In this document: positions 1 through 64,000 of the stretch, one piece after another
Layout: each line of letters starts with the position of its first letter
Numbering within the stretch: the first letter of the stretch is position 1
Position numbers and translations under genes: made by a program
Origin: Niabella yanshanensis
Lineage (GTDB): Bacteria; Bacteroidota; Bacteroidia; Chitinophagales; Chitinophagaceae
NCBI RefSeq assembly: GCF_034424215.1
Contig: NZ_CP139960.1
Location: forward strand, 5,208,001-5,272,000
DNA length: 64,000 nt
Direction of reading: 5' to 3'
The notes under the pieces: generated by a model
Databases searched by the model: none
What the model was told of the DNA's origin: nothing
The model's input: the letters and a program-made list of their open reading frames with translations, nothing else

Positions 1-2
1 GC

Positions 3-182
3 CGGAAGGCCAGTAACCGGATGGTAGACATTGAAGATCTCGATGAGGAAGAATTAGACACGCTGCATAAATTTTATGAGCGCTTGTCTGATAAGGCGGA
101 AGCGGCCACAGATATACATGAATCACACTCTATTGATGCAGCCGACCAGTTGCAGGATGAAAAAAATAAGCCGGAGAATTAG
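3..182 (+). CDS. Low-affinity iron permease-like protein, C-terminal fragment
   Basis: An open frame enters from the left edge and ends at TAG 180-182, giving 59 residues. The piece NRMVDIEDLDEEELDTLHKF followed by a charged tail resembles the cytoplasmic C-terminus of the small low-affinity iron permease family (membrane proteins of unknown exact transport role), where a conserved 'N-x-[LM]-[IV]-x-[IL]-E-x-L-[ST/D]-x-E-E-L' segment follows the last membrane helix. No membrane segment is inside the window, so the assignment rests on this tail alone. A weak stem (CCCTGA 280-285 with TCAGGG 300-305) lies downstream and might end the transcript. The rest of 183-380 shows nothing else. Confidence 0.45.
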   Translation, partial: RKASNRMVDIEDLDEEELDTLHKFYERLSDKAEAATDIHESHSIDAADQLQDEKNKPEN

Positions 183-380
183 TAATCACCAGCCGGTTAT
201 CCGCTTTGTGGAACTATGGTGAGTTTTGAACGGGCTTGTGCAGCACCGCTTTGCCTGAGCCCATGACAACGGCGCCTGACCCTGACCCTTACCTGTCATT
301 CAGGGCCTTTATATAATTACAGTTGGAAATTTGTTATTATATGCTATAAATACGCAAGTTTTATTATTTAAAAAAGCGTT

Positions 381-795
381 ATGAAGCAAACCGATAATTA
401 CACCGATGATTTTCGGCATTTTATGGAGCAGCGGTTAAAAGCCTCAACTGACTTTGCAGAAGGCCGGTTTGTAGCTTTAAAAAATATATCTGCTGAAAGC
501 CCCCGGCCACCATTTTTCCGCCTTCGGGTATTTGTATAGAAGGTGCTGAGGAGGTAAATAGTTTTAACGAAAAAGGCGCAGGCGCCTTTTGCCCGCAGCA
601 AAAAATAGTTTCGAGGTAATGCACCAGGATGCCGATGCGCATTTGGCTTACTGGACAGGTATTCAACGCGCTACTGTGAAAATGAAAGGAAAGGAAGAGG
701 ACGTTGAATTTAACCTGCGGGTTACAGAAATATTCAGGAAAGTGAACAATGAGTGGACGCTTATCCATCGTCATGCAGATACATTGAAAGAATAA
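381..795 (+). pseudogene. DUF4440/SnoaL-like (NTF2-fold) protein with two frameshifts
   Basis: Starting at ATG 381 the protein reads as a DUF4440/SnoaL-like NTF2-fold protein, but the frame breaks twice. After KNISAES the conserved continuation PPATIFPPSGICIEGAEEV is found one base back, at a run of five C (about 500-504). After GAFCPQQ the frame moves back by one base again, at a run of six A (about 601-606), into NSFEVMHQDADAHLAYWTG. The end, LRVTEIFRKVNNEWTLIHRH, is a typical DUF4440 finish. Restoring one C and one A gives a full-length protein of about 138 residues. As written only about 52 residues would be made from the ATG. Either the gene has decayed or the assembly lost two homopolymer bases; the intact flanking codons favour a recent event or an error. 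Function of the family is uncertain (ligand binding or stress-associated). Confidence 0.7.
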
Positions 796-886
796 AACAC
801 TCAGGACGTATTGGTGGTGGATAGGGAAGGGATAATCAGGCGTCCCAACTGCCGCCGGGCACTTAAAATGCCGGTTCATTTAACCC

Positions 887-1040
887 GGGCAATATTTCGA
901 TCAGCTCAAAGAGTTTCATATAGCAAATCAGCCCCGCCGGGCATCACCGGGTTACCTTACCCGATATCGCACTGCTCGTTAATGAAAAAGCCCAAGGTAT
1001 ATATATGGATGGGGGTACAGGTGATTGCGGCGCAGCATAA
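887..1040 (+). pseudogene. Possible short-chain dehydrogenase 3' remnant
   Basis: No intact gene is seen between 796 and 1078. In one frame 884-949 reads PGQYFDQLKEFHIANQPRRA, and in another frame 951-1040 reads VTLPDIALLVNEKAQGIYMD then GGTG before a TAA at 1038-1040. Together they resemble the end of a classical SDR, where a PG turn, a basic segment, a 'P-E-D-I-A-x-x-V' helix and a final 'x-D-G-G' strand follow each other. At least one frameshift separates the two pieces and no Rossmann or Tyr-Lys part is present. This is a low-confidence reading that a translated search would settle. Confidence 0.3.
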
Positions 1041-1078
1041 GTTAGTTGAGATAGCAACGGGATTAATTTTAATATTAT

Positions 1079-1115
1079 AAAAAACAGGTATTCAATCAAT
1101 AAAATTGAATACCTG
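1079..1115 (-). terminator. Intrinsic terminator of the fasciclin gene
   Basis: Perfect 12-bp inverted repeat, CAGGTATTCAAT 1085-1096 and ATTGAATACCTG 1104-1115, with a 7-base loop. Read on the minus strand it is followed directly by six T (complement of 1079-1084). It lies 32 bases past the stop of the fasciclin gene. Confidence 0.85.
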
Positions 1116-1146
1116 CATATAACGCTTCTAAGTGTGCTGCCGGAGG

Positions 1147-2082
1147 CTAGGGAAGTAATACCCTGTCTATTACATGCACCACGCCATTGGTGGTGATCAT
1201 ATCGGTTGCGGTAATATTAGATGCGGCTGTGTTACCCGCGCCTTTTACCTTGGCGCCGCCTGCCAGTGTTATAGTCACTTTTCCCCCATTTACCGTTGTT
1301 GGCATTGCGCCTTCTGTAAGGTCGGAAGAAAAGATACGGCCACTGACTACATGATAGGTAAGAATAGAAGCCAGCATATTGGCATTGGCGGCCTGGATAT
1401 CTGCTATGCTGGCGAAGCCCGCGGCCTGGAAAGCGGCATTGGTAGGAGCGAATACCGTAAGCGGACCTGTACCCGATAATGCAGCCGCAACATTAGTGCT
1501 GCCCGTACTGGCTCTTACTACTGCTGCCACCAGGAAGGTAAAATTAGTATTGGATTGCGCCAGCTGCACAATATTAGCCGATGGAGGCATCAGCACTTTA
1601 TTAATAACATGAACCACACCATTCTTCGCGTTCACATCGGCGGTGGTTACTTTGCCGCCGTTTACAAAAACACCCGAGCTGTTTTTCGTAACATAGGTTT
1701 TGATAGTAGCAGCAGTATTCAATTCGGTAGTGCCGGAAGGGATGCCTGCTGAAGTGTATTTTTCTCCTAACACATGGTATAATAATATTTTCTTCAGGTC
1801 ATCTACGGGCACAGCATTAATAGCTGCTTCGGTACCCAGCCCTGCTGCCTGGAAAGCGCCATTGTCCGGCGCAAATACAGTAAGAGTTCCATTGGCCGAC
1901 AAAGTTTCGGTGAGACCAGCTCTTATAACCGCTGTTTTTAAAAGAGACAGGTTGGCATTTTCGCTTACCAATATGGTAATAGATTTAGAGTTGTCGGATG
2001 GCATGTCATCATCTTTGCTACAAGAGGTTAAGAACATCACAGGGAGGGCTGCAATAAGAGCGATTTTAAATAGCTGATTCAT
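1147..2082 (-). CDS. Secreted lipoprotein with two fasciclin (FAS1) domains
   Basis: 311 residues. The N-terminus is a lipoprotein signal (hydrophobic stretch then FLTSC, lipidated Cys at about residue 21) followed by an acidic linker. Two FAS1 repeats follow, at about 35-165 and 170-310. Each carries the hallmark motifs: LTVFAPDNGAFQA and LTVFAPTNAAFQA early in the domain, a YHV motif (LLYHVLGEK, LTYHVVSGR) and GVVHVINKVLMP or GVVHVIDRVLLP at the end. FAS1 domains act in surface adhesion in many lineages; the ligand here is unknown. The protein should sit on the cell envelope facing out or in the periplasm. It is monocistronic, with a strong terminator downstream and a 261-base AT-rich spacer upstream that it shares divergently with the MarR gene. 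Confidence 0.93.
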   Translation of the reverse strand: MNQLFKIALIAALPVMFLTSCSKDDDMPSDNSKSITILVSENANLSLLKTAVIRAGLTETLSANGTLTVFAPDNGAFQAAGLGTEAAINAVPVDDLKKILLYHVLGEKYTSAGIPSGTTELNTAATIKTYVTKNSSGVFVNGGKVTTADVNAKNGVVHVINKVLMPPSANIVQLAQSNTNFTFLVAAVVRASTGSTNVAAALSGTGPLTVFAPTNAAFQAAGFASIADIQAANANMLASILTYHVVSGRIFSSDLTEGAMPTTVNGGKVTITLAGGAKVKGAGNTAASNITATDMITTNGVVHVIDRVLLP

Positions 2083-2189
2083 GGTGATTTGTTTTAATAA
2101 TAATATGATAATTAGTTTTACTTAATACCTTTTTTATTTATTTAGGTATTTTTATTTACTAAAAAATTAACAAAATATATGCCATTGTT

Positions 2190-2222
2190 TTTGTTTTAGT
2201 ATATTTTTGTACAATAATTTTG
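2190..2222 (+). promoter_or_regulatory. Candidate Bacteroidota promoter for the marR-crt operon
   Basis: TTTG at 2190-2193 and TAATTTTG at 2215-2222 (fits TAnnTTTG) with 21 bases between them. The spacer 2083-2343 is very AT-rich. This would give a leader of about 115 bases before the MarR start at 2344. A second TATTTTTG lies at 2202-2209 without a well-spaced -33 box. Confidence 0.4.
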
Positions 2223-2343
2223 TTATACTAAGCTGTTTATTAGCTTAATTCAGTTTTTGAATTGTCTAAAAAGAATTATTTGGTTTAATTATATACTATT
2301 TTTAATTTGCTATTAAATATGCTCTTTAAAAAAAATAAGTGCT

Positions 2344-3012
2344 ATGAATTATAGTTTGATAACCGATGTGATCCGTCTTACGGAATCTTTTGAGTTGGCC
2401 AACCAGTCGGGTTTATATACAGCCGATATTAATGGTTTCAGGCAATGGGTGATGGATACCCAGGCCGGAGGACAGGGAAATGCCGAACCTGATTGGGAGG
2501 GAAAAGAAAAAGGTCGTAGTGCCGAAAGTGCTATCAGTACCCTTCTGGTGCATATGAACCGATATGCAAAATCTTATTCCAGGTCGGCTATTTACGGTTC
2601 GGAGTTTTCGACACAGGAGGAGTTCTTTTACCTGATCAACCTGAAGGCTTATGGAGCGATGAGCAAAATGAAGTTGATCAGGAGAAATATACAAGACAAG
2701 CCAACCGGTATGCAGATCATCAACCGCCTTTTAAATAACGGATGGATAGCACAACAGCCCTCGGTGGAAGACAGGCGAAGCAAAGTTGTAGACATTACAG
2801 CAGCAGGCGAACGCGTGCTGGAGCAGCAGATGGACCGGATCAGGCAGGCTACCAAAGTAGTGAGCGGCGATCTTTCAAGGCAGGAGAAAATGGAACTGAT
2901 CAGGATTCTTAACCGGCTCGATCATTTTCATAAACCCATATTCGAGGCAGGTATTGATAGTGCAGCCTTGCTGGAACGCGTAACTCAGGACTTTATGCCC
3001 ACCCGTAATTAA
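2344..3012 (+). CDS. MarR-family transcriptional regulator
   Basis: 222 residues. A winged-helix MarR domain spans about 60-200. The recognition region includes MQIINRLLNNGWIAQQPS and the wing is VEDRRSKVVDIT, the classic D-R-R-S/x-K wing of the family, followed by the long C-terminal dimerisation helix. The N-terminal 55 residues are an extension of unclear role. The gene starts the carotenoid cluster, 6 bases before crtI and on the same strand, so it is likely co-transcribed. A regulator controlling pigment synthesis in response to a small ligand or stress is the obvious inference, but no operator is identified. MarR genes next to crtI are known in other Bacteroidota. Confidence 0.88.
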   Translation: MNYSLITDVIRLTESFELANQSGLYTADINGFRQWVMDTQAGGQGNAEPDWEGKEKGRSAESAISTLLVHMNRYAKSYSRSAIYGSEFSTQEEFFYLINLKAYGAMSKMKLIRRNIQDKPTGMQIINRLLNNGWIAQQPSVEDRRSKVVDITAAGERVLEQQMDRIRQATKVVSGDLSRQEKMELIRILNRLDHFHKPIFEAGIDSAALLERVTQDFMPTRN

Positions 3013-3018
3013 TATTGT

Positions 3019-4500
3019 ATGCAAAAAAAAATAGCAGTTATCGGATCGGGCTTTTCAGGAATTTCTGCCGCCGCTTATGCTGCAAGAGAAGGCAATGAAG
3101 TGTACGTTTTTGAAAAAAATGATGCAATTGGTGGCCGGGCCAGGCAAATGATTACGCCCAACGGCTACCTGTTTGATATGGGGCCCAGCTGGTATTGGAT
3201 GCCGGATATTATAGAACAGTTCTTTAAAGATTTCGGCTACCGGACCACAGATTTTTTTGAACTGGTGCCACTGGATCCACAGTTTAAAATGGTTTTCTCA
3301 GATGAGACCATCGCCATTCCGCGGTCTTATGACTCTTTGAAGGCGCTGTTTGAAACGATGGAAAAAGGAGCGGGCACCCGGTTGGATGCCTTTATGCGAT
3401 CGGCCCGGCACAAATACGATGTCGGGATGCGTGAATTGGTAACCCGCCCCTGTTACAGCTGGCTGGAGTTTGCTACGCCCGCGGTAATAAAGAGTGCTTT
3501 CAAATTGAACCTGCTGTCAGACTTCAGGAGCTATGTGGCTCGTTATTTTACGCACCCTAAATTAAAAGCCCTGATGGAGTTCCCGGTAATTTTCCTGGGG
3601 GCTTCCCCTAAAAATATCCCTGCCTTGTATAGCCTGATGAACTACGGAGGATATGTGCTCGGAACCTGGTATCCCCAAGGTGGCTTTCATGAGTTGGTAA
3701 GAGCCATGAAAACGGTTGCCGAATCTAAGGGCGCTATATTTAAAACCAATTCTAATGTAGAAAAGATTATTACCATGAAAGGTAAGGTGACAGGTCTTAT
3801 CGTAAATGGCGAATATATCGAATTTGACTTTGTGATAGGATCATCAGACTATCAGCATACCGAGTCCCTGCTGGATGCGCCTTTGAGGAATTATGCTGAG
3901 CAGTTCTGGAAAAAAAAGACTTTTGCTCCTTCCTGCCTGATCTATTATTTAGGATTTAGAGAGCGTATACCCGGGCTGGAGCACCACACACTTTTTTTTG
4001 AGAACAATCTTGATGATCATATTGATGCTATTTACAAAGAGAAGAAGTGGCCGGAACATCCGTTGTTCTATGCATGCTGCCCGTCTAAAACCGACCCGGG
4101 GGTAGCGCCCAAAGGGCATGAAAACCTCTTTTTGCTGATGCCGCTGGCCACGGGCATTGATGATGATGAGCCAACAAGGGAGCGTTACCTGCAGTTGATG
4201 ATCAAACGGCTCGAGCGTTTTACCGGCGCAACTGATCTGCTGTTGAAAGCAGACTATAAAAAAAGCTATTGTGTGAGCAATTTTGCCTCAGACTATAATG
4301 CCTACGAAGGAAATGCCTACGGGCTGGCCAATACGTTATCGCAAACCGCTGTATGGAAGCCTTCAATAAAAAATAAACATCTCGACAACTTATTTTATAC
4401 CGGACAGCTCACTGTGCCGGGTCCGGGTGTGCCGCCTTCTATCATTTCCGGAAAAATTGTAGCAACAGAGGTTAATAAAATTAAAATGCCCTCGTTATGA
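3019..4500 (+). CDS. crtI: Phytoene desaturase (lycopene-forming)
   Basis: 493 residues, the usual length of CrtI. The N-terminal dinucleotide-binding fold begins at once (GSGFSGISAAAYAAREG) and has the second motif IGGRARQ. The C-terminus carries the family signature LFYTGQLTVPGPGVPPSIIS near residue 470. CrtI is an FAD-dependent peripheral membrane enzyme that introduces double bonds into phytoene; bacterial enzymes normally make four desaturations to lycopene. Its stop overlaps the start of crtB by four bases (ATGA), indicating translational coupling. CrtD/CrtN-type desaturases are relatives, but the pairing with crtB supports CrtI. Confidence 0.93.
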   Translation: MQKKIAVIGSGFSGISAAAYAAREGNEVYVFEKNDAIGGRARQMITPNGYLFDMGPSWYWMPDIIEQFFKDFGYRTTDFFELVPLDPQFKMVFSDETIAIPRSYDSLKALFETMEKGAGTRLDAFMRSARHKYDVGMRELVTRPCYSWLEFATPAVIKSAFKLNLLSDFRSYVARYFTHPKLKALMEFPVIFLGASPKNIPALYSLMNYGGYVLGTWYPQGGFHELVRAMKTVAESKGAIFKTNSNVEKIITMKGKVTGLIVNGEYIEFDFVIGSSDYQHTESLLDAPLRNYAEQFWKKKTFAPSCLIYYLGFRERIPGLEHHTLFFENNLDDHIDAIYKEKKWPEHPLFYACCPSKTDPGVAPKGHENLFLLMPLATGIDDDEPTRERYLQLMIKRLERFTGATDLLLKADYKKSYCVSNFASDYNAYEGNAYGLANTLSQTAVWKPSIKNKHLDNLFYTGQLTVPGPGVPPSIISGKIVATEVNKIKMPSL

Positions 4501-5333
4501 AAAAGATATTTGATGACCTTTCTTACCACGTAAGTAAGCATACCACTCACCGGTATAGCACCAGCTTTTCGATGGGCATTTTTGCGCTGCAACCCGCTAT
4601 CAGGCCCGCTATTTATGCGATCTACGGTTTTGTAAGGCTGGCTGACGAAATTGTTGACAGCTTTCACGATTACAATAAGTCTTTATTGCTGGGGCGTTTT
4701 AAAGAGCAGGCCACACAAGCTATTAATGAGGGGATATCGATTAATCCCATTATCAATGCTTTTCAGCAAACTGTTAAGCGCTATAATATTGATATCGCGC
4801 TTATCGATCAGTTTCTACTTAGCATGGAAATGGACCTGGAACAGGTATCTTACAATTCGGAGCTGTATAAACAATATATACTGGGCTCAGCAGAAGTAGT
4901 GGGACTGATGTGCTTGCAGGTTTTTGTAAATGGTGATGCCAGGCAATATGAGCAACTGAAGCCGCAGGCCATGAAGTTGGGCTCGGTATTTCAAAAGGTT
5001 AATTTTTTGAGGGATCTGAAGGATGATTACCACAACCTGGGCAGAACTTATTTTCCTGATATAGAAATGCAGGTGTTTAATAATACTATTAAAAATCAGA
5101 TTGAGGAGGAAATAGCCGCAGAGTTTAAGGAAGCGCTTGCAGGCATTTTGAAATTACCCCGTTCATCGAGATTTGGTGTCTACCTGGCTTATAAATACTA
5201 TTGGTCATTATTCGAGAAAATAAGAAAAACACCAGCCGAGCGCATTTTAAAAGAAAGGATACGGATTCCTAATGGAAGAAAGTTGTCTTTAGCAATGAGT
5301 AGCTATTTTCAATATAAATTAGCCTGGCTCTAA
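4497..5333 (+). CDS. crtB: Phytoene synthase
   Basis: 278 residues, all-alpha isoprenoid synthase fold. The two Asp-rich Mg-pyrophosphate motifs are visible: RLADEIVDS near residue 46 and NFLRDLKDDYHNLGRTYFP near 170. The enzyme condenses two GGPP to 15-cis-phytoene. A GGPP synthase is not in the window and must be encoded elsewhere. The ATG lies inside the end of crtI. There is a 46-base gap to crtZ. Confidence 0.93.
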   Translation: MKKIFDDLSYHVSKHTTHRYSTSFSMGIFALQPAIRPAIYAIYGFVRLADEIVDSFHDYNKSLLLGRFKEQATQAINEGISINPIINAFQQTVKRYNIDIALIDQFLLSMEMDLEQVSYNSELYKQYILGSAEVVGLMCLQVFVNGDARQYEQLKPQAMKLGSVFQKVNFLRDLKDDYHNLGRTYFPDIEMQVFNNTIKNQIEEEIAAEFKEALAGILKLPRSSRFGVYLAYKYYWSLFEKIRKTPAERILKERIRIPNGRKLSLAMSSYFQYKLAWL

Positions 5334-5379
5334 TAGCAGTCATGAATAAGCTATCTACAATAACAATAAAAATAATGCT

Positions 5380-5835
5380 GTGAATCTTTTGATTGTACTG
5401 GTTACGTTTGTCTTAATGGAAGGGGCTACCTGGGTCATTCATAAGTATATTATGCATGGATTTTTGTGGACCCTGCACCGCGATCATCACGATCAGAGCA
5501 ACGAAGGAAGCCTGGAGCGAAACGACTGGTTCTTTGTGATCTTCGCTATACCTACTATTATCTTATTGTATTTTGGTGTAAGAAATGATTTCGGCGCTGC
5601 ATTCTTTATAGGACTGGGTATCTTTTTATATGGCATGTCTTACTTTTTTGTTCATGATATTTTTATACACCAGCGTGTTAAAATTTTCAGGCATACTCAA
5701 AATCCCTACTTCCTGGCCATTCGCAGGGCACATAAACAACATCATAAGCATATTGATAAACATGAAGGGGAGTGTTTTGGTTTTTTGTGGGTGCCGGTAA
5801 AATATTTTAGAATGTATCTTAAGAAACGACAATAA
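5380..5835 (+). CDS. crtZ: Beta-carotene hydroxylase, GTG start
   Basis: 151 residues, membrane di-iron hydroxylase of the fatty acid hydroxylase superfamily. The His clusters are HKYIMHG, HRDHHD, HDIFIH and HKQHHKH, the eight-to-ten-His pattern of CrtZ, interleaved with four hydrophobic helices. It adds 3-hydroxyls to beta-ionone rings, giving zeaxanthin. The start is GTG 5380; the ATG at 5374 is out of frame and stops after two codons. The stop overlaps the crtY start by one base (TAATG). Confidence 0.92.
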   Translation: MNLLIVLVTFVLMEGATWVIHKYIMHGFLWTLHRDHHDQSNEGSLERNDWFFVIFAIPTIILLYFGVRNDFGAAFFIGLGIFLYGMSYFFVHDIFIHQRVKIFRHTQNPYFLAIRRAHKQHHKHIDKHEGECFGFLWVPVKYFRMYLKKRQ

Positions 5836-6527
5836 TGCAACAGTATACTTATTTGTTGATCAATTTTTTTACAGTAATTATCTGTTTTATCTTTTCGTTT
5901 GACAAGCGTATTCGTTTTGACCGTTATTTTAAAGCCTTTGCTGTAGCTGCATTACTTACCGCCATCCCTTTTATAGCCTGGGATGTGTGGTTTACGGCTC
6001 AGGGTGTTTGGTGGTTTAATAAAGATTATATAACCGGGACTATGCTGGCCGGCTTACCTATGGAAGAATGGTTATTTTTTATTTGTATTCCTTTTGCCTG
6101 CACGTTTACCTATTTCTGTCTGCGCCGGTTCTTTGATATCAGCTGGGCTAACGGATTCAATAATATGATCGCGTTTACTACCTGTATTGGCTGTATATTG
6201 ATCGCCCTGCTCTATCATTTTCAGCTATATACTGTTGTAACTGCTATCGCAGCAACTTTAACTATGATCTTCCTTCATTTTATAGCAAAAGCGGAATGGA
6301 TTGGCGAGGCGTCTCTGGTATATTTTTGCCTGATGCCAGGCTTTTTTGTGGTGAATGGTATTTTAACCGGTACGGGCCTCGAAGCGCCCATTGTCAACTA
6401 TAATCCCGATGAGATCCTGAACATAAGAATGCTGACCATTCCGGTGGAAGATGCCGTGTATGGATATACACAATTTTTGCTGGTGATTCATTTTTTTAAA
6501 CGTTTTTCCCCTGTGCCAGTTTTATAA
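5835..6527 (+). CDS. crtY: Lycopene cyclase, fused CrtYcd type
   Basis: 230 residues, about six or seven membrane helices. It has the two-repeat layout of the carotenoid cyclase domain family (related to actinobacterial CrtYc/CrtYd and fungal CarRA), with a PMEEW motif in the first repeat (near residue 75) and PVEDAVYG in the second (near residue 200). The repeated P-x-E-[ED] is the diagnostic site. It cyclises lycopene ends to beta-carotene. It closes the crt operon and there is no crtW-like ketolase here, so zeaxanthin is the expected end product. The gene symbol in Bacteroidota is used loosely. Confidence 0.85.
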   Translation: MQQYTYLLINFFTVIICFIFSFDKRIRFDRYFKAFAVAALLTAIPFIAWDVWFTAQGVWWFNKDYITGTMLAGLPMEEWLFFICIPFACTFTYFCLRRFFDISWANGFNNMIAFTTCIGCILIALLYHFQLYTVVTAIAATLTMIFLHFIAKAEWIGEASLVYFCLMPGFFVVNGILTGTGLEAPIVNYNPDEILNIRMLTIPVEDAVYGYTQFLLVIHFFKRFSPVPVL

Positions 6528-6700
6528 AAAGCAGGCAATTAAGGGACCGTTGCCTAACAGCTATGCTACAGGTTTATTTTCATTACAATAAAATGGCAAA
6601 TGATGCCGGCCCATTCGTTTTTAATGCCGGTTTATTGATCGAAAGCGTCTTGTCACTGCGAACAACTGTTGCCCTTTATTGTTAGTACAAGGGCTGCCGT

Positions 6701-6741
6701 GCCTGGAAGGTTTAGCCCCAAAGGGGCCGAAGCCTGGAAGG
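6701..6741. repeat. Direct repeat enclosing a GC-rich hairpin
   Basis: GCCTGGAAGG occurs at 6701-6710 and 6732-6741, and between them lies the palindrome GCCCC-AAA-GGGGC (6715-6727). It sits in the 303-base gap between crtY and lipA, which otherwise shows an imperfect stem AGGCAA/TTGCCT (6533-6555) after crtY and no gene. Confidence 0.5.
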
Positions 6742-6818
6742 GACGGACCATTGCCGGGATATATTGACAGTTGACAGCCCCAAACAGAGAGCAGAACGGC
6801 TTTCAGCTTAAAAAGCAT

Positions 6819-6826
6819 TATTTTCG
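6819..6826 (+). promoter_or_regulatory. -7 box of lipA, probably leaderless
   Basis: TATTTTCG matches TAnnTTTG at 7 of 8 positions counting the free bases. Only four bases separate it from ATG 6831, so transcription would begin at or next to the start codon. Confidence 0.4.
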
Positions 6827-6830
6827 CATT

Positions 6831-7742
6831 ATGACGGAATTACCTGTTACTACAAAGATCAAAAAACCAGATTGGCTACGCGTAAAATTACCGATAGGTG
6901 AGGAATACAAGCATGTACGCGGGCTGGTGGATACGCATAAATTACATACGATTTGTGAGAGCGGCAATTGCCCCAATATGGGTGAATGCTGGGGCGCCGG
7001 TACGGCCACTTTTATGATTTTGGGCAATATCTGTACCCGCAGCTGTGGCTTTTGTGCGGTAGCTACCGGCAGGCCGCTGGCGGTGGATTATGATGAGCCT
7101 CAGCGTGTAGCGGAAGCCATTTACCTGATGAAGGTGAAACATGCGGTAATTACATCCGTAGACCGTGACGAACTGAAAGATGGGGGCGCTGAAATATGGC
7201 ATAATACGATTAAAGCGGTGAAAGCCCTGAATCCGGGTACTACGCTGGAAACCCTGATCCCTGATTTTAAGGGTAAAAAGGAAGACATTCAAACCGTTAT
7301 GGCCGCGGCGCCTGAGGTGATCTCTCATAATATTGAAACCGTAGAACGCCTTACCCGGCAGGTGCGCATACAGGCCAAATACTGGCGCAGTATGGAAGTG
7401 ATCCGTACTCTGAAAGAGGGCGGTATCCGCACCAAAAGTGGTATCATGCTGGGACTGGGTGAAACCAAAGAAGAAGTAGTGCAAACCATGCAGGACCTTA
7501 AAGACAATGGCTGCGATGTGGTAACCATTGGCCAGTACCTGCAACCTACCCAAAAACATTTACCGGTACAACGTTTTGTACACCCCGATGAATTTGCCTA
7601 TTACAAAGATGCCGGTTATGAAATGGGTATCGACTATGTAGAAAGCGGGCCGTTGGTTCGTTCATCTTATCACAGCGAGCGGCATGTATTTCCGGGTCTT
7701 GGCCGGAAGGAATGGGAACAGAGCAAGAAAATGTTTGTGTAG
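6831..7742 (+). CDS. lipA: Lipoyl synthase
   Basis: 303 residues. A radical SAM enzyme that inserts two sulfurs into protein-bound octanoyl groups. The auxiliary cluster motif [12 protein letters not shown] (C-x4-C-x5-C) is near residues 40-50 and the radical SAM motif CTRSCGFC near 66-73. The C-terminal R-S-S-Y motif is present (VRSSYHSE). The ATG at 6831 is preferred over an upstream TTG at 6771 because family members start with a short lead before [10 protein letters not shown] and the candidate -7 box lies just ahead. No lipB is adjacent. Confidence 0.97.
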
Positions 7743-7743
7743 A

Positions 7744-7897
7744 GGAAAGCTGATAGTTGATAGACCATAGCCCATGGAAGAGGGAGTGTCTGATTTATAA
7801 TGTTGTGAGATGTGAGGTGTACAATGCGAGGTGTACGATGTACGCAATGTCGTAACAATTGAATATTAGACATTGAACATTCTCTATTCACCCTTGA
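7744..7897. repeat. Degenerate short-word repeat region
   Basis: The sequence is built of imperfectly repeated 8-13-base words: CTGATAGTTGATAG, GAGGTGTAC twice with ATGTACG, then a series of ATTGAATATTAGACATTGAA and TCTATTCACCCTTGACTATT types. No frame is open with gene-like content. It runs up to the restored stop of the VOC gene. Related word repeats occur at 8394-8435, 21590-21623 and 23461-23560. Confidence 0.6.
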
Positions 7898-7938
7898 CTA
7901 TTCACCACTACTTGCCTCTCTCAGCAATCCGTCCAGGT

Positions 7939-8391
7939 TCAGTCTTTTCGTATACATCTCCAATGAGCCATCCGGTTTGATGGCCATTCTTCTTTGGGTT
8001 TGTCCCAATAGAGTTCTACACCATTGCCATCGGGATCATCAAGATATAATGCTTCAGATACACCATGATCGGCTGCGCCGCTGAGTGGGTAACCGGCGTC
8101 GATCAACCTTTGCAAAGCAACAGCCAGGTCTTTGCGGGTAGGGTATAAGATAGCGGTATGGTACAGGCCGGGTGCCGATTCGGGAGCGGGTTGGCCGCCC
8201 AGGCTATGCCAGGTATTCAAACCAATGTGGTGGTGATAGCCGCCTGCAGATATAAATGCCGCTTGCGAGCCATATAAGGTCGTTATTTCAAATCCCAGCA
8301 GACCTACATAAAAATCCAGCGACTTTTGCAGGTCGGATACTTTTAAATGTATATGTCCGATACGGGTTTGAGCGGGGATTTTGTAGGCCAT
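7939..8391 (-). CDS. VOC (glyoxalase-like) protein, C-terminus frameshifted
   Basis: As written, 150 residues from ATG 8391. It is a two-module VOC protein: RIGHIHLKVSDLQKSLDFYV starts module one, HHHIGLNTW holds metal-ligand His residues, LYHTAILYP starts module two, and YLDDPDGNGVELYWDKP carries the C-terminal metal-binding Glu. It resembles ring-cleaving (catechol 2,3-dioxygenase-like) VOC proteins. After EWPSN the frame stops being conserved. Adding one base at the T run 7976-7978 gives KPDGSLEMYTKRLNLDGLLR, the usual family tail, ending at 7898. So a single missing base truncates or alters the last 20 to 30 residues. An upstream extension past ATG 8391 runs into word repeats and is not credible. 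Confidence 0.85.
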   Translation of the reverse strand: MAYKIPAQTRIGHIHLKVSDLQKSLDFYVGLLGFEITTLYGSQAAFISAGGYHHHIGLNTWHSLGGQPAPESAPGLYHTAILYPTRKDLAVALQRLIDAGYPLSGAADHGVSEALYLDDPDGNGVELYWDKPKEEWPSNRMAHWRCIRKD

Positions 8392-8393
8392 GG

Positions 8394-8435
8394 GGAGTAA
8401 TGAGTGATGAATAATGAGTAATGAATGGTTTTCTT
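8394..8435. repeat. TAATGAGT-type word repeat
   Basis: Runs of GAGTAATGAGTGATGAATAATGAG-like words directly upstream of the VOC start, of the same type as those at 21590-21623. Confidence 0.55.
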
Positions 8436-8516
8436 GTTTCTCGCAAAGCACGCAGAGTAGCAGAGACGCTGACCTTTTAAATCTCAAACCTACTAGCCAC
8501 TTGCTACTCCCTACTA

Positions 8517-8825
8517 GCTTTTATTTCACGCAGAGTTCGCAAAGAAGAAGAGATGCAAAGAGGTGAAACCTTGAATATGAAACATCAACCTCCCACTTCC
8601 TACTTGCTACTCCCTACTAGCTTTTATTTCACGCAGAGTTCGCAAAGAAGAAGAGATGCAAAGAGGTGAAACTTTGAATATGAAACATCAACCTCCCACT
8701 TCCTACTTGCTATTCCCTACTAGCTTTTATTTCACGCAGAGTTCGCAAAGAAGAAGAGATGCAAAGAGGTGAAACCTTGAATATGAAACATCAACCTCCC
8801 ACTTCCTACTTGCTATTCCCCACTA
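8517..8825. repeat. 103-bp tandem repeat, three copies
   Basis: Three head-to-tail units at 8517-8619, 8620-8722 and 8723-8825, differing at only a few bases (for example TTGCTACTCC versus TTGCTATTCC, and ACCTTG versus ACTTTG). Each unit contains TTTCACGCAGAGTTCGCAAA and a run of purine-rich GAAGAAGAGATGCAAAG, then CTACTTGCTACTCCCTACTA. Partial units flank both ends (8490-8516 and 8826-8845), and a decayed CGCAAAGCACGCAGAG word lies at about 8440. The GCAAAG/GCAGAG core resembles dispersed intergenic repeats common in Bacteroidota. No gene is seen in 8392-8854. Confidence 0.9.
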
Positions 8826-8854
8826 GCCACTGGCTACTCCCTAGTCGTATTCTA

Positions 8855-9823
8855 TCACTGTTCCCAAACCAGCGCGCTGGCGCCCAAAATAGCTGCATCG
8901 GCTTCTTTGAGTTCGCTAAATACCAATTTCACTTTATTCTGGAAAATGGGCAGGAGGTTTTTCTCCATATGCTCCCTGGTGGGTTTCATGATATAGTCGC
9001 CGGCTTTGATCACGCCTCCAAATAATACGATCACTTCAGGAGAGGAGAACATGATAAAATTGGCCAAAGCTTCGCCTAATATTTGTCCTGTATAACGGAA
9101 TACCTCTTTTGCAACAGTGTCGCCTTTTTCAGCCGCATCAAATACCGACTTGGAATCGACCTGTTCTTCAGGAATGTCGTTAAGAATCGAATCGGGGTTT
9201 TCTGCTCTCAGTTTTTTGGCGGTTACTGTAATACCCGTAGCTGAACAATATGCTTCCAGTGAACCATGCGCACCCGTGCTGTAATGTTTACGTCCGCCGG
9301 GGCGTACGATCACATGTCCCAGTTCGCCGGCAAAACCATCATGGCCATAAACTACCTGCCCGTTGCAAACAATACCGCTTCCAACACCTGTACCCAGGGT
9401 GATCATGATAAAGTCTTTTTTACCACGCGCTGCTCCATACATCATTTCCCCCATGGCTGCAGCATTGGCATCATTGGTAAGGGTACAGGGAACCCCAAAC
9501 TTTTTGCTGATCAGGTTGGCGATCTCAAGAGTACCTTTCCAGGGCAGGTTAGGTGCGTATTCGATGGAACCGGTATAATAGTTTCCATTAGGGGCGCCCA
9601 CACCAATTCCCTTCAACTGGTAGTTCTTTTCAAATTTTTGTATCAATGGATAGATAGCTGAGTGTAATGCGTCTACATATTCTTCAATGGTTGCATAGCC
9701 ATCCGTCTTAATATCTCCTTTATCAAATATCTGTCCGCGGTGATTGACCAATCCATATTTGGTATTAGTGCCACCTATATCAATGCCAATCACCATTTCA
9801 TTTGATAAATCATATATGCCCAT
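8855..9823 (-). CDS. ROK-family sugar kinase, glucokinase-like
   Basis: 322 residues from ATG 9823 (a TTG nine bases upstream is less likely). The phosphate-binding loop GIDIGGTNTKYG is at about 14-25, TNDANAAAMGE holds the catalytic Asp, and LGTGVGSGIV is the second phosphate motif. The family's zinc site, normally G-x-C-x-C-G-x-x-G-C-x-E, reads GRKHYSTGAHGSLEAYCSAT: the Glu and the following helix are kept but the three zinc Cys are replaced. The protein should phosphorylate a hexose, most likely glucose, after uptake. It follows the FucP-type transporter by 80 bases on the same strand, consistent with an uptake-and-phosphorylation pair. Confidence 0.9.
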   Translation of the reverse strand: MGIYDLSNEMVIGIDIGGTNTKYGLVNHRGQIFDKGDIKTDGYATIEEYVDALHSAIYPLIQKFEKNYQLKGIGVGAPNGNYYTGSIEYAPNLPWKGTLEIANLISKKFGVPCTLTNDANAAAMGEMMYGAARGKKDFIMITLGTGVGSGIVCNGQVVYGHDGFAGELGHVIVRPGGRKHYSTGAHGSLEAYCSATGITVTAKKLRAENPDSILNDIPEEQVDSKSVFDAAEKGDTVAKEVFRYTGQILGEALANFIMFSSPEVIVLFGGVIKAGDYIMKPTREHMEKNLLPIFQNKVKLVFSELKEADAAILGASALVWEQ

Positions 9824-9903
9824 TAGTTTCAATTAAGTTTTTGTTATTATAATGAATCAGGCGTAAAAATACTTAGATGTGTTATAACTACACATTTTTT
9901 TTA

Positions 9904-11346
9904 TTAGTGTCCGCCGCTCACCTGGCTGTCATAGCTAATTCCCTGTGATTTCAGAATGCTTTTCACTCTAATTGCGTAAAATGTTAAATAGGCGAAGCAA
10001 ACAATGCCTACAATATAACTATAATGTATAGAAGTGGAATCCGCGATAATACCTTGCAGCCAGCTGACAATACCGCCGCCCATAATCATCATTACCAGGA
10101 AACTACTTCCCTGACTTGTGCTCTTGCCCAGTCCGGCCAATGCCAAAGTAAATATACAAGGCCATAAAGTGCTGCAGAAAAGGCCCACACTTGTGAATGC
10201 ATAAACGCTAACCATTCCGGTCGTAGCCATTCCTATTGCCGTAGCAATAATTCCCAGTATAGAGAAAATAAGCAGCATTCTCACCGGGCTTCCCTGGCTC
10301 ATATAGTCGGCAGCAATCAAAACCAGAATGATCGCAGCATAAATGTAAAAAGCCCCCAATTCGTGTCCGGCGATAAAATTTACCAGTAAGAAAACGCTGA
10401 AAGCAAGATAGGGCGCAATTAATTTTACAAATTTTTCTGTCGATTTACTTAGATTAAAAGCTTCTACAGCGCCCGACCAGCGGCCGATCATCATGCTTGC
10501 CCAATAGAGTGAGATGTAGGGAGCTACGTCTTTAACAGAAAATCCCAGATCCTTTTCCATATATGCAGGCAAATTACTGGCTGTTGAAACCTCAACGCCT
10601 ACGTACACGAAAATGGCTAACATTCCTAAAACTAATTGAGGATAATGAAGTGCAGACTTCCTGGAGATCACATTTTCGTAATTGGTTCCATCAGTCGCCG
10701 CTTCTTCAACCTCAGGTTTGTTAGGCACTTTTGAGAATTTCAAAAAGATTGCTACCAGCAAAAAGGCAACGCCCAGGCATAAATAAGGAATTTTAACACT
10801 TTCAATACTTGCCGTTGTATCAGGGTTGGTTGCCGAGCCAAAAATGGCAAAGCTTACAATTAACGGGCCGATGGTTGTTCCAAAATTATTGATGCCGCCA
10901 GCCAGCGTTAGCCTTTGTGATCCCGTTTTCTCGGGGCCCAACGCGATAGCCAGAGGATTAGCAACTGTTTGCTGAAGTGAAAAGCCCAGGCCAACTATAA
11001 ATAAGCCGGATAACATTAACACAAAGGACCCTGTATTAGCGGCAGGATAGAATAAAATAGTGCCCAGCGCAGATACCACAAGCCCCAGTACCAACGCGTT
11101 TTTATATCCTATTTTATTAACCAGGTCTTTTCCGATTGCCAGGGAGATAATCATGTAAATTACGGAGCCAACAGTGTATGCCACGTAAAATGCAACTGCT
11201 ACTAACTGACTCTGGCCCTGACTTAAGTCAAAGGCCTCTTTAAATACTGGAATTAGAATATCGTTACTGGCTGCCACAAACCCCCAAAAGAAAAAAACAG
11301 TGACAAGAGATATAAACTGACCCCATTGGGTAGAGCTTTTATTCAT
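9904..11346 (-). CDS. FucP-type sugar/H+ symporter (MFS)
   Basis: 480 residues, about 12 membrane helices with a hydrophilic loop at about 205-225 between the halves. The start WGQFISLVTVFFFWGFVAAS, with an early NDIL motif, is typical of the fucose-galactose-glucose/H+ symporter family (FucP/GluP). The downstream ROK kinase suggests glucose or a related hexose as substrate. It is divergent from glgA. Substrate cannot be fixed from sequence alone. Confidence 0.9.
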   Translation of the reverse strand: MNKSSTQWGQFISLVTVFFFWGFVAASNDILIPVFKEAFDLSQGQSQLVAVAFYVAYTVGSVIYMIISLAIGKDLVNKIGYKNALVLGLVVSALGTILFYPAANTGSFVLMLSGLFIVGLGFSLQQTVANPLAIALGPEKTGSQRLTLAGGINNFGTTIGPLIVSFAIFGSATNPDTTASIESVKIPYLCLGVAFLLVAIFLKFSKVPNKPEVEEAATDGTNYENVISRKSALHYPQLVLGMLAIFVYVGVEVSTASNLPAYMEKDLGFSVKDVAPYISLYWASMMIGRWSGAVEAFNLSKSTEKFVKLIAPYLAFSVFLLVNFIAGHELGAFYIYAAIILVLIAADYMSQGSPVRMLLIFSILGIIATAIGMATTGMVSVYAFTSVGLFCSTLWPCIFTLALAGLGKSTSQGSSFLVMMIMGGGIVSWLQGIIADSTSIHYSYIVGIVCFAYLTFYAIRVKSILKSQGISYDSQVSGGH

Positions 11347-11432
11347 ATAGCAAAATTGATTTTTCAGTTTTTATTTAATGGGTAAATATAAAATAAACCA
11401 TTCACATTAACGGTGATTTTTATCAGGTTAAA

Positions 11433-11440
11433 TATGTTTG
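11433..11440 (+). promoter_or_regulatory. Candidate -7 box for glgA
   Basis: TATGTTTG fits TAnnTTTG and lies 60 bases before the glgA start. No clear TTTG is found at -33. Confidence 0.35.
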
Positions 11441-11500
11441 CATAAAATGATGTTAGTTCATATTTTCTTCCTACATTAGTTGAAACGTAAGATGTAATAT

Positions 11501-12922
11501 ATGGAAATTGTGCACGTATCGGCGGAGTGTTATCCTATGGCTAAAGCAGGTGGACTTGGTGACGTTGTTGGAGCGCTCCCGAAATACCAAAACGAGTTGG
11601 GCCATGTAGCGAAAGTGGTGATGCCTATGTATCGTACCAAATTTTTGTATGATAATGAGTGGGACCTGGTACATGAGGGCGGACAGGTGTTGGGAAACCA
11701 TTGGTTTAAGTATAGTGTGATCAAAGAAAAGACCGGTAAACTGGGTTTTGATTTGTACCTGGTAGATATTAATGGAGTGTTGGATCGTGAGAAGATTTAT
11801 GGTTACGATGATGATGCCGAAAGATTTATTTCTTTCCAGCTGGCCGTTTGCGACTGGCTGAGCCGCTGGCAGGATAAGCCGGATATTATACACTGCCACG
11901 ACCACCAGGCTGGCTTTATCCCTTTCTTCTGTAAATATGTGCACGCGTTCAGGCATCAGCTGGCAGATATACCCACTATTTTTACTATACACAACGGGCA
12001 GTACCAGGGACAGTTTAGCTGGGATAAATACTATATGATCCCCGCTTATGATACGGTGAACTGGGGTTATCTGGACTGGAATAACCTGATCAATCCCATG
12101 GCATCCGCAGTAAAATGCGCATGGAAAGTTACTACGGTTAGTCCGAATTATATGGAAGAGCTGCGGCAATCGGCTGCCGGGCTGGAGGCCTTATTTGAGT
12201 ATGAAAGAGGAAAATGCAGCGGTATTATCAATGGTATCGATACGGAGGTATGGGATCCCGCTACGGATCCGTTCCTGTTGAAGGGGTATGATGCTGCTAC
12301 TGTAACAGAGGGCAAAGCAAAACATAAAGCAGAGCTCACCAAACAATTTGGCCTTGACCCTAAAAAGCCCTTGATCAGCTTTATAGGAAGGCTGGTAGAT
12401 GAAAAAGCGGCCGATCTGCTGCCGGAGGGCATCAGCCAGTCGATATACCAGTACGGAGGCAAAGCGTCCTTCCTGGTGCTGGGCTCCGGCAACCCTTATG
12501 TAGAAGCGGCCCTTGTGGATATGAACAAGACTTTAAAAGGTTATGTGAATACCTATATAGGTTACAGCGAGTCATTAAGCCATTTAATTTATGCAGGCTC
12601 CGACTTTTTATTAATGCCCAGCAGGGTAGAGCCTTGTGGCTTAAACCAGCTTTATGCATTGCGTTATGGTACCGTACCCATGGTGCGGAATGTGGGTGGA
12701 TTAAAAGATACTGTAACAGATTATGGTGCTCCGGGTGGATTTGGTATTACCATGGAACAGTCGAGCGTAGGTGATATTGCTTACGCAGTAGGCCGGGCCA
12801 TCGACCTTTACGAGAATAAACCGGGCCAGTTTAAAGAGATCAGGGAAAAGATGATGGGGATTAATCATAGCTGGACTTCCTCTGCACAAAAGTACCTGGA
12901 ACTCTATGAATCAGTATTATAA
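11501..12922 (+). CDS. glgA: Glycogen synthase (ADP-glucose), GT5
   Basis: 473 residues. The N-terminal KAGGLGDVVGALP (about 15-27) is the ADP-glucose-binding K-x-G-G-L motif of GT5. The C-terminal Rossmann domain has FIGRLVDEKAADLLPEG and the donor-site MPSRVEPCGLNQLYALRYG with the E-x7-E retaining-glycosyltransferase pattern. It extends alpha-1,4-glucan from ADP-glucose. It stands 55 bases upstream of glgC, so the two form a glycogen operon. No branching enzyme is in the window. Confidence 0.96.
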   Translation: MEIVHVSAECYPMAKAGGLGDVVGALPKYQNELGHVAKVVMPMYRTKFLYDNEWDLVHEGGQVLGNHWFKYSVIKEKTGKLGFDLYLVDINGVLDREKIYGYDDDAERFISFQLAVCDWLSRWQDKPDIIHCHDHQAGFIPFFCKYVHAFRHQLADIPTIFTIHNGQYQGQFSWDKYYMIPAYDTVNWGYLDWNNLINPMASAVKCAWKVTTVSPNYMEELRQSAAGLEALFEYERGKCSGIINGIDTEVWDPATDPFLLKGYDAATVTEGKAKHKAELTKQFGLDPKKPLISFIGRLVDEKAADLLPEGISQSIYQYGGKASFLVLGSGNPYVEAALVDMNKTLKGYVNTYIGYSESLSHLIYAGSDFLLMPSRVEPCGLNQLYALRYGTVPMVRNVGGLKDTVTDYGAPGGFGITMEQSSVGDIAYAVGRAIDLYENKPGQFKEIREKMMGINHSWTSSAQKYLELYESVL

Positions 12923-12977
12923 AAAAACGTAATATTGCTATCGAACTATAAAGAACAAACTTTAAAAATATATACTT

Positions 12978-14258
12978 ATGAGTATCTCGCAGGAAGTTAT
13001 CGCAATGATTTTAGGAGGGGGGGCCGGAAGCAGACTTGCTCCTTTAACAAGCAGCAGGTCGAAACCGGCAGTGCCAATAGCCGGTAAGTACCGATTGGTG
13101 GATATTCCCATCTCCAACTGTATTAACTCCGATATCAATAGGATGTTTGTATTGACGCAGTACAATTCAGCTTCTTTAAACAGGCATATTAAGAACACCT
13201 ACCGGTTCAGCGCTTTTAGCACCGCCTTTGTAGATATACTTGCTGCGGAACAAACACCCGATAACCCGGCCTGGTATCAGGGGACGGCCGATGCGGTAAG
13301 ACAATGTTTACGACATCTCTCGGCTTTTCCCAGTGAATATGTACTTATTCTCTCGGGAGACCAGCTGTACCAGATGGACTTTAATAAAATGATCGAAAAT
13401 CATAAAGCTACCGGGGCTGATATTTCGATTGCTACCATACCGGTTGGCGATCGTGAAGCGCCTGAATTTGGTATTTTGAAAGTGGACGAAGAAAGCCTGA
13501 TCAGTTCTTTTATTGAAAAACCTTCCAAAGATATCCTGGGTGAATGGGTGAGCGATACCGGCGCTGCCATGCAGGCAAAAGGACGTAATTACCTCGCTTC
13601 TATGGGTATTTATGTTTTCAACAGGCAGTTGTTATTAGATCTGTTGTTAAAGATTCACCCCGATACTACAGACTTCGGTAAGGAAATCATTCCTTCCTCA
13701 ATCAGCGAGTACAAGGTGGCCAGCTACCAATACGAAGGTTACTGGACCGATATCGGAACCATCTATTCTTTTTTCGAAGCCAACCTGGAATTAACCGCTG
13801 ATATTCCTGAGTTTAATCTCTTCGATAACACAAAATCCATCTATACCCGTCCGCGTATGCTGCCACCGGCTAAAATAAGTGGCACCACCCTCGAAAAAAC
13901 GGTAATAGCAGACGGTTGCATCATCAATGCTTCCCGCATTGAGCATAGCGTGATCGGCATCAGGTCGCGAATTGGCTATGGGTCAACTGTTGTAAGCTGT
14001 TATATTATGGGTAGCGATTATTATGAAACGATTGACGATATCAACAATGATCAGAATAAAGGCCTGCCGCCGATTGGTATTGGTAAGCGATGCTACCTGC
14101 GTAATTGTATCATCGATAAAAACTGCCGTATAGGCGACGATGTACGATTAAATGGTGGTCCGCACCTGGCCAACACCGAAACAGAATTGTATACGGTAAA
14201 AGATGGCATTATCGTAACCCGGAAGGGAGCGGTATTTCCCAATGGTTATGTAATTTAA
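12978..14258 (+). CDS. glgC: Glucose-1-phosphate adenylyltransferase
   Basis: 426 residues. The nucleotidyltransferase motif GGGAGSRLAPLT and SKPAVPIAGKYRLVDIPIS are at 14-45, SGDQLYQMD holds the catalytic Asp region, FGILKVDE and SFIEKP bind the sugar phosphate. A left-handed beta-helix follows from about 290 (repeats such as IADGCIINASRIEHSVIG). It makes ADP-glucose for GlgA and is the usual allosteric control point. An intrinsic terminator follows 8 bases after the stop. Confidence 0.96.
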   Translation: MSISQEVIAMILGGGAGSRLAPLTSSRSKPAVPIAGKYRLVDIPISNCINSDINRMFVLTQYNSASLNRHIKNTYRFSAFSTAFVDILAAEQTPDNPAWYQGTADAVRQCLRHLSAFPSEYVLILSGDQLYQMDFNKMIENHKATGADISIATIPVGDREAPEFGILKVDEESLISSFIEKPSKDILGEWVSDTGAAMQAKGRNYLASMGIYVFNRQLLLDLLLKIHPDTTDFGKEIIPSSISEYKVASYQYEGYWTDIGTIYSFFEANLELTADIPEFNLFDNTKSIYTRPRMLPPAKISGTTLEKTVIADGCIINASRIEHSVIGIRSRIGYGSTVVSCYIMGSDYYETIDDINNDQNKGLPPIGIGKRCYLRNCIIDKNCRIGDDVRLNGGPHLANTETELYTVKDGIIVTRKGAVFPNGYVI

Positions 14259-14266
14259 AATAGAAA

Positions 14267-14292
14267 CCTTCCGCCGGGCGGAGGGTTTTTTT
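14267..14292 (+). terminator. Intrinsic terminator after glgC
   Basis: GC-rich hairpin CCTTCCG...CGGAGGG (14267-14285) followed by seven T (14286-14292). Confidence 0.85.
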
Positions 14293-14330
14293 ATTGCCTC
14301 TTTTTAATGTGTACTAAATACATAATGCTA

Positions 14331-14338
14331 TATATTTG
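14331..14338 (+). promoter_or_regulatory. -7 box for the maltose-type transporter gene
   Basis: TATATTTG fits TAnnTTTG. It lies just after the glgC terminator and 18 bases before ATG 14357, so the transporter-amylase pair has its own promoter with a very short leader. Confidence 0.5.
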
Positions 14339-14356
14339 CATTATAAAACGATTGCA

Positions 14357-15712
14357 ATGTCTTTAAAACAAGAACTGATTCCCACGCAAAAACCGCGCTT
14401 GTCACTGGCCCGCATCGTCAATATGAGCATGGGCTTTTTGGGTATACAAATGGCCTTTGGTTTGCAGAATGGCAATGCCAGCCGTATACTCGCCAACTTT
14501 GGCGCCGATGTGCACCAGCTTTCCTGGTTCTGGCTGGTAGCGCCCATAACCGGGTTAATTGTACAGCCCATTATCGGGCATATGGGCGATAATACCTGGG
14601 GAGCTATGGGGAGGCGTAAACCTTACTTTTTAATAGGCGCCATTCTTTGTGCATTAGGCCTGGTGTTTTTACCCAACTCAGCCAGCGTTACGCATTTTTT
14701 TGCAGCCAATGTATTGTTGCTGGCTGTAGCATTTCTTACATTAATGGACGCATCGGTGAATATTTCCATGGAACCTTTCAGGGCACTGGTCGGAGATATG
14801 TTGCCTAAGGAACAGGGTACAGTGGGTTTTAGCGTACAAACTATATTGATCGGCATTGGTGCTGTTATTGGCTCTTCGCTACCAGCTATACTAACCAGCA
14901 TGGGAGTGTCTAATACTGCTGAAGCCGGTTTTGTGCCAGTGAATGTGATCTATTCCTTTTATGTAGGAGCCGCTATACTGTTGGCCACTATTTTATATAC
15001 AATTGCTACAACCAAAGAGTATACACCTGCCGAGCTAAGTGCCTTTGCGGGTGAGGCACATAATGCCGAAAGCAAAGCCAGCTTCTCGGACATGTTTAAG
15101 GATTTTGCCAATATTCCCGCTAATATGAAAAAGCTGGGAGTAGTGCAGTTCTTCTCCTGGTTTGCTTTGTTCTCTATGTGGGTATTTACCACCAGCGCCA
15201 TAGCCACCCATCATTTTGGCCTGCAGCCCACCGATACGCATTCAGCGGCATTTAATAAGGCCGGCGATTTTGTGGGATCCTTATTTGGCTGGTATAATTT
15301 CTTTGCTATTCCCTTTGCTTTTGTGCTGATACCGCTGGCGGCTAAGATCGGTAAAAAGCAAACCCATGCACTGGCACTGGCCAGCGGTGGCCTGGGACTC
15401 ATCTCGCTGTTTTTTATTAGGGATACCAGCCTGTTGTGGATCAGCATGCTGGGTATTGGTTTTGCCTGGGCCAGCATACTGGCTATGCCTTATGCCATGT
15501 TAATTGAAAGTATTCCCCAACGTAAAATGGGTATTTATATGGGCATATTTAATTTCTTTATTGTCATACCCCAAATCATTAATGGTTTGATCGGCGGCCC
15601 TATTGTCAGCAAGCTATTTCACAGCCATGCTATATACTACCTGGTAGTAGCCGGTGTACTGATGCTGGCGGGAGCGGTTTATGTACTGTTTATAAAGTTA
15701 TCAGATAAATAA
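14357..15712 (+). CDS. MFS sugar transporter, SLC45/maltose-type
   Basis: 451 residues, about 12 helices. The N-terminus NMSMGFLGIQMAFGLQNGN and the following loop GHMGDNTWGAMGRRKPYFLI are typical of the SLC45/GPH-like sugar cation symporters (bacterial maltose and plant sucrose carriers). ATG 14357 is preferred over a TTG at 14336, which would lie inside the promoter. The gene ends one base before the downstream amylase frame. The amylase and glycogen genes around it point to maltose or maltodextrin import. Confidence 0.87.
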   Translation: MSLKQELIPTQKPRLSLARIVNMSMGFLGIQMAFGLQNGNASRILANFGADVHQLSWFWLVAPITGLIVQPIIGHMGDNTWGAMGRRKPYFLIGAILCALGLVFLPNSASVTHFFAANVLLLAVAFLTLMDASVNISMEPFRALVGDMLPKEQGTVGFSVQTILIGIGAVIGSSLPAILTSMGVSNTAEAGFVPVNVIYSFYVGAAILLATILYTIATTKEYTPAELSAFAGEAHNAESKASFSDMFKDFANIPANMKKLGVVQFFSWFALFSMWVFTTSAIATHHFGLQPTDTHSAAFNKAGDFVGSLFGWYNFFAIPFAFVLIPLAAKIGKKQTHALALASGGLGLISLFFIRDTSLLWISMLGIGFAWASILAMPYAMLIESIPQRKMGIYMGIFNFFIVIPQIINGLIGGPIVSKLFHSHAIYYLVVAGVLMLAGAVYVLFIKLSDK

Positions 15713-15734
15713 GTTGTCAACTAAAATAAAACGG

Positions 15735-17600
15735 ATGATGAATAGATTGGTTTTGATACTGGTATTGTTGGGCGCGACGATTGCGGCGCAGGCGCAGCAG
15801 GTAGCTGTTTACCCTACCCATTGGTGGACGGGTATGAAATGGGACAAGCTACAGGTAATGGTAAGAGGAGAAAAAATTGCAGCTACCATACCGATGGTTA
15901 AAATGAAACCGGAAGGTATGGAACTGGCGCCGGGCGTTCATTTGAAGCAGATCAGAAGAGTGGCTAACAGTAACTATATTTTCTTTGACCTGGAAATTGC
16001 TGCCAACGCTCAACCGGGTTGGATTACTTTACCTTTTGTAGGCAAAAAGGGTATAAAATATGAGCTAAAGCCGCGTCGCATGGGTAACGGTACTGCTTAT
16101 GCGAAAGGAGTGACTTCCGAAGACCTGATGTACCTGATCATGCCCGACCGCTTTAGTAATGGCGATGAAAGCAACGACCGGGTAAAAGGGATGCGGGATC
16201 AAAGCCTGAGACGGGATACGGTGTTTAATCGTCATGGCGGCGATTTGAAAGGAGTGCAAAATCACCTGGATTACCTGCAGGACCTGGGTGTAACCGCCAT
16301 CTGGCTCAACCCGGTTATAGAGAACGATATGCCCGGACGAACCGAGCATGGCTATGCGTTTACCGATCATTATAAAATAGAAAGAAGGATTGGAGGAGAG
16401 CAGGCCTATCATGCATTGGTAGATGCCGCGCATGCAAAGGGGATGAAGATCATACAGGATGCAGTATATAACCATATAGGCACTGAGCATTTTTTATTTA
16501 AAGACCAGCCTGACAGCAGCTGGTTCCATCGCTGGCCAAAGTTTACCCAAACCAGCTATAAAGACCAGGTGGTATTTGATCCTTACGCCTCCGCTGCTGA
16601 TAAAAAATTAATGTCTGATGGTTGGTTTGTACCGTCGATGCCCGATTGGGATCAGAGCAATGAAATGGTACAACGGTTTTTAATACAGCATGCCATTTGG
16701 ACCGTGGAAGAGTTTGGCATTGATGGCTGGCGTGTTGACACTTATGCGTACAATGACCTGCCTTTTATGAACCGGTGTAACCAGGCTTTGTATGACGATT
16801 TTCCAAAGCTGACGATATTTGGGGAAACCTGGGTGCACGGTGTGCCCAACCAGAGTTATTTCTGCGAAAACAACTTTGAAGTGCCGTTTAAAAGTAACCT
16901 GCAGGCTACTACTGATTTTCAAACCTTATTTTATGGCATACAACCTGCATTAACGCAACCCTTTGGCTGGACGGAAGGAGTGAACAAATTGTATACGACC
17001 CTTGCCCAGGATTTCCTGTATAAAGATCCGATGCGCCAGGTAATATTCCTGGACAACCACGATATCGCGAGATTTTACAGCGTAGTGAACGAGGATACGG
17101 CTAAGTATAAGGCTGCTTTTGCCTGGTTGCTGACCAGCAGGGGCATACCGCAGATGTACTATGGTAATGAAATATTAATGGCAGGGACTACTTCGCCGAA
17201 TGATGGCTATGTAAGGCTGGACTTCCCCGGTGGCTGGAAAGGCGATAAAGCTAATAAGTTTACGGCAGCCGGCAGAACAGCCAAAGAGAATCAGGTATTT
17301 GATTATATCAGGAAGCTGGCCAATTTTAGGAAGAATTCATCGGCAATAAAAACCGGCAAGCTGATGCAGTTTGTTCCTTACGACGGCGTGTATGTTTATT
17401 TCAGGTATGATGCGCAACAAAGCGTGATGTGCATCATGAACACCAATGATAAAGCTTTTACTCTTGGCTTAAACAGGTTTGCAGAAAGAGTGGATGGCTT
17501 TACAACGGGAAGGGATGTGGTAATGGATGTAAAGATTCCGCTAAAGGATTCAATTACTCTCCAGCCCATGACCAACCTGGTATTAGAGCTGAAGCCGTAA
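15735..17600 (+). CDS. Secreted GH13 cyclomaltodextrinase/neopullulanase (SusA-like)
   Basis: 621 residues with a signal peptide (MMNRLVLILVLLGATIAAQA, cleavage before QQ). An N-terminal beta domain (about 25-120) precedes the GH13 (beta/alpha)8 barrel. Catalytic residues are visible: nucleophile Asp335 in GWRVDTY, acid/base Glu364 in FGETW, and Asp443 in FLDNHDIAR. The C-terminal domain (about 530-621) matches the cyclomaltodextrinase C-terminal type. The enzyme should hydrolyse starch oligosaccharides or pullulan in the periplasm, feeding the transporter just upstream, with which it is co-transcribed (22-base gap). ATG 15735 is chosen because the signal peptide starts there. Confidence 0.93.
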   Translation: MMNRLVLILVLLGATIAAQAQQVAVYPTHWWTGMKWDKLQVMVRGEKIAATIPMVKMKPEGMELAPGVHLKQIRRVANSNYIFFDLEIAANAQPGWITLPFVGKKGIKYELKPRRMGNGTAYAKGVTSEDLMYLIMPDRFSNGDESNDRVKGMRDQSLRRDTVFNRHGGDLKGVQNHLDYLQDLGVTAIWLNPVIENDMPGRTEHGYAFTDHYKIERRIGGEQAYHALVDAAHAKGMKIIQDAVYNHIGTEHFLFKDQPDSSWFHRWPKFTQTSYKDQVVFDPYASAADKKLMSDGWFVPSMPDWDQSNEMVQRFLIQHAIWTVEEFGIDGWRVDTYAYNDLPFMNRCNQALYDDFPKLTIFGETWVHGVPNQSYFCENNFEVPFKSNLQATTDFQTLFYGIQPALTQPFGWTEGVNKLYTTLAQDFLYKDPMRQVIFLDNHDIARFYSVVNEDTAKYKAAFAWLLTSRGIPQMYYGNEILMAGTTSPNDGYVRLDFPGGWKGDKANKFTAAGRTAKENQVFDYIRKLANFRKNSSAIKTGKLMQFVPYDGVYVYFRYDAQQSVMCIMNTNDKAFTLGLNRFAERVDGFTTGRDVVMDVKIPLKDSITLQPMTNLVLELKP

Positions 17601-17804
17601 AAGGCCCCCATCTGGTCAAAAGCGTAAAAGGCCCCGATATCTATCAACCTTTCTGTTAAATCAGCGAATTGTTTTAAACATTGAGGAGTTAAGGGTAGTT
17701 AAGTTTAATGATGTGGTTACACAATACTTCTGAATGTGCACCTACTGAATGATTCTTAATTCCTTCATGTTTAGAAAATAAGAATACTATAAAGCTGGTC
17801 AACA

Positions 17805-17834
17805 AAAAAGGCTTCTCTACACGGAAGCCTTTTA
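17805..17834 (-). terminator. Terminator, mainly minus strand, possibly bidirectional
   Basis: Stem GGCTTC (17811-17816) / GAAGCC (17825-17830) extended by A/T pairs. On the minus strand it is followed by six T. It ends the VOC gene and faces the amylase gene, and T4 on the plus strand may let it work both ways. The rest of 17601-17804 shows no gene. Confidence 0.75.
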
Positions 17835-17853
17835 AGTAGTTATTTATTGTTAA

Positions 17854-18258
17854 TTACTGAGGAAACTGGCTCATATCCATATAAGTGATCTCCCAGTTAT
17901 GTCCATCCAGATCTTCAAAGCAACGCTGCTGCATGAAGCCATAGTCTTTGGGTTCTGCATATTCATTACCGCCTGCAGCAAGGGCTTTCTTCAGCGTATC
18001 GTTTACAGCTTCGGCACTTGCCACAGAAAGCGCATTTAAAACGGCAACTGTTTTTTTGGTATCGGCAATTTCTTTAGAAGTAAAATCTTTAAAACGATCG
18101 TGTGTAAGAAGCATTATAAAGATAGTGTCGCTTACTACCATGCAGGCAGCTTTGTCATCGGTAAACTGGGGGTTGTTGGTAAATCCTATAGCCGTATAAA
18201 AGTCCATCGATTGCTGAAGATCTTTTACCGGGAGGTTAACGAAAATTTGCTGGCTCAT
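17854..18258 (-). CDS. VOC-family (glyoxalase/bleomycin-resistance-like) protein
   Basis: 134 residues, single-gene two-module VOC protein. It begins IFVNLPVKDLQQSMDFYTAI, continues with an FxxxDDKAA turn, and ends RCFEDLDGHNWEITYMDM, the D-x-x-G-x-x-W-E-[IV] motif of the PhnB-like/YaeR-like subgroup. The family binds metals and varied small molecules; the substrate is not predictable. It is monocistronic, with its own -7 box upstream and terminator downstream. Confidence 0.9.
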   Translation of the reverse strand: MSQQIFVNLPVKDLQQSMDFYTAIGFTNNPQFTDDKAACMVVSDTIFIMLLTHDRFKDFTSKEIADTKKTVAVLNALSVASAEAVNDTLKKALAAGGNEYAEPKDYGFMQQRCFEDLDGHNWEITYMDMSQFPQ

Positions 18259-18293
18259 AGTTATTGTTTTTAATGAATGATTGTTTGTTGGTA

Positions 18294-18301
18294 CAAATGT
18301 A
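18294..18301 (-). promoter_or_regulatory. -7 box of the VOC gene
   Basis: TACATTTG on the minus strand, fitting TAnnTTTG, 36 bases before the ATG at 18258. Confidence 0.4.
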
Positions 18302-18607
18302 CTGAGACAATGATTCTTGAATAAGGTATAAACAAGTCAATGATAGGGTGTTTTGCGCCGAGGGAACGGTTTTGTAATATCAACCCGGAAATCATTTATT
18401 ATTTATAGTTACCGGGTTCTATTGTTGTGTAGCCGTTACAATAAGCGTTTGTCCCCGGGCATTGCTGAAGTTATCTGCTTTAATGAGAGGCGTTAAAGCA
18501 ATTCCGGATCTTATTATTGGAGAAGAACGGTTAGCCTATAAAAGAGGTCTGAGGACAGTCCAATTCTTCCCCATATACTGTTTGGTTTATTGTTTATCGA
18601 CAGATAA

Positions 18608-18820
18608 TTAAAAATTATAGCTTATCCTACTTTCATATTGGTAGATAGAGCGGGGAACATCATATACCGGGGGAAGGAGAGGGTGCTCTTGAAACTGCTG
18701 GAAAATTTATCAAATAGGATACCTGGCCAGATGACGGTTATATGCGAGTCATCAATAAAAGCATTAAGTATCGTTGAACTTTTATTTCAATATAGGCTTT
18801 CAAAAACAGATTATCTATAG
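18608..18820 (+). pseudogene. Thioredoxin-fold protein, C-terminal remnant
   Basis: The frame from 18608 reads LKIIAYPTFILVDRAGNIIY and RGKERVLLKLLENL, then stops at 18818-18820. The cis-Pro strand pattern AYPTFILVDRAGNI is the standard end of a TlpA/AhpC-type thioredoxin fold in Bacteroidota. An in-frame TAA at 18605-18607 closes the frame upstream, and no C-x-x-C or N-terminal half was found in 18301-18607. It is therefore a probable gene remnant. The remaining 18821-19017 shows nothing clear. The minus-strand frame at 18738-18983 looks like its shadow. Confidence 0.45.
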
Positions 18821-19017
18821 CAGGTCTAGGTCTATCGGAAATAAATTTAACGGTTGGATCGTCAAAAAGATAATCATCAGATTGGCTCGGACAATACTCC
18901 AGAAAACTATTTGATGACCTCATTTTCTCGAGGTCTGTAGCAAAATGGTTTCTCTGAAACCAGGGGCACATCTGAAAAAACATCTTAGTTAATATATGCC
19001 GCCTGTACTAAAGAATG

Positions 19018-20208
19018 TTAATTGATCCCCACAGTAACCGTCTGTACCATTTTCTTGGCTACCGGCTTTTCGCGATAAATAGCGGGCGCCCATTTAGGCA
19101 TTTGTTCCATTTTTTCTATCAACATGTCGTTAAATTCTTTATCCAGACCTCTTATTATCTTAAAGTTTACCGGGGCTCCGTCTTTATCTACGATAAACTC
19201 TACCTGTGCATAGGTATGGGTAACGCTATCCGGAAGCGAAGGGGTCATGTCTTTTCCCAACTGTTTAAGATAAGTGGTATAGGCTTCGGTGCCGCCCGGA
19301 AACTCGGGCCATTTGGCTACTGCAGCCGTTTCGAGCTCTATATTTCTTACAATAGGTTTAGTAGTAGCTTTCGGGCGATGCCTTATTAGCGGCTGGAACT
19401 TCGGTACTTTGGGTAAGGCGTTGTTAACCACATACTGTCCGTCATCCTTAATCATTACAATCGGAATCTGTTTGTATTTTTCAAAGTAGTCGTAAGCATC
19501 TTCAAGCGGATCTGAAAAGTCTTTTAGCTGTTTGTTGTCTTTTGTAAGCTTGCCGAGGTAATCGTAGCTTTTCTTTACATCATATTTAATAGGGAAGATA
19601 TGTACGGGAATAAAGTCCAGGCCAACAGATTTGCTGCTGGCCGTTAATACATAAAGTTCATCAATCTGGTCGTCTTTGATGGGAATACAACCTACTGTAG
19701 CACAGCCTCCGTGAATATAAATATCCCCGCCTGGTTTTACAGGGTCGCTCAATACCCGGTCTGAAGCGTTGGGATAGTTAAGTCCCAGGGATAAGTAGTA
19801 AGCGCTGTTAGGATTAAACTCGTTAATATGGTAAAATCCTTCGGGTACCTGGTAGTCTCCCTCAAATCTCTTAGGGCCCAGCGTACCCACCAATGCACAA
19901 ACCTTATAAATTTTCAATAATTTATAGGGTTCGGTAACTGTATTTTTTACCCATACTTCCAGTTGGCTGTCGTATTTGAACGAGCGGATATACATGTAAC
20001 GCGCAGGCCATTTAAGATTCTTAACCTCGAACAAGGCCTTCAGATTAGCCTCTTTGCGGGCAAAGGACTCGCGGGGACGTTGAAAGCCCATTTGGTAAGT
20101 GACAAAAGAAGAAGTGGCTGCATTACTGAAAGACGAGACTGAAGTTTGCGCCTGTATTTGTAAACTGCCGAGTATAACAAGAATAATCCAAAAAATATTT
20201 TTCATCAT
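19018..20208 (-). CDS. L,D-transpeptidase (YafK/YkuD type) fused to a TonB C-terminal domain
   Basis: 396 residues. Signal peptide MMKNIFWIILVILGSLQIQA. The YkuD-fold L,D-transpeptidase domain at about 50-250 has the active-site motif HGGCATVGC with His166 and the catalytic Cys174; the HG-x-C-x-x-x-GC spacing is of the YafK kind. The last 100 residues are a TonB C-terminal domain: WPEFPGGTEAYTTYLKQLGK, VEFIVDKDGAPVNFKIIRG, then MEQMPKWAPAIYREKPVAKK. The transpeptidase acts on peptidoglycan or links it to protein in the periplasm. There is no membrane anchor beyond the signal, so the TonB module is not an energy-coupling TonB; it may be a binding module. The fusion is unusual and is discussed as a finding. 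It is a single gene. Confidence 0.88.
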   Translation of the reverse strand: MMKNIFWIILVILGSLQIQAQTSVSSFSNAATSSFVTYQMGFQRPRESFARKEANLKALFEVKNLKWPARYMYIRSFKYDSQLEVWVKNTVTEPYKLLKIYKVCALVGTLGPKRFEGDYQVPEGFYHINEFNPNSAYYLSLGLNYPNASDRVLSDPVKPGGDIYIHGGCATVGCIPIKDDQIDELYVLTASSKSVGLDFIPVHIFPIKYDVKKSYDYLGKLTKDNKQLKDFSDPLEDAYDYFEKYKQIPIVMIKDDGQYVVNNALPKVPKFQPLIRHRPKATTKPIVRNIELETAAVAKWPEFPGGTEAYTTYLKQLGKDMTPSLPDSVTHTYAQVEFIVDKDGAPVNFKIIRGLDKEFNDMLIEKMEQMPKWAPAIYREKPVAKKMVQTVTVGIN

Positions 20209-20444
20209 CTGCGATAAAATTGCCCGTTTAAAAGATTATCAAAAGATCCCAAGCGATAATAAAGATGTCTTATGACGATGGTCAGTAACAGGAACAGTTG
20301 AAAATCAATAATGAATCCATGTACCGGACCGGCCTACGCAGTTTTGGGACGATTTGAACCACCGTCTGCAAATTTAACAGTTACGCCGCAAAGTTTACAT
20401 AAGTAAATGTTATAAATGGCAAGCTGCCAAACCCGTCGCATACC

Positions 20445-20452
20445 TATCTTTG
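20445..20452 (+). promoter_or_regulatory. -7 box of purK, probably leaderless
   Basis: TATCTTTG fits TAnnTTTG. Four bases separate it from ATG 20457, exactly as for lipA. The rest of 20209-20444 shows a TAAATTTG on the minus strand (20369-20376) that could serve the transpeptidase gene. Confidence 0.5.
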
Positions 20453-20456
20453 CGGC

Positions 20457-21584
20457 ATGCAAAAAATAGGAATTCTCGGCGGGGGACAATTAGGCAGGAT
20501 GCTTTTACAAGCCGCAGCTAATTATCCCGTGACCACTTATGTGCTGGAAAATGACGCGCACAGCCCTGCAGCTCATCTCTGCCATTACTTTACCAAAGGC
20601 GATATCAGAAATTTCGATGATGTATACAATTTTGGCAAGGACCTGGATGCTATTACCATAGAAATAGAAAATGTAAACATTGAGGCGCTCGAAAAGCTGG
20701 AGCAGGAGGGGAAGGTTATTTTTCCTAAACCAGCTGTTTTAAAGATCATTTGTAATAAGGCTGCCCAAAAGAATTACTACACAGAGCATAAAATTCCTAC
20801 TTCACCTTATGTGTTAACACATAATATTGATGACCTGGCGCAGCAAACGGAGTTTTTACCTGCAGTACATAAACTGGCTGAAGGCGGATACGATGGCAAA
20901 GGAGTGCAGGTGATCAACGATGAAAGCGATATTGCCAAAGGTTTTGACGCGCTAAGTGTTCTGGAGAAGAAAGTAAATATTGCGAAGGAAATAGCCATGA
21001 TGATTGCCGTAGGTGTAGATGGTAAAATAGCATTGTACCCGGCAGTAGAAATGGTATTTGATACCAGCCTGAATCTACTGGCTTTCCAGCTTTGCCCTGC
21101 CGAGATTTCAAAAGAAGTGTATTATAAAGCTGAAGCGATTGCTTTAGCCTCGGTGAAAAATCTTAATTCACCGGGCATTTTTGCGGTAGAAATGTTTGTT
21201 ACACCCGATGGTGATGTATTAGTGAACGAAATGGCGCCCAGGGTACATAATAGCGGGCACCATACTATTGAAGCGCACTACAGTTCCCAATTCGATATGT
21301 TATGGAGGATAATGCTGCAATATCCGCTGGGATCTACTGATCCTATCCAGTCTTCGCTGATGCAAAATATCATTGGCGCTGAAGGTTATAGCGGTGCCGC
21401 ACATTATGAAGGACTGGAAGAGATGCTGAAGATAGAGAATGCATTTTTTCATATTTATGGCAAAGCGGAAACCAAGCCTGGCCGTAAAATGGGCCATGTA
21501 ACCATTGTGAGCAATGAAAAAGCCGATCTGCTGCACAAAGCCAACAGGATCAAGCATAATTTATCAGTGGTGAGTAAGAAATAG
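20457..21584 (+). CDS. purK: 5-(carboxyamino)imidazole ribonucleotide synthase
   Basis: 375 residues, ATP-grasp. GILGGGQLGRMLLQAA opens the N-terminal domain, AEGGYDGKGVQVI is the ATP-binding loop, and NEMAPRVHNSGHHTIEA is the PurK signature. It converts AIR plus bicarbonate to N5-CAIR with ATP in purine synthesis. purE is not adjacent. Monocistronic or weakly linked to the GNAT 53 bases downstream. Confidence 0.96.
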   Translation: MQKIGILGGGQLGRMLLQAAANYPVTTYVLENDAHSPAAHLCHYFTKGDIRNFDDVYNFGKDLDAITIEIENVNIEALEKLEQEGKVIFPKPAVLKIICNKAAQKNYYTEHKIPTSPYVLTHNIDDLAQQTEFLPAVHKLAEGGYDGKGVQVINDESDIAKGFDALSVLEKKVNIAKEIAMMIAVGVDGKIALYPAVEMVFDTSLNLLAFQLCPAEISKEVYYKAEAIALASVKNLNSPGIFAVEMFVTPDGDVLVNEMAPRVHNSGHHTIEAHYSSQFDMLWRIMLQYPLGSTDPIQSSLMQNIIGAEGYSGAAHYEGLEEMLKIENAFFHIYGKAETKPGRKMGHVTIVSNEKADLLHKANRIKHNLSVVSKK

Positions 21585-21589
21585 TAAAT

Positions 21590-21623
21590 AGGGGAATGAT
21601 GAGTAGTGAATAATGAGTAATCC
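21590..21623. repeat. Short-word repeat between purK and the GNAT
   Basis: AATGATGAGTAGTGAATAATGAGTAA type words, of the same kind as at 8394-8435 and 23461-23480. Confidence 0.5.
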
Positions 21624-21637
21624 GTAAAATAGGTGCT

Positions 21638-22240
21638 ATGAAGTGGCTGAACGAGGTGGTTTTAGAAACCGATAACGTAAAATTGATTCCTTTACAACGG
21701 GAACACCGGGATGCTCTTGTCGCCGCTGCGAGCGATGGAAATCTCTGGGAGTTGTGGTTTACGAGTGTACCGTCTGAAATGACCGTTAATGCGTATTTAG
21801 ACAAGGCTTTTGCTGATTTTGAAAAGGATATGGCGTTGCCTTTTGCAGTGGTTGACAAAAGAACGGACACGATAATTGGCACCACCAGGTTTGCAAACGC
21901 AGTGAGCGAGCATCGAAGAGTGGAAATTGGCTATACCTGGTATGCAAAATCCTACCAGAAAACCTATGTAAATTCTGAATGTAAATTATTGATGCTCCGG
22001 TATGCTTTTGAAGAGCTGGAAGCCGTAGCAGTTGAGTTCAGAACGAACTGGTATAATTCCCACTCAAGAAATGCAATTGCGCGCCTTGGCGCCAAACAGG
22101 ATGGTGTTTTAAGAAACCATCAGATCATGCCCGATGGTTCATACCGGGATACGGTCGTTTTTTCTATTTTAGAAAGTGAATGGAAAGCCTGTAAGAAATC
22201 ACTTTTATATAAAATAGAGCAAATACATAACGGGCGATAA
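21638..22240 (+). CDS. GNAT acetyltransferase, RimJ/RimL type
   Basis: 200 residues. The N-terminus LETDNVKLIPLQREHRDAL and the body with IGTTRF, VEIGYTWY and WYNSHSRNAIARLGAKQDGV match the ribosomal-protein/N-terminal Ser acetyltransferase-like GNAT group. The acceptor is unknown. Downstream (22241-22406) is AT-rich with a possible A/T hairpin at 22263-22300 and no gene. Confidence 0.9.
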   Translation: MKWLNEVVLETDNVKLIPLQREHRDALVAAASDGNLWELWFTSVPSEMTVNAYLDKAFADFEKDMALPFAVVDKRTDTIIGTTRFANAVSEHRRVEIGYTWYAKSYQKTYVNSECKLLMLRYAFEELEAVAVEFRTNWYNSHSRNAIARLGAKQDGVLRNHQIMPDGSYRDTVVFSILESEWKACKKSLLYKIEQIHNGR

Positions 22241-22406
22241 GCTTCCCCCCTGATCATAAAACTATAATATATATAATAATATTTTATATATAAAAAGAGG
22301 ATAGTTGCGGATGCTTCGTATTAAAAATAGTCTTTGAAGCAGGAATTTTTATTTTTTAGCGTCTTATGTTGATTACGTACTTAATTTTAAGGCATAACGA
22401 TATTTG

Positions 22407-23462
22407 ATGATCCCTAAATATGTTCACCAAACCATAATCAGTGCAACGATTGCCTGTCTTTTTGCTGCATGTGGTTCTAAAAAGCAAGAGGCAAAATCAA
22501 AGCCCTCCCAACAACGTACTGCTCCCAGGCTGGAAGCTTACATTGTATCCACCCAATCTTTTGCGGATGTGATAGAAGTACCGGGCTCTATTGTAGCCAA
22601 TGAGGTTACTGAAATACGACCCGAGGTCTCCGGTCGCATTGTGCAATTAAATATTGCCGAAGGCAAGCCGGTAGGAAAAGGGGCATTGCTGGCTAAAATA
22701 TATGATGGCGACCTGCAGGCCCAGTTAAAAAAATTACAGTCTCAGTTAGCCATTGCCCAAACCAATGAGAACAGGGCCTCCCGCTTACTGGAAATTCAGG
22801 GAATCAGCCGTAATGATTATGATATTACCCTGCTTAACCTTAATAATATCCGGGCCGATATAGACGTTATCAAAACACAGATCTACCGTACGGAGATCCG
22901 CGCTCCTTTCAGTGGTAAACTAGGGCTTAGAAATGTAAGTCCGGGCGCCTATGTATCACCTGCCGATATCATTGCAACCATCAACCAGGTAAGTGACCTG
23001 AAGCTTGATTTCTCCATCCCGGAAAAATATATTGGAAGTATCGAAAACGGTCAACTGGTGGATTTCACCGTGCAGGGTAGCGATAAAACATATACCGCGC
23101 GTGTTTATGCCACCGAGTCGAATGTGGGTGTTACGAACCGGAGCCTGTTAGTGAGGGCCCGGGTAAATGGCGCTTCCAATGCATTAGTGCCCGGTGCGTT
23201 TGCAAAAGTGAAATTGGGTTTTGCTGCGAATACGAATGCCATATTTGTTCCTTCTCAGTCGGTAGTACCTACTATAAAAGGCAAGCAGGTTATTTTATAC
23301 CGAAATGGAAAAGCTGTGTTCAGCGATGTGGAGATCGGCGCCCGCGATTCTGCCCGGGTAGAAGTAACCCGCGGATTAAAAGTAGGCGATACCATTTTAA
23401 CCACAGGCATTATGACCACCAAGCCGGATGCGAAAGTGGAGATCGGGAAAATTGTTGAATAG
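22407..23462 (+). CDS. RND efflux periplasmic adaptor (MFP) lipoprotein
   Basis: 351 residues. The lipoprotein signal ends FAACGS. Barrel-sandwich/lipoyl halves at VSGRIVQLNIAEGKPVGKGA and IRAPFSGKLGLRNVSPGAYV flank a short coiled coil (about 105-150), followed by a beta-barrel and membrane-proximal domain ending KPDAKVEIGKIVE. ATG 22407 is used; a TTG just before it is redundant. It should link the RND pump encoded next to the outer-membrane channel. The operon order adaptor-pump-channel is standard. Confidence 0.93.
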   Translation: MIPKYVHQTIISATIACLFAACGSKKQEAKSKPSQQRTAPRLEAYIVSTQSFADVIEVPGSIVANEVTEIRPEVSGRIVQLNIAEGKPVGKGALLAKIYDGDLQAQLKKLQSQLAIAQTNENRASRLLEIQGISRNDYDITLLNLNNIRADIDVIKTQIYRTEIRAPFSGKLGLRNVSPGAYVSPADIIATINQVSDLKLDFSIPEKYIGSIENGQLVDFTVQGSDKTYTARVYATESNVGVTNRSLLVRARVNGASNALVPGAFAKVKLGFAANTNAIFVPSQSVVPTIKGKQVILYRNGKAVFSDVEIGARDSARVEVTRGLKVGDTILTTGIMTTKPDAKVEIGKIVE

Positions 23463-23560
23463 TGAATAGTGAGTAGTGAATAATGAGGCCGGCATCCGGT
23501 ATCGAGCATCGAGTATCTAGTATCGAGAATCCAGTATCAAGTATCTAACATCTAAAGTTC
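23461..23560. repeat. Degenerate 10-bp word repeat between adaptor and pump genes
   Basis: About ten copies of words like AGTATCGAGAATCCAGTATC, GAGTATCTAGTATCGAG and GTATCTAACATCTA, preceded by AGTGAATAGTGAGTAGTGAA. It overlaps the adaptor stop and ends 11 bases before the pump start. Confidence 0.6.
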
Positions 23561-23571
23561 AACCTCTACGA

Positions 23572-26500
23572 GTGAATATTTCTGAATTAAGTTTAAGAAG
23601 GCCGGTGCTGGCGATAGTGATGAATGTGGTCATTATCGTATTTGGTGTGATTGCCTTTAAATTTTTGGGGGTAAGAGATTACCCGGCAATTGACCCTCCC
23701 AATATTGGTGTGCGAACTACGTATGCAGGAGCCAATGCAGATATTATAGAATCGCAGATTACCGAACCCCTCGAAGACGCCATTAACGGTATCCCGGGCA
23801 TCCGCAATATCACTTCGAGCAGTAGTAACGGAAGCAGCAGTATCAACGTAGAATTTGACGTGGGTGTGGACCTGGAAGCGGCGGCTAATGATGTAAGAGA
23901 TAAAGTAGCGGCGGCGCAAAGACAATTGCCCCCTGATCTGGAAGCACCGTCGTCAGTAAGCAAGGCTGATGCCAGTGCAGAACCGATTCTTTCGATGACT
24001 GTACAAAGCGATACCAAGAATCCGCTGGAGCTTACCGAGTATGCCAATAATATTTTAATCGACCGTTTACAAACCATACCGGGTGTAAGCAGTATTGATA
24101 CCTGGGGTGAGAAAAGATTCGCCATGCGCCTTTGGCTGGATCCTAATAAAATGGCAGCTTTTGACATTACACCTGAAGAAATTCAGTCCGCTTTACAAAG
24201 AGAAAATATAGAACTGCCTTCGGGAAAACTAACCGGAGATAATACGGAACTGACCATTCGTACTTTTGGCCGTCTGGATACAGAAGAAGAGTTTGCCAAT
24301 ATCGTGGTAAAAAATGTGAACGGAAGCGATATCCGTGTTAAAGATGTTGCAAATGTGGTACTGGGGCCTGAAAACGAGGAATCGCAGTTAAAAGAAAGTG
24401 CAGTACCAATGGTGGCGCTCGCTATTGTTCCACAGCCGGGCGCTAATTATGTATCTATTTCAGATGAGTTTTATAAGCGCCTGGAGGATATTAAAAAAGA
24501 AGTACCTGCTGATATTAAGCTGAATATAGCGTTGGATCAGACGGAATATATCAAAAAATCGATTCTTGAGGTAGAAGAGACGCTGGTAATTGCAATTGGA
24601 CTGGTGGTATTAATTGTATACCTGTTTTTCCGGGACTGGTTATTATCTATTCGTCCGCTGATTGATATTCCTGTGTCATTAATCGGAGCCTTCTTTATTA
24701 TGTATATCATGGGATATACTATTAATGTATTAACGCTGTTGGCAATTGTCTTGGCGACAGGATTAGTGGTAGATGACGGTATAGTGGTGACGGAGAATAT
24801 CTTTAAGAAGCTGGAGCAGGGCATGAGCAAGCGCAAGGCTGCGCTGGAAGGATCAAAAGAAATTTACTTTGCAGTAATAGCTACGTCTATTACGCTTTCA
24901 GTAGTGTTTTTGCCAATCGTGTTCCTGGAAGGTTTCGTGGGTCGCCTATTCAGGGAGTTTGGTATTGTAGTGGCCGGCGCCGTATTGATCTCGGCATTTG
25001 TATCGCTGACGTTAACCCCGGTGCTCAACGTGTTTATTTCCAAGAAAGATGTGCATAAGCATTCGTGGTTCTATCTGAAAACAGAACCTTTTTTTACGGG
25101 TATGGAAAGCCTGTATGAGCGAACCCTGAAAGCATTTATGAAATTGCGCTGGATTGCCTGGCTGGTGATCGCAGCCTGTTTTGTGGTTATTTATTTCCTG
25201 TTTACCAATATTCAATCGGAGCTGGCCCCGATGGAAGATAAAAGCCAGTTCAGGCTAAGTTTAACCGCACCTGAAGGGACTTCTTTCCTGGCCATGGATC
25301 AATATGTAAACAAGGTTTCACAATTCCTGATCGATTCGGTACCAGAGCATGAAATTGTGCTTTCGATAACCGGTTCGAGAATGAGTGGGGCCGCTAATAA
25401 CGGTATGATCCGGGTAAGGTTGGTGAAACCTGGTGAGCGGGATCGCTCACAAAAAGAAATAGTGGAATATGTAAATAAACATGTTTCCAAGTACACGGAG
25501 GCCAGGGCTTTTGCCAATCAGGATCAAACGATACAGGTGAACCGTCGTGGAGGGCAGGCAGTGCAATTTGTATTACAGAATAACGACTTCGATAAACTTT
25601 CGGAAATATTGCCTCAGTTTTTAGAAGAGGCTAATAAAAGCGACATTCTGACCCAGGTAGATGCGGATTTGAAATTTAATAAACCGGAGCTGCGTGTTCA
25701 CGTGGACAGGTTGAAAGCAGCACAGCTGGGTGTTTCCATCGCAGATGTATCGCAGGCACTTCAAACCGCTTACAGTAATCAGCGCCTGGGATATTTTACC
25801 CGCAGTGGTAAGCAATACCAGGTGATGGCGCAGGTAGACAGGATAGACAGGGATGATCCTAATGACCTCAAAAAGATTTTCGTGCGCAATAATGCGGGGC
25901 AATTGATCAGCCTGGATAATATTACCAACTCGGTTGAATCTACCACACCGCCTACTATTTACCGTTTCAACCGGTACAAATCGGCAACGGTGTCTGCCAA
26001 CCTGGCTGAAGGATACACGGTAGGTGACGGGGTTAAGGAAATGGACCGAATTGCAAATAAGTTACTGGATGAAACCTTTACAACCTCTTTAACCGGTTCG
26101 GCCCGCGATTTTGCAGAGAGCAGCGGTAATACCATGTTTGCTTTATTGCTGGCCATTGGATTAATATACCTCATCCTTGCCGCACAGTTCGAAAGCTTTA
26201 TTGATCCTTTCATTATTATCCTTACCGTACCCATGGCCTTTGCAGGAGCTTTTATTTCCCTGTGGATATTTGGCCAGACCTTTAATATCTTTTCACAAAT
26301 AGGTATGATTATGCTGATTGGGCTGGTAACCAAGAATGGTATATTGATAGTCGAATTCGCTAACCAGAGCCGCGAGAAAAAGGGCATGGGTAAAACGGAA
26401 GCCGTGGTCTATGCCGCCGGTCAGCGTTTACGTCCTATCTTAATGACGAGCCTCGCAATGGCTTTGGGTGCCTTACCGATCGCAATGTCGTTGGGCGCCG

Positions 26501-26703
26501 CCGCAACCAGCCGTATTCCGTTAGGTATTGTGATTGTAGGAGGTATTATATTTTCGCTGGTACTTACATTATATGTATTACCGGCCATTTATAGTTACAT
26601 GGCATCGGGTAAGGAAGTGAAAACTTTTGAAGAAGTGCTGGCGGATGAGGAGAAGGAACTGGTTAAAACAAATGAGGAGGCGGCGCATGATCAAAAACAT
26701 TAA
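23572..26703 (+). CDS. RND multidrug efflux pump (AcrB/MexF-type, HAE1)
   Basis: 1043 residues, the usual HAE1 size. VNISELSLRRPVLA starts the protein from a GTG. Two large periplasmic loops lie after TM1 and TM7. The proton-relay helix has GLVVDDGIVVTEN, and GLVTKNGILIVEFANQ is the matching motif in the second half. DLEAAANDVRDKV and LPPDLEAP are typical porter-domain motifs. It exports drugs or other amphiphiles by proton antiport through the adaptor and channel. No regulator gene is adjacent. Confidence 0.95.
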   Translation: MNISELSLRRPVLAIVMNVVIIVFGVIAFKFLGVRDYPAIDPPNIGVRTTYAGANADIIESQITEPLEDAINGIPGIRNITSSSSNGSSSINVEFDVGVDLEAAANDVRDKVAAAQRQLPPDLEAPSSVSKADASAEPILSMTVQSDTKNPLELTEYANNILIDRLQTIPGVSSIDTWGEKRFAMRLWLDPNKMAAFDITPEEIQSALQRENIELPSGKLTGDNTELTIRTFGRLDTEEEFANIVVKNVNGSDIRVKDVANVVLGPENEESQLKESAVPMVALAIVPQPGANYVSISDEFYKRLEDIKKEVPADIKLNIALDQTEYIKKSILEVEETLVIAIGLVVLIVYLFFRDWLLSIRPLIDIPVSLIGAFFIMYIMGYTINVLTLLAIVLATGLVVDDGIVVTENIFKKLEQGMSKRKAALEGSKEIYFAVIATSITLSVVFLPIVFLEGFVGRLFREFGIVVAGAVLISAFVSLTLTPVLNVFISKKDVHKHSWFYLKTEPFFTGMESLYERTLKAFMKLRWIAWLVIAACFVVIYFLFTNIQSELAPMEDKSQFRLSLTAPEGTSFLAMDQYVNKVSQFLIDSVPEHEIVLSITGSRMSGAANNGMIRVRLVKPGERDRSQKEIVEYVNKHVSKYTEARAFANQDQTIQVNRRGGQAVQFVLQNNDFDKLSEILPQFLEEANKSDILTQVDADLKFNKPELRVHVDRLKAAQLGVSIADVSQALQTAYSNQRLGYFTRSGKQYQVMAQVDRIDRDDPNDLKKIFVRNNAGQLISLDNITNSVESTTPPTIYRFNRYKSATVSANLAEGYTVGDGVKEMDRIANKLLDETFTTSLTGSARDFAESSGNTMFALLLAIGLIYLILAAQFESFIDPFIIILTVPMAFAGAFISLWIFGQTFNIFSQIGMIMLIGLVTKNGILIVEFANQSREKKGMGKTEAVVYAAGQRLRPILMTSLAMALGALPIAMSLGAAATSRIPLGIVIVGGIIFSLVLTLYVLPAIYSYMASGKEVKTFEEVLADEEKELVKTNEEAAHDQKH

Positions 26704-28039
26704 AATGAGACGATTGTACAGACATCGGTTGTTGATAACACTGGCAGCATTGTTGGCGATTAGCGGGAATGCCGGTGCACAGCGGATATTAACGCTGGAA
26801 GAGGCGATCGCCACTGCGTTGCAGAACAACTATGATATACAGATCGCCAAAAACGATTCGCTGGTAGCCGCAATAGATTACAGTTATCGCAATGCTGTTT
26901 TTTTACCTGCGGTTAATGCTGATGCGTCCCGTACTTTTAATAATAATAACCAGCGCCAGACTTTGGCAGATGGCACCGAACGGAAATCCAATGGTATCCG
27001 CTCCAATAATCTGCAGGCCAGTATAGGACTGGATTGGGTATTATTTGATGGCTTCCGCATGTTTGCAACCAGGGATAAAGCGGCAGCGCTGCTGGAAGCG
27101 GGTTCCCATACCGCGAAGGCGCAGGTTATTAATACAGTGGCACAGGTGGTGAACATTTATTATAATATATCGCGCCAGCAGCAATTGATCAAAGCTACGG
27201 ATGTACAGATCAGGCTAAATAACGACCGGTCTCGCCTGGCACAATATAAATTGGAAATAGGCAGCGGCGCCAAGCCCGATGTATTGCAGAGTAAAGTAGA
27301 CCTTAACGAACAAAAGGCGCTGAAAATGCAGCAGGAGACTTCGATCGGCCAGTTAAAGCAACAGCTGATACAGGCCATGAACAGCAATGTCAGGGAGCAT
27401 GAATTTGCCATACCCGATACCATTCCTTTAAATGAGCACATTGCATTGGGCGATATACAGGAAGGTATCGAAAGAACCAATCCTGACCTGTTACTGGCCC
27501 GTTCCAACATAGAAGTAGCAAAATATACTTTGAAAGAAACCAGAGCCGGTTTATGGCCGACCATTGCTTTTGGCTCAGCTTACAATTACAGCCGCACGGT
27601 TAACAAAAGAGTATTGAATAATTTCTCTACCTTATTTAACCAACTGAATGGTTACAATTATGGTTTTACAGCAACGGTTCCCATCTTTAACCAGTTCAGG
27701 GTGCGTAGGCAAATCAGGCAGGACCGTTTAAGTGTTAGTTTGCAGGAATTAAGTTACGAGAACCAGCGTTCACTGATCAACCTTTCGGTGATCAACTCTT
27801 TTAAAGACTACCAGCAACAACAGAAATTTTTAAAGCTGGAGGAAGAAAGTATTGCTTTGGCCGAAGAGAATGTAGCTATTGTATTTGAGACCTATAAGCT
27901 GGGTGCGGCCACCCTGGTACAATTAAGAGAAGCCCAGCTAAGTCTGGCACAAGCCTATGACCGGCTGATTAGTGCACGCTATAACCTGAAGCTGGCAGAA
28001 ACTGAGTTGTTGCGGTTGAAAGGCGATATTATAAAATAA
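26687..28039 (+). CDS. Outer-membrane efflux channel, TolC/OprM-like
   Basis: 450 residues. The signal peptide is MRRLYRHRLLITLAALLAIS plus GNAGAQ. Two OEP repeats follow (about 40-230 and 250-445), mostly long helices (TLEEAIATALQNNYDIQIAK). The start ATG 26687 overlaps the pump gene by 17 bases. An AGGAGG at 26675-26680, six bases ahead of this ATG, is a clear Shine-Dalgarno site, uncommon in this window, and supports the start. A further upstream start would put charged residues before the signal. Confidence 0.92.
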   Translation: MIKNIKMRRLYRHRLLITLAALLAISGNAGAQRILTLEEAIATALQNNYDIQIAKNDSLVAAIDYSYRNAVFLPAVNADASRTFNNNNQRQTLADGTERKSNGIRSNNLQASIGLDWVLFDGFRMFATRDKAAALLEAGSHTAKAQVINTVAQVVNIYYNISRQQQLIKATDVQIRLNNDRSRLAQYKLEIGSGAKPDVLQSKVDLNEQKALKMQQETSIGQLKQQLIQAMNSNVREHEFAIPDTIPLNEHIALGDIQEGIERTNPDLLLARSNIEVAKYTLKETRAGLWPTIAFGSAYNYSRTVNKRVLNNFSTLFNQLNGYNYGFTATVPIFNQFRVRRQIRQDRLSVSLQELSYENQRSLINLSVINSFKDYQQQQKFLKLEEESIALAEENVAIVFETYKLGAATLVQLREAQLSLAQAYDRLISARYNLKLAETELLRLKGDIIK

Positions 28040-28215
28040 TAGGGTTATACATCTATGCAGCCATCGCGTCTTTTGACCAACAGTCAGGCCGATAGGTTAA
28101 TTAATCTGGATGATAAAATGAATGAAAGATAATGTTGGAAATACACTACCAATGACGCAATTGATGTGATGATAAGCCGACATCGATTTTATCGAAATGC
28201 ATCTGGCTGGTTTGC

Positions 28216-28254
28216 GGAGACACAAACCTCAGCATAGCCCTTGGCAGTGTCTCC
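28216..28254. repeat. Inverted repeat GGAGACAC/GTGTCTCC
   Basis: Perfect 8-bp arms (28216-28223 and 28247-28254) with a 23-base loop, in the 502-base gap 28040-28541. That gap has no convincing gene. A 25-codon frame at 28073-28132 and a minus-strand frame at 28274-28489 have no recognisable content. Confidence 0.4.
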
Positions 28255-28475
28255 ACTGGTCGGGAAGGGGAGGTTAAAAACAGATGTAATAATAATTTTG
28301 ATACTTGTTTATTATGAGTAAATATTTAAATCCAGCCAAAACTGCCTCAAAAACATGAATTTGGCCAGATTGGTTTCCCGGAAAAAAGGGTTGGTTAGAA
28401 ACGGCTAATAATGCTTCAACATTTATCTTTACTTTACCTCCTGCGTGTTGTGAGGTGCAACGGTTGAGCTGTGAA

Positions 28476-28502
28476 ATAAGAAAACCCATTTAATATGGGT
28501 TT
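28476..28502 (-). terminator. Terminator of the 28542-29156 gene
   Basis: AACCCAT (28483-28489) pairs with ATGGGTT (28495-28501); on the minus strand it is followed by a TTTTCTTATTT stretch. Confidence 0.55.
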
Positions 28503-28541
28503 GCAGGCCCGGTTCCAGCGAGCCCGGAGAAGAAGCAATAG

Positions 28542-29156
28542 TTACTTTGATTTATTTATTAATTTTCCCTCTGGAGTTACCTCGAAATTCAGCTCGTAAT
28601 AGTTGGTAGTGATCATCCTGCCATTTTGTTTAGATGATTCACCCTTTTTTGTGGTTTGAATATCAAACTGGTGGCCGATTCCTCCTTTTTCAACCTTTAA
28701 TGTATAATTGCCTAACCCGGCATATTCGTAATTAGTAGCATCAATTTGTTGAATAGCATCGGTAACATATTGGGCTATCTTAGAAAAATCGAATTGTGAA
28801 AGTGGCTTTGCATACCGAACCATGTCTTTGTACCAGGTAAATTCCTCCATGCTTTTTGATCCAACAGAATCTTCTGTATTTAAGCTGATTTTTATCGCCT
28901 TTAACCCCTCTGCCTTTACCACTTCAACTATTTTGGCCTCCTGTGTAAAAGATTGGCTGTTCTTGAAATCAAAATCCACTTCAAGAAGCTGCTCTTCAGG
29001 TTGTATTTTTTTTGCGATAATCCCCGGTATTTTGTTTACCTGGTCCTGCTGGCTCATGTCTACACCTCCACCGAAATTCTCTTTGACGGCTTTACAGGCC
29101 GACAGGCTGAAAATAAAAGCGGCAACCAGGATTATAATAGTATTGTTAAGTTTCAT
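28542..29156 (-). CDS. Lipoprotein of unknown function
   Basis: 204 residues from ATG 29156 (an upstream ATG at 29180 would place eight residues ahead of the signal and overlap the -7 box). The signal MKLNNTIIILVAAFIFSLSA ends at a Cys (lipobox LSAC). The mature protein is a mixed alpha/beta sequence with motifs such as KAEGLKAIKISLNTED and GIGHQFDIQTTKKGES, suggesting a beta-rich periplasmic domain. I do not recognise the family. It has its own promoter and terminator and stands 165 bases downstream of the ABC export array on the same strand. Confidence 0.8.
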   Translation of the reverse strand: MKLNNTIIILVAAFIFSLSACKAVKENFGGGVDMSQQDQVNKIPGIIAKKIQPEEQLLEVDFDFKNSQSFTQEAKIVEVVKAEGLKAIKISLNTEDSVGSKSMEEFTWYKDMVRYAKPLSQFDFSKIAQYVTDAIQQIDATNYEYAGLGNYTLKVEKGGIGHQFDIQTTKKGESSKQNGRMITTNYYELNFEVTPEGKLINKSK

Positions 29157-29177
29157 GATGCTTGAGATTTGTTTGCT

Positions 29178-29185
29178 CAAAAATA
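29178..29185 (-). promoter_or_regulatory. -7 box of the 28542-29156 lipoprotein gene
   Basis: TATTTTTG on the minus strand fits TAnnTTTG and lies 21 bases before ATG 29156. Confidence 0.4.
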
Positions 29186-29215
29186 TAAACCAGATGAATG
29201 GTTTTACAGTCTAAT

Positions 29216-29234
29216 TAATATTCGCTGAATATTA
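29216..29234. repeat. Inverted repeat TAATATTC-GCT-GAATATTA
   Basis: Perfect 8-bp arms with a 3-base loop between the TolC-like gene and the lipoprotein gene. It may be an operator for the lipoprotein gene or an end-of-array hairpin; there is no T-run. Confidence 0.4.
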
Positions 29235-29320
29235 GATAATATTCGCCCGCCCGGCCATATTTTTAGCTGATAGACAGCATATAATTATAACTAATTGTCA
29301 ACGCAGTTATAAAGAAGTGG

Positions 29321-30739
29321 TTAGAATGCGTTGTTGCTATAGAAGCTGAGTACTTTTTTTCTCAGTATATAATCGTAACGTGCGTTTACCAGGTTACGGC
29401 TGGCCCGGTCCAGGTTGTTCTTAGCTGTTAAATAATCAATGGAGTTGCCCACACCCTCATTGAATCTTGCTTCAGCCGCTTCAAAAGATTCCCTGTAAGC
29501 GGCTACCTGTTGTAGCAGGGTCTCGTATTTTTCTATTGCCGTCTGCATATTTAATGTAGCAACGTCAATATCCTGTTGTAGCTGTCTTTTAGTATCAGCT
29601 GCTATTGTAGCATTGCGTTTTACCTCCAGCTGTGCCTGTTTTATTTTGTTGCGTTGTTGCAATGCATTAAAAATAGGAATGCTTAAAGTTAGATTGAGTG
29701 AAGAGTTCAGGTTATTGTTGAGCTGTGTGCCATATGGAATGGAGCTTGTCAGGTAATTGTCCTGTTTAACAAATAAAGGGTACTGTTGTCCATTGAGCGC
29801 CACATAGTCTTCTGTCTGCCTGAAGCTGGTGTTTTGAAATTGGTTCTGCCTGGCTACGCTGGAATATTGTGTATAGGCATTTCCGCCCAGGCTTAATGTA
29901 GGCCAAAGACCACCTCTGGCCATCTGCACCGATTTTATAGAACTGAAAGTTCGCAGATCAACTGCTTTAACCAGCGCCAGTTGTTGCAGGGCAGCCTGGT
30001 AAATGCTACTTGAACTCCTGTTGTCAGCCATCGGCAAATAGCTGTCCATGGGTTCAAAGTTAAGGGTTGAATCATAGGGGATATTCATCAGCCGGAACAG
30101 GCTTAAACGGGCATTACCCAGGTTGTTTTTATTATCGGTAATTGTAAGCCGGTCATTCGCAAACTGGCCTTTAAGATCAGATAGCTCCGAAGGTTTTATC
30201 GCACCCTCTCTATTGAGTATATCCAGCCGGTCTACCTGTTGTAAGGATAATTTTGCCTGGTCTTCCAGCAGATAAGCCTGTTCAGTAAGACTTAACACCT
30301 GCAGGTAGGCGAGGGTGATGTTGATAGCCAGGTTGTCTTTTTCCTGTTGCAGTTCCATTTGTGCAGCTTTCCGGCTGAGGTCTGCCCGCCTGATATTATT
30401 CATTCGGGATAGTCCGCTGAATAACACAAGGCCACTGGCTAAACTAAAGTTGGAAGAGTTGAACGATTGCGTAACGGGTGAGTTGGTAAAAGGGTCAATG
30501 CTGCGCCCCTGGTTGAATCCATGACCTGCGCTACCGTTCAGGTCAGGCAGCAGGTTGAGCTTGCTTTGTTGATACTCCAGCTGTTCCGATTGTGCTGCAA
30601 TGCGTCTTTGCTCCACGTCAAAATTTTCCCGGATGCCTGTGTCAATACATTGTTCCAGGGTCATTGTCTTTTGCGCACTGCTTAAAGAGCTGATGCATAA
30701 AAAGACTGCTAATAGCCATATCTTCGATTGATCATTCAT
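29321..30739 (-). CDS. TolC-family outer-membrane channel of the ABC array
   Basis: 472 residues from ATG 30739. Signal peptide NDQSKIWLLAVFLCISSLSS then AQ. Two OEP repeats with long helices: TLEQCIDTGIRENFDVEQRR opens the first, and VARYR-like C-terminal helices end with LTAKNNLDRASRNLVNARYD. It is the last gene of the minus-strand array, 39 bases after the second ATPase gene, so it is the likely exit duct for substrates handled by the adaptor and the permeases. Confidence 0.9.
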   Translation of the reverse strand: MNDQSKIWLLAVFLCISSLSSAQKTMTLEQCIDTGIRENFDVEQRRIAAQSEQLEYQQSKLNLLPDLNGSAGHGFNQGRSIDPFTNSPVTQSFNSSNFSLASGLVLFSGLSRMNNIRRADLSRKAAQMELQQEKDNLAINITLAYLQVLSLTEQAYLLEDQAKLSLQQVDRLDILNREGAIKPSELSDLKGQFANDRLTITDNKNNLGNARLSLFRLMNIPYDSTLNFEPMDSYLPMADNRSSSSIYQAALQQLALVKAVDLRTFSSIKSVQMARGGLWPTLSLGGNAYTQYSSVARQNQFQNTSFRQTEDYVALNGQQYPLFVKQDNYLTSSIPYGTQLNNNLNSSLNLTLSIPIFNALQQRNKIKQAQLEVKRNATIAADTKRQLQQDIDVATLNMQTAIEKYETLLQQVAAYRESFEAAEARFNEGVGNSIDYLTAKNNLDRASRNLVNARYDYILRKKVLSFYSNNAF

Positions 30740-30778
30740 TTCTGATTCTTCTGTTTTTATATGCTGCGGGCACATCAA

Positions 30779-31441
30779 TTATTTTTCGATCATCCCGTCC
30801 AGGAGGCTGATGATACGGTTGCCGTAAGTCGCATTTTTCTCTGAATGAGTTACCTGTATTATGGTGGTGCCTTCTTTATTGAGTTGGGTAAAAAGTTCCA
30901 TGATCTCTTCGCCCTGTTTGGAATTAAGGTTACCGGTAGGTTCATCTGCCAGTAACAAGTTCGGCCGGGCAATCAACGCACGGGCGATACCTACCAACTG
31001 CTGCTGACCACCCGACAGCTGTGCCGGGAACAAGTCTTTCTTAGCAACAATATTAAAACGGTCGAGCATATCGGCTACCATCGCCTTACGGTCACTTCCT
31101 TTAACATTTTGATAAAGTAGCGGTGTTTCAATATTTTCATAAACCGTCAATTCATCTATCAGATGGTAAGCCTGAAATACAAACCCGATATGCTGTTTGT
31201 ATAAATTGGTTCTTTGCTTTTCTTTGAGCTGGTGTACCGACTCCCCAAGAAATTCGTAGGCTCCTTCGTCGAAGGTATCCAGCATGCCGATAACATTCAG
31301 TAAGGTTGATTTACCTGAACCCGATGGCCCCATAATGGATACGAATTCGCCTTCATGAATAGTGAGATTAATGTCTTTTAACAGGAAAATACGTTGATTA
31401 CCGTTGTTGACCCACTTGTAAATTTTTTTTAGTTCTAACAT
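30779..31441 (-). CDS. ABC transporter ATPase 2 of the array (MacB/LolD type)
   Basis: 220 residues. Walker A GPSGSGKST (about 40), Q-loop FVFQAYHLIDELTVYEN, signature LSGGQQQ, Walker B LLLADEPTGN, switch His in VTHSEKN. The signature is followed by LVGIARAL where the first ATPase and most relatives have RVAVARA or RVAIARA. It belongs to the MacB/LolD-like group that drives mechanotransmission rather than direct import. It lies after the sixth permease (87-base gap) and before the TolC gene. Confidence 0.93.
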   Translation of the reverse strand: MLELKKIYKWVNNGNQRIFLLKDINLTIHEGEFVSIMGPSGSGKSTLLNVIGMLDTFDEGAYEFLGESVHQLKEKQRTNLYKQHIGFVFQAYHLIDELTVYENIETPLLYQNVKGSDRKAMVADMLDRFNIVAKKDLFPAQLSGGQQQLVGIARALIARPNLLLADEPTGNLNSKQGEEIMELFTQLNKEGTTIIQVTHSEKNATYGNRIISLLDGMIEK

Positions 31442-31528
31442 TCGATTTGATTGTAATTTTTAATAAGACCAGTTGATGCTGATCGATTTTTATCTAAGTA
31501 TGTTTAATTCTTTATTGTAGATTGTACC

Positions 31529-33901
31529 TCATTCAGTTCTCAAGCTCTTAACAGGATTAGCTATGGCGGCTTTGATGGATTGAAATGAAACTGTTACAAA
31601 GGTTATTAATAAAGACAATAGCGCACTTAATACAAAAACGCTGGCTCCGATACTAATGCGATAATCATAATTCAGTAGCCATTTATGTAAAAAATAAAAG
31701 GAAACCGGAGTAGCAATTAAACAGCTGATCAGCACCAGTAGCAAAAAGTATTTCGATAATAATATCCATACCTGGCGTACAGATGCTCCGAGAACTTTTC
31801 TGATGCCTATTTCCTTTCTTCGCTGCTCTGCAACATAAGCAGCTAAGCCAAACAAACCAAGGCAGGAAATGAAAACAGAGAGCGAGGCGAATAGGGCGGC
31901 TAACTTTCCTATTAATTGTTCGAGGTTAAACTTGGTTGCATATTGCTGGTCGGAAAAAGCATACTCATAGGGGTAAGCCGGGGCGTATTTATTAAAAATT
32001 GCAGTTAGCTGTACAATGGAATGCTGCGTTTCTTTGTTAGCAGATAACCGGTATAACAAATTTCCCTGGGGCCCTGCTACGCAAAAAAACATCGTGGGAT
32101 CTGCTTTCTTAAACGGAGATACCATTAAGGCATCTTTTACAATGCCGGCGATGGTATAATTTTTTTCCTGCCAGGTTATCTTTTGTCCCACAGGATTTTT
32201 TAATCGTAGCCGTTGAATCGCCGTTTCATTAAATATTACGCTTGTACTATCGTAAGCATTTGAAAATTCCCTCCCTTCATGCATATTCATTCCAACTGTT
32301 TTAAAATAATCTTCAGACACCAGTATAGTGCCCATCTCAATCGTTTCACCTGCGTTTTTACCAGGCCAGTAGTCAATGTCAGAATGCCACCAAACATCAG
32401 TTGCCGGGCTGGTTGCGGTTGAAACCGATGAAGCAATTCCCTTTGATAGTAGCTCGTTCTTTAAAGCAGTGAAATTTTTTTGCAGATCATCGTTTATGTT
32501 AGTTGACATCAGCCTGTTTAAACTATAACCACTCGGTCTGTTTTTTGCGTATTGAATTTGTTTATAAATGATAAGGGTGCTAATGATCAGCGCAACAGAG
32601 CAACTGAACTGTATAATAACCAGCAGTTTTCTTGGAAAAGAAGATTGGCCTGTTGGGGAAAAGCCTTTTAATACCTTGACAGGATTAAATGATGAAAGAT
32701 GAAATGCAGGCCTGCTACCCGCAAGCAAAGTGATTAAAAACAGGCATCCTGTAACAGCCAGCCAGAAATAAAAACTGCCGGCCGGTACACTGATATGGCT
32801 TTGGGTAAAGGTGTTGAATACGGGTAATAATAACAATGTAAAAAGAAAAGCAAAAACAAAGGCGGTTGTTGTCAGCAGAAACGACTCCGTCAGAAATTGA
32901 ATAACAAGATGCTTTTTTTGAGAGCCGACCGCTTTTCTTACGCCCACTTCTTTCGCTCTTTTATCGGAACGTGCTGTTGTCAGATTAACGAAATTGATGC
33001 AGGCTATGATTAAAACCAGCAAACCTATAATCGAAAACATTTTCACATAGCTCAAAAAACCTGCGGTGTCTTTACCGTTAATATAATTTGAGTACAGGTG
33101 CCATCGATCCATCCGTTGCAGAATTACATAAGAATTCAACGCATTGATATTGCCTTTTTCAGCATGCTCTATATTCCTGATTTTGGGTGCAACCTGTTCA
33201 TAAGAAACACCCGGCTTTAACTTCACAAATATTTGGAGATTATTATTGCTGAAACTACTCAGGCCATCTATCTTTATTTGTGGGTTAGTAGCATATACGA
33301 AAGAGCTCGGGACTATATAATCAAAAGTAAACGTGGCATTTGACGGCACATTTTTAATAATACCTGTTACTGTAAGATCGTGTGCATTATCGAAACGGAT
33401 GGTTTTATTTATCGCTGCATCTTCATTGCCAAAAAGTGATTTTGCCAGTGATTGAGTCAATACTATTGAATAAGCATTTTTAAAGGCAGCATCAGCATTT
33501 CCTTTGATAAACGGATGTTGCAGGATTTTAAAAATATCTGCACCCGCAGTGGCGCCGTTCACATACAACTTTTTTGTGCCAACAAGTAACACATGATTCC
33601 GTGTCCAATCGCTTTCAGCTACGTATTGTACTTCCGGAATTTGGGTACGTAAGGCATCGGCTAGCTTTAGCGATGTGGTAGGAAAAGTAAGCGTATCGCC
33701 ATTGCTATTAAAGTTTCTTTGCACGCGATAAACAGATTGATATTCCGGCAGGAACCTGTCAAAAGAGTATTGCTGGTGTACCCACAAACCGATTAATAGT
33801 GTTACACACATTCCTATAGAAAGCCCTGTTACATTCAATATACTATATCCTATAGAGCTAAGTATATTTCTCCAGGCTATTTTCATATAACTGCGGAACA
33901 T
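31529..33901 (-). CDS. MacB/FtsX-type ABC permease 6
   Basis: 790 residues. Layout shared by all six: an N-terminal helix, a MacB-type periplasmic core domain (about 45-275), three or four helices, a second periplasmic domain (about 430-660) and three or four helices. It begins MFRSYMKIAWRNI and ends ANPVKSLRTE. The two coupling-helix motifs are RAKEVGVRKAVGSQKKHL and RRKEIGIRKVLGAS. No ATPase domain is fused. It is 40 bases after permease 5. The substrate is unknown. Confidence 0.92.
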   Translation of the reverse strand: MFRSYMKIAWRNILSSIGYSILNVTGLSIGMCVTLLIGLWVHQQYSFDRFLPEYQSVYRVQRNFNSNGDTLTFPTTSLKLADALRTQIPEVQYVAESDWTRNHVLLVGTKKLYVNGATAGADIFKILQHPFIKGNADAAFKNAYSIVLTQSLAKSLFGNEDAAINKTIRFDNAHDLTVTGIIKNVPSNATFTFDYIVPSSFVYATNPQIKIDGLSSFSNNNLQIFVKLKPGVSYEQVAPKIRNIEHAEKGNINALNSYVILQRMDRWHLYSNYINGKDTAGFLSYVKMFSIIGLLVLIIACINFVNLTTARSDKRAKEVGVRKAVGSQKKHLVIQFLTESFLLTTTAFVFAFLFTLLLLPVFNTFTQSHISVPAGSFYFWLAVTGCLFLITLLAGSRPAFHLSSFNPVKVLKGFSPTGQSSFPRKLLVIIQFSCSVALIISTLIIYKQIQYAKNRPSGYSLNRLMSTNINDDLQKNFTALKNELLSKGIASSVSTATSPATDVWWHSDIDYWPGKNAGETIEMGTILVSEDYFKTVGMNMHEGREFSNAYDSTSVIFNETAIQRLRLKNPVGQKITWQEKNYTIAGIVKDALMVSPFKKADPTMFFCVAGPQGNLLYRLSANKETQHSIVQLTAIFNKYAPAYPYEYAFSDQQYATKFNLEQLIGKLAALFASLSVFISCLGLFGLAAYVAEQRRKEIGIRKVLGASVRQVWILLSKYFLLLVLISCLIATPVSFYFLHKWLLNYDYRISIGASVFVLSALLSLLITFVTVSFQSIKAAIANPVKSLRTE

Positions 33902-33941
33902 ATAATTATTATTAAAAATTTTGTATTCGTGGCATTTCGTT

Positions 33942-36341
33942 TTACTCCGTTCTTAAGCTTTTTACGGGGTTTGTTAACGCTGTTTTTATGCTTTGTAAGC
34001 CGATTATTGCGATGGTGACAAATGCCAGGCATGTTACGGAAATGATAAAGGGTGTTGATGTGAGGGTTATCCGGTACGCGTAATCCTCTAGCCAATTGCT
34101 CATGATAAGATAAGCTACGGGGCAGGCGATCAGTCCGCCAATCAATACGATCACCAGGAAATCCCTGATAAAGAGAATCAGAATGCCTGTAACCGACGAG
34201 CCCAGCACTTTCCTTATCCCGATTTCTTTTGTGCGATGCCTGATGCTTAGTGATATCAGCCCTATGACTCCAAGTAGCACAATAATCAATGCCAATATTG
34301 TAGCTACATACGCCGCCTTCTTTAATTGTATTTCCGATTTATATAAATTGGCTAAGGTGTCGTCCATGAATTTATACTCAAAGGGAGCTTTACCCAGTAA
34401 TGTCGACCACTTTTTTTGTAATACATCAATATCAGAAGACAGGTTCCCGGGAGCCAGTTTAAACGACAGGTACCGGTATATTTGCGAAAACTGCACGTTG
34501 GCTATAATAACAGGTTGCACTTTTTGTTGCATTGAGCCAAAATGAAAGTCATTGGTAATGCCGGTAATTTCAAAAATGGTGGGATCGCCTAAAAATCTTA
34601 CCTGTTGGCCCAAGGCATCTTCCGAAGTATTAAATCCCAGAGACCGAATAGCTGTTTCATTCATAATAATTTTACCCGAGTCAAGTCTGTTGCCCAGGAA
34701 ACCGGTTCCGCCTGTTAAGGAAATCTGGTACAGGTTAATAAACTGCTCATCGGAGCTAAGGAATTGCATGGGTAAGGCTTTGGCAGTATCTGTGCCCTGC
34801 CGGTAGATATACGCTTGCCCGGCATTATTTCCGTCCGGAACCTCATAAGACAAGGATACATCTTTGATCCCCGGCAGCATTTTAAACTGGTTTCTTGTTG
34901 CTATCATTTTATCCACCCCTGCCTGCGACCAGTCTCTTGGCACCTGAGCAGATATAATATAATCTTTGTTATACCCCAGCTTTTTGCTCAGGAAGAAGTT
35001 AACCTGTTTGGAAATGACAATAGCTCCGACAAAAGCAACCGTTGCTGTAATAAACTGAAAAACCACAAGGCCTTTACGTAATAACACATTGTCTTTTACC
35101 GAGCCTGATTTTCCTTTTAGTGATTCAACCGATTTTAAGGATGCGAGTACAAAAGCGGGGTAAAGACCGGCTCCCATGCCTACAAAAAAAATGAATAGTA
35201 TGGGGTATAGAATATAATAAACCGGGAAGTCGCTAAGGGAAGGGATGTTTTTGCCAAGCAGGTTGCTAAAGAAGCTTTTTGTGAGCAGGTATACTGTAAA
35301 AGCCGCTACTGTAGCCAGCAATACAATGATGACTGATTCGGTAAGAAACTGGATGACCAGTTGTTTTTTTATGCCGCCCAGCACTTTCCTGATGCCAATT
35401 TCCTTCATTCTTGCCGAAGAGCGGCTTACCGACATATTAATGAAGTTGATAACAGCCATCCCTAGTATAAATAATGCTACTGCTGACAGGGCATATATCA
35501 TTTTTCTTACAACTCCATTATTTTGATCGAGGTAATAAGTTTTCAGAGGTACAAGATAGGGGGTAAGATCTTCCTGGAATTTAGTCGGTGCATCCCTTTT
35601 CATAATTTGAGCAATGGGCTGTTCAAGATCTTTTGCAGACACGCCATGCTGCAGCTCAATATAATTAGCAATTGAAGGGTTTTGCCAGCTCATCTCCCTG
35701 TTAAAAAAATCAAGGTTATCGTTGGATATAAAAAAATCACTTGGATAATCTTCTGAGAGTTGTGTCACGGAGTTTTTAGCATACCTGTTGAGCACACCGG
35801 TAATCTGGAAATCATGTTTGGCGCCGGAGAAGTTTTCCAGGGTTAGTGTCTGACCGACAATATTTGTTTTGCCAAAATATTTTTGAGCAGCCGGCTCTGT
35901 TATAACAATAGTAAAAGGTTGCGTAAGAGCTGTCGATGCATCGCCAGCTATGAGCCTGAAGCCATACATATTCAATAAAGTGCTGTCGCCAATCTGGATA
36001 CTCTCCCTGAAGCTTTTATCCTTCTTATAAATGTTTGATGTAATACCATCAAACCGGTAATAGTTTTTTACAAGACTGGGATAATCTTCTTTCAGGGTTT
36101 TTGCCAGTGGTCCAAGCGTTGCAATTTCGAACCCTTCGCCTGGGTTTTTCCATCTGCTTTGGATAACATATTGTTGCGCTATATTTTTTAAATTTCGGTT
36201 TACCTGTAGCTCTCCCCATACATAGGCCGCAATAATCAATGTAAATGCAATACCGGTAGCCAGGCCTATAACAGTAATAGCGGTGTAAAACCTGCTCTTT
36301 ACAATATTCCTCCACGCTATTTTTATATAGTTCCTGAACAT
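33942..36341 (-). CDS. MacB/FtsX-type ABC permease 5
   Basis: 799 residues, MFRNYIKIAWRNIVKSRFYT to ANPVKSLRTE. Coupling motifs are RMKEIGIRKVLGGIKKQL and RTKEIGIRKVLGSS. Its first periplasmic domain is the least like its neighbours: it begins GELQVNRNLKN where the others have an aromatic 'S-[FY]-D-[RKQH]-[FWY]' motif. Second half follows the shared layout. It lies 46 bases after permease 4. Confidence 0.92.
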   Translation of the reverse strand: MFRNYIKIAWRNIVKSRFYTAITVIGLATGIAFTLIIAAYVWGELQVNRNLKNIAQQYVIQSRWKNPGEGFEIATLGPLAKTLKEDYPSLVKNYYRFDGITSNIYKKDKSFRESIQIGDSTLLNMYGFRLIAGDASTALTQPFTIVITEPAAQKYFGKTNIVGQTLTLENFSGAKHDFQITGVLNRYAKNSVTQLSEDYPSDFFISNDNLDFFNREMSWQNPSIANYIELQHGVSAKDLEQPIAQIMKRDAPTKFQEDLTPYLVPLKTYYLDQNNGVVRKMIYALSAVALFILGMAVINFINMSVSRSSARMKEIGIRKVLGGIKKQLVIQFLTESVIIVLLATVAAFTVYLLTKSFFSNLLGKNIPSLSDFPVYYILYPILFIFFVGMGAGLYPAFVLASLKSVESLKGKSGSVKDNVLLRKGLVVFQFITATVAFVGAIVISKQVNFFLSKKLGYNKDYIISAQVPRDWSQAGVDKMIATRNQFKMLPGIKDVSLSYEVPDGNNAGQAYIYRQGTDTAKALPMQFLSSDEQFINLYQISLTGGTGFLGNRLDSGKIIMNETAIRSLGFNTSEDALGQQVRFLGDPTIFEITGITNDFHFGSMQQKVQPVIIANVQFSQIYRYLSFKLAPGNLSSDIDVLQKKWSTLLGKAPFEYKFMDDTLANLYKSEIQLKKAAYVATILALIIVLLGVIGLISLSIRHRTKEIGIRKVLGSSVTGILILFIRDFLVIVLIGGLIACPVAYLIMSNWLEDYAYRITLTSTPFIISVTCLAFVTIAIIGLQSIKTALTNPVKSLRTE

Positions 36342-36387
36342 GATATTTAGTATTTAATATTTTTAGTTTAAGATTTTACATTCCCTT

Positions 36388-38820
36388 CTATTCCGTTCTG
36401 AGGCTTTTTACAGGGTTGGCAAGGGCTGCTTTTATGGTATGTAAACTAATGGTAGCTATCGCAACAACTAATGCTGCTGCTCCACTTAAAGCAAAAGCCT
36501 GCCATCCAATAGTTACACGATATGGAAAATCAGACAGCCAGCTTTGCAGGAACATAAGCGCAAGGGGGATCGCTATTATCACTCCTGTTACTATTAAAAA
36601 CAAAAAGTCTTTGGATAGTAAGGCAGTTAGGTTTTGCACGGAAGCGCCTAACACTTTTCGAACCCCTATTTCTTTAACCCGTTGATTGACCAATAAGGCG
36701 GTCATAGCAAACAAACCGAGGCAGGAAAGAAAAATAGCCAGACCCGTAGCAATGGCGAGAACCCTGGAGAAGCGTTTTTCCTTTTTAAACCACCTGTCTA
36801 CATTTTCGGTAATAAAACTTCCATTAAAATCATTATTGGGCTCAAGCTGTTTAAATTCTTTTTTTATCAGATCCATTATTTGGGATGGATTTGGAGTATT
36901 CACATTTATTAAGGCATAACTGAGGAAGTCATTATTGCCGGCCATGTATATTGAAAGGGGAGCGGTTTTTTTATGGGGAGAGTATAAGTGAAAATCGGGA
37001 ACCACTCCAATAACTACGGAGCGAGGCTCTGAACTATCGGTTATATAAGAAAACCCGACTGGATCTTTCATCCCCAGCTTATTGGCCATGCTTTCGTTTA
37101 TAATTACGTTTCTTAAGGTATCACTGCCAAAACTTTTATCAAAATCCCGCCCTGCTTTTAATTTTATTCCCATTGTTTTTAAAAAATCATAATCTACGGT
37201 AAGCAGGTTAGTACGAACCAGGTTATCATGAAGTTTAAAACCAATAGAAGATGTTGAAGTGCTTCCGTCTTTACCTAAACCAAAATTAATATCGCTTCCT
37301 GTGACACTAATAACCGCCGTCTGCGATGATAGTCTTCGACGCAGTTCGTCAACAATATGTTTACCATTTTCGGGATGTTCAATCGGAACGGTGATTACAG
37401 CTGCCTGGTTATATCCTAAAGGCATAGAACGCATAAATTCAAATTGCCGGAACACGGTAAGCCCGCATACCATTAACAAAACGGCCAAAGAAAATTGAAC
37501 AACAATTAATAGGTTTCTTAGTATGCCGGGACGCTTCACTGAAACCGTTCCTTTTAAAATTTGTACCGTGTTTAGCTTTGATACAAGCAGTGCCGGGTAT
37601 CCTCCTGCAAAAAGCGAGACCAGGAATACCATCAGAATAATATATAGCAGCGTGGCGGGCTGATATAAATGGCGCAGTGATATGTTTTGTCCCAGCAGTT
37701 GGTTGAACGGTTTGATTAAGATCGCCAATGCGGTTATGCCGATAATAACCGCCAGGAGGCAAACAAGAAAGCTTTCACCCCAAACCTGCAAAAAAATTTG
37801 GCGGGTGCCTGCTCCGATGCTCTTACGTACGCCTACCTCTTTAATGCGGGTGAAGGCCTGGGCTATATTTAAATTAATGAAGTTGAACGCGGCTATTAGT
37901 AGTATAAACAGGCCGACAAGAACTAATGTATACAAATAGCTTTTTGCCATTACAGGTCCTGTTCCTATTTGGGTGTCGAAATGTATTTCGGAAAGTGGCA
38001 AAAGTTTTAGAGTATAAACATCACCGTTTTTATCAGGCTTTACGCCCAATTTCTTCATTTCATCAATATCTGCAGCTCTATACTTTTTAACAAGTGGTTT
38101 GATTTCATTTTCTACCACCTCCCTCGTTACGCGGGGTTTGATTTTAATATACACACTATGATCCTGATGGTTCCAGTTATTTTTATCTGCCGGATAGGCA
38201 GGATTTAGCTCTGAACGGACTAATACGTCGAATGTAATGGATGAGTTTTGAGGAAAGTCTTTTACAATAGCAGATATGGAAAGATCTTTCCAGCCTCCCC
38301 CGATTTTAACTTTTATAATTTTATCAATAGGATTTTCATTGCCCAACAATTTTTTTGCGGCATACTCACTTAATACAACATTGCCTACACTGCCCAGAGG
38401 CGTATGGCGGTTGCCTGCAATTACCGGAAATGAAAAAATGCCGAAGAAATCATCATCTACATAATTTACCTGCAGGCTTTGTTCTTTATTTTGATACATG
38501 GCGCCGTTTTCCCCATTTAAAATGCGTGTTACTTTTTCAATGCCCGGCACTTCATTTTTAAGCATGGGCGTAACGGGTATACTCATGGCGGCGCTACGGG
38601 TAATTCCTTCGTTGTTAACGGGACTACTGTAGTTATTGTATACTTTGAATATTTGATCTTTATTGTCATGAAACCGGTCAAATGAAAATTCATAAGCGGT
38701 AGTCAAAAACAAGAAAGTACAGCAGGTAAAAGCTACGGCCAGGCCAAGTGTGCTTATTGCGGTGTTTGCCTTACGTTTTGCTATATTACGCCAGGCTATT
38801 TTTATATAGTTTTTAAACAT
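36388..38820 (-). CDS. MacB/FtsX-type ABC permease 4
   Basis: 810 residues from ATG 38820. The frame stays open for 57 codons upstream, but those overlap permease 3's end and have no family character, whereas MFKNYIKIAWRNIAKRKANT is the family start. Coupling motifs RIKEVGVRKSIGAGTRQI and RVKEIGVRKVLGAS; C-terminus ANPVKSLRTE. First periplasmic domain begins EFSFDRFHDNKDQIFKVYNN. Confidence 0.92.
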   Translation of the reverse strand: MFKNYIKIAWRNIAKRKANTAISTLGLAVAFTCCTFLFLTTAYEFSFDRFHDNKDQIFKVYNNYSSPVNNEGITRSAAMSIPVTPMLKNEVPGIEKVTRILNGENGAMYQNKEQSLQVNYVDDDFFGIFSFPVIAGNRHTPLGSVGNVVLSEYAAKKLLGNENPIDKIIKVKIGGGWKDLSISAIVKDFPQNSSITFDVLVRSELNPAYPADKNNWNHQDHSVYIKIKPRVTREVVENEIKPLVKKYRAADIDEMKKLGVKPDKNGDVYTLKLLPLSEIHFDTQIGTGPVMAKSYLYTLVLVGLFILLIAAFNFINLNIAQAFTRIKEVGVRKSIGAGTRQIFLQVWGESFLVCLLAVIIGITALAILIKPFNQLLGQNISLRHLYQPATLLYIILMVFLVSLFAGGYPALLVSKLNTVQILKGTVSVKRPGILRNLLIVVQFSLAVLLMVCGLTVFRQFEFMRSMPLGYNQAAVITVPIEHPENGKHIVDELRRRLSSQTAVISVTGSDINFGLGKDGSTSTSSIGFKLHDNLVRTNLLTVDYDFLKTMGIKLKAGRDFDKSFGSDTLRNVIINESMANKLGMKDPVGFSYITDSSEPRSVVIGVVPDFHLYSPHKKTAPLSIYMAGNNDFLSYALINVNTPNPSQIMDLIKKEFKQLEPNNDFNGSFITENVDRWFKKEKRFSRVLAIATGLAIFLSCLGLFAMTALLVNQRVKEIGVRKVLGASVQNLTALLSKDFLFLIVTGVIIAIPLALMFLQSWLSDFPYRVTIGWQAFALSGAAALVVAIATISLHTIKAALANPVKSLRTE

Positions 38821-38876
38821 ATTGCCGGTTGATGATTTGATATTGACACTTTGTGTCAACGATTTTATATCGAGTA

Positions 38877-41324
38877 TTATTCTGTTCTTAAACTTTTTAC
38901 AGGGTTGGCTCTCGCCGCTTTTATTGCCTGAAAGCCAAGCGTGCCCATTGCAATAAAAGTAACAGCGGCTCCGCCCAAAAGAAATAACCACCAGCTTATT
39001 TCTACCCTGTAAGCGTAATCCTGTAGCCAGTGATGCATATAGTACCAGGCAAGCGGTGCCGCAATAGCAAATGCAGCTATCACTAATAAGATAAATTCTT
39101 TCGAAAACAAATAAATAATACTGCCTGCCGAGGCCCCGAGAACTTTGCGGATACCTACTTCCTTTCTTCTTTGAGCGGTCATAAAAGAGGCCAAACCGTA
39201 CAGGCCTAAGCAGCCGAGAAAAATAGCAAGCGCGGAAAATATTTTATAAAACTGACTCAACTGCATTTCCTGTTTATAAAAACCCCCGATCTTATCGTCT
39301 AAAAATTTGTATTCATAAACAAAGCCGGGAAATGTTTGCTCCCATATTGCTTTCACCGGGGCTAATGTAGCTGCTATGTTTCCAGTTTCCAGTTTAATGC
39401 CGGCAACGCTGTACATGGTAACGTTTGTGGCAATAAGTTCGGGGGCTGTTTCATAACGAAAAGAGCGGTTGTTAAAGTCTTGTAACACGCCCACAACCGG
39501 GCATTTGATCACACCGTTCCAAATGCTTATTTCTTTTCCTAATATATCTTCAGGGTTTTTAAATCCCAGTTTTTTCACCAGCAATTCGTTGACCAGGAAC
39601 TCCCTGGTCAAATTTGAAGGCTGTAGGTTTCTTCCGGCAACCAGGTGTAGCTTATAAGTGGGTATATACCCGGTGTCGGCAAATTTGGTAATTATTTTAA
39701 AGCCCGTTTCCTTAATAGCGTTATCAAATTTAAAAGTGCTCCAGGTATTATTGGCTTCTTCAACAGGCGTAGCAGAACTAAAGCTTACTGCTGTCACACC
39801 TTTTACCTGTAATAATTGATCCCTTAAATAATTCAGCCGGCTGATCCGGAGACTATCCACCCTGAAGGGTACATTGATGATGGCATCTTTATCAAACCCA
39901 AGGGGACGGGCCATAAAGTAATTCATTTGCTTTGCAATCACCAACGTGCCTATGATCAATGCCTGGGCAATAACAAACTGTAATACAACCAGGCCTCTTC
40001 TTAATGAAATGCCTTTTGTTGTGTTAGTGATTAGTTTACTTTTTAAAGCATGAATGGGATTGAAGCGGGATAGAACAATAGATGGATAAAACCCTGCAAG
40101 CGCAGTTACAATAAAGGTTATAGCAACAGGAAACAGGAGAATAGTCTTATTGGATAAAACACCAGACGAAACTGAAATCGGGAGGAACCGGTTTAGATAG
40201 GGCAGGGCGAGGGCCACGGTTATTATTGCAAGTACCACCGCGATGCTGACGATTAAAAAGGCTTCCACTATAAACTGGGTTCGTAATTGCGCGCTGTTCC
40301 CTCCCATAACCTTTCTTACACCCACTTCTTTTGCACGGGTAACTGCTTGTGCCGTAGAAAGGTTGATAAAATTTACACAGGCTATCAACAAAATAAATCC
40401 AGCAATCAACCATAAAACATTCAGCATTTCAGGGCTGATGGTCTTATTGCTGTAATTACCCGCCTGTGCATCGTAATGAACAGCTTCCAATGGCTGGATG
40501 CGGTAATTGTCTTTGTTTTCCGGCGATTGAACCTTTGTTGTATAAGCAAGTAGTTGCCCGTTGAAGTGGTTGGTTGAAACCCCGGGCTGCAACATAATAA
40601 AACAACCAAACCCTGTATTGGTACGGTCTTCCCAATTGGTGTTTTTAGCGATCAGGCTCCCGGTAAATCCTGTCCCATACGACACCACAATTTTCATCTG
40701 GAAGTCGGTATTGGCCGGTATGTCTGCCAGGATGCCTGAAACTTTTAGCTTGTCCTTGCCGTGTTCGAACAGGTAGCCGCCTGTTTCAAGTTCGATAGTC
40801 TGGCCAAGAGCTGCTTTCCAATTGCCAAAATATTTTTCGGCTATTTCCTTTGTCAGCAAAACATTATTAGGATCTCTTAGTGTTTCATACGATCCGGCAA
40901 GTAATGGAAAATCGAAAATTTTAAAGAATGAAGCATTGGTAAAGAATACACCTGTAGGTTCTTTAAATATGCGTCGCTCCTTATCACCGGCCGCCGGTAC
41001 CAATAGCTGGTCATCGTGGCTTGCGAAAATGGGTGCCATTTCTTCTATTTGAGAAAACTTCTTTTTTAAAGCCTCAGGCAAGGGGAAAGGAACATCTTTT
41101 CCATAGCTGATATTTGCATCACCTGTGTGATGGTATTCCGTTAACACGCGATAAATGCGGTCTTTTTTTGTATGAAAATGATCAAAGCTGGTGTGATAGG
41201 ATATCACAATAAAAATGATCATGCAAACCCCGATGCCAACTGCGAGTCCTGCTATATTGATTATAGTATAGTTGCTGTTCCGGCTTAAACTTCTGAATGC
41301 AGTTTTAATATAATTTTTAAACAT
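38877..41324 (-). CDS. MacB/FtsX-type ABC permease 3
   Basis: 815 residues, the longest. MFKNYIKTAFRSLSRNSNYT to ANPVKSLRTE. Coupling motifs RAKEVGVRKVMGGNSAQL and RRKEVGIRKVLGAS. First periplasmic domain begins HTSFDHFHTKKDRIYRV. It follows permease 2 by only 15 bases, suggesting tight coupling. Confidence 0.92.
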   Translation of the reverse strand: MFKNYIKTAFRSLSRNSNYTIINIAGLAVGIGVCMIIFIVISYHTSFDHFHTKKDRIYRVLTEYHHTGDANISYGKDVPFPLPEALKKKFSQIEEMAPIFASHDDQLLVPAAGDKERRIFKEPTGVFFTNASFFKIFDFPLLAGSYETLRDPNNVLLTKEIAEKYFGNWKAALGQTIELETGGYLFEHGKDKLKVSGILADIPANTDFQMKIVVSYGTGFTGSLIAKNTNWEDRTNTGFGCFIMLQPGVSTNHFNGQLLAYTTKVQSPENKDNYRIQPLEAVHYDAQAGNYSNKTISPEMLNVLWLIAGFILLIACVNFINLSTAQAVTRAKEVGVRKVMGGNSAQLRTQFIVEAFLIVSIAVVLAIITVALALPYLNRFLPISVSSGVLSNKTILLFPVAITFIVTALAGFYPSIVLSRFNPIHALKSKLITNTTKGISLRRGLVVLQFVIAQALIIGTLVIAKQMNYFMARPLGFDKDAIINVPFRVDSLRISRLNYLRDQLLQVKGVTAVSFSSATPVEEANNTWSTFKFDNAIKETGFKIITKFADTGYIPTYKLHLVAGRNLQPSNLTREFLVNELLVKKLGFKNPEDILGKEISIWNGVIKCPVVGVLQDFNNRSFRYETAPELIATNVTMYSVAGIKLETGNIAATLAPVKAIWEQTFPGFVYEYKFLDDKIGGFYKQEMQLSQFYKIFSALAIFLGCLGLYGLASFMTAQRRKEVGIRKVLGASAGSIIYLFSKEFILLVIAAFAIAAPLAWYYMHHWLQDYAYRVEISWWLFLLGGAAVTFIAMGTLGFQAIKAARANPVKSLRTE

Positions 41325-41339
41325 AACCAGGGTATTGAA

Positions 41340-43727
41340 TTATTCGTTTCGTAAACTATTTACCGGATTGGCTATGGCTGCTTTAACAGATTGAAAGCTT
41401 ACTGTTATCAGGCTTAGCAACATCGCAAGGCCTCCGGCAACCAGGAAGATCCAGGCATCGACTTCTGTCCGGTATGGATAATTTTGCAGCCACTGCTTCA
41501 TCAGCAGCCAGGCTATTGGAAAAGCAATTAAGCAGGAAATAGCCACTAAGAACAGGAACTCTTTTGAAAGAAGCTGTGTGATGCCCGTAATGCTGGCGCC
41601 CAATACCTTTCGTATGCCGATTTCTTTGGTCCGCTTTTCTGCCGTGTAGGCGGAAAGGCCAAACAAACCCATGCAGGATATAAGTATAGCCAAAACGGCA
41701 AAGATTTTAGATAAAGTGCTTATTAATTGTTCGTTCTGGAACATTCGATTAAACTGTTCATCTACAAAATGATTGGAGACGGGATAGGACGGCGTATATT
41801 GTTTTATAGCTGCTGTTAATCGGGAGATAGCCTGTTCTACATTAACACCGGGCTTTAACCTTAAATACATATTGGTCATACTGTTCATGTTAGAGCAATA
41901 AAATACTACCGGATCCGGTTGGGCATACATATCACCATAGATGTAATCATTCACTACTCCAACTATAGTAAACTGGTCCCCGCCGGCATTTCCTTCCCAA
42001 TACAATTTTTTACCCACGGCGGTACCATTACCGATCATTTTTTCCAAAGAACGGGTAATGATGATATTGGGGTTTTGTGTTTGAGCGCTATCTGTTGTTA
42101 CGAGGTTTTTCCCTGATAGCAATTGCATACCGTAAGCATCGAAGAACTCCGGGTTTATACCCCGGGTTGAGATCAACGTTTTATCGTTATCAGGTTTGCC
42201 ACTCCAGGCTAAGCCCCCTGTATTGTTACCTCCATATAAGTTATTGTAATCTGCCAGTCCAATATGTTCAATAATATTGCTGTTTAAAAGATTTTGCCGG
42301 ATAGCCGCATAGTTCTTTCTTATTTCATCGTTCATGTCTATCTGTACCAGGTTGTTTTTATTAAATCCCAGATTACGGCTTTTCACATGTTGTATTTGCC
42401 GGAAGATGATAACCGTACTTACGATCAGTATAATAGAAATACTAAACTGTAATACCACCAGGCCTTTCCTGATAAAAGCAGCGCTGCCGGTTTTAATCTG
42501 TAATCCTTTTAAAACGGATACAGGATTGAAAGAAGAAAGATAAAAAGAGGGATAGCTACCTGCGATAAGCCCACAAATAAAGGCAATTGACACAATGACA
42601 ATAAGGTGAACCGGGTTAGTAACGCTGAGTACGAGATTGGTTTGTACCAGTAAATTAAAAGCGGGCAGTAATAACGCCATAAGCAGAACCGCCATAAATG
42701 CCGACAGGAAGGACATGAACAGGGCTTCCCCAATAAATTGAAGAATCAGTTTTCGTTTGCCGGCGCCCAGCACTTTTCTTACACCCACTTCCCTTGCCCT
42801 TTTTTCGCTTTGTGCAGTAGACAGGTTCATAAAATTGATACAGGCTATAATCAATATGATCCAGGCAATGATCGAAAACATACGCACATATTCGACTTTG
42901 CCGCCACCGGTTTGCACGCCGTTTTTAAATTCACTTTTCAGATGCCAGTCATTCATAGACCATAGTATAGGAACTACGGTGGCTTCAGGTTCTCTTTTTT
43001 TGATGATATTGCTGATCGATTTATTGATTGATGCGGTGGTTATTCCCTCTTTTAACTCCACAAAAGTTTGTAAGCAATTGTTGCCCCAGGCTTCAGCCAG
43101 GGATTGATTGAGCTGATACCAAACCGCAAATGGCGCTACCCAATCGAAGCCTATAGTAGATGTTAAAGGTATATTTTTTATAACTCCCGATACCGCGTAT
43201 TCAGTACTATTGTTTACCCTGATCGTTTTGCCAACCACATTTTTAGAACTACCAAAAAACTTTTCAGCAGTTCCCTGCGTAACTACTAAAGAGTGGGGTT
43301 GCAGGAAAGCCGTTTTAGCATTGCCTTCTGTAAAATGGAAACTGAACATGCTAAAAATGGACGCGTCTGCATAGGCCCCTAAAGCAAACATCGATTTATC
43401 GCCAACCGTTAGTAATTGCTTGGTTCCTTTGTCAGCAATCCTGCATGTATTGGAGATCCCTGGAATTTCAGTCTGCAAAGCGGGCGCGAGGGGTAGTGGG
43501 GTTGAGCTGAATGTAGATGTTTGAGAACCGTAAGTCTGGTTGGTCATTACCTCATATAGCTTGTCTTTCTTAGCATGGTATTGATCATAGCTGAGTTCAT
43601 GCTCTACCCACAGGAAAATAAACCCGGCACAGGTGATGCCAATAGCTAAACCAAAAATATTCAGGAAACTATACCCCTTGTTCTTCCAAAGGTTCCGGAA
43701 AATGTTTTTTATATAATTGTTGAACAT
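41340..43727 (-). CDS. MacB/FtsX-type ABC permease 2
   Basis: 795 residues. MFNNYIKNIFRNLWKNKGYS to ANPVNSLRNE, the most altered end of the six. Coupling motifs RAREVGVRKVLGAGKRKL and RTKEIGIRKVLGAS. The first periplasmic domain begins HELSYDQYHAKKDKLYEV. The 5' end is overlapped by the stub of a broken permease gene (43709-43864). Confidence 0.92.
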   Translation of the reverse strand: MFNNYIKNIFRNLWKNKGYSFLNIFGLAIGITCAGFIFLWVEHELSYDQYHAKKDKLYEVMTNQTYGSQTSTFSSTPLPLAPALQTEIPGISNTCRIADKGTKQLLTVGDKSMFALGAYADASIFSMFSFHFTEGNAKTAFLQPHSLVVTQGTAEKFFGSSKNVVGKTIRVNNSTEYAVSGVIKNIPLTSTIGFDWVAPFAVWYQLNQSLAEAWGNNCLQTFVELKEGITTASINKSISNIIKKREPEATVVPILWSMNDWHLKSEFKNGVQTGGGKVEYVRMFSIIAWIILIIACINFMNLSTAQSEKRAREVGVRKVLGAGKRKLILQFIGEALFMSFLSAFMAVLLMALLLPAFNLLVQTNLVLSVTNPVHLIVIVSIAFICGLIAGSYPSFYLSSFNPVSVLKGLQIKTGSAAFIRKGLVVLQFSISIILIVSTVIIFRQIQHVKSRNLGFNKNNLVQIDMNDEIRKNYAAIRQNLLNSNIIEHIGLADYNNLYGGNNTGGLAWSGKPDNDKTLISTRGINPEFFDAYGMQLLSGKNLVTTDSAQTQNPNIIITRSLEKMIGNGTAVGKKLYWEGNAGGDQFTIVGVVNDYIYGDMYAQPDPVVFYCSNMNSMTNMYLRLKPGVNVEQAISRLTAAIKQYTPSYPVSNHFVDEQFNRMFQNEQLISTLSKIFAVLAILISCMGLFGLSAYTAEKRTKEIGIRKVLGASITGITQLLSKEFLFLVAISCLIAFPIAWLLMKQWLQNYPYRTEVDAWIFLVAGGLAMLLSLITVSFQSVKAAIANPVNSLRNE

Positions 43728-43864
43728 AAATTAATTTGAAAGTGGGTATTGCTGCTTATTGTAAGGCAAGAAGTCGGTCTGTTGTATATTCTATTATTGA
43801 TATCAGATGAGATCTTATTTTTTGATAAATTTCGCCAGGCCATTATGCAATAATTTTTAAACAT
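43709..43864 (-). pseudogene. 5' stub of a seventh MacB/FtsX permease
   Basis: In the 169-base gap between permeases 1 and 2, the minus strand from ATG 43864 reads MFKNYCIMAWRNLSKNKISS, the family N-terminus, then loses all similarity (DINNRIYNRPTSCLT...) and stops at 43709-43711. Only the first 20 or so codons are recognisable. This is what remains of a permease whose body was deleted, or a partial duplication of a permease 5' end. The stub includes a good family start and might still be translated as a short peptide, running into the permease 2 start. Confidence 0.75.
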
Positions 43865-43896
43865 GATCGTCTTTTTAAGAAGGCTGCTATTTGATC

Positions 43897-46290
43897 TCAT
43901 TCACTTCGCAAACTTTTTACAGGATTCGCTATCGCTGCTTTAACCGCTTGCGTTCCAATGGTTACCAAAACAATAACCGCAATCGTGAGGATAGTGGCTG
44001 CTGCCATAAGCCAGTTAAGATGGATGCGGTAGGCAAATGTTTGCAGCCATTTGGTGGCTGCCAGCCAGCTAAGTGGTATAGCTATCAAAAGTGCGGCAAT
44101 GATCAGCCGGAGGAAAAGCCTGCCCACCAATATTACTACATCACTAACCCCGGCGCCGAGCACCTTCCTGATGCCGATCTCCTTCGTGCGCTCTTTTATG
44201 ATGTAGGCAGTTAATGCAAAGAGTCCCATTGCCGATATCATTATAGCAACCAGCGCAAAGAAGCTGATGGTTTTTTGAATGGTATAATAGGTGTTAAATA
44301 TTCTCTGGAAATTTTCATCAAGAAAGCTATACCTGATGGGGGCATCCGGTTCAATTTGTTTCCAGCTGGTTTCTATATTGCCGATTGTTTGCGATAGGTT
44401 GTTACCCGAAAGCTTCGCTAACAGCGCTCCGCCAGACAGATATCCGCATGCTTTATTGTTAATAGAGTAGGCAACAGGTCTTACTGCGTTAGCCATATCC
44501 TGCACATTGATGTCCTTTGTAATGCCTACTACCTCAGCTTTAACCGAGTCGCAGTAGGGCATTCCTACAAAAGAGCCAATTGCTTTTTGATCGCCCCAAA
44601 GTCGTGCTGCGGTCTCGTTTAAGATAATGCTGCGTGTATTTTGATCCGCATAGCTGTCATTAAAGTCCCTGCCCTTTAATACTGGGGTTCCAATGGTTTT
44701 AAAGTAGTCAGCACTTACTTTAACCGTGGTCATTTTTATCGTTTGCCCATTGAAGGTATAGTTGTTTAGTATTGTATCCACTTCGGCATCGCCTGGTACC
44801 AACGTTGTTTTGGATACCAGCTCAACGCCGGGGACAGACAGGAGCGCAGTGCGGGCTTTATCAAACCCTTCTTCTCTCGTGCCTTGCTGTGCTTCAATAC
44901 GAACTATTTGAGCACCGGAAAACCCTTTATCTTTTGTTTGCATGTAATGAACCTGCGAGGTAATAACAATAACAGCGAAAACAAAGAACGCGGAAAGCGT
45001 AAACTGTACAACCAGTAAGAAATTTCGAAGCTTCAGGCCCGACCTGCCTTGTGAATAATTGCCCTTTAATATTTTAGACGTGTTAAAACGGGACAGGAAG
45101 ACCGAAGGGTAGAGGCCTGACAATAAAATTACAGTAGTAACACTTAAAGCTATCTGAAAGATAAAATAAGGGATATTTGAGCCCCAAATAGAAAATTGGA
45201 TATTAAACTCCTGTTTGAACCATGGCATTAATGCTATTACCAGCAGTATCGCAATACATAAGCTTATTGAACAAAATAGAATGGCTTCACCCATAAACTG
45301 CCAGAACAGTTGTCTTCTGTTGCCCCCTAAAACTTTTCTTACACCAACTTCTTTGGCTCTTTTAATGGATGCGGCGATGGATAGATTGCTGAAGTTTACG
45401 GCTCCGGCAACTAATAATAGAAAAGCCAGGACCAGCAATATCACTATGGTTTTGAAATTACTGCCACCACTTTTGGGAAAATTATGGAGCGCTGATAATT
45501 TTTCGGAGAATACAAGCGTTTTGCTATCTCTTTCCAGGTATTGCTGATAGGTGAGATTATCTTTTTTTTGCTGGTCGGTATAATAAATATTGTTGATGTC
45601 ATACTCTAGCTGTTGAGCTGTAACAGCCTTCTTTATTTTTATAAAGGTTTGATAAGAGAAATTCTGCCAGTGATTGTTGGATTTTTCGTAAGGCGAGCGG
45701 AATAGTACCTGCATATTTAACGCAGATGGCTGATCAGGCGATTGCATGATGCCGGTTACTACCACCTCCAGCCGGCCATAAAGTTGGATCGTTTTTCCGA
45801 TCGGGTCTTCGTTATCAAAAAGCTTCTCCTTAACGGCTTCTGTGATTACGGCTGCGTTGGGAGCATTTAAAACAGTATTTATATTGCCCGAAGATAGTTG
45901 ATAGGGGAATACTTTAAAAAAATGGGAGTCTACTTCGGTAATTCCTTTTTGATATATTTTTTTATCATTGGCCCCTACCAGTATTTCGTATTCTCCGGCG
46001 CCACTTATGCGCGTAGCGGCTTCAGCATTGCTATACTTATCGGTTATCAGCCGACCCAGGGGTTCAGGAGTGGCACCATTCCAGGCAATACCATCTTTGT
46101 CTTCAAGTCCGAGCTTATAAATTTTGTCCAGTTCAGGGTTCCATTTGTCATAGCTTAACTCATAGTTCAAAAAAAGAAGTACCAATACAAAACTGGCCAG
46201 GCCAACACCCAGTCCAATGATATTGATGGCGCTATACCATTTATTATTTCGCAGATTTCTCCAGGCTATTTTTATGTAATTTTTGAACAT
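43897..46290 (-). CDS. MacB/FtsX-type ABC permease 1
   Basis: 797 residues from ATG 46290 (an ATG three codons upstream is less likely because the family starts MFKNYIKIAWRN). C-terminus ANPVKSLRSE. Coupling motifs RAKEVGVRKVLGGNRRQL and RTKEIGIRKVLGAG. First periplasmic domain begins ELSYDKWNPELDKIYKL. It lies 51 bases after the first ATPase gene, so this is the permease most likely to pair with that ATPase. Confidence 0.92.
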   Translation of the reverse strand: MFKNYIKIAWRNLRNNKWYSAINIIGLGVGLASFVLVLLFLNYELSYDKWNPELDKIYKLGLEDKDGIAWNGATPEPLGRLITDKYSNAEAATRISGAGEYEILVGANDKKIYQKGITEVDSHFFKVFPYQLSSGNINTVLNAPNAAVITEAVKEKLFDNEDPIGKTIQLYGRLEVVVTGIMQSPDQPSALNMQVLFRSPYEKSNNHWQNFSYQTFIKIKKAVTAQQLEYDINNIYYTDQQKKDNLTYQQYLERDSKTLVFSEKLSALHNFPKSGGSNFKTIVILLVLAFLLLVAGAVNFSNLSIAASIKRAKEVGVRKVLGGNRRQLFWQFMGEAILFCSISLCIAILLVIALMPWFKQEFNIQFSIWGSNIPYFIFQIALSVTTVILLSGLYPSVFLSRFNTSKILKGNYSQGRSGLKLRNFLLVVQFTLSAFFVFAVIVITSQVHYMQTKDKGFSGAQIVRIEAQQGTREEGFDKARTALLSVPGVELVSKTTLVPGDAEVDTILNNYTFNGQTIKMTTVKVSADYFKTIGTPVLKGRDFNDSYADQNTRSIILNETAARLWGDQKAIGSFVGMPYCDSVKAEVVGITKDINVQDMANAVRPVAYSINNKACGYLSGGALLAKLSGNNLSQTIGNIETSWKQIEPDAPIRYSFLDENFQRIFNTYYTIQKTISFFALVAIMISAMGLFALTAYIIKERTKEIGIRKVLGAGVSDVVILVGRLFLRLIIAALLIAIPLSWLAATKWLQTFAYRIHLNWLMAAATILTIAVIVLVTIGTQAVKAAIANPVKSLRSE

Positions 46291-46341
46291 ATAATTCAAC
46301 TTAAAGCGGAGCGTTTGATGTTTAATATTTAATATTCTCTC

Positions 46342-47019
46342 TTACACTAATATATTCTCCGTAACTGTCTGGCCATCCAGCATGCGTATGATACGGTGAC
46401 TATAGCGCGCATCATGCTCGCTGTGAGTTACCATGATAATGGTAGTGCCCTGCTCATTGAGATCGGTTAGCATCTCCATTACTTCGTTGCCATTGGACGA
46501 GTCCAGATTACCGGTTGGCTCATCGGCCAGTATCAGCTTAGGTTTGTTTACAACAGCCCGGGCAACAGCTACTCTTTGTTGCTGTCCGCCCGATAGCTGT
46601 TGAGGGTAATGGTTGCGACGATGCATGATCTGTACTTTTTCAAGCACTTCCTCCACCCGTTTTTTACGATCTGCATTTTTTACGCCGGTGTAAATCAGGG
46701 GCAGTTCAACATTCTCAAAAACAGTTAGTTCGTCAATCAAGTTAAAGCTTTGAAAAACGAATCCGATATTATGCTTTCTCAGATCTGCTCTTTTGCGCTC
46801 ATTGAAGTGTGCTACTTCAATTCCGTTGAAAATAAAACTGCCGCCATCCGGATCGTCCAGCAGGCCCAATATATTCAATAAAGTAGATTTGCCACAGCCG
46901 GAGGGCCCCATTACGGCTACAAATTCTCCTTCTTTTACTTCGAGAGACAATTTGTTAAGTGCAATGGTTTCTACTTCTTCAGTCCGGTACATTTTTTCCA
47001 GATCGGTAATTTTTATCAT
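46342..47019 (-). CDS. ABC transporter ATPase 1 of the array (MacB/LolD type)
   Basis: 225 residues. Walker A GPSGCGKST, Q-loop FVFQSFNLIDELTVFEN, signature LSGGQQQRVAVARA, Walker B LILADEPTGN, switch His in VTHSEHD. The insertion LPLIYTGVKNADRKKR is typical of the MacB/LolD group. It sits between the adaptor and permease 1 (50 and 51 bases). With the second ATPase it gives two motor subunits for six permeases. Confidence 0.95.
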   Translation of the reverse strand: MIKITDLEKMYRTEEVETIALNKLSLEVKEGEFVAVMGPSGCGKSTLLNILGLLDDPDGGSFIFNGIEVAHFNERKRADLRKHNIGFVFQSFNLIDELTVFENVELPLIYTGVKNADRKKRVEEVLEKVQIMHRRNHYPQQLSGGQQQRVAVARAVVNKPKLILADEPTGNLDSSNGNEVMEMLTDLNEQGTTIIMVTHSEHDARYSHRIIRMLDGQTVTENILV

Positions 47020-47069
47020 ATAAAAGATTTCAAATTCGAAGGTTTTAAGTTTAATTCCGGTAATTACAT

Positions 47070-48326
47070 TTATTTTTTGATCACTAATTCCTGCATATCT
47101 TCTCCGTAATTCTCATAGCTGCTCGTAACTACTTTATCACCTGGTTTGAGTCCGCTCATCACTTCAAAATAGTCGGGGTTTTGCCGTCCCAGCTCAATAT
47201 CAGTTTTGTAAGCAACGGATCCGTCGCTGCTGAGTTTGTATACCCATCTGCCACCGGTTTTGTTATAAAAACCTCCTCTTGCCAGTAATAAAGCTTTTGT
47301 TTCATCGCTTAAGGCCAGGCGTATTTGTAATGTTTGTCCCCGCCTGATACCATCAGGAGCTTTGCTTTCAAAAGCCATATCCACCGAGAATTTCCCGTTG
47401 GCCACCTGTGTATAAACTTTTTTAATAGTTAGTAGATAATCTTTACCGCCAATAGTAGCAATGCCTTCCAATCCATTATAGATGCGGTTGATATAATGCT
47501 CGTCTATATCTACCCGTACTTTATAATCGCCAATCACATCCAGTTGCCCCAGTCTTTCCCCCTTATTTTTATTCTGGCCCACTTCTGCATCCAGCGAGGT
47601 GAGTTGTCCGTCAACCGGAGCTCGTACAATCAAATCTCCGACTTTTTGGCGCATTACCGATAAGGCATTTTGTGAGCCGTTATAAGATTGTTGCGCCTGT
47701 ACCAGCTGTTGCTTCGAGGATTGGGCATCCTGGCTAATCGTTTCGGTCGCCAGGTTCTTTTTTGCCATCTGGTAATTATAGGCGTTTTCACTTTGCTTCA
47801 GCTCCTGCAAACCAATAGCCTTTTTATCATATAACTTTTTATTAAGCGTATATACGCGATCTGCTTCTTTCAGTTCATTGTCTACATCAGTCATCTGGTT
47901 AAGGTTGGTAATACGGTTTTGCTGGGAGGCATTTTTGGCAATCTGCATTTGTGTGATCAGGTTGTATACCTGGGTTTCCTGTTGCACCAGGCTTAGCTGC
48001 AGATCCGTATTCGAGAGTCGAAGGATGGGCTGCCCTTTTTTCATGATGGCGCCATCTTCTACCAATTTTTCTTCTACACGACCACCTTCTGCCGCATCAA
48101 GGTAAATGGACGTAAGGGGTTGCACTACGCCATTCACGGGTATAAACTCCTGGAAATTCCCTTGTTTTACTTCGCTGATAGTAATGCGTTCCGCCTCAAC
48201 ATTGAGTTTCGTATTACCAGTGGTCGCATAAATACTGGCTACAATCAGCATTACCAGGCCGGCAACACCTGCAATCAGCATGATCTTTTTCTTTGACCAT
48301 TTTTTTTGTTCAATTTTCCTGTCCAA
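47070..48326 (-). CDS. HlyD/MacA-type periplasmic adaptor, TTG start
   Basis: 418 residues. A cytoplasmic basic start (MDRKIEQKKWSKKK), one inner-membrane helix (about 15-35), a barrel-sandwich pair (VNGVVQPLTSIYLDAAEGGR and VRAPVDGQLTSLDAEVGQN) around a long coiled coil (about 110-220), and a beta-barrel with a final GLKPGDKVVTSSYENYGED. The TTG at 48324-48326 is taken as start because an in-frame TAA lies four codons ahead, and the next ATG (residue 16) would cut into the basic lead. It is the first gene of the array. It should bridge the inner-membrane permeases and the TolC-like channel. Confidence 0.9.
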   Translation of the reverse strand: MDRKIEQKKWSKKKIMLIAGVAGLVMLIVASIYATTGNTKLNVEAERITISEVKQGNFQEFIPVNGVVQPLTSIYLDAAEGGRVEEKLVEDGAIMKKGQPILRLSNTDLQLSLVQQETQVYNLITQMQIAKNASQQNRITNLNQMTDVDNELKEADRVYTLNKKLYDKKAIGLQELKQSENAYNYQMAKKNLATETISQDAQSSKQQLVQAQQSYNGSQNALSVMRQKVGDLIVRAPVDGQLTSLDAEVGQNKNKGERLGQLDVIGDYKVRVDIDEHYINRIYNGLEGIATIGGKDYLLTIKKVYTQVANGKFSVDMAFESKAPDGIRRGQTLQIRLALSDETKALLLARGGFYNKTGGRWVYKLSSDGSVAYKTDIELGRQNPDYFEVMSGLKPGDKVVTSSYENYGEDMQELVIKK

Positions 48327-48399
48327 CCTACTAGTTTTTTAATGGTACGATGTGTTGTATGCTGATATGAACCAGTCATGCCCGGTTTCCTCCTGCTTA

Positions 48400-48435
48400 A
48401 AAAGCTGCCGGATTTTTGAAAGAGCAATCCGGCAG
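48400..48435 (-). promoter_or_regulatory. Perfect 10-bp hairpin with U-tract in the adaptor leader
   Basis: CTGCCGGATT (48405-48414) and AATCCGGCAG (48426-48435) form a perfect stem with an 11-base loop. Read on the minus strand it is followed by CTTTTT, so it has the form of an intrinsic terminator. No gene upstream on the minus strand needs a terminator there, and it lies about 75 bases ahead of the adaptor start, so an attenuator or a regulator-binding palindrome is likely. Confidence 0.6.
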
Positions 48436-48463
48436 TAAAACATGAGAGAAAATCACTGATGCC

Positions 48464-48479
48464 TGGTAATACCATGCCA
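48464..48479 (-). promoter_or_regulatory. Weak sigma-54-like promoter for the ABC array
   Basis: On the minus strand TGGCAT (-24 element) is followed after five bases by TACCA, compared with TTGCA at -12. The -24 part fits well, and the invariant GC of the -12 part is CC. Support comes from context: an NtrC-type activator is encoded divergently next to it. Low confidence. Confidence 0.25.
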
Positions 48480-48629
48480 TGATTGTAATTTATTTATCTT
48501 CAACTCAGTATGTGTTTTATTGGGTTGAGGTGCTGTTCGGAATCGTACACCAGCTGTCCGGTTTTGATACAGTTTTTGCAATTATCGCCGAACCCGGTAT
48601 AAAAATGCATATCGGGTATCCAAATGTGG

Positions 48630-48637
48630 TATTATTG
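48630..48637 (+). promoter_or_regulatory. Candidate -7 box of the response-regulator gene
   Basis: TATTATTG, one base from TAnnTTTG, nine bases before ATG 48647. Confidence 0.3.
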
Positions 48638-48646
48638 CATTGGCAA

Positions 48647-49999
48647 ATGTCTTTAAAAAATATATCCATATTAGCTGTTGATGACGATGCAGATATGCTC
48701 ACTGCCTTGCGTTTGTTATTGAAGGCAGAAGTGAAGCAGATCGTTACTGAAAAGAATCCTGAAAATATACGCACCCATTTATTAGAGCAAAAGTTTGACC
48801 TGCTGTTGCTTGACATGAATTTTACGAGCGCCCTTCACACGGGCAATGAGGGGCTTTACTGGTTGCGGAAGGCTAAATCCTTAGATCCAGGAATACAGGT
48901 AGTGATGATCACCGCCTACGGTGATATTGATTTAGCCGTTCGCAGTTTAAAAGATGGAGCGGCAGACTTTATTGTAAAGCCCTGGCATAATGAAAAAATG
49001 CTGGAGACTATTAAGGAGATAGTGGCGCAAAAAAATAAGTCTGCCAGAGGGGCCGTTAATGCGCTGCTACAGGCAGATGCTGCTTTTATTGCTGAGTCTC
49101 CGGCTATGCAGGATATCTTATATAAGATCAGGAAAATAGCGCCTACAGAAGCCAATATCCTGATACTGGGCGAAAACGGCACCGGTAAAGACCTGGTAGC
49201 TCAGTTAATACATCAACAGTCTTTGCGCCATAAAGGTCCTTTTATAAAAACCGATGTAGGCGCGCTAACTGCCAGTCTTTTTGAGAGTGAATTGTTTGGT
49301 TATAAACGGGGCGCTTTTACCGATGCAAGAGCAGATAGGGCAGGACGTTTTGAAATGGCTTCGGGTGGTTCGCTCTTTTTAGATGAGATCGGGAATATCG
49401 CCTTACCTCAACAGGCAAAATTACTAACTGTTTTACAAAATCGCGTGGTCCACCGCCTGGGTAGCAGCGAGCCCCAACCGGTTAACATCCGCCTGATATG
49501 CGCTACCAACCTGCCTTTGCAGGAGCTGGCCAATGAACAGCGCTTCCGTCGTGACCTGGTGTACCGGATCAATACAGTAGAGATTACCATTCCACCGTTG
49601 CGTGAAAGACGGGAAGATATTTTACCCCTGGCGCAGTATTTTCTTAAAATGTATAGCGAAAAATACCTGAAACCATCCTTGTCAATAAGCAGGCAGGCAA
49701 TGGAAAAGTTGAGATTGTATCATTACCCGGGCAATGTCAGGGAATTGCAATATGCCATAGAAAGAGCGGTGATCATGTGTGAGGGAAGATACCTGGATGC
49801 GAACGACCTCGTTTTTTCGCCCATCGAAAAGCACCAGGCGCAGGACCAGGAGCCAACACAGACGAACCTGGAGGCCCTGGAAAAAAATACCATCATCAGG
49901 GTTGTTGAAAAGCATAACGGGAATATTACCAAAGCCGCAAAAGAGCTGGGACTTACACGTACCGCTTTGTACAGGCGGTTAAGTAAGTATGATATTTAG
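48647..49999 (+). CDS. NtrC-family sigma-54-dependent response regulator
   Basis: 450 residues from ATG 48647; a longer frame from 48479 adds residues with no domain. Receiver domain 5-125 with acidic DDDAD and phosphoacceptor Asp56 (LLLDMNF) and the Lys in FIVKPW. AAA+ domain about 150-370 with Walker A GENGTGKD (175), Walker B GGSLFLDEIGN and an R-finger region. The sigma-54 contact loop, normally GAFTGA, reads GAFTDA at 222-227. C-terminal Fis-type HTH is NITKAAKELGLTRTALYRRL. It is divergent from the adaptor gene and 2 bases ahead of a histidine kinase, so it probably controls the ABC array. Confidence 0.95.
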   Translation: MSLKNISILAVDDDADMLTALRLLLKAEVKQIVTEKNPENIRTHLLEQKFDLLLLDMNFTSALHTGNEGLYWLRKAKSLDPGIQVVMITAYGDIDLAVRSLKDGAADFIVKPWHNEKMLETIKEIVAQKNKSARGAVNALLQADAAFIAESPAMQDILYKIRKIAPTEANILILGENGTGKDLVAQLIHQQSLRHKGPFIKTDVGALTASLFESELFGYKRGAFTDARADRAGRFEMASGGSLFLDEIGNIALPQQAKLLTVLQNRVVHRLGSSEPQPVNIRLICATNLPLQELANEQRFRRDLVYRINTVEITIPPLRERREDILPLAQYFLKMYSEKYLKPSLSISRQAMEKLRLYHYPGNVRELQYAIERAVIMCEGRYLDANDLVFSPIEKHQAQDQEPTQTNLEALEKNTIIRVVEKHNGNITKAAKELGLTRTALYRRLSKYDI

Positions 50000-50001
50000 T
50001 T

Positions 50002-51333
50002 ATGGTAATACATCAAAAATACAGACCCAGGTATGTGCTACGGTTGGTATTGCTGTTTGTTTCGTTGTTGGTTACAGCCTGGTTTTTTCTAAAAGCAGCA
50101 TACGTTGTATCCGTTTTGTTTATGATACTATCGGTGGTTCAGGCGTACCTGTTTTATAAACTGGTTATGATACCATTTACCGAAATAGAAGATTTTGCTG
50201 CCGCCGCCAGATACCGCGATTTTTCCCGCCATTTTAATATTGATAAGGCACCCGCCGAATTGCGCTCACTAAGAAGCGACTTTAACCTGATCAACCAAAC
50301 CTTTAAGTCGATAACAAGAGAAAAAGAAACCCAGTATCAATATCTTCAGAAAATACTGGAGTTGATACAAACCGGTATCCTGTTATATGATACAGAAACA
50401 GGAAAGGTAAGCTGGGTGAACGAATCGTTAAAGAAGATACTGGAACTACCTTATATACCTAATCTGCATCTGATCGAAAAAAAGAATGCAATCATTTATA
50501 ATGCGGTGGCAAGCCTGGAGCCCGGTCAGAGTACTGTACTGCTGCTGGATGCAGACCAGCAAAAGCTGATGCTTTCGGCGGCAACTTTCGTAACGGAGGG
50601 TAAAAGTCATAAGCTGGTAGCGCTGCAAAATATCAATGAAGCGCTTGATGAAAACGAAGCCCGGTCATGGCAGAAATTGTTGAGCGTAATGACTCATGAG
50701 ATCATGAACTCGGTAGCGCCCATTGCCTCATTGGCTGCTACTTTAAAACAACAGTTGCAGTCTGGGGTGGAGCATTTTGCTTCTTCTAAAGAGGATCTGG
50801 AGCTGGGCATTGAAACGATACAGCGGAGAAGTGAAGGCCTGATGCAGTTTGCAGCCACTTATCGCACGCTAAACAAAATAACCAGCTCCGGTAAACAGTC
50901 TTTCCTGGTAGGAGACCTGTTTGAAAATGTATTGCAATTACTAGGTCCCAAGATAGAGCAGCGGGCTATTAACGCCGATATTATCTTAAAAGACCCTTTA
51001 ATGAAACTGAGCGCTGACCGGCATTTAATTGAACAGGTGTTGATCAACCTGGTGCTCAACGCAATTGATGCCTTAAAAGATGTTTCTGACCCGAAGGTAG
51101 TACTTTCAGGTTACCTTAATAATGATGGTCGTATTATTATTACTATCACCGATAATGGGGCAGGGATTCCTGCAGACATAATGGAAAAAGTTTTTATTCC
51201 CTTTTTTAGTACCAAAGCCAGCGGAAGCGGCATTGGTTTAAGTCTGTGTAAACAGATCATGCTATTACACAAAGGAAATATCCACGTCAAATCGGTACCC
51301 GCGTCGGGTACTATTTTTTATTTGCAGTTTTAA
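50002..51333 (+). CDS. Sensor histidine kinase, NtrY-like
   Basis: 443 residues. Two N-terminal membrane helices (about 12-55) with almost no periplasmic loop between them, so it likely senses within the membrane or cytoplasm. A linker/HAMP-like part and a PAS-like region (about 110-215) follow. The H-box is VMTHEIMNSVAPIASLA with His232; N-box LVLNAIDAL, DNGAGIP and STKASGSGIGLSL form the ATP site. It pairs with the regulator just upstream. Its stop overlaps the convergent GtrA-like gene by four bases. Confidence 0.93.
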   Translation: MVIHQKYRPRYVLRLVLLFVSLLVTAWFFLKAAYVVSVLFMILSVVQAYLFYKLVMIPFTEIEDFAAAARYRDFSRHFNIDKAPAELRSLRSDFNLINQTFKSITREKETQYQYLQKILELIQTGILLYDTETGKVSWVNESLKKILELPYIPNLHLIEKKNAIIYNAVASLEPGQSTVLLLDADQQKLMLSAATFVTEGKSHKLVALQNINEALDENEARSWQKLLSVMTHEIMNSVAPIASLAATLKQQLQSGVEHFASSKEDLELGIETIQRRSEGLMQFAATYRTLNKITSSGKQSFLVGDLFENVLQLLGPKIEQRAINADIILKDPLMKLSADRHLIEQVLINLVLNAIDALKDVSDPKVVLSGYLNNDGRIIITITDNGAGIPADIMEKVFIPFFSTKASGSGIGLSLCKQIMLLHKGNIHVKSVPASGTIFYLQF

Positions 51334-51872
51334 AGAAGTGTAGTAGTATTTTCTTCTTCCTCCGAAACATAGTCCGGTACCACTGTTTTTTTAAAAGTGA
51401 AATTTCGTTGTACCAGGTAACTAACGATAATTAATATGCCGGTAGTGCCTAATTGAGCAAATGTGGGATATATATGTAAATATTCAACTGCCAGTTTTAA
51501 TAAGAGCCAGTTTAAAAACAGGTTCAGCAAACAAACCAGTAAATACCTGAAAAACTGAACCCGACCCTTAATTTTGCTGTCATCAAACACCACGTACTTC
51601 ATCAGGAAAAATCCCCAGAATAAAGCTACCGTAAACGAGATAGCGAGCGATGCGGTATATGATTCAAACACAAAAAAGCCGAGGTTAACATCCTGGCTGC
51701 CCACTATATAATGGTAAGCAATATAAAATGTAATAAGGCCTAATAGCGTGTTAGACGCACCTGTGGCGAGATAACGGAAGGTTTGTATCGTCATTAACCT
51801 TTTGAAAAGCGGATAAAAAAAGTCAATAACCGGTAAAATAAAATTCCTGACCCGATAAAAATGTTGACGCAT
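51330..51872 (-). CDS. GtrA-like membrane protein
   Basis: 180 residues with four predicted helices in the GtrA arrangement, starting FRYLATGASNTLLGLITFYI and ending with a conserved SYLVQRNFTFK just before an acidic tail. GtrA-family proteins are thought to help flip polyprenyl-linked sugars. The 22-residue N-terminal extension is hydrophobic in part. No glycosyltransferase partner is adjacent, so its role is unclear. 51873-52056 contains a TAAATTTG (51922-51929) and the argS promoter but no gene. Confidence 0.88.
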   Translation of the reverse strand: MRQHFYRVRNFILPVIDFFYPLFKRLMTIQTFRYLATGASNTLLGLITFYIAYHYIVGSQDVNLGFFVFESYTASLAISFTVALFWGFFLMKYVVFDDSKIKGRVQFFRYLLVCLLNLFLNWLLLKLAVEYLHIYPTFAQLGTTGILIIVSYLVQRNFTFKKTVVPDYVSEEEENTTTLL

Positions 51873-52029
51873 CGGCCGCGAAGATATTGCTATTTATAGC
51901 TATTTATGATGTCTACGGCCTTAAATTTGTATGGTATTGCAACCCGATATGAAAAATCACGCACTCATTGATCAGACATCAATCACCGGTTAGTCTGGTT
52001 GCCCTAAATCGGGAACCGAAAAAATCCTG

Positions 52030-52037
52030 TACGTTTG
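52030..52037 (+). promoter_or_regulatory. -7 box for argS
   Basis: TACGTTTG fits TAnnTTTG, 19 bases before ATG 52057. Confidence 0.45.
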
Positions 52038-52056
52038 CACGAAAATTAAAGATCGT

Positions 52057-53832
52057 ATGAGCATTGTTGCGGAATTGAAACCTGTTGTGCTGGGCACGTT
52101 AAACCAGTTGTACGGACAGGATTTTGGCCAGGATATGGTTTCTATAAATATAACCAAGCCCGAATTTGAAGGCGATTACACTTTGGTGCTTTTTTCTTTT
52201 ATCAAACAACTGAAAAAGAAACCGGAAGAAATAGGGGCCGAGATAGGCCAACACCTGGTAGCAAATCATCCACAGCTCATTACGGCTTTTAATGTGATTA
52301 AAGGTTTTTTGAATCTTTCAATCAACCAGGATTACTGGAAACAGTATTTGGAGGGAAAATACGCGGAAACCAATTTCAGGCAATCGGCAGCCGTTCCCCA
52401 AAAGATTATGCTGGAATATGCTTCTCCCAATACCAACAAGCCTTTGCATTTGGGCCATTTGAGGAATATTTTCCTGGGTTGGAGCGTTTCTGAAATTTTA
52501 AAGCAGCAGGGAGATGAAGTGTTTAAAAGTTCCATTTCTAACGACAGGGGCATACATATCTGCAAGTCGATGGTGGCCTGGGAGCAGTTTGCCAACGGGC
52601 AAACACCTGAGCAGGCAGGGGTTAAAGGCGATCATCTTGTAGGAGATTATTATGTGCTCTTTGGTGCGAAGCACAAAGAGCAAATGGCTGAATTGATTGA
52701 AGGTGGCATGGGTAAGGAAGATGCAGATAAGAATACACCTATTATGAAAGCTGCCCAGCAAATGCTGGTAGATTGGGAGCGTGGCGATACTGCTGTTGTA
52801 GGACTTTGGGAAAAAATGAACGGCTGGGTATACGAAGGATTTAGTAAAACCTATAATCGTATCGGTGCTGATTTTGATAAGAACTATTATGAAAGCCAGA
52901 CCTACCTGTTGGGTAAAGAGTTTGTACAGGAAGGACTGAGTAAAGGTGTTTTTTATCAAAAAGAAGATGGAAGTGTGTGGATTGATTTAACAACGGACGG
53001 ATTGGACGAAAAGATTGTACAACGCAAAGACGGTACATCGGTATATATCACACAGGACCTGGGTTTGGCAGATGAGAAGTATAAAGATTTCCCTTACGAC
53101 GAAAGCATTTATGTAATTGCAGACGAGCAGAATTACCACATGAAGGTGCTAAAGCTGATCCTGCAAAAACTGGGCAAGCCTTATGCCGACCGGATCCATC
53201 ATTTAAGCTACGGTATGGTAGAACTGCCCACAGGTCGTATGAAAACGCGTGAAGGCACCGTGGTGGATGCAGATGATTTGATGGATGAGCTGGTAAAGGT
53301 AGCTGCAGCCAAAACAGAGGAGTTGGGCAAAGTGAGCGGCTTTTCTGAACAGGAACTGACGGAGCTGTATGAAACCATTGCCCTGGGCGCTTTAAAATTC
53401 TTCCTGCTACGGGTAGATCCTAAAAAACGTATGGTGTTTAACCCGGAAGAAAGCATCGATTTTCATGGTTTTACCGGTCCGTTCATCCAGTATACTCATG
53501 CGCGTATTAAATCGGTCTTAAGAAATGAAACGATCGATCAGCAGTCTGTAACTACGGGTGATCTTTTGCCGCTGGAAAAAGACCTGGTGTTTTTACTGGA
53601 ACAATTCAATGTAGTGGTACAACAGGCAGCGTCTGAGTTTAATCCGTCACTGCTGGCTATTTATGCCTTTAACCTGGCTAAGTTGTTCAATAGTTTTTAT
53701 GCAGCCCATTCCATACGTAATGCAGAGAGCGGTGAAAAGAAACAATTGCGTTTAAAGATATCTACATTGACTGCCAATACCATTGCAGCGTCAATGAGGT
53801 TGCTAGGTATTAAGGTTCCGGAAAGGATGTAG
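52057..53832 (+). CDS. argS: Arginyl-tRNA synthetase
   Basis: 591 residues, class I. N-terminal additional domain (1-110) then LEYASPNTNKPLHLGHLRN, with the HIGH motif as HLGH. The KMSKS position reads GRMKTREG, as often seen in bacterial ArgRS. The C-terminal anticodon-binding DALR domain ends FNSFYAAHSI and IKVPERM. Charges tRNA-Arg. Monocistronic with its own terminator. Confidence 0.97.
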   Translation: MSIVAELKPVVLGTLNQLYGQDFGQDMVSINITKPEFEGDYTLVLFSFIKQLKKKPEEIGAEIGQHLVANHPQLITAFNVIKGFLNLSINQDYWKQYLEGKYAETNFRQSAAVPQKIMLEYASPNTNKPLHLGHLRNIFLGWSVSEILKQQGDEVFKSSISNDRGIHICKSMVAWEQFANGQTPEQAGVKGDHLVGDYYVLFGAKHKEQMAELIEGGMGKEDADKNTPIMKAAQQMLVDWERGDTAVVGLWEKMNGWVYEGFSKTYNRIGADFDKNYYESQTYLLGKEFVQEGLSKGVFYQKEDGSVWIDLTTDGLDEKIVQRKDGTSVYITQDLGLADEKYKDFPYDESIYVIADEQNYHMKVLKLILQKLGKPYADRIHHLSYGMVELPTGRMKTREGTVVDADDLMDELVKVAAAKTEELGKVSGFSEQELTELYETIALGALKFFLLRVDPKKRMVFNPEESIDFHGFTGPFIQYTHARIKSVLRNETIDQQSVTTGDLLPLEKDLVFLLEQFNVVVQQAASEFNPSLLAIYAFNLAKLFNSFYAAHSIRNAESGEKKQLRLKISTLTANTIAASMRLLGIKVPERM

Positions 53833-53857
53833 TAATATTTATCGGATGATCAGGAGG

Positions 53858-53895
53858 TCGCGGAATAAAGCTGTCAGCATTGTTCCGCGATTTTT
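53858..53895 (+). terminator. Intrinsic terminator after argS
   Basis: TCGCGGAA (53858-53865) pairs with TTCCGCGA (53883-53890), followed by five T. Confidence 0.85.
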
Positions 53896-53960
53896 ATGTG
53901 TCGGGGGGAGTATGTCAGCACATAGCCAGGTGTAATTATTCACCAACTAGTGAGTAATTT

Positions 53961-53968
53961 TACATTTG
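53961..53968 (+). promoter_or_regulatory. -7 box for the 54010-54873 gene
   Basis: TACATTTG fits TAnnTTTG and lies 41 bases before ATG 54010. It argues against an in-frame GTG at 53950, which would be upstream of it. Confidence 0.45.
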
Positions 53969-54009
53969 TACCCGATATTTATTTTGAGATTGAATCTAAT
54001 TACTATAAT

Positions 54010-54873
54010 ATGACCCATCATCACCTATATATACTGGTATTGATCAGCCTGATGGCTAAAGCCTGCAACAGTCCTAAAGGAACGCAACAGTTGGCAGGTA
54101 ACGACCCTTTTGAAGTGCCGTCGACCGCTCCCTGGCTAAAAGATCAGTACAATAATGTGGTGGAGATAGAAACAAAGCATGTGGCCCGTTCGGGTGAGCA
54201 TATTCTGATTGATATTCCTTTAGCAGCGTATCCGGATAGCAGTTATGTGTTTTTTCTGAATGCAGCGGTACCTGTTGAAAGATTAGTAAAGTATGAGGGA
54301 TTTTACCCTGCTGTTAAGGAATTTATTGTTATTGTGCCTGACTGGGAGTTCTATGAAAAACTGGCTGCCGATGCAACTAAGAACGGCATAACCCTGGAAC
54401 CTGCTACGACTAACTTGTATTACCATATCCTGCGTGAAGAGGACAATGTGAAAGTAGATAGTATCCGCATATCGGGAGATGGGCATCCGAAACTGGAGTT
54501 TCAAAAGCCTATAGCGCCCAAAGATATGCTTGTAGTATATCGTACAGAAAGCTATGGGTCGGTTTGTTGTCCCAGGGACCCACGTTGGGACATTGCTGAT
54601 CAGGATCCCACCTTTATCAAAGCTTTTGAGCAGCGCAATAAGGTTCGTATTCGTTCCCGTTACCGGCAGAATAATGGTAAAGAAGGAGAATATTCCATTT
54701 TTTACACGCTGCCCGGTTTATCGGTACAACAGCGCCTGAACTTCATTCTTGAAAAACGTTCACAGTGGATCGTTAATAAAGAAACCAAAGACAGTACTTT
54801 TCAACCACAGGTATTTACACCCCAGTTGGTTCCCATTGTTAAGACGGGTTCTAACAGGATGACCGAATTATAA
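54010..54873 (+). CDS. Lipoprotein of unknown function
   Basis: 287 residues. A short signal (THHHLYILVLISLMAKACN, lipidated Cys near residue 18) then a mostly beta mature chain: ARSGEHILIDIPLAAYPDSS, FIVIVPDWEFYEKLAAD, PTFIKAFEQRNKVRIRSRYR and a final QQRLNFILEKRSQWIVNK. Two adjacent Cys in SVCCPRD are notable. I do not recognise the family. The gene converges on the PUL with a 20-base gap and has no obvious partner. Confidence 0.8.
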   Translation: MTHHHLYILVLISLMAKACNSPKGTQQLAGNDPFEVPSTAPWLKDQYNNVVEIETKHVARSGEHILIDIPLAAYPDSSYVFFLNAAVPVERLVKYEGFYPAVKEFIVIVPDWEFYEKLAADATKNGITLEPATTNLYYHILREEDNVKVDSIRISGDGHPKLEFQKPIAPKDMLVVYRTESYGSVCCPRDPRWDIADQDPTFIKAFEQRNKVRIRSRYRQNNGKEGEYSIFYTLPGLSVQQRLNFILEKRSQWIVNKETKDSTFQPQVFTPQLVPIVKTGSNRMTEL

Positions 54874-54893
54874 TCAGCCGTCGGGAATACCGG

Positions 54894-56609
54894 TTAATTT
54901 TTTCTGAAATCAATTACTACATTGTTAGCTAAAAGCTTTCCCTCAGCTTTAGTAATAGTTGCACCAGCCGGGACCTGAACCAACACCGCTGATTTTTGGG
55001 GACTTATTTTGTAGTTAAAGCTTTGCCTGATATTACGGGCTACAAACTTTCCTTCCAGGGTATTGTAAAGATCAACCGGCTGTTTAGATCGATTTTGGAT
55101 TATAATTGTTTTAGTAGCCGTATAAGGATTGGTATACAGGTGGGTGGGGTAAGCTTCCCGGTGAAAAAAGTCTGCCGCCAAAAGGTCCAGTTGCAGGATA
55201 CCCGGTACATTAGTAGGCTGAATCGTACCTCCGAAAATTCCCACATGCCCGCTTCCGTATACACTTAACTGAGAGGCTTTGGGGTTTTTATCCTGCACCC
55301 ATAAAGGGCCGTCGCCCTGGGCTACAGGGGCTGCAAGATGCTCACTCTCTTTATAAAGTGATTTTTTGATAATGCCCTCATAAGCAATAACTCCTTTTGA
55401 TATAGCCATTGCATTGGAAAGCGTTTGATGATTAGCAGGCATATATTGAGGATAAAATAGCCTGGCCACATTAGCTGCATTCAGCATCCATTTGCCCACA
55501 GCTGCTGCATAAGAGGCATCATATCTTACCATGGGTAACAGGGGGAGCGCCAGGTCATACGTGTTCATTAAAAACCCATAACCGCCATTATGTACCGTGC
55601 TGCCCACCATGCCTGAGATATCAAATCCATTCCAGTTGCCTGTTAAAACACCCCATCCTTCGCGGCATTGGGCGTCGCCAGCAAAACTCCAGTCCAGTAT
55701 TTTATGAAAATCGAACTGTTGTCCTTCTTCTGCATTTAGCATAGCGGCAACGTAGGCGCCATACGGCATTAGTAGTTCGTAGGTCATGTTTTCGTTGAGC
55801 GCAAGCAATGCTTTAATGGCATTGATAGCTCCCTGCAGGTACCTTTTATCGCCAAATTTTTTGTAAGCCATATATAAAACCCATGCCTGTCCGGCGGCGG
55901 CATCTGGCTGTATGCATATCTGGTTTTTAGTGGGTGTTAAAGTAGCGTAGTTGAAAAAGCTGTAATTGTAATTGCCCTGCAAAACCGAATCTGCTGCATG
56001 AAATTTTTCAGCAATGCTCCTGGCAATTGCTTCAAAGTCTGTTTCATCCGGATATAAACTATAGATGGAGTAAAATAATACATTAGGATATACATCGTAC
56101 CACCAATCCCGGCCATAGCCGCCGCCCAGCAAGGCTACTTCGGGGCAGGTGTTATTCATCATAATATTCCAGCCCGTTTCTTTGTTAAAATAATTTTTCA
56201 GCATGGCTACGTAGTTGTATTGCTGTGCCGATTTATCGATACCTACCAGGCTGGCACCCAACACGGCGCCCATAGTCGTCAGCGCTTCATGAAAAATGCC
56301 TTTATGGTTGTTAAGTCCCTGGCGCACATCGCCTACAGCGGTATAGATGCCGGCCACATTTTGCGGAAAATTTCTTTTACTGCTGTCAATCCATATCATG
56401 GGCCAGTATTTCCCTTTCGCGTTAAAATCATAAATCTTACGATCGAAATCTTTAGCGAGTGCGGTAAAGTCGATGATCTTGAGGGGGCGGGGCAGGTCGG
56501 GCATTTGGTTAACACGATCGATGGACTTTTGTGGTACCTGTGCCAATGCCATTGAGCTACATGCCAATAAGGCCAGCAGGCAGGTAGAAAATATTCTGTA
56601 GAATGTCAT
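54894..56609 (-). CDS. Secreted PUL protein, putative (alpha/alpha) toroid enzyme
   Basis: 571 residues. Signal peptide ending SSMALAQ. The middle (about 100-450) is rich in long helices and repeated aromatic/Gly motifs (GGGYGRDWWYDVYPN, QPDAAAGQAWVLYMAYKKFG, NGGYGFLMNTYDLALPLLP), as in (alpha/alpha)6 or similar toroids of glycosidases and lyases. The last 90 residues are a beta domain (TKTIIIQNRSKQPVDLYN). I cannot name a CAZy family; a polysaccharide lyase or glycosidase is an inference from fold and context. It is the last gene of the SusC-SusD-GH130-MFS operon, 10 bases after the MFS gene. Confidence 0.75.
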   Translation of the reverse strand: MTFYRIFSTCLLALLACSSMALAQVPQKSIDRVNQMPDLPRPLKIIDFTALAKDFDRKIYDFNAKGKYWPMIWIDSSKRNFPQNVAGIYTAVGDVRQGLNNHKGIFHEALTTMGAVLGASLVGIDKSAQQYNYVAMLKNYFNKETGWNIMMNNTCPEVALLGGGYGRDWWYDVYPNVLFYSIYSLYPDETDFEAIARSIAEKFHAADSVLQGNYNYSFFNYATLTPTKNQICIQPDAAAGQAWVLYMAYKKFGDKRYLQGAINAIKALLALNENMTYELLMPYGAYVAAMLNAEEGQQFDFHKILDWSFAGDAQCREGWGVLTGNWNGFDISGMVGSTVHNGGYGFLMNTYDLALPLLPMVRYDASYAAAVGKWMLNAANVARLFYPQYMPANHQTLSNAMAISKGVIAYEGIIKKSLYKESEHLAAPVAQGDGPLWVQDKNPKASQLSVYGSGHVGIFGGTIQPTNVPGILQLDLLAADFFHREAYPTHLYTNPYTATKTIIIQNRSKQPVDLYNTLEGKFVARNIRQSFNYKISPQKSAVLVQVPAGATITKAEGKLLANNVVIDFRKN

Positions 56610-56619
56610 GCGTTATTAA

Positions 56620-57921
56620 TTAGGCTTGTGGTTGTATAACTTTTTCTGCTATCTCTGTTTCTAGAGGCGACTGTTCTGCAGGGTCTTGCGGCGCTATTCG
56701 GTTGCCATCTTTGATAATCACTTTCGCTACTAAGATAGATCCTAATTGGAGAACGGCTATGATCAATATGGCATACCGTAAAGCTATTTCTGTAGAAACT
56801 TTATAAGCTAAAATTAAGAAAGTAGCCGCACCTAAAAATCTACCTGCATATAAACCCGCTTCATGGTTTAGGATATAGGCGAATTCGCTTCTTTTTTCAA
56901 TTTTGGAAACAATATCAATGACCCTGAACTGTATGGGAAAATAGGCCAGGTCCATCAGGGGTTTTGCGATCAATAATAAGAGGATAAATAATACAACACC
57001 AGTTGAATTAAATAGAGCACTGTTAAACGCCGCACCGGCAGTAAATAAAATAAGCCCTGCCGCAAATATTTTTATGCGGTCTGAAGGTTTTGTGACGCGC
57101 CCCAGCACATACATAATAATAGCAGCGAGTACAGCGCCGATAGATTGGGCCGTGCCCAATGCACCTTCTTTTCCGAGTAATAACATGATCAACATAGCGG
57201 GCGCAGTAACCAGGAAGCCCTGAGCCAGGCCTTTCAACGAAGCCAATACCAACAACTTCCTCCAAAGCGGATGGAAATTGAAATAAACATATTTTTTTTG
57301 CGCAGGGTTGCTAAAAGTGCTGCGAAAACAAACCACCGAAGCCAGGATGGTGATCAGGAACACCACGCCGGTAACAATCCGGTAAGCATTTTTTACGCCC
57401 TCACCGGATCCCCTGGATTCTATAAACCAGCCAATGGTAATAGGAATGGCTACGGCTATTAAAGTATAGAAAAACGTTTCGAGTCCATAGTAATAGTTCC
57501 GGTTACTGTCGTTGGTAATAGCCAGGGCCAGGTAATCGCGGTTAGCCCAATAAAAGCCAAACGATAAGCCCATGATCATACCGGCAATTCCAATACCCAC
57601 CAGGTCGAGCGATTTTAAGGACATCATTACGATCATAGATACAGCGCTTAGCATCATGCCAGCTGAATACAATTTTCGTATATTGATATATTTTAAAAGA
57701 AACCCATTGAGTAAAAAAGTAAGCGGGATGCCTGTGTAAATAGTTAGCTGGTAAATAACCACCTTGGTAGGGTCGTTGGAATTACGCATCACATAAGCTG
57801 CAACAAAAATATCAATAACCGGCAACACCAATGCATATACCAGGTTGGTAAGCACCAGTATGCGAAAATTGTGGGGTTGCTGCCTGAAATGCGCTACTTC
57901 ACTGGAAAGGTACTTAAACAT
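56620..57921 (-). CDS. MFS transporter of the GH130 PUL
   Basis: 433 residues, about 12 helices. Starts LSSEVAHFRQQPHNFRILVL; a 'G-x-x-x-x-[ND]-[RK]' type loop (GFYWANRDYLALAI) lies near residue 125. Probably takes up the oligosaccharide or the phosphorolysis product. The coding region overlaps the GH130 gene by eight bases, indicating coupled translation. The substrate is inferred from context only. Confidence 0.88.
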   Translation of the reverse strand: MFKYLSSEVAHFRQQPHNFRILVLTNLVYALVLPVIDIFVAAYVMRNSNDPTKVVIYQLTIYTGIPLTFLLNGFLLKYINIRKLYSAGMMLSAVSMIVMMSLKSLDLVGIGIAGMIMGLSFGFYWANRDYLALAITNDSNRNYYYGLETFFYTLIAVAIPITIGWFIESRGSGEGVKNAYRIVTGVVFLITILASVVCFRSTFSNPAQKKYVYFNFHPLWRKLLVLASLKGLAQGFLVTAPAMLIMLLLGKEGALGTAQSIGAVLAAIIMYVLGRVTKPSDRIKIFAAGLILFTAGAAFNSALFNSTGVVLFILLLLIAKPLMDLAYFPIQFRVIDIVSKIEKRSEFAYILNHEAGLYAGRFLGAATFLILAYKVSTEIALRYAILIIAVLQLGSILVAKVIIKDGNRIAPQDPAEQSPLETEIAEKVIQPQA

Positions 57922-58978
57922 GGGTATAGCTTAATTGATTTAAAATCTGGTTGATGGAAAAATCCGCGGCGCATACTACTTCGTCTGAAGCACCATAATA
58001 AATCGTCACTGTGTCGCCGTCAGGCTGAATGATATGCCCATTGGTGAAAACCACGTTGCCGAAAAAACCGGTTTGTTCGTAATCAGCCAGCGGCATCATA
58101 ATAGGATCGACGGTTTTAGCGAGTACTTTTGAAGGATCCTCAGGATCTAATAGAAAAGCACCCAGGCAGTATTGATGCTTTTCGTTGGCGCCATGATAAA
58201 TGGCCAGCCAGCCTTTGTTCGTTTTAACAGGAGCAGCTCCGCCACCTACACGTGCGCTATCCCAGTTGCCTTTGGTAGTTTTAACCAGGCATTGATGATT
58301 ACCCCAGTGAATACCGTCGGGAGAACTGCAGAGCCAGATATAGTTGCCGCCAATATCCACACTGCTCGGCCGGTGTAACATGTAATATTTGCCGTTTATT
58401 TTTTCCTCAAACAGGGCACAATCCTTATTATGGGGGGGCAGTATCATTCCATGAATATCAAAATGTTTCCAGTCTTTGGTAGTCCTTAGTCCAACACCCA
58501 CGCCATTGTCAGAAACTGAAGTAAATGTGAGATAATAAGTGTCGTCAATCTGCGTAACCCGGCAGTCTTCTATGCCAAAAGTTTCCAGCCGGCCTATTCC
58601 CGTAAGCAGGGGATAATCTTCCGGTTCATAAAAGTTAACGCCGTCATCGCTGCAAACCAGCCGTAAGTGTGATAAAGTGGTTAAATAGTCAGCGCCCTTG
58701 TAATTGATCACGCGTGCATCGGTGGCATCCAGGTCCGGATCTGATTTGGAAATCGTGATCAGCTCAATGGCTCCGTCCTTCGAAAAAATAGGGAAGGAGA
58801 TCGTTGTTGCATCTTGTGTCGGACGTTCCGCCACCCGAATGATCATCCATGTTTTGTCGTTGAATTTAAATACGCCGGGATTAAGCAGGCATGCTATCTC
58901 CAGCCCCTCCGTACTGGGCTTCAGATCGGAAGGCTTCAGTAACGGATTCCGGGGGAATCTCTTTGCTATGTCAGACAT
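57914..58978 (-). CDS. GH130 glycoside phosphorylase or hydrolase
   Basis: 354 residues, five-bladed beta-propeller of GH130. RFPRNPLLKPSDL opens it, FGIEDCRV holds the catalytic Asp138, and NWDSARVGGGAAPV and LAIYHGANE are family motifs in later blades. GH130 enzymes phosphorolyse beta-1,4-mannosides (for example mannosylglucose) or hydrolyse beta-1,2-mannosides; the sequence here does not let me decide between these. No signal peptide is seen, so it acts in the cytoplasm, after the MFS import step. Twelve bases separate it from susD. Confidence 0.92.
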   Translation of the reverse strand: MSDIAKRFPRNPLLKPSDLKPSTEGLEIACLLNPGVFKFNDKTWMIIRVAERPTQDATTISFPIFSKDGAIELITISKSDPDLDATDARVINYKGADYLTTLSHLRLVCSDDGVNFYEPEDYPLLTGIGRLETFGIEDCRVTQIDDTYYLTFTSVSDNGVGVGLRTTKDWKHFDIHGMILPPHNKDCALFEEKINGKYYMLHRPSSVDIGGNYIWLCSSPDGIHWGNHQCLVKTTKGNWDSARVGGGAAPVKTNKGWLAIYHGANEKHQYCLGAFLLDPEDPSKVLAKTVDPIMMPLADYEQTGFFGNVVFTNGHIIQPDGDTVTIYYGASDEVVCAADFSINQILNQLSYTHV

Positions 58979-58990
58979 TGATTTGTTTTT

Positions 58991-60475
58991 TTAGTATCCG
59001 TTATTTTGAGTGATAGAACCCCCTGATTTGTCAATCTCTCCCTGCGGTATAGGATAGAGATAATGCTTGTCCTGGAAACTTTTGCCAAGACCGGTTAGGA
59101 AGGTCTTGGCGAGTCCCCATCTTTTCAGATCATAGAAGCGATGGCTTTCAAATCCTAATTCAACACGCCTCTCGTGAACCAGCCAGTTTTTAATTTCATC
59201 TTTATTATTGGATGCGGGCCGGTCTGTAATACTGCCTGCGGGAATAGTGCCGCCGGTAATAGTGGGGGTTTGCCTTGCCCGGGTACGTATTTTATTGATG
59301 TAGGTAACAGCATTAGCGTAGCTGTTCATCTCATTATAAGCTTCGGCTTTCCATAATAACACATCTGCCCAGCGAATGTATACCTTGTTACTTGCAGCAT
59401 CTTCATTGCCTTTATTTGTTGTTCCAATTTCGCCGAAGATCTTATATACATTTTGCGTCGTTACATCCACCGTGTATAACAGGCGGGGATCGTTCGTTTC
59501 AAATTCATTGACGAAATTGGTGGTGGGTGCAATAAAGCCCCATCCGGCCAGGGCGCAAATTCCATTGCCATTTCTGGGTGTTTGTTCGGGCACGTGGTTG
59601 TAGGCAAAGATCACTTCATTGTCTGTGTATTTCTTGGCTATGGAAAAGTTATCAAAATAGTTGGCGTTTAAACTATAGTATCCCAGTCCTTCTAATTCAG
59701 TAATAATGGAAACAACTTCGTTCCATTTTTGAGTAAATAAGGCTACTTTAGCCTGCATAGCTAAAACGGCGCCTTGCGATACTCTCCATTTATCTGTATT
59801 ATTTGAGTATTTCCCGGCAGGAATTAAACCTTTTGCAGCTGCTAAATCAGCGCTGATCTGGCTGTACACTTCTTCTTTAGGTACGCGCTTGGAAACCTCA
59901 TCTGCTTCAGAGAAGTTTTTTAGTGGCTTGAGTAATAAAGGAACATCGCCAAAAGCATTTACCAGGTCAAAATAATAAAATGCCCGAAGGAAATAAGCCT
60001 GGCCCAACTGGTAGTTCCTGGAAGCATTGTCAATCGCCAGTTTGGACATGAGCGCATCATCTGTAAGATAGCTAATGGCCAGGTTAGAACGTGATATGCC
60101 CTCATAGTCATAACTCCATTGACCATTGAATCCGCCATTGTCCGCCGTAAAACTCCAGGAGGTGAACTGATCCATCCAGGCCTGGTCGCCATCAGGATTC
60201 CACTTTTTCTGCATATCGCCGGAGGCAATATCCTGCAAGATAAAATCATTTCTCAATACTAATCCCCTTGGCCAGTCCCAGTTACCCAAAAGATTGAGCG
60301 TATTGGCCAGCATTTGATAAGAAGAGTTTACCGCACCTGTAACAGTACCCACCTGCGGATCGGTATTTACCTGCTCGGGTGTTAAAAGACCTATCGGGTC
60401 CCTGTCTAAGTTTTTCATACAGCCTGCGGAAAATAACAGGGCTGCGGGTATTAAAATTTTATATATGGCTTTCAT
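58991..60475 (-). CDS. SusD-like outer-membrane glycan-binding lipoprotein
   Basis: 494 residues. Lipoprotein signal LLFSAGC, then the RagB/SusD helical (TPR-like) fold: QLGQAYFLRAFYYFDLVNAF, LYTVDVTTQN and a final LVHERRVELGFESHRFYDLK, ending with KHYLYPIPQGEID. It binds glycan at the cell surface and lids the SusC channel. Forty bases after susC. Confidence 0.95.
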   Translation of the reverse strand: MKAIYKILIPAALLFSAGCMKNLDRDPIGLLTPEQVNTDPQVGTVTGAVNSSYQMLANTLNLLGNWDWPRGLVLRNDFILQDIASGDMQKKWNPDGDQAWMDQFTSWSFTADNGGFNGQWSYDYEGISRSNLAISYLTDDALMSKLAIDNASRNYQLGQAYFLRAFYYFDLVNAFGDVPLLLKPLKNFSEADEVSKRVPKEEVYSQISADLAAAKGLIPAGKYSNNTDKWRVSQGAVLAMQAKVALFTQKWNEVVSIITELEGLGYYSLNANYFDNFSIAKKYTDNEVIFAYNHVPEQTPRNGNGICALAGWGFIAPTTNFVNEFETNDPRLLYTVDVTTQNVYKIFGEIGTTNKGNEDAASNKVYIRWADVLLWKAEAYNEMNSYANAVTYINKIRTRARQTPTITGGTIPAGSITDRPASNNKDEIKNWLVHERRVELGFESHRFYDLKRWGLAKTFLTGLGKSFQDKHYLYPIPQGEIDKSGGSITQNNGY

Positions 60476-60514
60476 CTTTGTGTTTTTTACTTTAGAATAG
60501 TGTAGATGTTGAAT

Positions 60515-63500
60515 TTAGAATCTGACATTAATGCCCATCATTACATTGCGCGATTGCGGATAGGTCCCCTGGTCTATCAAGGCTGTAGACTCGGGGTCCA
60601 GGCCGGTATATTTTGTAACGGTAAACAGGTTCTGTGCAGATACATACAGCCGGCAATTCTGGAATACTGTGCCTGGCTTTACCACACGGCCTAAGTCGTA
60701 ACCGAGCTCTATGTTTTTCAATCTCAAATAGCTGGCGTCTTCTACAAAAATGCTGGATACCTGGCTGCTGCCATTATCCTGGAAGGTAGAGCGCGGCATA
60801 CTATTTGTGCTGCCTTCGCCATTCCAGGCGCCTAATGTAGCTATCGTATGATTAAACGGACGGGAGTCATAGTCTATGATCTTCTTCAGGTCATTGTAAC
60901 GCTCTACTCCTGCTACGCCCTGGAAAAGAAAAGAAAGGTCCAGGCCTTTATAACCCAGCCTGAAATTGGCGCCGTAAACCAATCGGGGATTAGGATTCCC
61001 TATATGTGTGCGGTCATTGTCATTAATGACGCCGTCGCCATTGAGGTCTTTGAAACGAATGTCCCCGGGAACCTGTGAAGGGCTGCTTACACCGTGTAAA
61101 TGGGTAGCAATCTCCGAACTGTTCTGATAAATACCCTCCATTACATATCCAAAATAGGAGTTTAGGGGATAGCCAGCTTCTGTTTTGGTAACAGGGCCGG
61201 TTAGGTTGGGCAGATTGGGGTGTAACTTTGTCACTTCGTTTTTAAGCGTAGCTATATTGGCACTAATGCCATAAGTGAAGTCGCGTGATGTGTTGTCATA
61301 GCTAACGGATGCCTCAAAACCTTTATTGATAACGGTACCCGCATTTACCATTGTTGCAGAAACATTTCCAACGAGTGCTGGCAACGATCTGGGTAGCAAA
61401 ATATCTGATGTAGTCTTTTTAAAATAGTCGAAAGTGAACGTCAGTTTATTTTTTAATAAGCCCAGGTCTAATCCAATATTATCCTGGCGGGTACTTTCCC
61501 ATTTCAGGTCGGGGTTACCATATCTTGAAATCAAATATTGTTCTCCGTTTTTTCTTAGTAAAGTGAGGTAGGTATAATTGTCTATTTCCTGGTTACCCAG
61601 CGTACCGGTGCTGGCGCGCAGTTTCAGGTCCGATATCCAGCTTACATTATCCATAAAGCTTTCCTGGGATATTCTCCAGCCTGCGGAAACGGACGGGAAA
61701 TATCCCCATTGATTTTCGGGTGAAAAACGTGACGAAGCATCTGCCCTTAAGCTGGCTGTTACAAAATATTTATTACGGTAATTGTAATTAGCAGAGCCAA
61801 ATAAAGAGAACAATGCCCACTCTGAAGCTGTACCACTATTCCAGAGATCCTTTGCTGTACCGCCAAAGTCCATATATTGGAAAGTTGGTTGTGTATACTC
61901 AAAGCGTGCGCGTGAGGCTCCAAGGGAAGAAGCCCGGTTTTGTATATATTCCGTACCCCCCAGTATGCTGAAATTGTGGTCGGTTATTCTTTTAGTGTAC
62001 TGCAAGGTATTGTTCCAGGTAATGGTAGTTTCCTGGCCGCGGTTCTCGTTGAGGCTATTGGGCCTGTTTTGCCTTCCCATTCCTTTATCTCCATCAGCGC
62101 CGCCACCATCCACATCTCCAAAGTTTTGGTTGAAAGCTTTGTTGTGCAGCATATTGAGATCAATACCAAAATTGGTTCTGAATTTTAGTTCTTTGTTGGC
62201 CAGAAATGCGTATTCGGCAAAAGCATTTCCGAAGGTTTTTAAATTTACTCTTTTATCGTTGGTAAAGTAGGCCAAGGCGATAGGATTGGCACTAAATTCA
62301 TAACGATTAGCCGAACCGTTCCAGCTGCCACCATTGGCCTGTACGTTTCTATAAAAGAAGGGGAGGTCGGTATAAGGATCTTCGGGTGAGTAGGTGGGAT
62401 CTGAGGGATCTTTGAAAACTGAAATTACCGGTGGCCGTAAAAATGCATGACGTATGATTCCCGGTGCGTCGCCACTTGATGATATTTTGTCCTGCCGTAT
62501 ATTGGTAATTTGCAAATTGGCGCCCACTTTCAGCCGGTTCGTTAAATTGCCGATCACATTGCTTCTGAAATTGATCCTTTCATATTGGTCATTATCATAA
62601 ATGACTATACCATTTTGCTTGTAGTATCCACCTGATATCAGGTATTGTACCGATTCGTCGCCACCACTGGCGGTAATGGCTACATTTTGGCTACGTCCTG
62701 TCGTAAACAGCTCATCCAGCCAATTGGTATTGGCGAGGTCGGTTCTTGCTTTATCAGTGGTGTATGGATTGGTGCCTGTGTTGCCTGAGTTATTCCAGCT
62801 TTCTTCCATTTTATCCATGTACTGGCTGCCGTTGAGCATGGTAGGCAGATTAGCCACCTTATGAAAGCCGGTAAAGTAATTGAGTTCTATAGCAGGTTTC
62901 CCCTTTTTACCTCCCTTAGTGGTGATTACAACCACACCAGAGGCAGCTCTCGAGCCATAAATAGCCGCTGCTGCTGCATCCTTCAGTACAGTTATGCTTT
63001 CAATATCCTGGGGATTCACAAAATTGATCTCGCGGGAGGGAATGCCATCTACTATATACAAAGGGTTATTGTTTCCAATAGTTCCGTTACCCCGTATTCT
63101 TATTTCTATGCCATCGCCGGGTGCGCCCGTACTCTGGGTTACCTGTACACCGGCCACGTTTCCTTGCAGTAACTGCCCCACATCCGGCACGCGGCGGGTG
63201 CTGAGATCTGCCATATTAACACTGGCAGCGGCACCGGTAATCGTGCTCTTTCTTTGGGCAGTATAACCTACCACCACAATATCGTCCATTGCCTGTGTTG
63301 AGGGCGTCATCGTAAAATTAAAATCGGTTAAACCGGCGGTAGTAACTTCCAGCTCCTTGTATCCGACAGAAGAAATAACCAGAACTGCATTTTCGGGTAT
63401 ACTGATAGAGAATGAGCCATCATTATCCGATACAACAGCGTTGCTGGTACCTTTTATTGAAACGGTGGCCCCTGCGATCGGCTCTCCATTGGCCGAAACC

Positions 63501-63649
63501 ACTTTGCCGGATATATCCCGGCCGGTTTGCTGGGCAAAACTGGTAAGGGTGCATAAAAACAACGCCAGGCCGAAGCTCAGCAGGCGAAGCACGCCGGACC
63601 ATTGGGAATCTGCGACGGACAAACAATTTTCGTTCGGTTGTTGTATCAT
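60515..63649 (-). CDS. SusC-like TonB-dependent transporter
   Basis: 1044 residues. Long signal region ending LTSFAQQ, then a CarboxypepD_reg-like domain (ISGKVVSANGEPIAGATVSI), the start of the plug with MDDIVVVGYTAQRKSTITG (the D-D-I-V-V-V-G-Y TonB-box region), the plug NPQDIESITVLKDAAAAAIY, and a 22-strand barrel ending NVMMGINVRF. Energised by TonB, it imports the glycan bound by the partner SusD. It begins the operon. Its upstream region holds a -7 box and an inverted repeat, and the AraC-type regulator gene lies beyond. Confidence 0.96.
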   Translation of the reverse strand: MIQQPNENCLSVADSQWSGVLRLLSFGLALFLCTLTSFAQQTGRDISGKVVSANGEPIAGATVSIKGTSNAVVSDNDGSFSISIPENAVLVISSVGYKELEVTTAGLTDFNFTMTPSTQAMDDIVVVGYTAQRKSTITGAAASVNMADLSTRRVPDVGQLLQGNVAGVQVTQSTGAPGDGIEIRIRGNGTIGNNNPLYIVDGIPSREINFVNPQDIESITVLKDAAAAAIYGSRAASGVVVITTKGGKKGKPAIELNYFTGFHKVANLPTMLNGSQYMDKMEESWNNSGNTGTNPYTTDKARTDLANTNWLDELFTTGRSQNVAITASGGDESVQYLISGGYYKQNGIVIYDNDQYERINFRSNVIGNLTNRLKVGANLQITNIRQDKISSSGDAPGIIRHAFLRPPVISVFKDPSDPTYSPEDPYTDLPFFYRNVQANGGSWNGSANRYEFSANPIALAYFTNDKRVNLKTFGNAFAEYAFLANKELKFRTNFGIDLNMLHNKAFNQNFGDVDGGGADGDKGMGRQNRPNSLNENRGQETTITWNNTLQYTKRITDHNFSILGGTEYIQNRASSLGASRARFEYTQPTFQYMDFGGTAKDLWNSGTASEWALFSLFGSANYNYRNKYFVTASLRADASSRFSPENQWGYFPSVSAGWRISQESFMDNVSWISDLKLRASTGTLGNQEIDNYTYLTLLRKNGEQYLISRYGNPDLKWESTRQDNIGLDLGLLKNKLTFTFDYFKKTTSDILLPRSLPALVGNVSATMVNAGTVINKGFEASVSYDNTSRDFTYGISANIATLKNEVTKLHPNLPNLTGPVTKTEAGYPLNSYFGYVMEGIYQNSSEIATHLHGVSSPSQVPGDIRFKDLNGDGVINDNDRTHIGNPNPRLVYGANFRLGYKGLDLSFLFQGVAGVERYNDLKKIIDYDSRPFNHTIATLGAWNGEGSTNSMPRSTFQDNGSSQVSSIFVEDASYLRLKNIELGYDLGRVVKPGTVFQNCRLYVSAQNLFTVTKYTGLDPESTALIDQGTYPQSRNVMMGINVRF

Positions 63650-63796
63650 ATTGATGGCTTTAGAATTAAATCGTTTTTACATTTTCATACAGGGACTGTC
63701 AGAATGAGTTCACCTTTCGACAAGCGCGGGACCTCCCTTTTTTTAGCGTGGTAAACCGTATAGCATAAACCGGCAATCACTGTTAAGATGATTGAT

Positions 63797-63832
63797 CAAA
63801 ACTACAGTTGTACACTCTCGAAACGGGTGTAC
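63797..63832 (-). promoter_or_regulatory. Candidate PUL promoter and operator
   Basis: TAGTTTTG on the minus strand (63797-63804) fits TAnnTTTG. Just upstream is the inverted repeat GTACAC (63810-63815) / GTGTAC (63827-63832) with an 11-base spacer. Further up, two ATTATTGCA words (about 63834 and 63853) form a direct repeat of the kind AraC-type regulators bind. The rest of 63650-63917 holds no gene. Confidence 0.35.
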
Positions 63833-63917
63833 CATTATTGCATTTTACTGTATTATTATTGCAAAAGAAGGCTTTTTGTGTTTATTAAAGACTTGATTTT
63901 CAATTTTAAATAAGAGG

Positions 63918-64000
63918 TCAGGCTTTTAGCTCGTTGTTTTTTCGATAATCCTGGGGGGCGCATTCATATCTTTTCTTAAACTCCCGGAAAAAGTAAGATT
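63918..64000 (-). CDS. AraC-family regulator, C-terminal fragment
   Basis: The minus-strand frame from the right edge reads SYFFREFKKRYECAPQDYRK then ends NNELKA, TGA at 63918-63920. This is the second recognition helix and the P-x-x-[YF]-R-K ending of an AraC/XylS DNA-binding domain. It runs in the same direction as the PUL, which starts 268 bases downstream. It may be the PUL regulator, though in Bacteroidota such regulators are often hybrid two-component proteins whose sensor part would lie off the window. Confidence 0.85.
   Translation of the reverse strand, partial: SYFFREFKKRYECAPQDYRKNNELKA

Follow-up and report, generated by a model that had tools for sequence, protein, structure and literature searches.

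The array of permease genes described here, from the 5.54-Mb, single-contig genome of Niabella yanshanensis, is probably best understood as an exporter of the MacB superfamily in which interchangeable permeases operate on a shared chassis. In the window, by which we mean the whole 64,000-nucleotide stretch that was analysed, a kinase/NtrC-type regulator pair is followed by an adaptor, a first ATPase (ATP1), six permeases of about 800 amino acids, a second ATPase (ATP2) and a TolC-type channel. A first-pass annotation had claimed such a co-directional run from adaptor to channel, and all of its members are present on the minus strand, at the positions it had given, with every gene of the locus intact:

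50002..51333, plus strand: histidine kinase; two TM helices, very short loop, weak PAS-like match, HATPase_c
48647..49999, plus strand: NtrC-family response regulator; receiver, sigma-54 AAA+, Fis HTH; GAFTDA replaces GAFTGA
48555..48571, strand not given: putative regulator site TGTCCGGTTTTGATACA (TGT-N11-ACA)
48534..48549, strand not given: second, weaker tandem site, reading TGTACGATTCCGAACA on the adaptor strand, 22 bp on from the regulator site
48464..48479, minus strand: sigma-54-like element TGGCATGGTATTACCA, 92 bp from the regulator site; -12 half degenerate
47070..48326, minus strand: HlyD/RND-type periplasmic adaptor (MFP)
46342..47019, minus strand: ATPase 1 (LSGGQQQR type)
43897..46290, minus strand: permease 1
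43795..43864, minus strand: scar, 5' end of a lost permease (MFKNYCIMAWRNLSKNK...)
41340..43727, minus strand: permease 2; modelled with 8 TM helices and two periplasmic domains
38877..41324, minus strand: permease 3
36388..38820, minus strand: permease 4
33942..36341, minus strand: permease 5
31529..33901, minus strand: permease 6
30779..31441, minus strand: ATPase 2 (LSGGQQQL type)
29321..30739, minus strand: TolC-type outer-membrane channel (OEP); ORF opens at 30778

The response regulator probably begins near 48647 (MSLKNIS) rather than at 48479, where its ORF opens, because the conserved regulatory site occupies 48555-48571. Permease 4 probably starts at 38820 and not at the ORF opening at 38991, so that it does not overlap permease 3, and the start of permease 1 is probably the ATG at 46290. 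Collapse or expansion of the assembly, which the first-pass annotation had named among the findings that would refute it, is unlikely, given that the genome is a single contig, that 26 further closed arrays come from the family, some of them on single-contig genomes, and that named genomes have the same array start.

Permease architecture and the partner set

What is the significance of six permeases next to a single adaptor and a single channel? This stoichiometry had been put forward as unexplained, and the puzzle becomes smaller once the build of the permeases is considered. All six carry MacB_PCD and FtsX above the Pfam cut-offs, FtsX being found twice in every one of them and MacB_PCD twice in four (E 0.001); this combination, with which the fold matches agree, places them in the Type VII/MacB ABC superfamily. 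A structural model of permease 2 has eight TM helices arranged as 4+4 and two periplasmic domains. Each permease is a fused pair of half-transporters, so that the six represent six alternative pumps rather than one six-part pump. An alignment of 238 permeases bears out the shared ends, the two coupling motifs and the divergent periplasmic domains noted earlier: the ends and two coupling regions are conserved, and the periplasmic domains are variable.

Foldseek matched the permease model to YbbAP, MacB, LolCDE and BceAB(S), the best match being YbbAP with a TM-score of only 0.46. Escherichia coli YbbAP(-TesA) resembles the array in its fused permease of ~800 amino acids, its two periplasmic domains and its separate ATPase, but no adaptor or channel is reported for it in the source excerpts, whereas the array has both. 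Moreover, YbbP carries two extra helices between its halves (PMC5985334, in part) and ten TM helices in all, in contrast to the eight of the 4+4 model, and the YbbP model NF041854 gives 22-23 bits of 999 for two of the six permeases and no match for the other four. MacAB-TolC shares with the array a MacB_PCD plus FtsX permease, an adaptor and a TolC-type channel, and the model's best matches include MacB structures; nevertheless, MacB forms homodimers and has its ATPase fused to it (PMC5985334, in part), whereas the arrays combine separate ATPases of two types with 1-19 fused permeases, and at no more than 67 bits against the cut-off of 966 for the MacB model NF007826, the permeases fall outside MacAB-TolC proper. 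The full-length best match of all six is ADOP (TIGR03434), at 236-348 bits and hence below its cut-off of 622; ADOPs are named as orphans, unlike the array permeases, which sit in a complete exporter frame. DarB comes second to ADOP, with at most 181 bits against a cut-off of 700.

Mechanotransmission in the Type VII/MacB superfamily is driven by an ATPase that is either separate or fused. Both ATPases of the array possess the ATPase motifs, and their signatures are fixed, LSGGQQQR in all 32 copies of ATP1 read and LSGGQQQL in all 27 copies of ATP2 read, which implies two constant ATPase types at any permease number; ATP2 was undetected in one closed array (G074). Median pairwise identity is 88 for ATP1, 77 for ATP2, 69 for the adaptor, 41 for the channel and 51 for the best permease pair. 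In all 16 genomes compared, ATP1 is better conserved than a control ATPase of MacB type, although by just 1-5 points in six genomes of the genus, and it ranks above an FtsE-like control in all 10 of the 16 that have an FtsE-like match. Among curated NCBIfam models, DarD matches both ATPases best, and DarC is the best match of the adaptor; the scores, 302 for ATP1 and 257 for ATP2 against a DarD cut-off of 375, and 180 for the adaptor against a DarC cut-off of 450, place the array outside the darobactin exporters.

Permease number and turnover

The adaptor-ATPase-channel frame is common to many Bacteroidota, and what differs is the permease content. Among 33 annotated loci of the family, a channel gene closes the array in 27, and the number of permeases, which the first-pass annotation had suggested counting, runs from 1 to 19 in the 25 closed arrays with readable frames, each with one adaptor and one channel. 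The best match of a permease lies in another genome in 260 cases out of 268 and within its own array in only eight, so that recent tandem duplication, an origin likewise proposed for checking, is rejected as the main source of the arrays. A few younger pairs were seen (G010 permeases 1/2 at 88%, G033 2/3 at 73% and G076 2/3 at 63%).

As adaptor identity falls, the mean shared permease fraction declines from 0.84 through 0.33 and 0.14 to 0.08, and none of the window's six permeases recurs in G016, the closest relative whose frames are intact. Such comparison shows that permeases are gained and lost as whole genes across lineages. Between permeases 1 and 2, a gap of 169 bp preserves 70 bp from the start of a lost, seventh permease, and another genome (G009) carries a longer, frame-broken copy of it between the orthologues of the same two genes; this remnant had been overlooked in the first-pass annotation. 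A test for within-gene shuffling found no half-gene mosaic among 296 pairs with one half at least 60% identical, the criterion being an 18-point difference. Pooled dN/dS of permease orthologues is 0.04-0.09 in periplasmic and membrane parts (five genome pairs), which points to purifying selection, and diversifying selection on the periplasmic domains was not found in these five pairs, in some of which dS is saturated. There are also transfer outliers, such as G008_9/G016_2, at 82% against 67% for the adaptor, and G001_07/G010_05, with a dS of 0.19-0.25 against a pooled 0.86-0.96; because they are few and scattered, a general mechanism of between-lineage transfer is not supported.

The divergent regulator and its putative sites

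The earlier suggestion of condition-specific, NtrC-type regulation has now gained a concrete site and a promoter-like element. The response regulator unites a receiver, a sigma-54 AAA+ domain and a Fis HTH, as NtrC-family members do, and rpoN was found in the genome. Regulators of these loci carry GAFTDA in 68 of 82 cases and GAFTGA in two, neither motif being found in the remaining 12. Hydropathy gives exactly two TM helices for 69 of the 72 kinases from these loci, with loops of at most 11 residues; they thus have the build of intramembrane-sensing kinases, i.e. two TM helices without a periplasmic domain. With up to two mismatches, the regulator site occurs in 80 of the 81 intergenic regions between response regulator and adaptor (0.2 in shuffles). 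TGGCAY is found on the adaptor strand in 79 of these regions, as opposed to 14 on the other strand, and in 78 of the 81 it lies ~90 bp from TGT-N11-ACA. Strict sigma-54 scans upstream of the adaptor, including TGG[CT][AG]N6TTGC[AT] in the 81 regions, gave no match; the sigma-54-like element is a post hoc find, because it becomes visible only after anchoring on the regulator site, and its -12 half is weakly defined and degenerate.

How specific is the regulator site? The window genome holds a single match when one mismatch is allowed (48555-48571), and across 17 genomes of the genus there are 31 exact sites, 22 at the array and nine just before an orphan permease. Around these orphans, which bear the array's regulatory site in nine genus genomes, no ATPase, adaptor or channel was found within 5-8 kb. 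The regulon therefore looks private to the array and the orphan permeases. The site was seen in only three of 20 phylum loci, a count that excludes the upstream region. A divergent regulator next to the adaptor is missing from 15 of 80 named loci, some of which are ended by contig ends; L081, L082, L084 and L095 lack it though they are not short, and none was found within 4 kb in G140.

A probable shared chassis and the competing explanations

All these features probably work together as follows. The kinase with its NtrC-type regulator, the single adaptor, the two unlike ATPases and the single TolC-type channel would form a chassis that stays constant. The fused MacB-superfamily permeases would be its cartridges; in every one of them the transmembrane half-pair is complete and comes with two periplasmic domains of its own. 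ATP1 and ATP2 would power any permease present via the conserved coupling regions, the periplasmic domains would choose the substrate, and adaptor and channel would expel it from the cell. Acting with sigma-54, the regulator would activate the array, internal stretches of long arrays and the orphan permease where one exists, and specificity would shift in lineages through gain or loss of whole permease genes. Comparison shows the frame, the varying permease number, the turnover of whole genes and how specific the regulator site is; we infer the sharing of the ATPases, the regulator's use of its site, the export direction, the substrate class and the sensing route of the kinase. Shared motors with separate substrates had been suggested before; one adaptor and one channel at one to 19 permeases, the conservation of ATP1 and the partnerless orphan with the same site support the idea and stop short of proof.

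The usual picture of an exporter is a single transporter and the partners that belong to it. In these arrays, one partner set seems to work for a library of pumps that can change and that reaches 19 members, and permease exchange on shared motors, adaptor and exit, under a private switch, would be an unusual way to build an exporter. A literature search, with most subscription papers out of its scope, retrieved no recognisable description of such permease arrays. Because permeases can be deleted singly while the chassis stays as it is, how a tripartite exporter acquires new substrates becomes directly testable; the regulator site seems specific enough to locate orphan pumps elsewhere in a genome, and the array offers a route to annotating a large class of unnamed Bacteroidota permeases.

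Could the permeases be receptors as well? In a Bce-like arrangement, which may hold together with the shared chassis and which we regard as possible yet doubtful, the kinase would read their transport activity, a whole panel of detectors thus feeding into one kinase. BceRS is not known to be of the NtrC type, whereas the kinase and regulator found here are; the link between kinase and permeases consists here of genetic linkage and site specificity alone, and the weak PAS-like match suggests that the kinase could sense in the cytoplasm. The idea draws on the two-helix, short-looped kinases, on the confinement of exact genus sites to array and orphans, as in a closed loop, on BceAB(S) among the fold matches and on the Bce precedent itself, an FtsX-type fused permease with a kinase devoid of a sensor domain (PMC5985334 and PMC7828314, both in part). 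Bce systems themselves are Gram-positive, with one periplasmic domain and without an adaptor. Carried to its end, this thought would make the array a Gram-negative multi-receptor Bce module, in which every swappable permease would pump its own compound and also detect it, all would report to one sensor-less kinase that activates array and orphans through a private sigma-54 regulon, and the repertoire of detection and export would be edited by whole-permease exchange; we put this forward only tentatively.

Envelope maintenance, in which membrane lipids or acylated molecules would be pulled out as by YbbP and passed to periplasmic hydrolases or expelled via the channel, seems improbable. YbbAP, the best fold match, is reported to extract hydrophobic compounds (PMC12646458, in part), and some genus arrays contain S41 peptidase, beta-lactamase-fold or alpha/beta hydrolase genes; however, no hydrolase gene is among those called in the window array, permease turnover is ill-suited to a housekeeping role, and adaptor and channel indicate export. 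The Dar matches could instead hint that the array exports peptides which the cell itself makes, in the way DarBCD handles darobactin, but every Dar score stays under its curated cut-off, the array has six permeases, and the genes called in it (precursor-sized ORFs lie outside this set) include no modification enzyme or other biosynthetic gene, making this very unlikely. Neutral expansion into redundant tandem copies without separate roles is already unlikely and earns hardly any credence from us: multi-copy permeases of such sort are reported in Bacteroidota, two Dyadobacter carrying 28 and 33 ADOP copies (PMC11573002, in part), yet the median best identity within an array is 39%, just six of 268 permeases have a paralogue of at least 60% in their array, and the low dN/dS of orthologues speaks against it.

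For the exporter with interchangeable permeases, the most likely use would be to remove, as the need arises, harmful envelope-active compounds encountered during competition (peptides, lipophilic antibiotics), a substrate class suggested by family analogy and by a repeat-protein cargo. This cargo is absent from the window and has no direct match to Pfam DUF4097; the name DUF4097-like reflects its 47% identity to a protein of G000 whose locus passes PF13349. It accompanies 14 of 33 family arrays but only two of the 80 named and none of the 20 phylum loci, the majority of which are partial.

Frame and permease number

The ten genes reported by the first-pass annotation, namely an adaptor, a first ATPase (ATP1), six permeases of about 800 residues (P1 to P6), a second ATPase (ATP2) and a TolC-type channel, lie where it placed them, co-directional, intact and separated by small gaps. 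The observation holds and goes beyond its first statement: the array is best read as a modular exporter whose permeases are interchangeable and whose regulon looks private, which adds a new variant to the MacB superfamily. The genome of the window (5.54 Mb, single contig, completeness 99.99%) gave ten matches to the ADOP permease model (TIGR03434), the six array permeases and four partial ones, and the same search found no further full-length ADOP-type permease in it beyond the array's six.

Neighbours of the array in the window
22404-28039 (+): complete RND efflux operon (adaptor, AcrB-type pump, channel), past the array end on the opposite strand, its channel gene converging with that of the array
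28542-29180: one ORF without Pfam match, separating the array from the RND operon
53950-54873 (307 aa) and 54894-56609 (571 aa): a pair of ORFs lacking a Pfam match, with argS on one side and, on the other, a glycan-use locus (MFS, GH130, SusD, TonB-dependent receptor; 56620-63649)

At a cut-off of E 1e-40 the adaptor was detected in 13 of the 17 genus genomes and in 69 of the 147 family genomes drawn, and at E 1e-60 in 92 of the 296 phylum genomes drawn; at least one array-type permease was present in 18 of the 20 phylum stretches examined, four or more in several. Arrays were compared in 32 other genomes, chosen by adaptor match and mostly for long contigs, and the resulting 33 loci, window included, were annotated by BLAST against the window's genes. 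The channel gene closes 27 of them, six being open (G014, G033, G064, G067, G104 and G140). Two closed arrays, from genomes G005 and G009, have broken frames and were left out of the permease counts, which thus cover 25 arrays and permeases of at least 650 aa; the stretches concerned (L032 and L031, respectively) contain many broken frames, like unpolished assemblies. The frame recurs in many Bacteroidota, with one to 19 permeases in the closed family arrays counted, the array of 19 lying on a single-contig genome.

Permeases per closed array (permeases: genomes; 25 arrays)
1: 1; 2: 4; 4: 1; 5: 1; 6: 2 (window included); 7: 4; 8: 3
10: 1; 11: 1; 13: 3; 16: 1; 17: 2; 19: 1

The strict order adaptor-ATP1-permeases-ATP2-channel holds in 24 of the 27 closed arrays. 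Permeases are placed between adaptor and ATP1 in G016 and G076 (closed) and in G033 (open), and ATP2 was not detected in the closed array of G074; 26 of 27 closed arrays end in ATP2-channel. A divergent regulator/kinase pair accompanies the adaptor at 16 of the 17 loci where the DNA upstream of it is covered (the exception is G140), and a divergent regulator was found at 65 of 80 named loci, selected by ATP1 similarity. In genome G119 (L050/L061), the permeases and ATP2 are separated by 7.8 kb in which no array gene was recognised.

What drives so variable a set of permeases? ATP1 is 86-98% identical to that of the window in 16 genomes, across which a MacB-type control ATPase reaches 55-94%; an FtsE-like control reaches 56-89% in the ten that gave a match. 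ATP1 tops the controls in every comparison, by just 1-5 points in six genus genomes. A fixed position adjoining the signature separates the two ATPases, being R in 32/32 ATP1 and L in 27/27 ATP2 sequences read. Both types are present at one permease just as at 19, which suggests a generic, perhaps heterodimeric motor. For permease 2, an AlphaFold model (66 sequences, pLDDT 84, pTM 0.78) predicts 4+4 membrane helices and two periplasmic domains; its best PDB matches are YbbAP, MacB, LolCDE and BceAB. Over the whole chain the TM-scores are modest, 0.46 at best.

Turnover of permeases

Turnover was followed in 270 permeases from 31 loci (without G005 and G009), 268 of them from arrays holding more than one. 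For 260 of these 268 the best match lies in another genome; the median best identity is 67% to other genomes and 39% inside the own array. The share of orthologues (reciprocal best matches of at least 55% identity) between two arrays was tabulated by adaptor identity, and order among shared permease genes was kept in 536 of 618 comparisons.

Mean share of orthologues by adaptor identity
At least 95%: 0.84 (3 pairs)
80-95%: 0.33 (32 pairs)
70-80%: 0.14 (97 pairs)
60-70%: 0.08 (155 pairs)
Lower: 0.02 (13 pairs)

The window and G016 have adaptors 87%, ATP1 98% and ArgS 83% identical and no permease in common above 40%. By adaptor pieces, the frame-broken G005 and G009 are closer to the window: G005 carries all six window permeases in unchanged order at 83-87% DNA identity, and G009 retains P1 and P2 as well as a diverged P4 (64.5% DNA), with no match to P3, P5 or P6 in their expected places and with an additional gene between P1 and P2. 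Because the first 70 bp of this gene persist between P1 and P2 of the window, the window lineage has most likely lost a permease there. Half-gene mosaics were found in 0 of 296 permease pairs. Orthologues in five genome pairs gave a pooled dN/dS of 0.05-0.08 in the periplasmic parts and 0.04-0.09 in the rest, single permease genes reaching up to 0.14. Each permease seems to be retained for a fixed job, change occurring chiefly by whole genes.

Regulator site and orphan permeases

A word count over 81 intergenic regions between regulator and adaptor, 65 from named loci and 16 from the family, found TTTTGATACA in 56, and the full site TGTNCGNTTTTGATACA (TGT-N11-ACA) occurs with at most two mismatches in 80, against 0.2 in shuffles. 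On the adaptor strand the element TGGCAY was present in 79/81 regions, against 14/81 on the other strand (shuffles 12.4 +- 3.4); in 78/81 it stands 55-115 bp from a site. Spacing between site and element is 90-99 bp in 77 pairs and 60-69 bp in 23, two classes that fit tandem sites 22 bp apart. Counted from the first base of the element, T stands at +10 in 78% and at +11 in 99%, the next G in only 37%; the arrangement resembles an NtrC/sigma-54 promoter whose -12 half is loosely defined. Long arrays carry extra sites in the gaps preceding later permeases or ATP2, and 20 of 27 internal sites have TGGCAY within 220 bp. Three sites seemingly inside the regulator gene fall, in our reading, within over-long regulator ORFs.

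Exact sites in the 17 genus genomes number 31, with 22 at the array locus and nine elsewhere, and every one of these nine stands 53-130 bp upstream of an ORF for an array-type permease away from the array (L201-L209, nine genomes; eight encode about 800 aa and the ninth is truncated at a contig end). These orphan permeases are orthologous between genomes (75-97%), and no match to the array ATPases, adaptor or channel was found in the 5-8 kb examined near each; no such orphan was found in the window's genome. A permease with no partners close by, under the array's own site, is the best sign that permeases may plug into a shared chassis of regulator pair, adaptor, ATPases and channel. With one mismatch allowed, 54 matches were obtained versus six for the reversed pattern. 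Fifteen of the 23 one-mismatch sites stand away from arrays (in G002, G003, G004, G006, G009, G010 and G013-G016; the other eight are at arrays); they may mark further regulon targets or be chance matches.

Cargo and sensing

Do the permeases only export? Exactly two membrane helices lie in the first 200 residues of 69 of 72 kinases, the loops being no longer than 11 residues, and kinases of this kind in Bacillus are reported to rely on a partner FtsX-type transporter (PMC5985334, PMC7828314). Loop-poor kinases and the Bacillus precedent together lend weight to the alternative that the permeases also act as receptors for the kinase through a putative interaction. As for the modular exporter itself, a secreted-looking TSGG-repeat protein is encoded on the same strand in 14 of 33 family arrays (for example L027:11981-13078), including seven from the genus, and in 2/80 named and 0/20 phylum loci, most of which span the array only in part; the window's array has no such gene. 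The protein is related to DUF4097, which we take to be the Toastrack domain. Operons that combine a gene for a Toastrack-domain protein with those for an ABC ATPase and permease are described in a PSP survey (PMC11237479). By analogy, the DUF4097-like cargo and these operons, together with the family and the permease turnover, point to envelope-active compounds as candidate substrates. Some arrays also hold S41 peptidase, beta-lactamase-fold and alpha/beta hydrolase genes.
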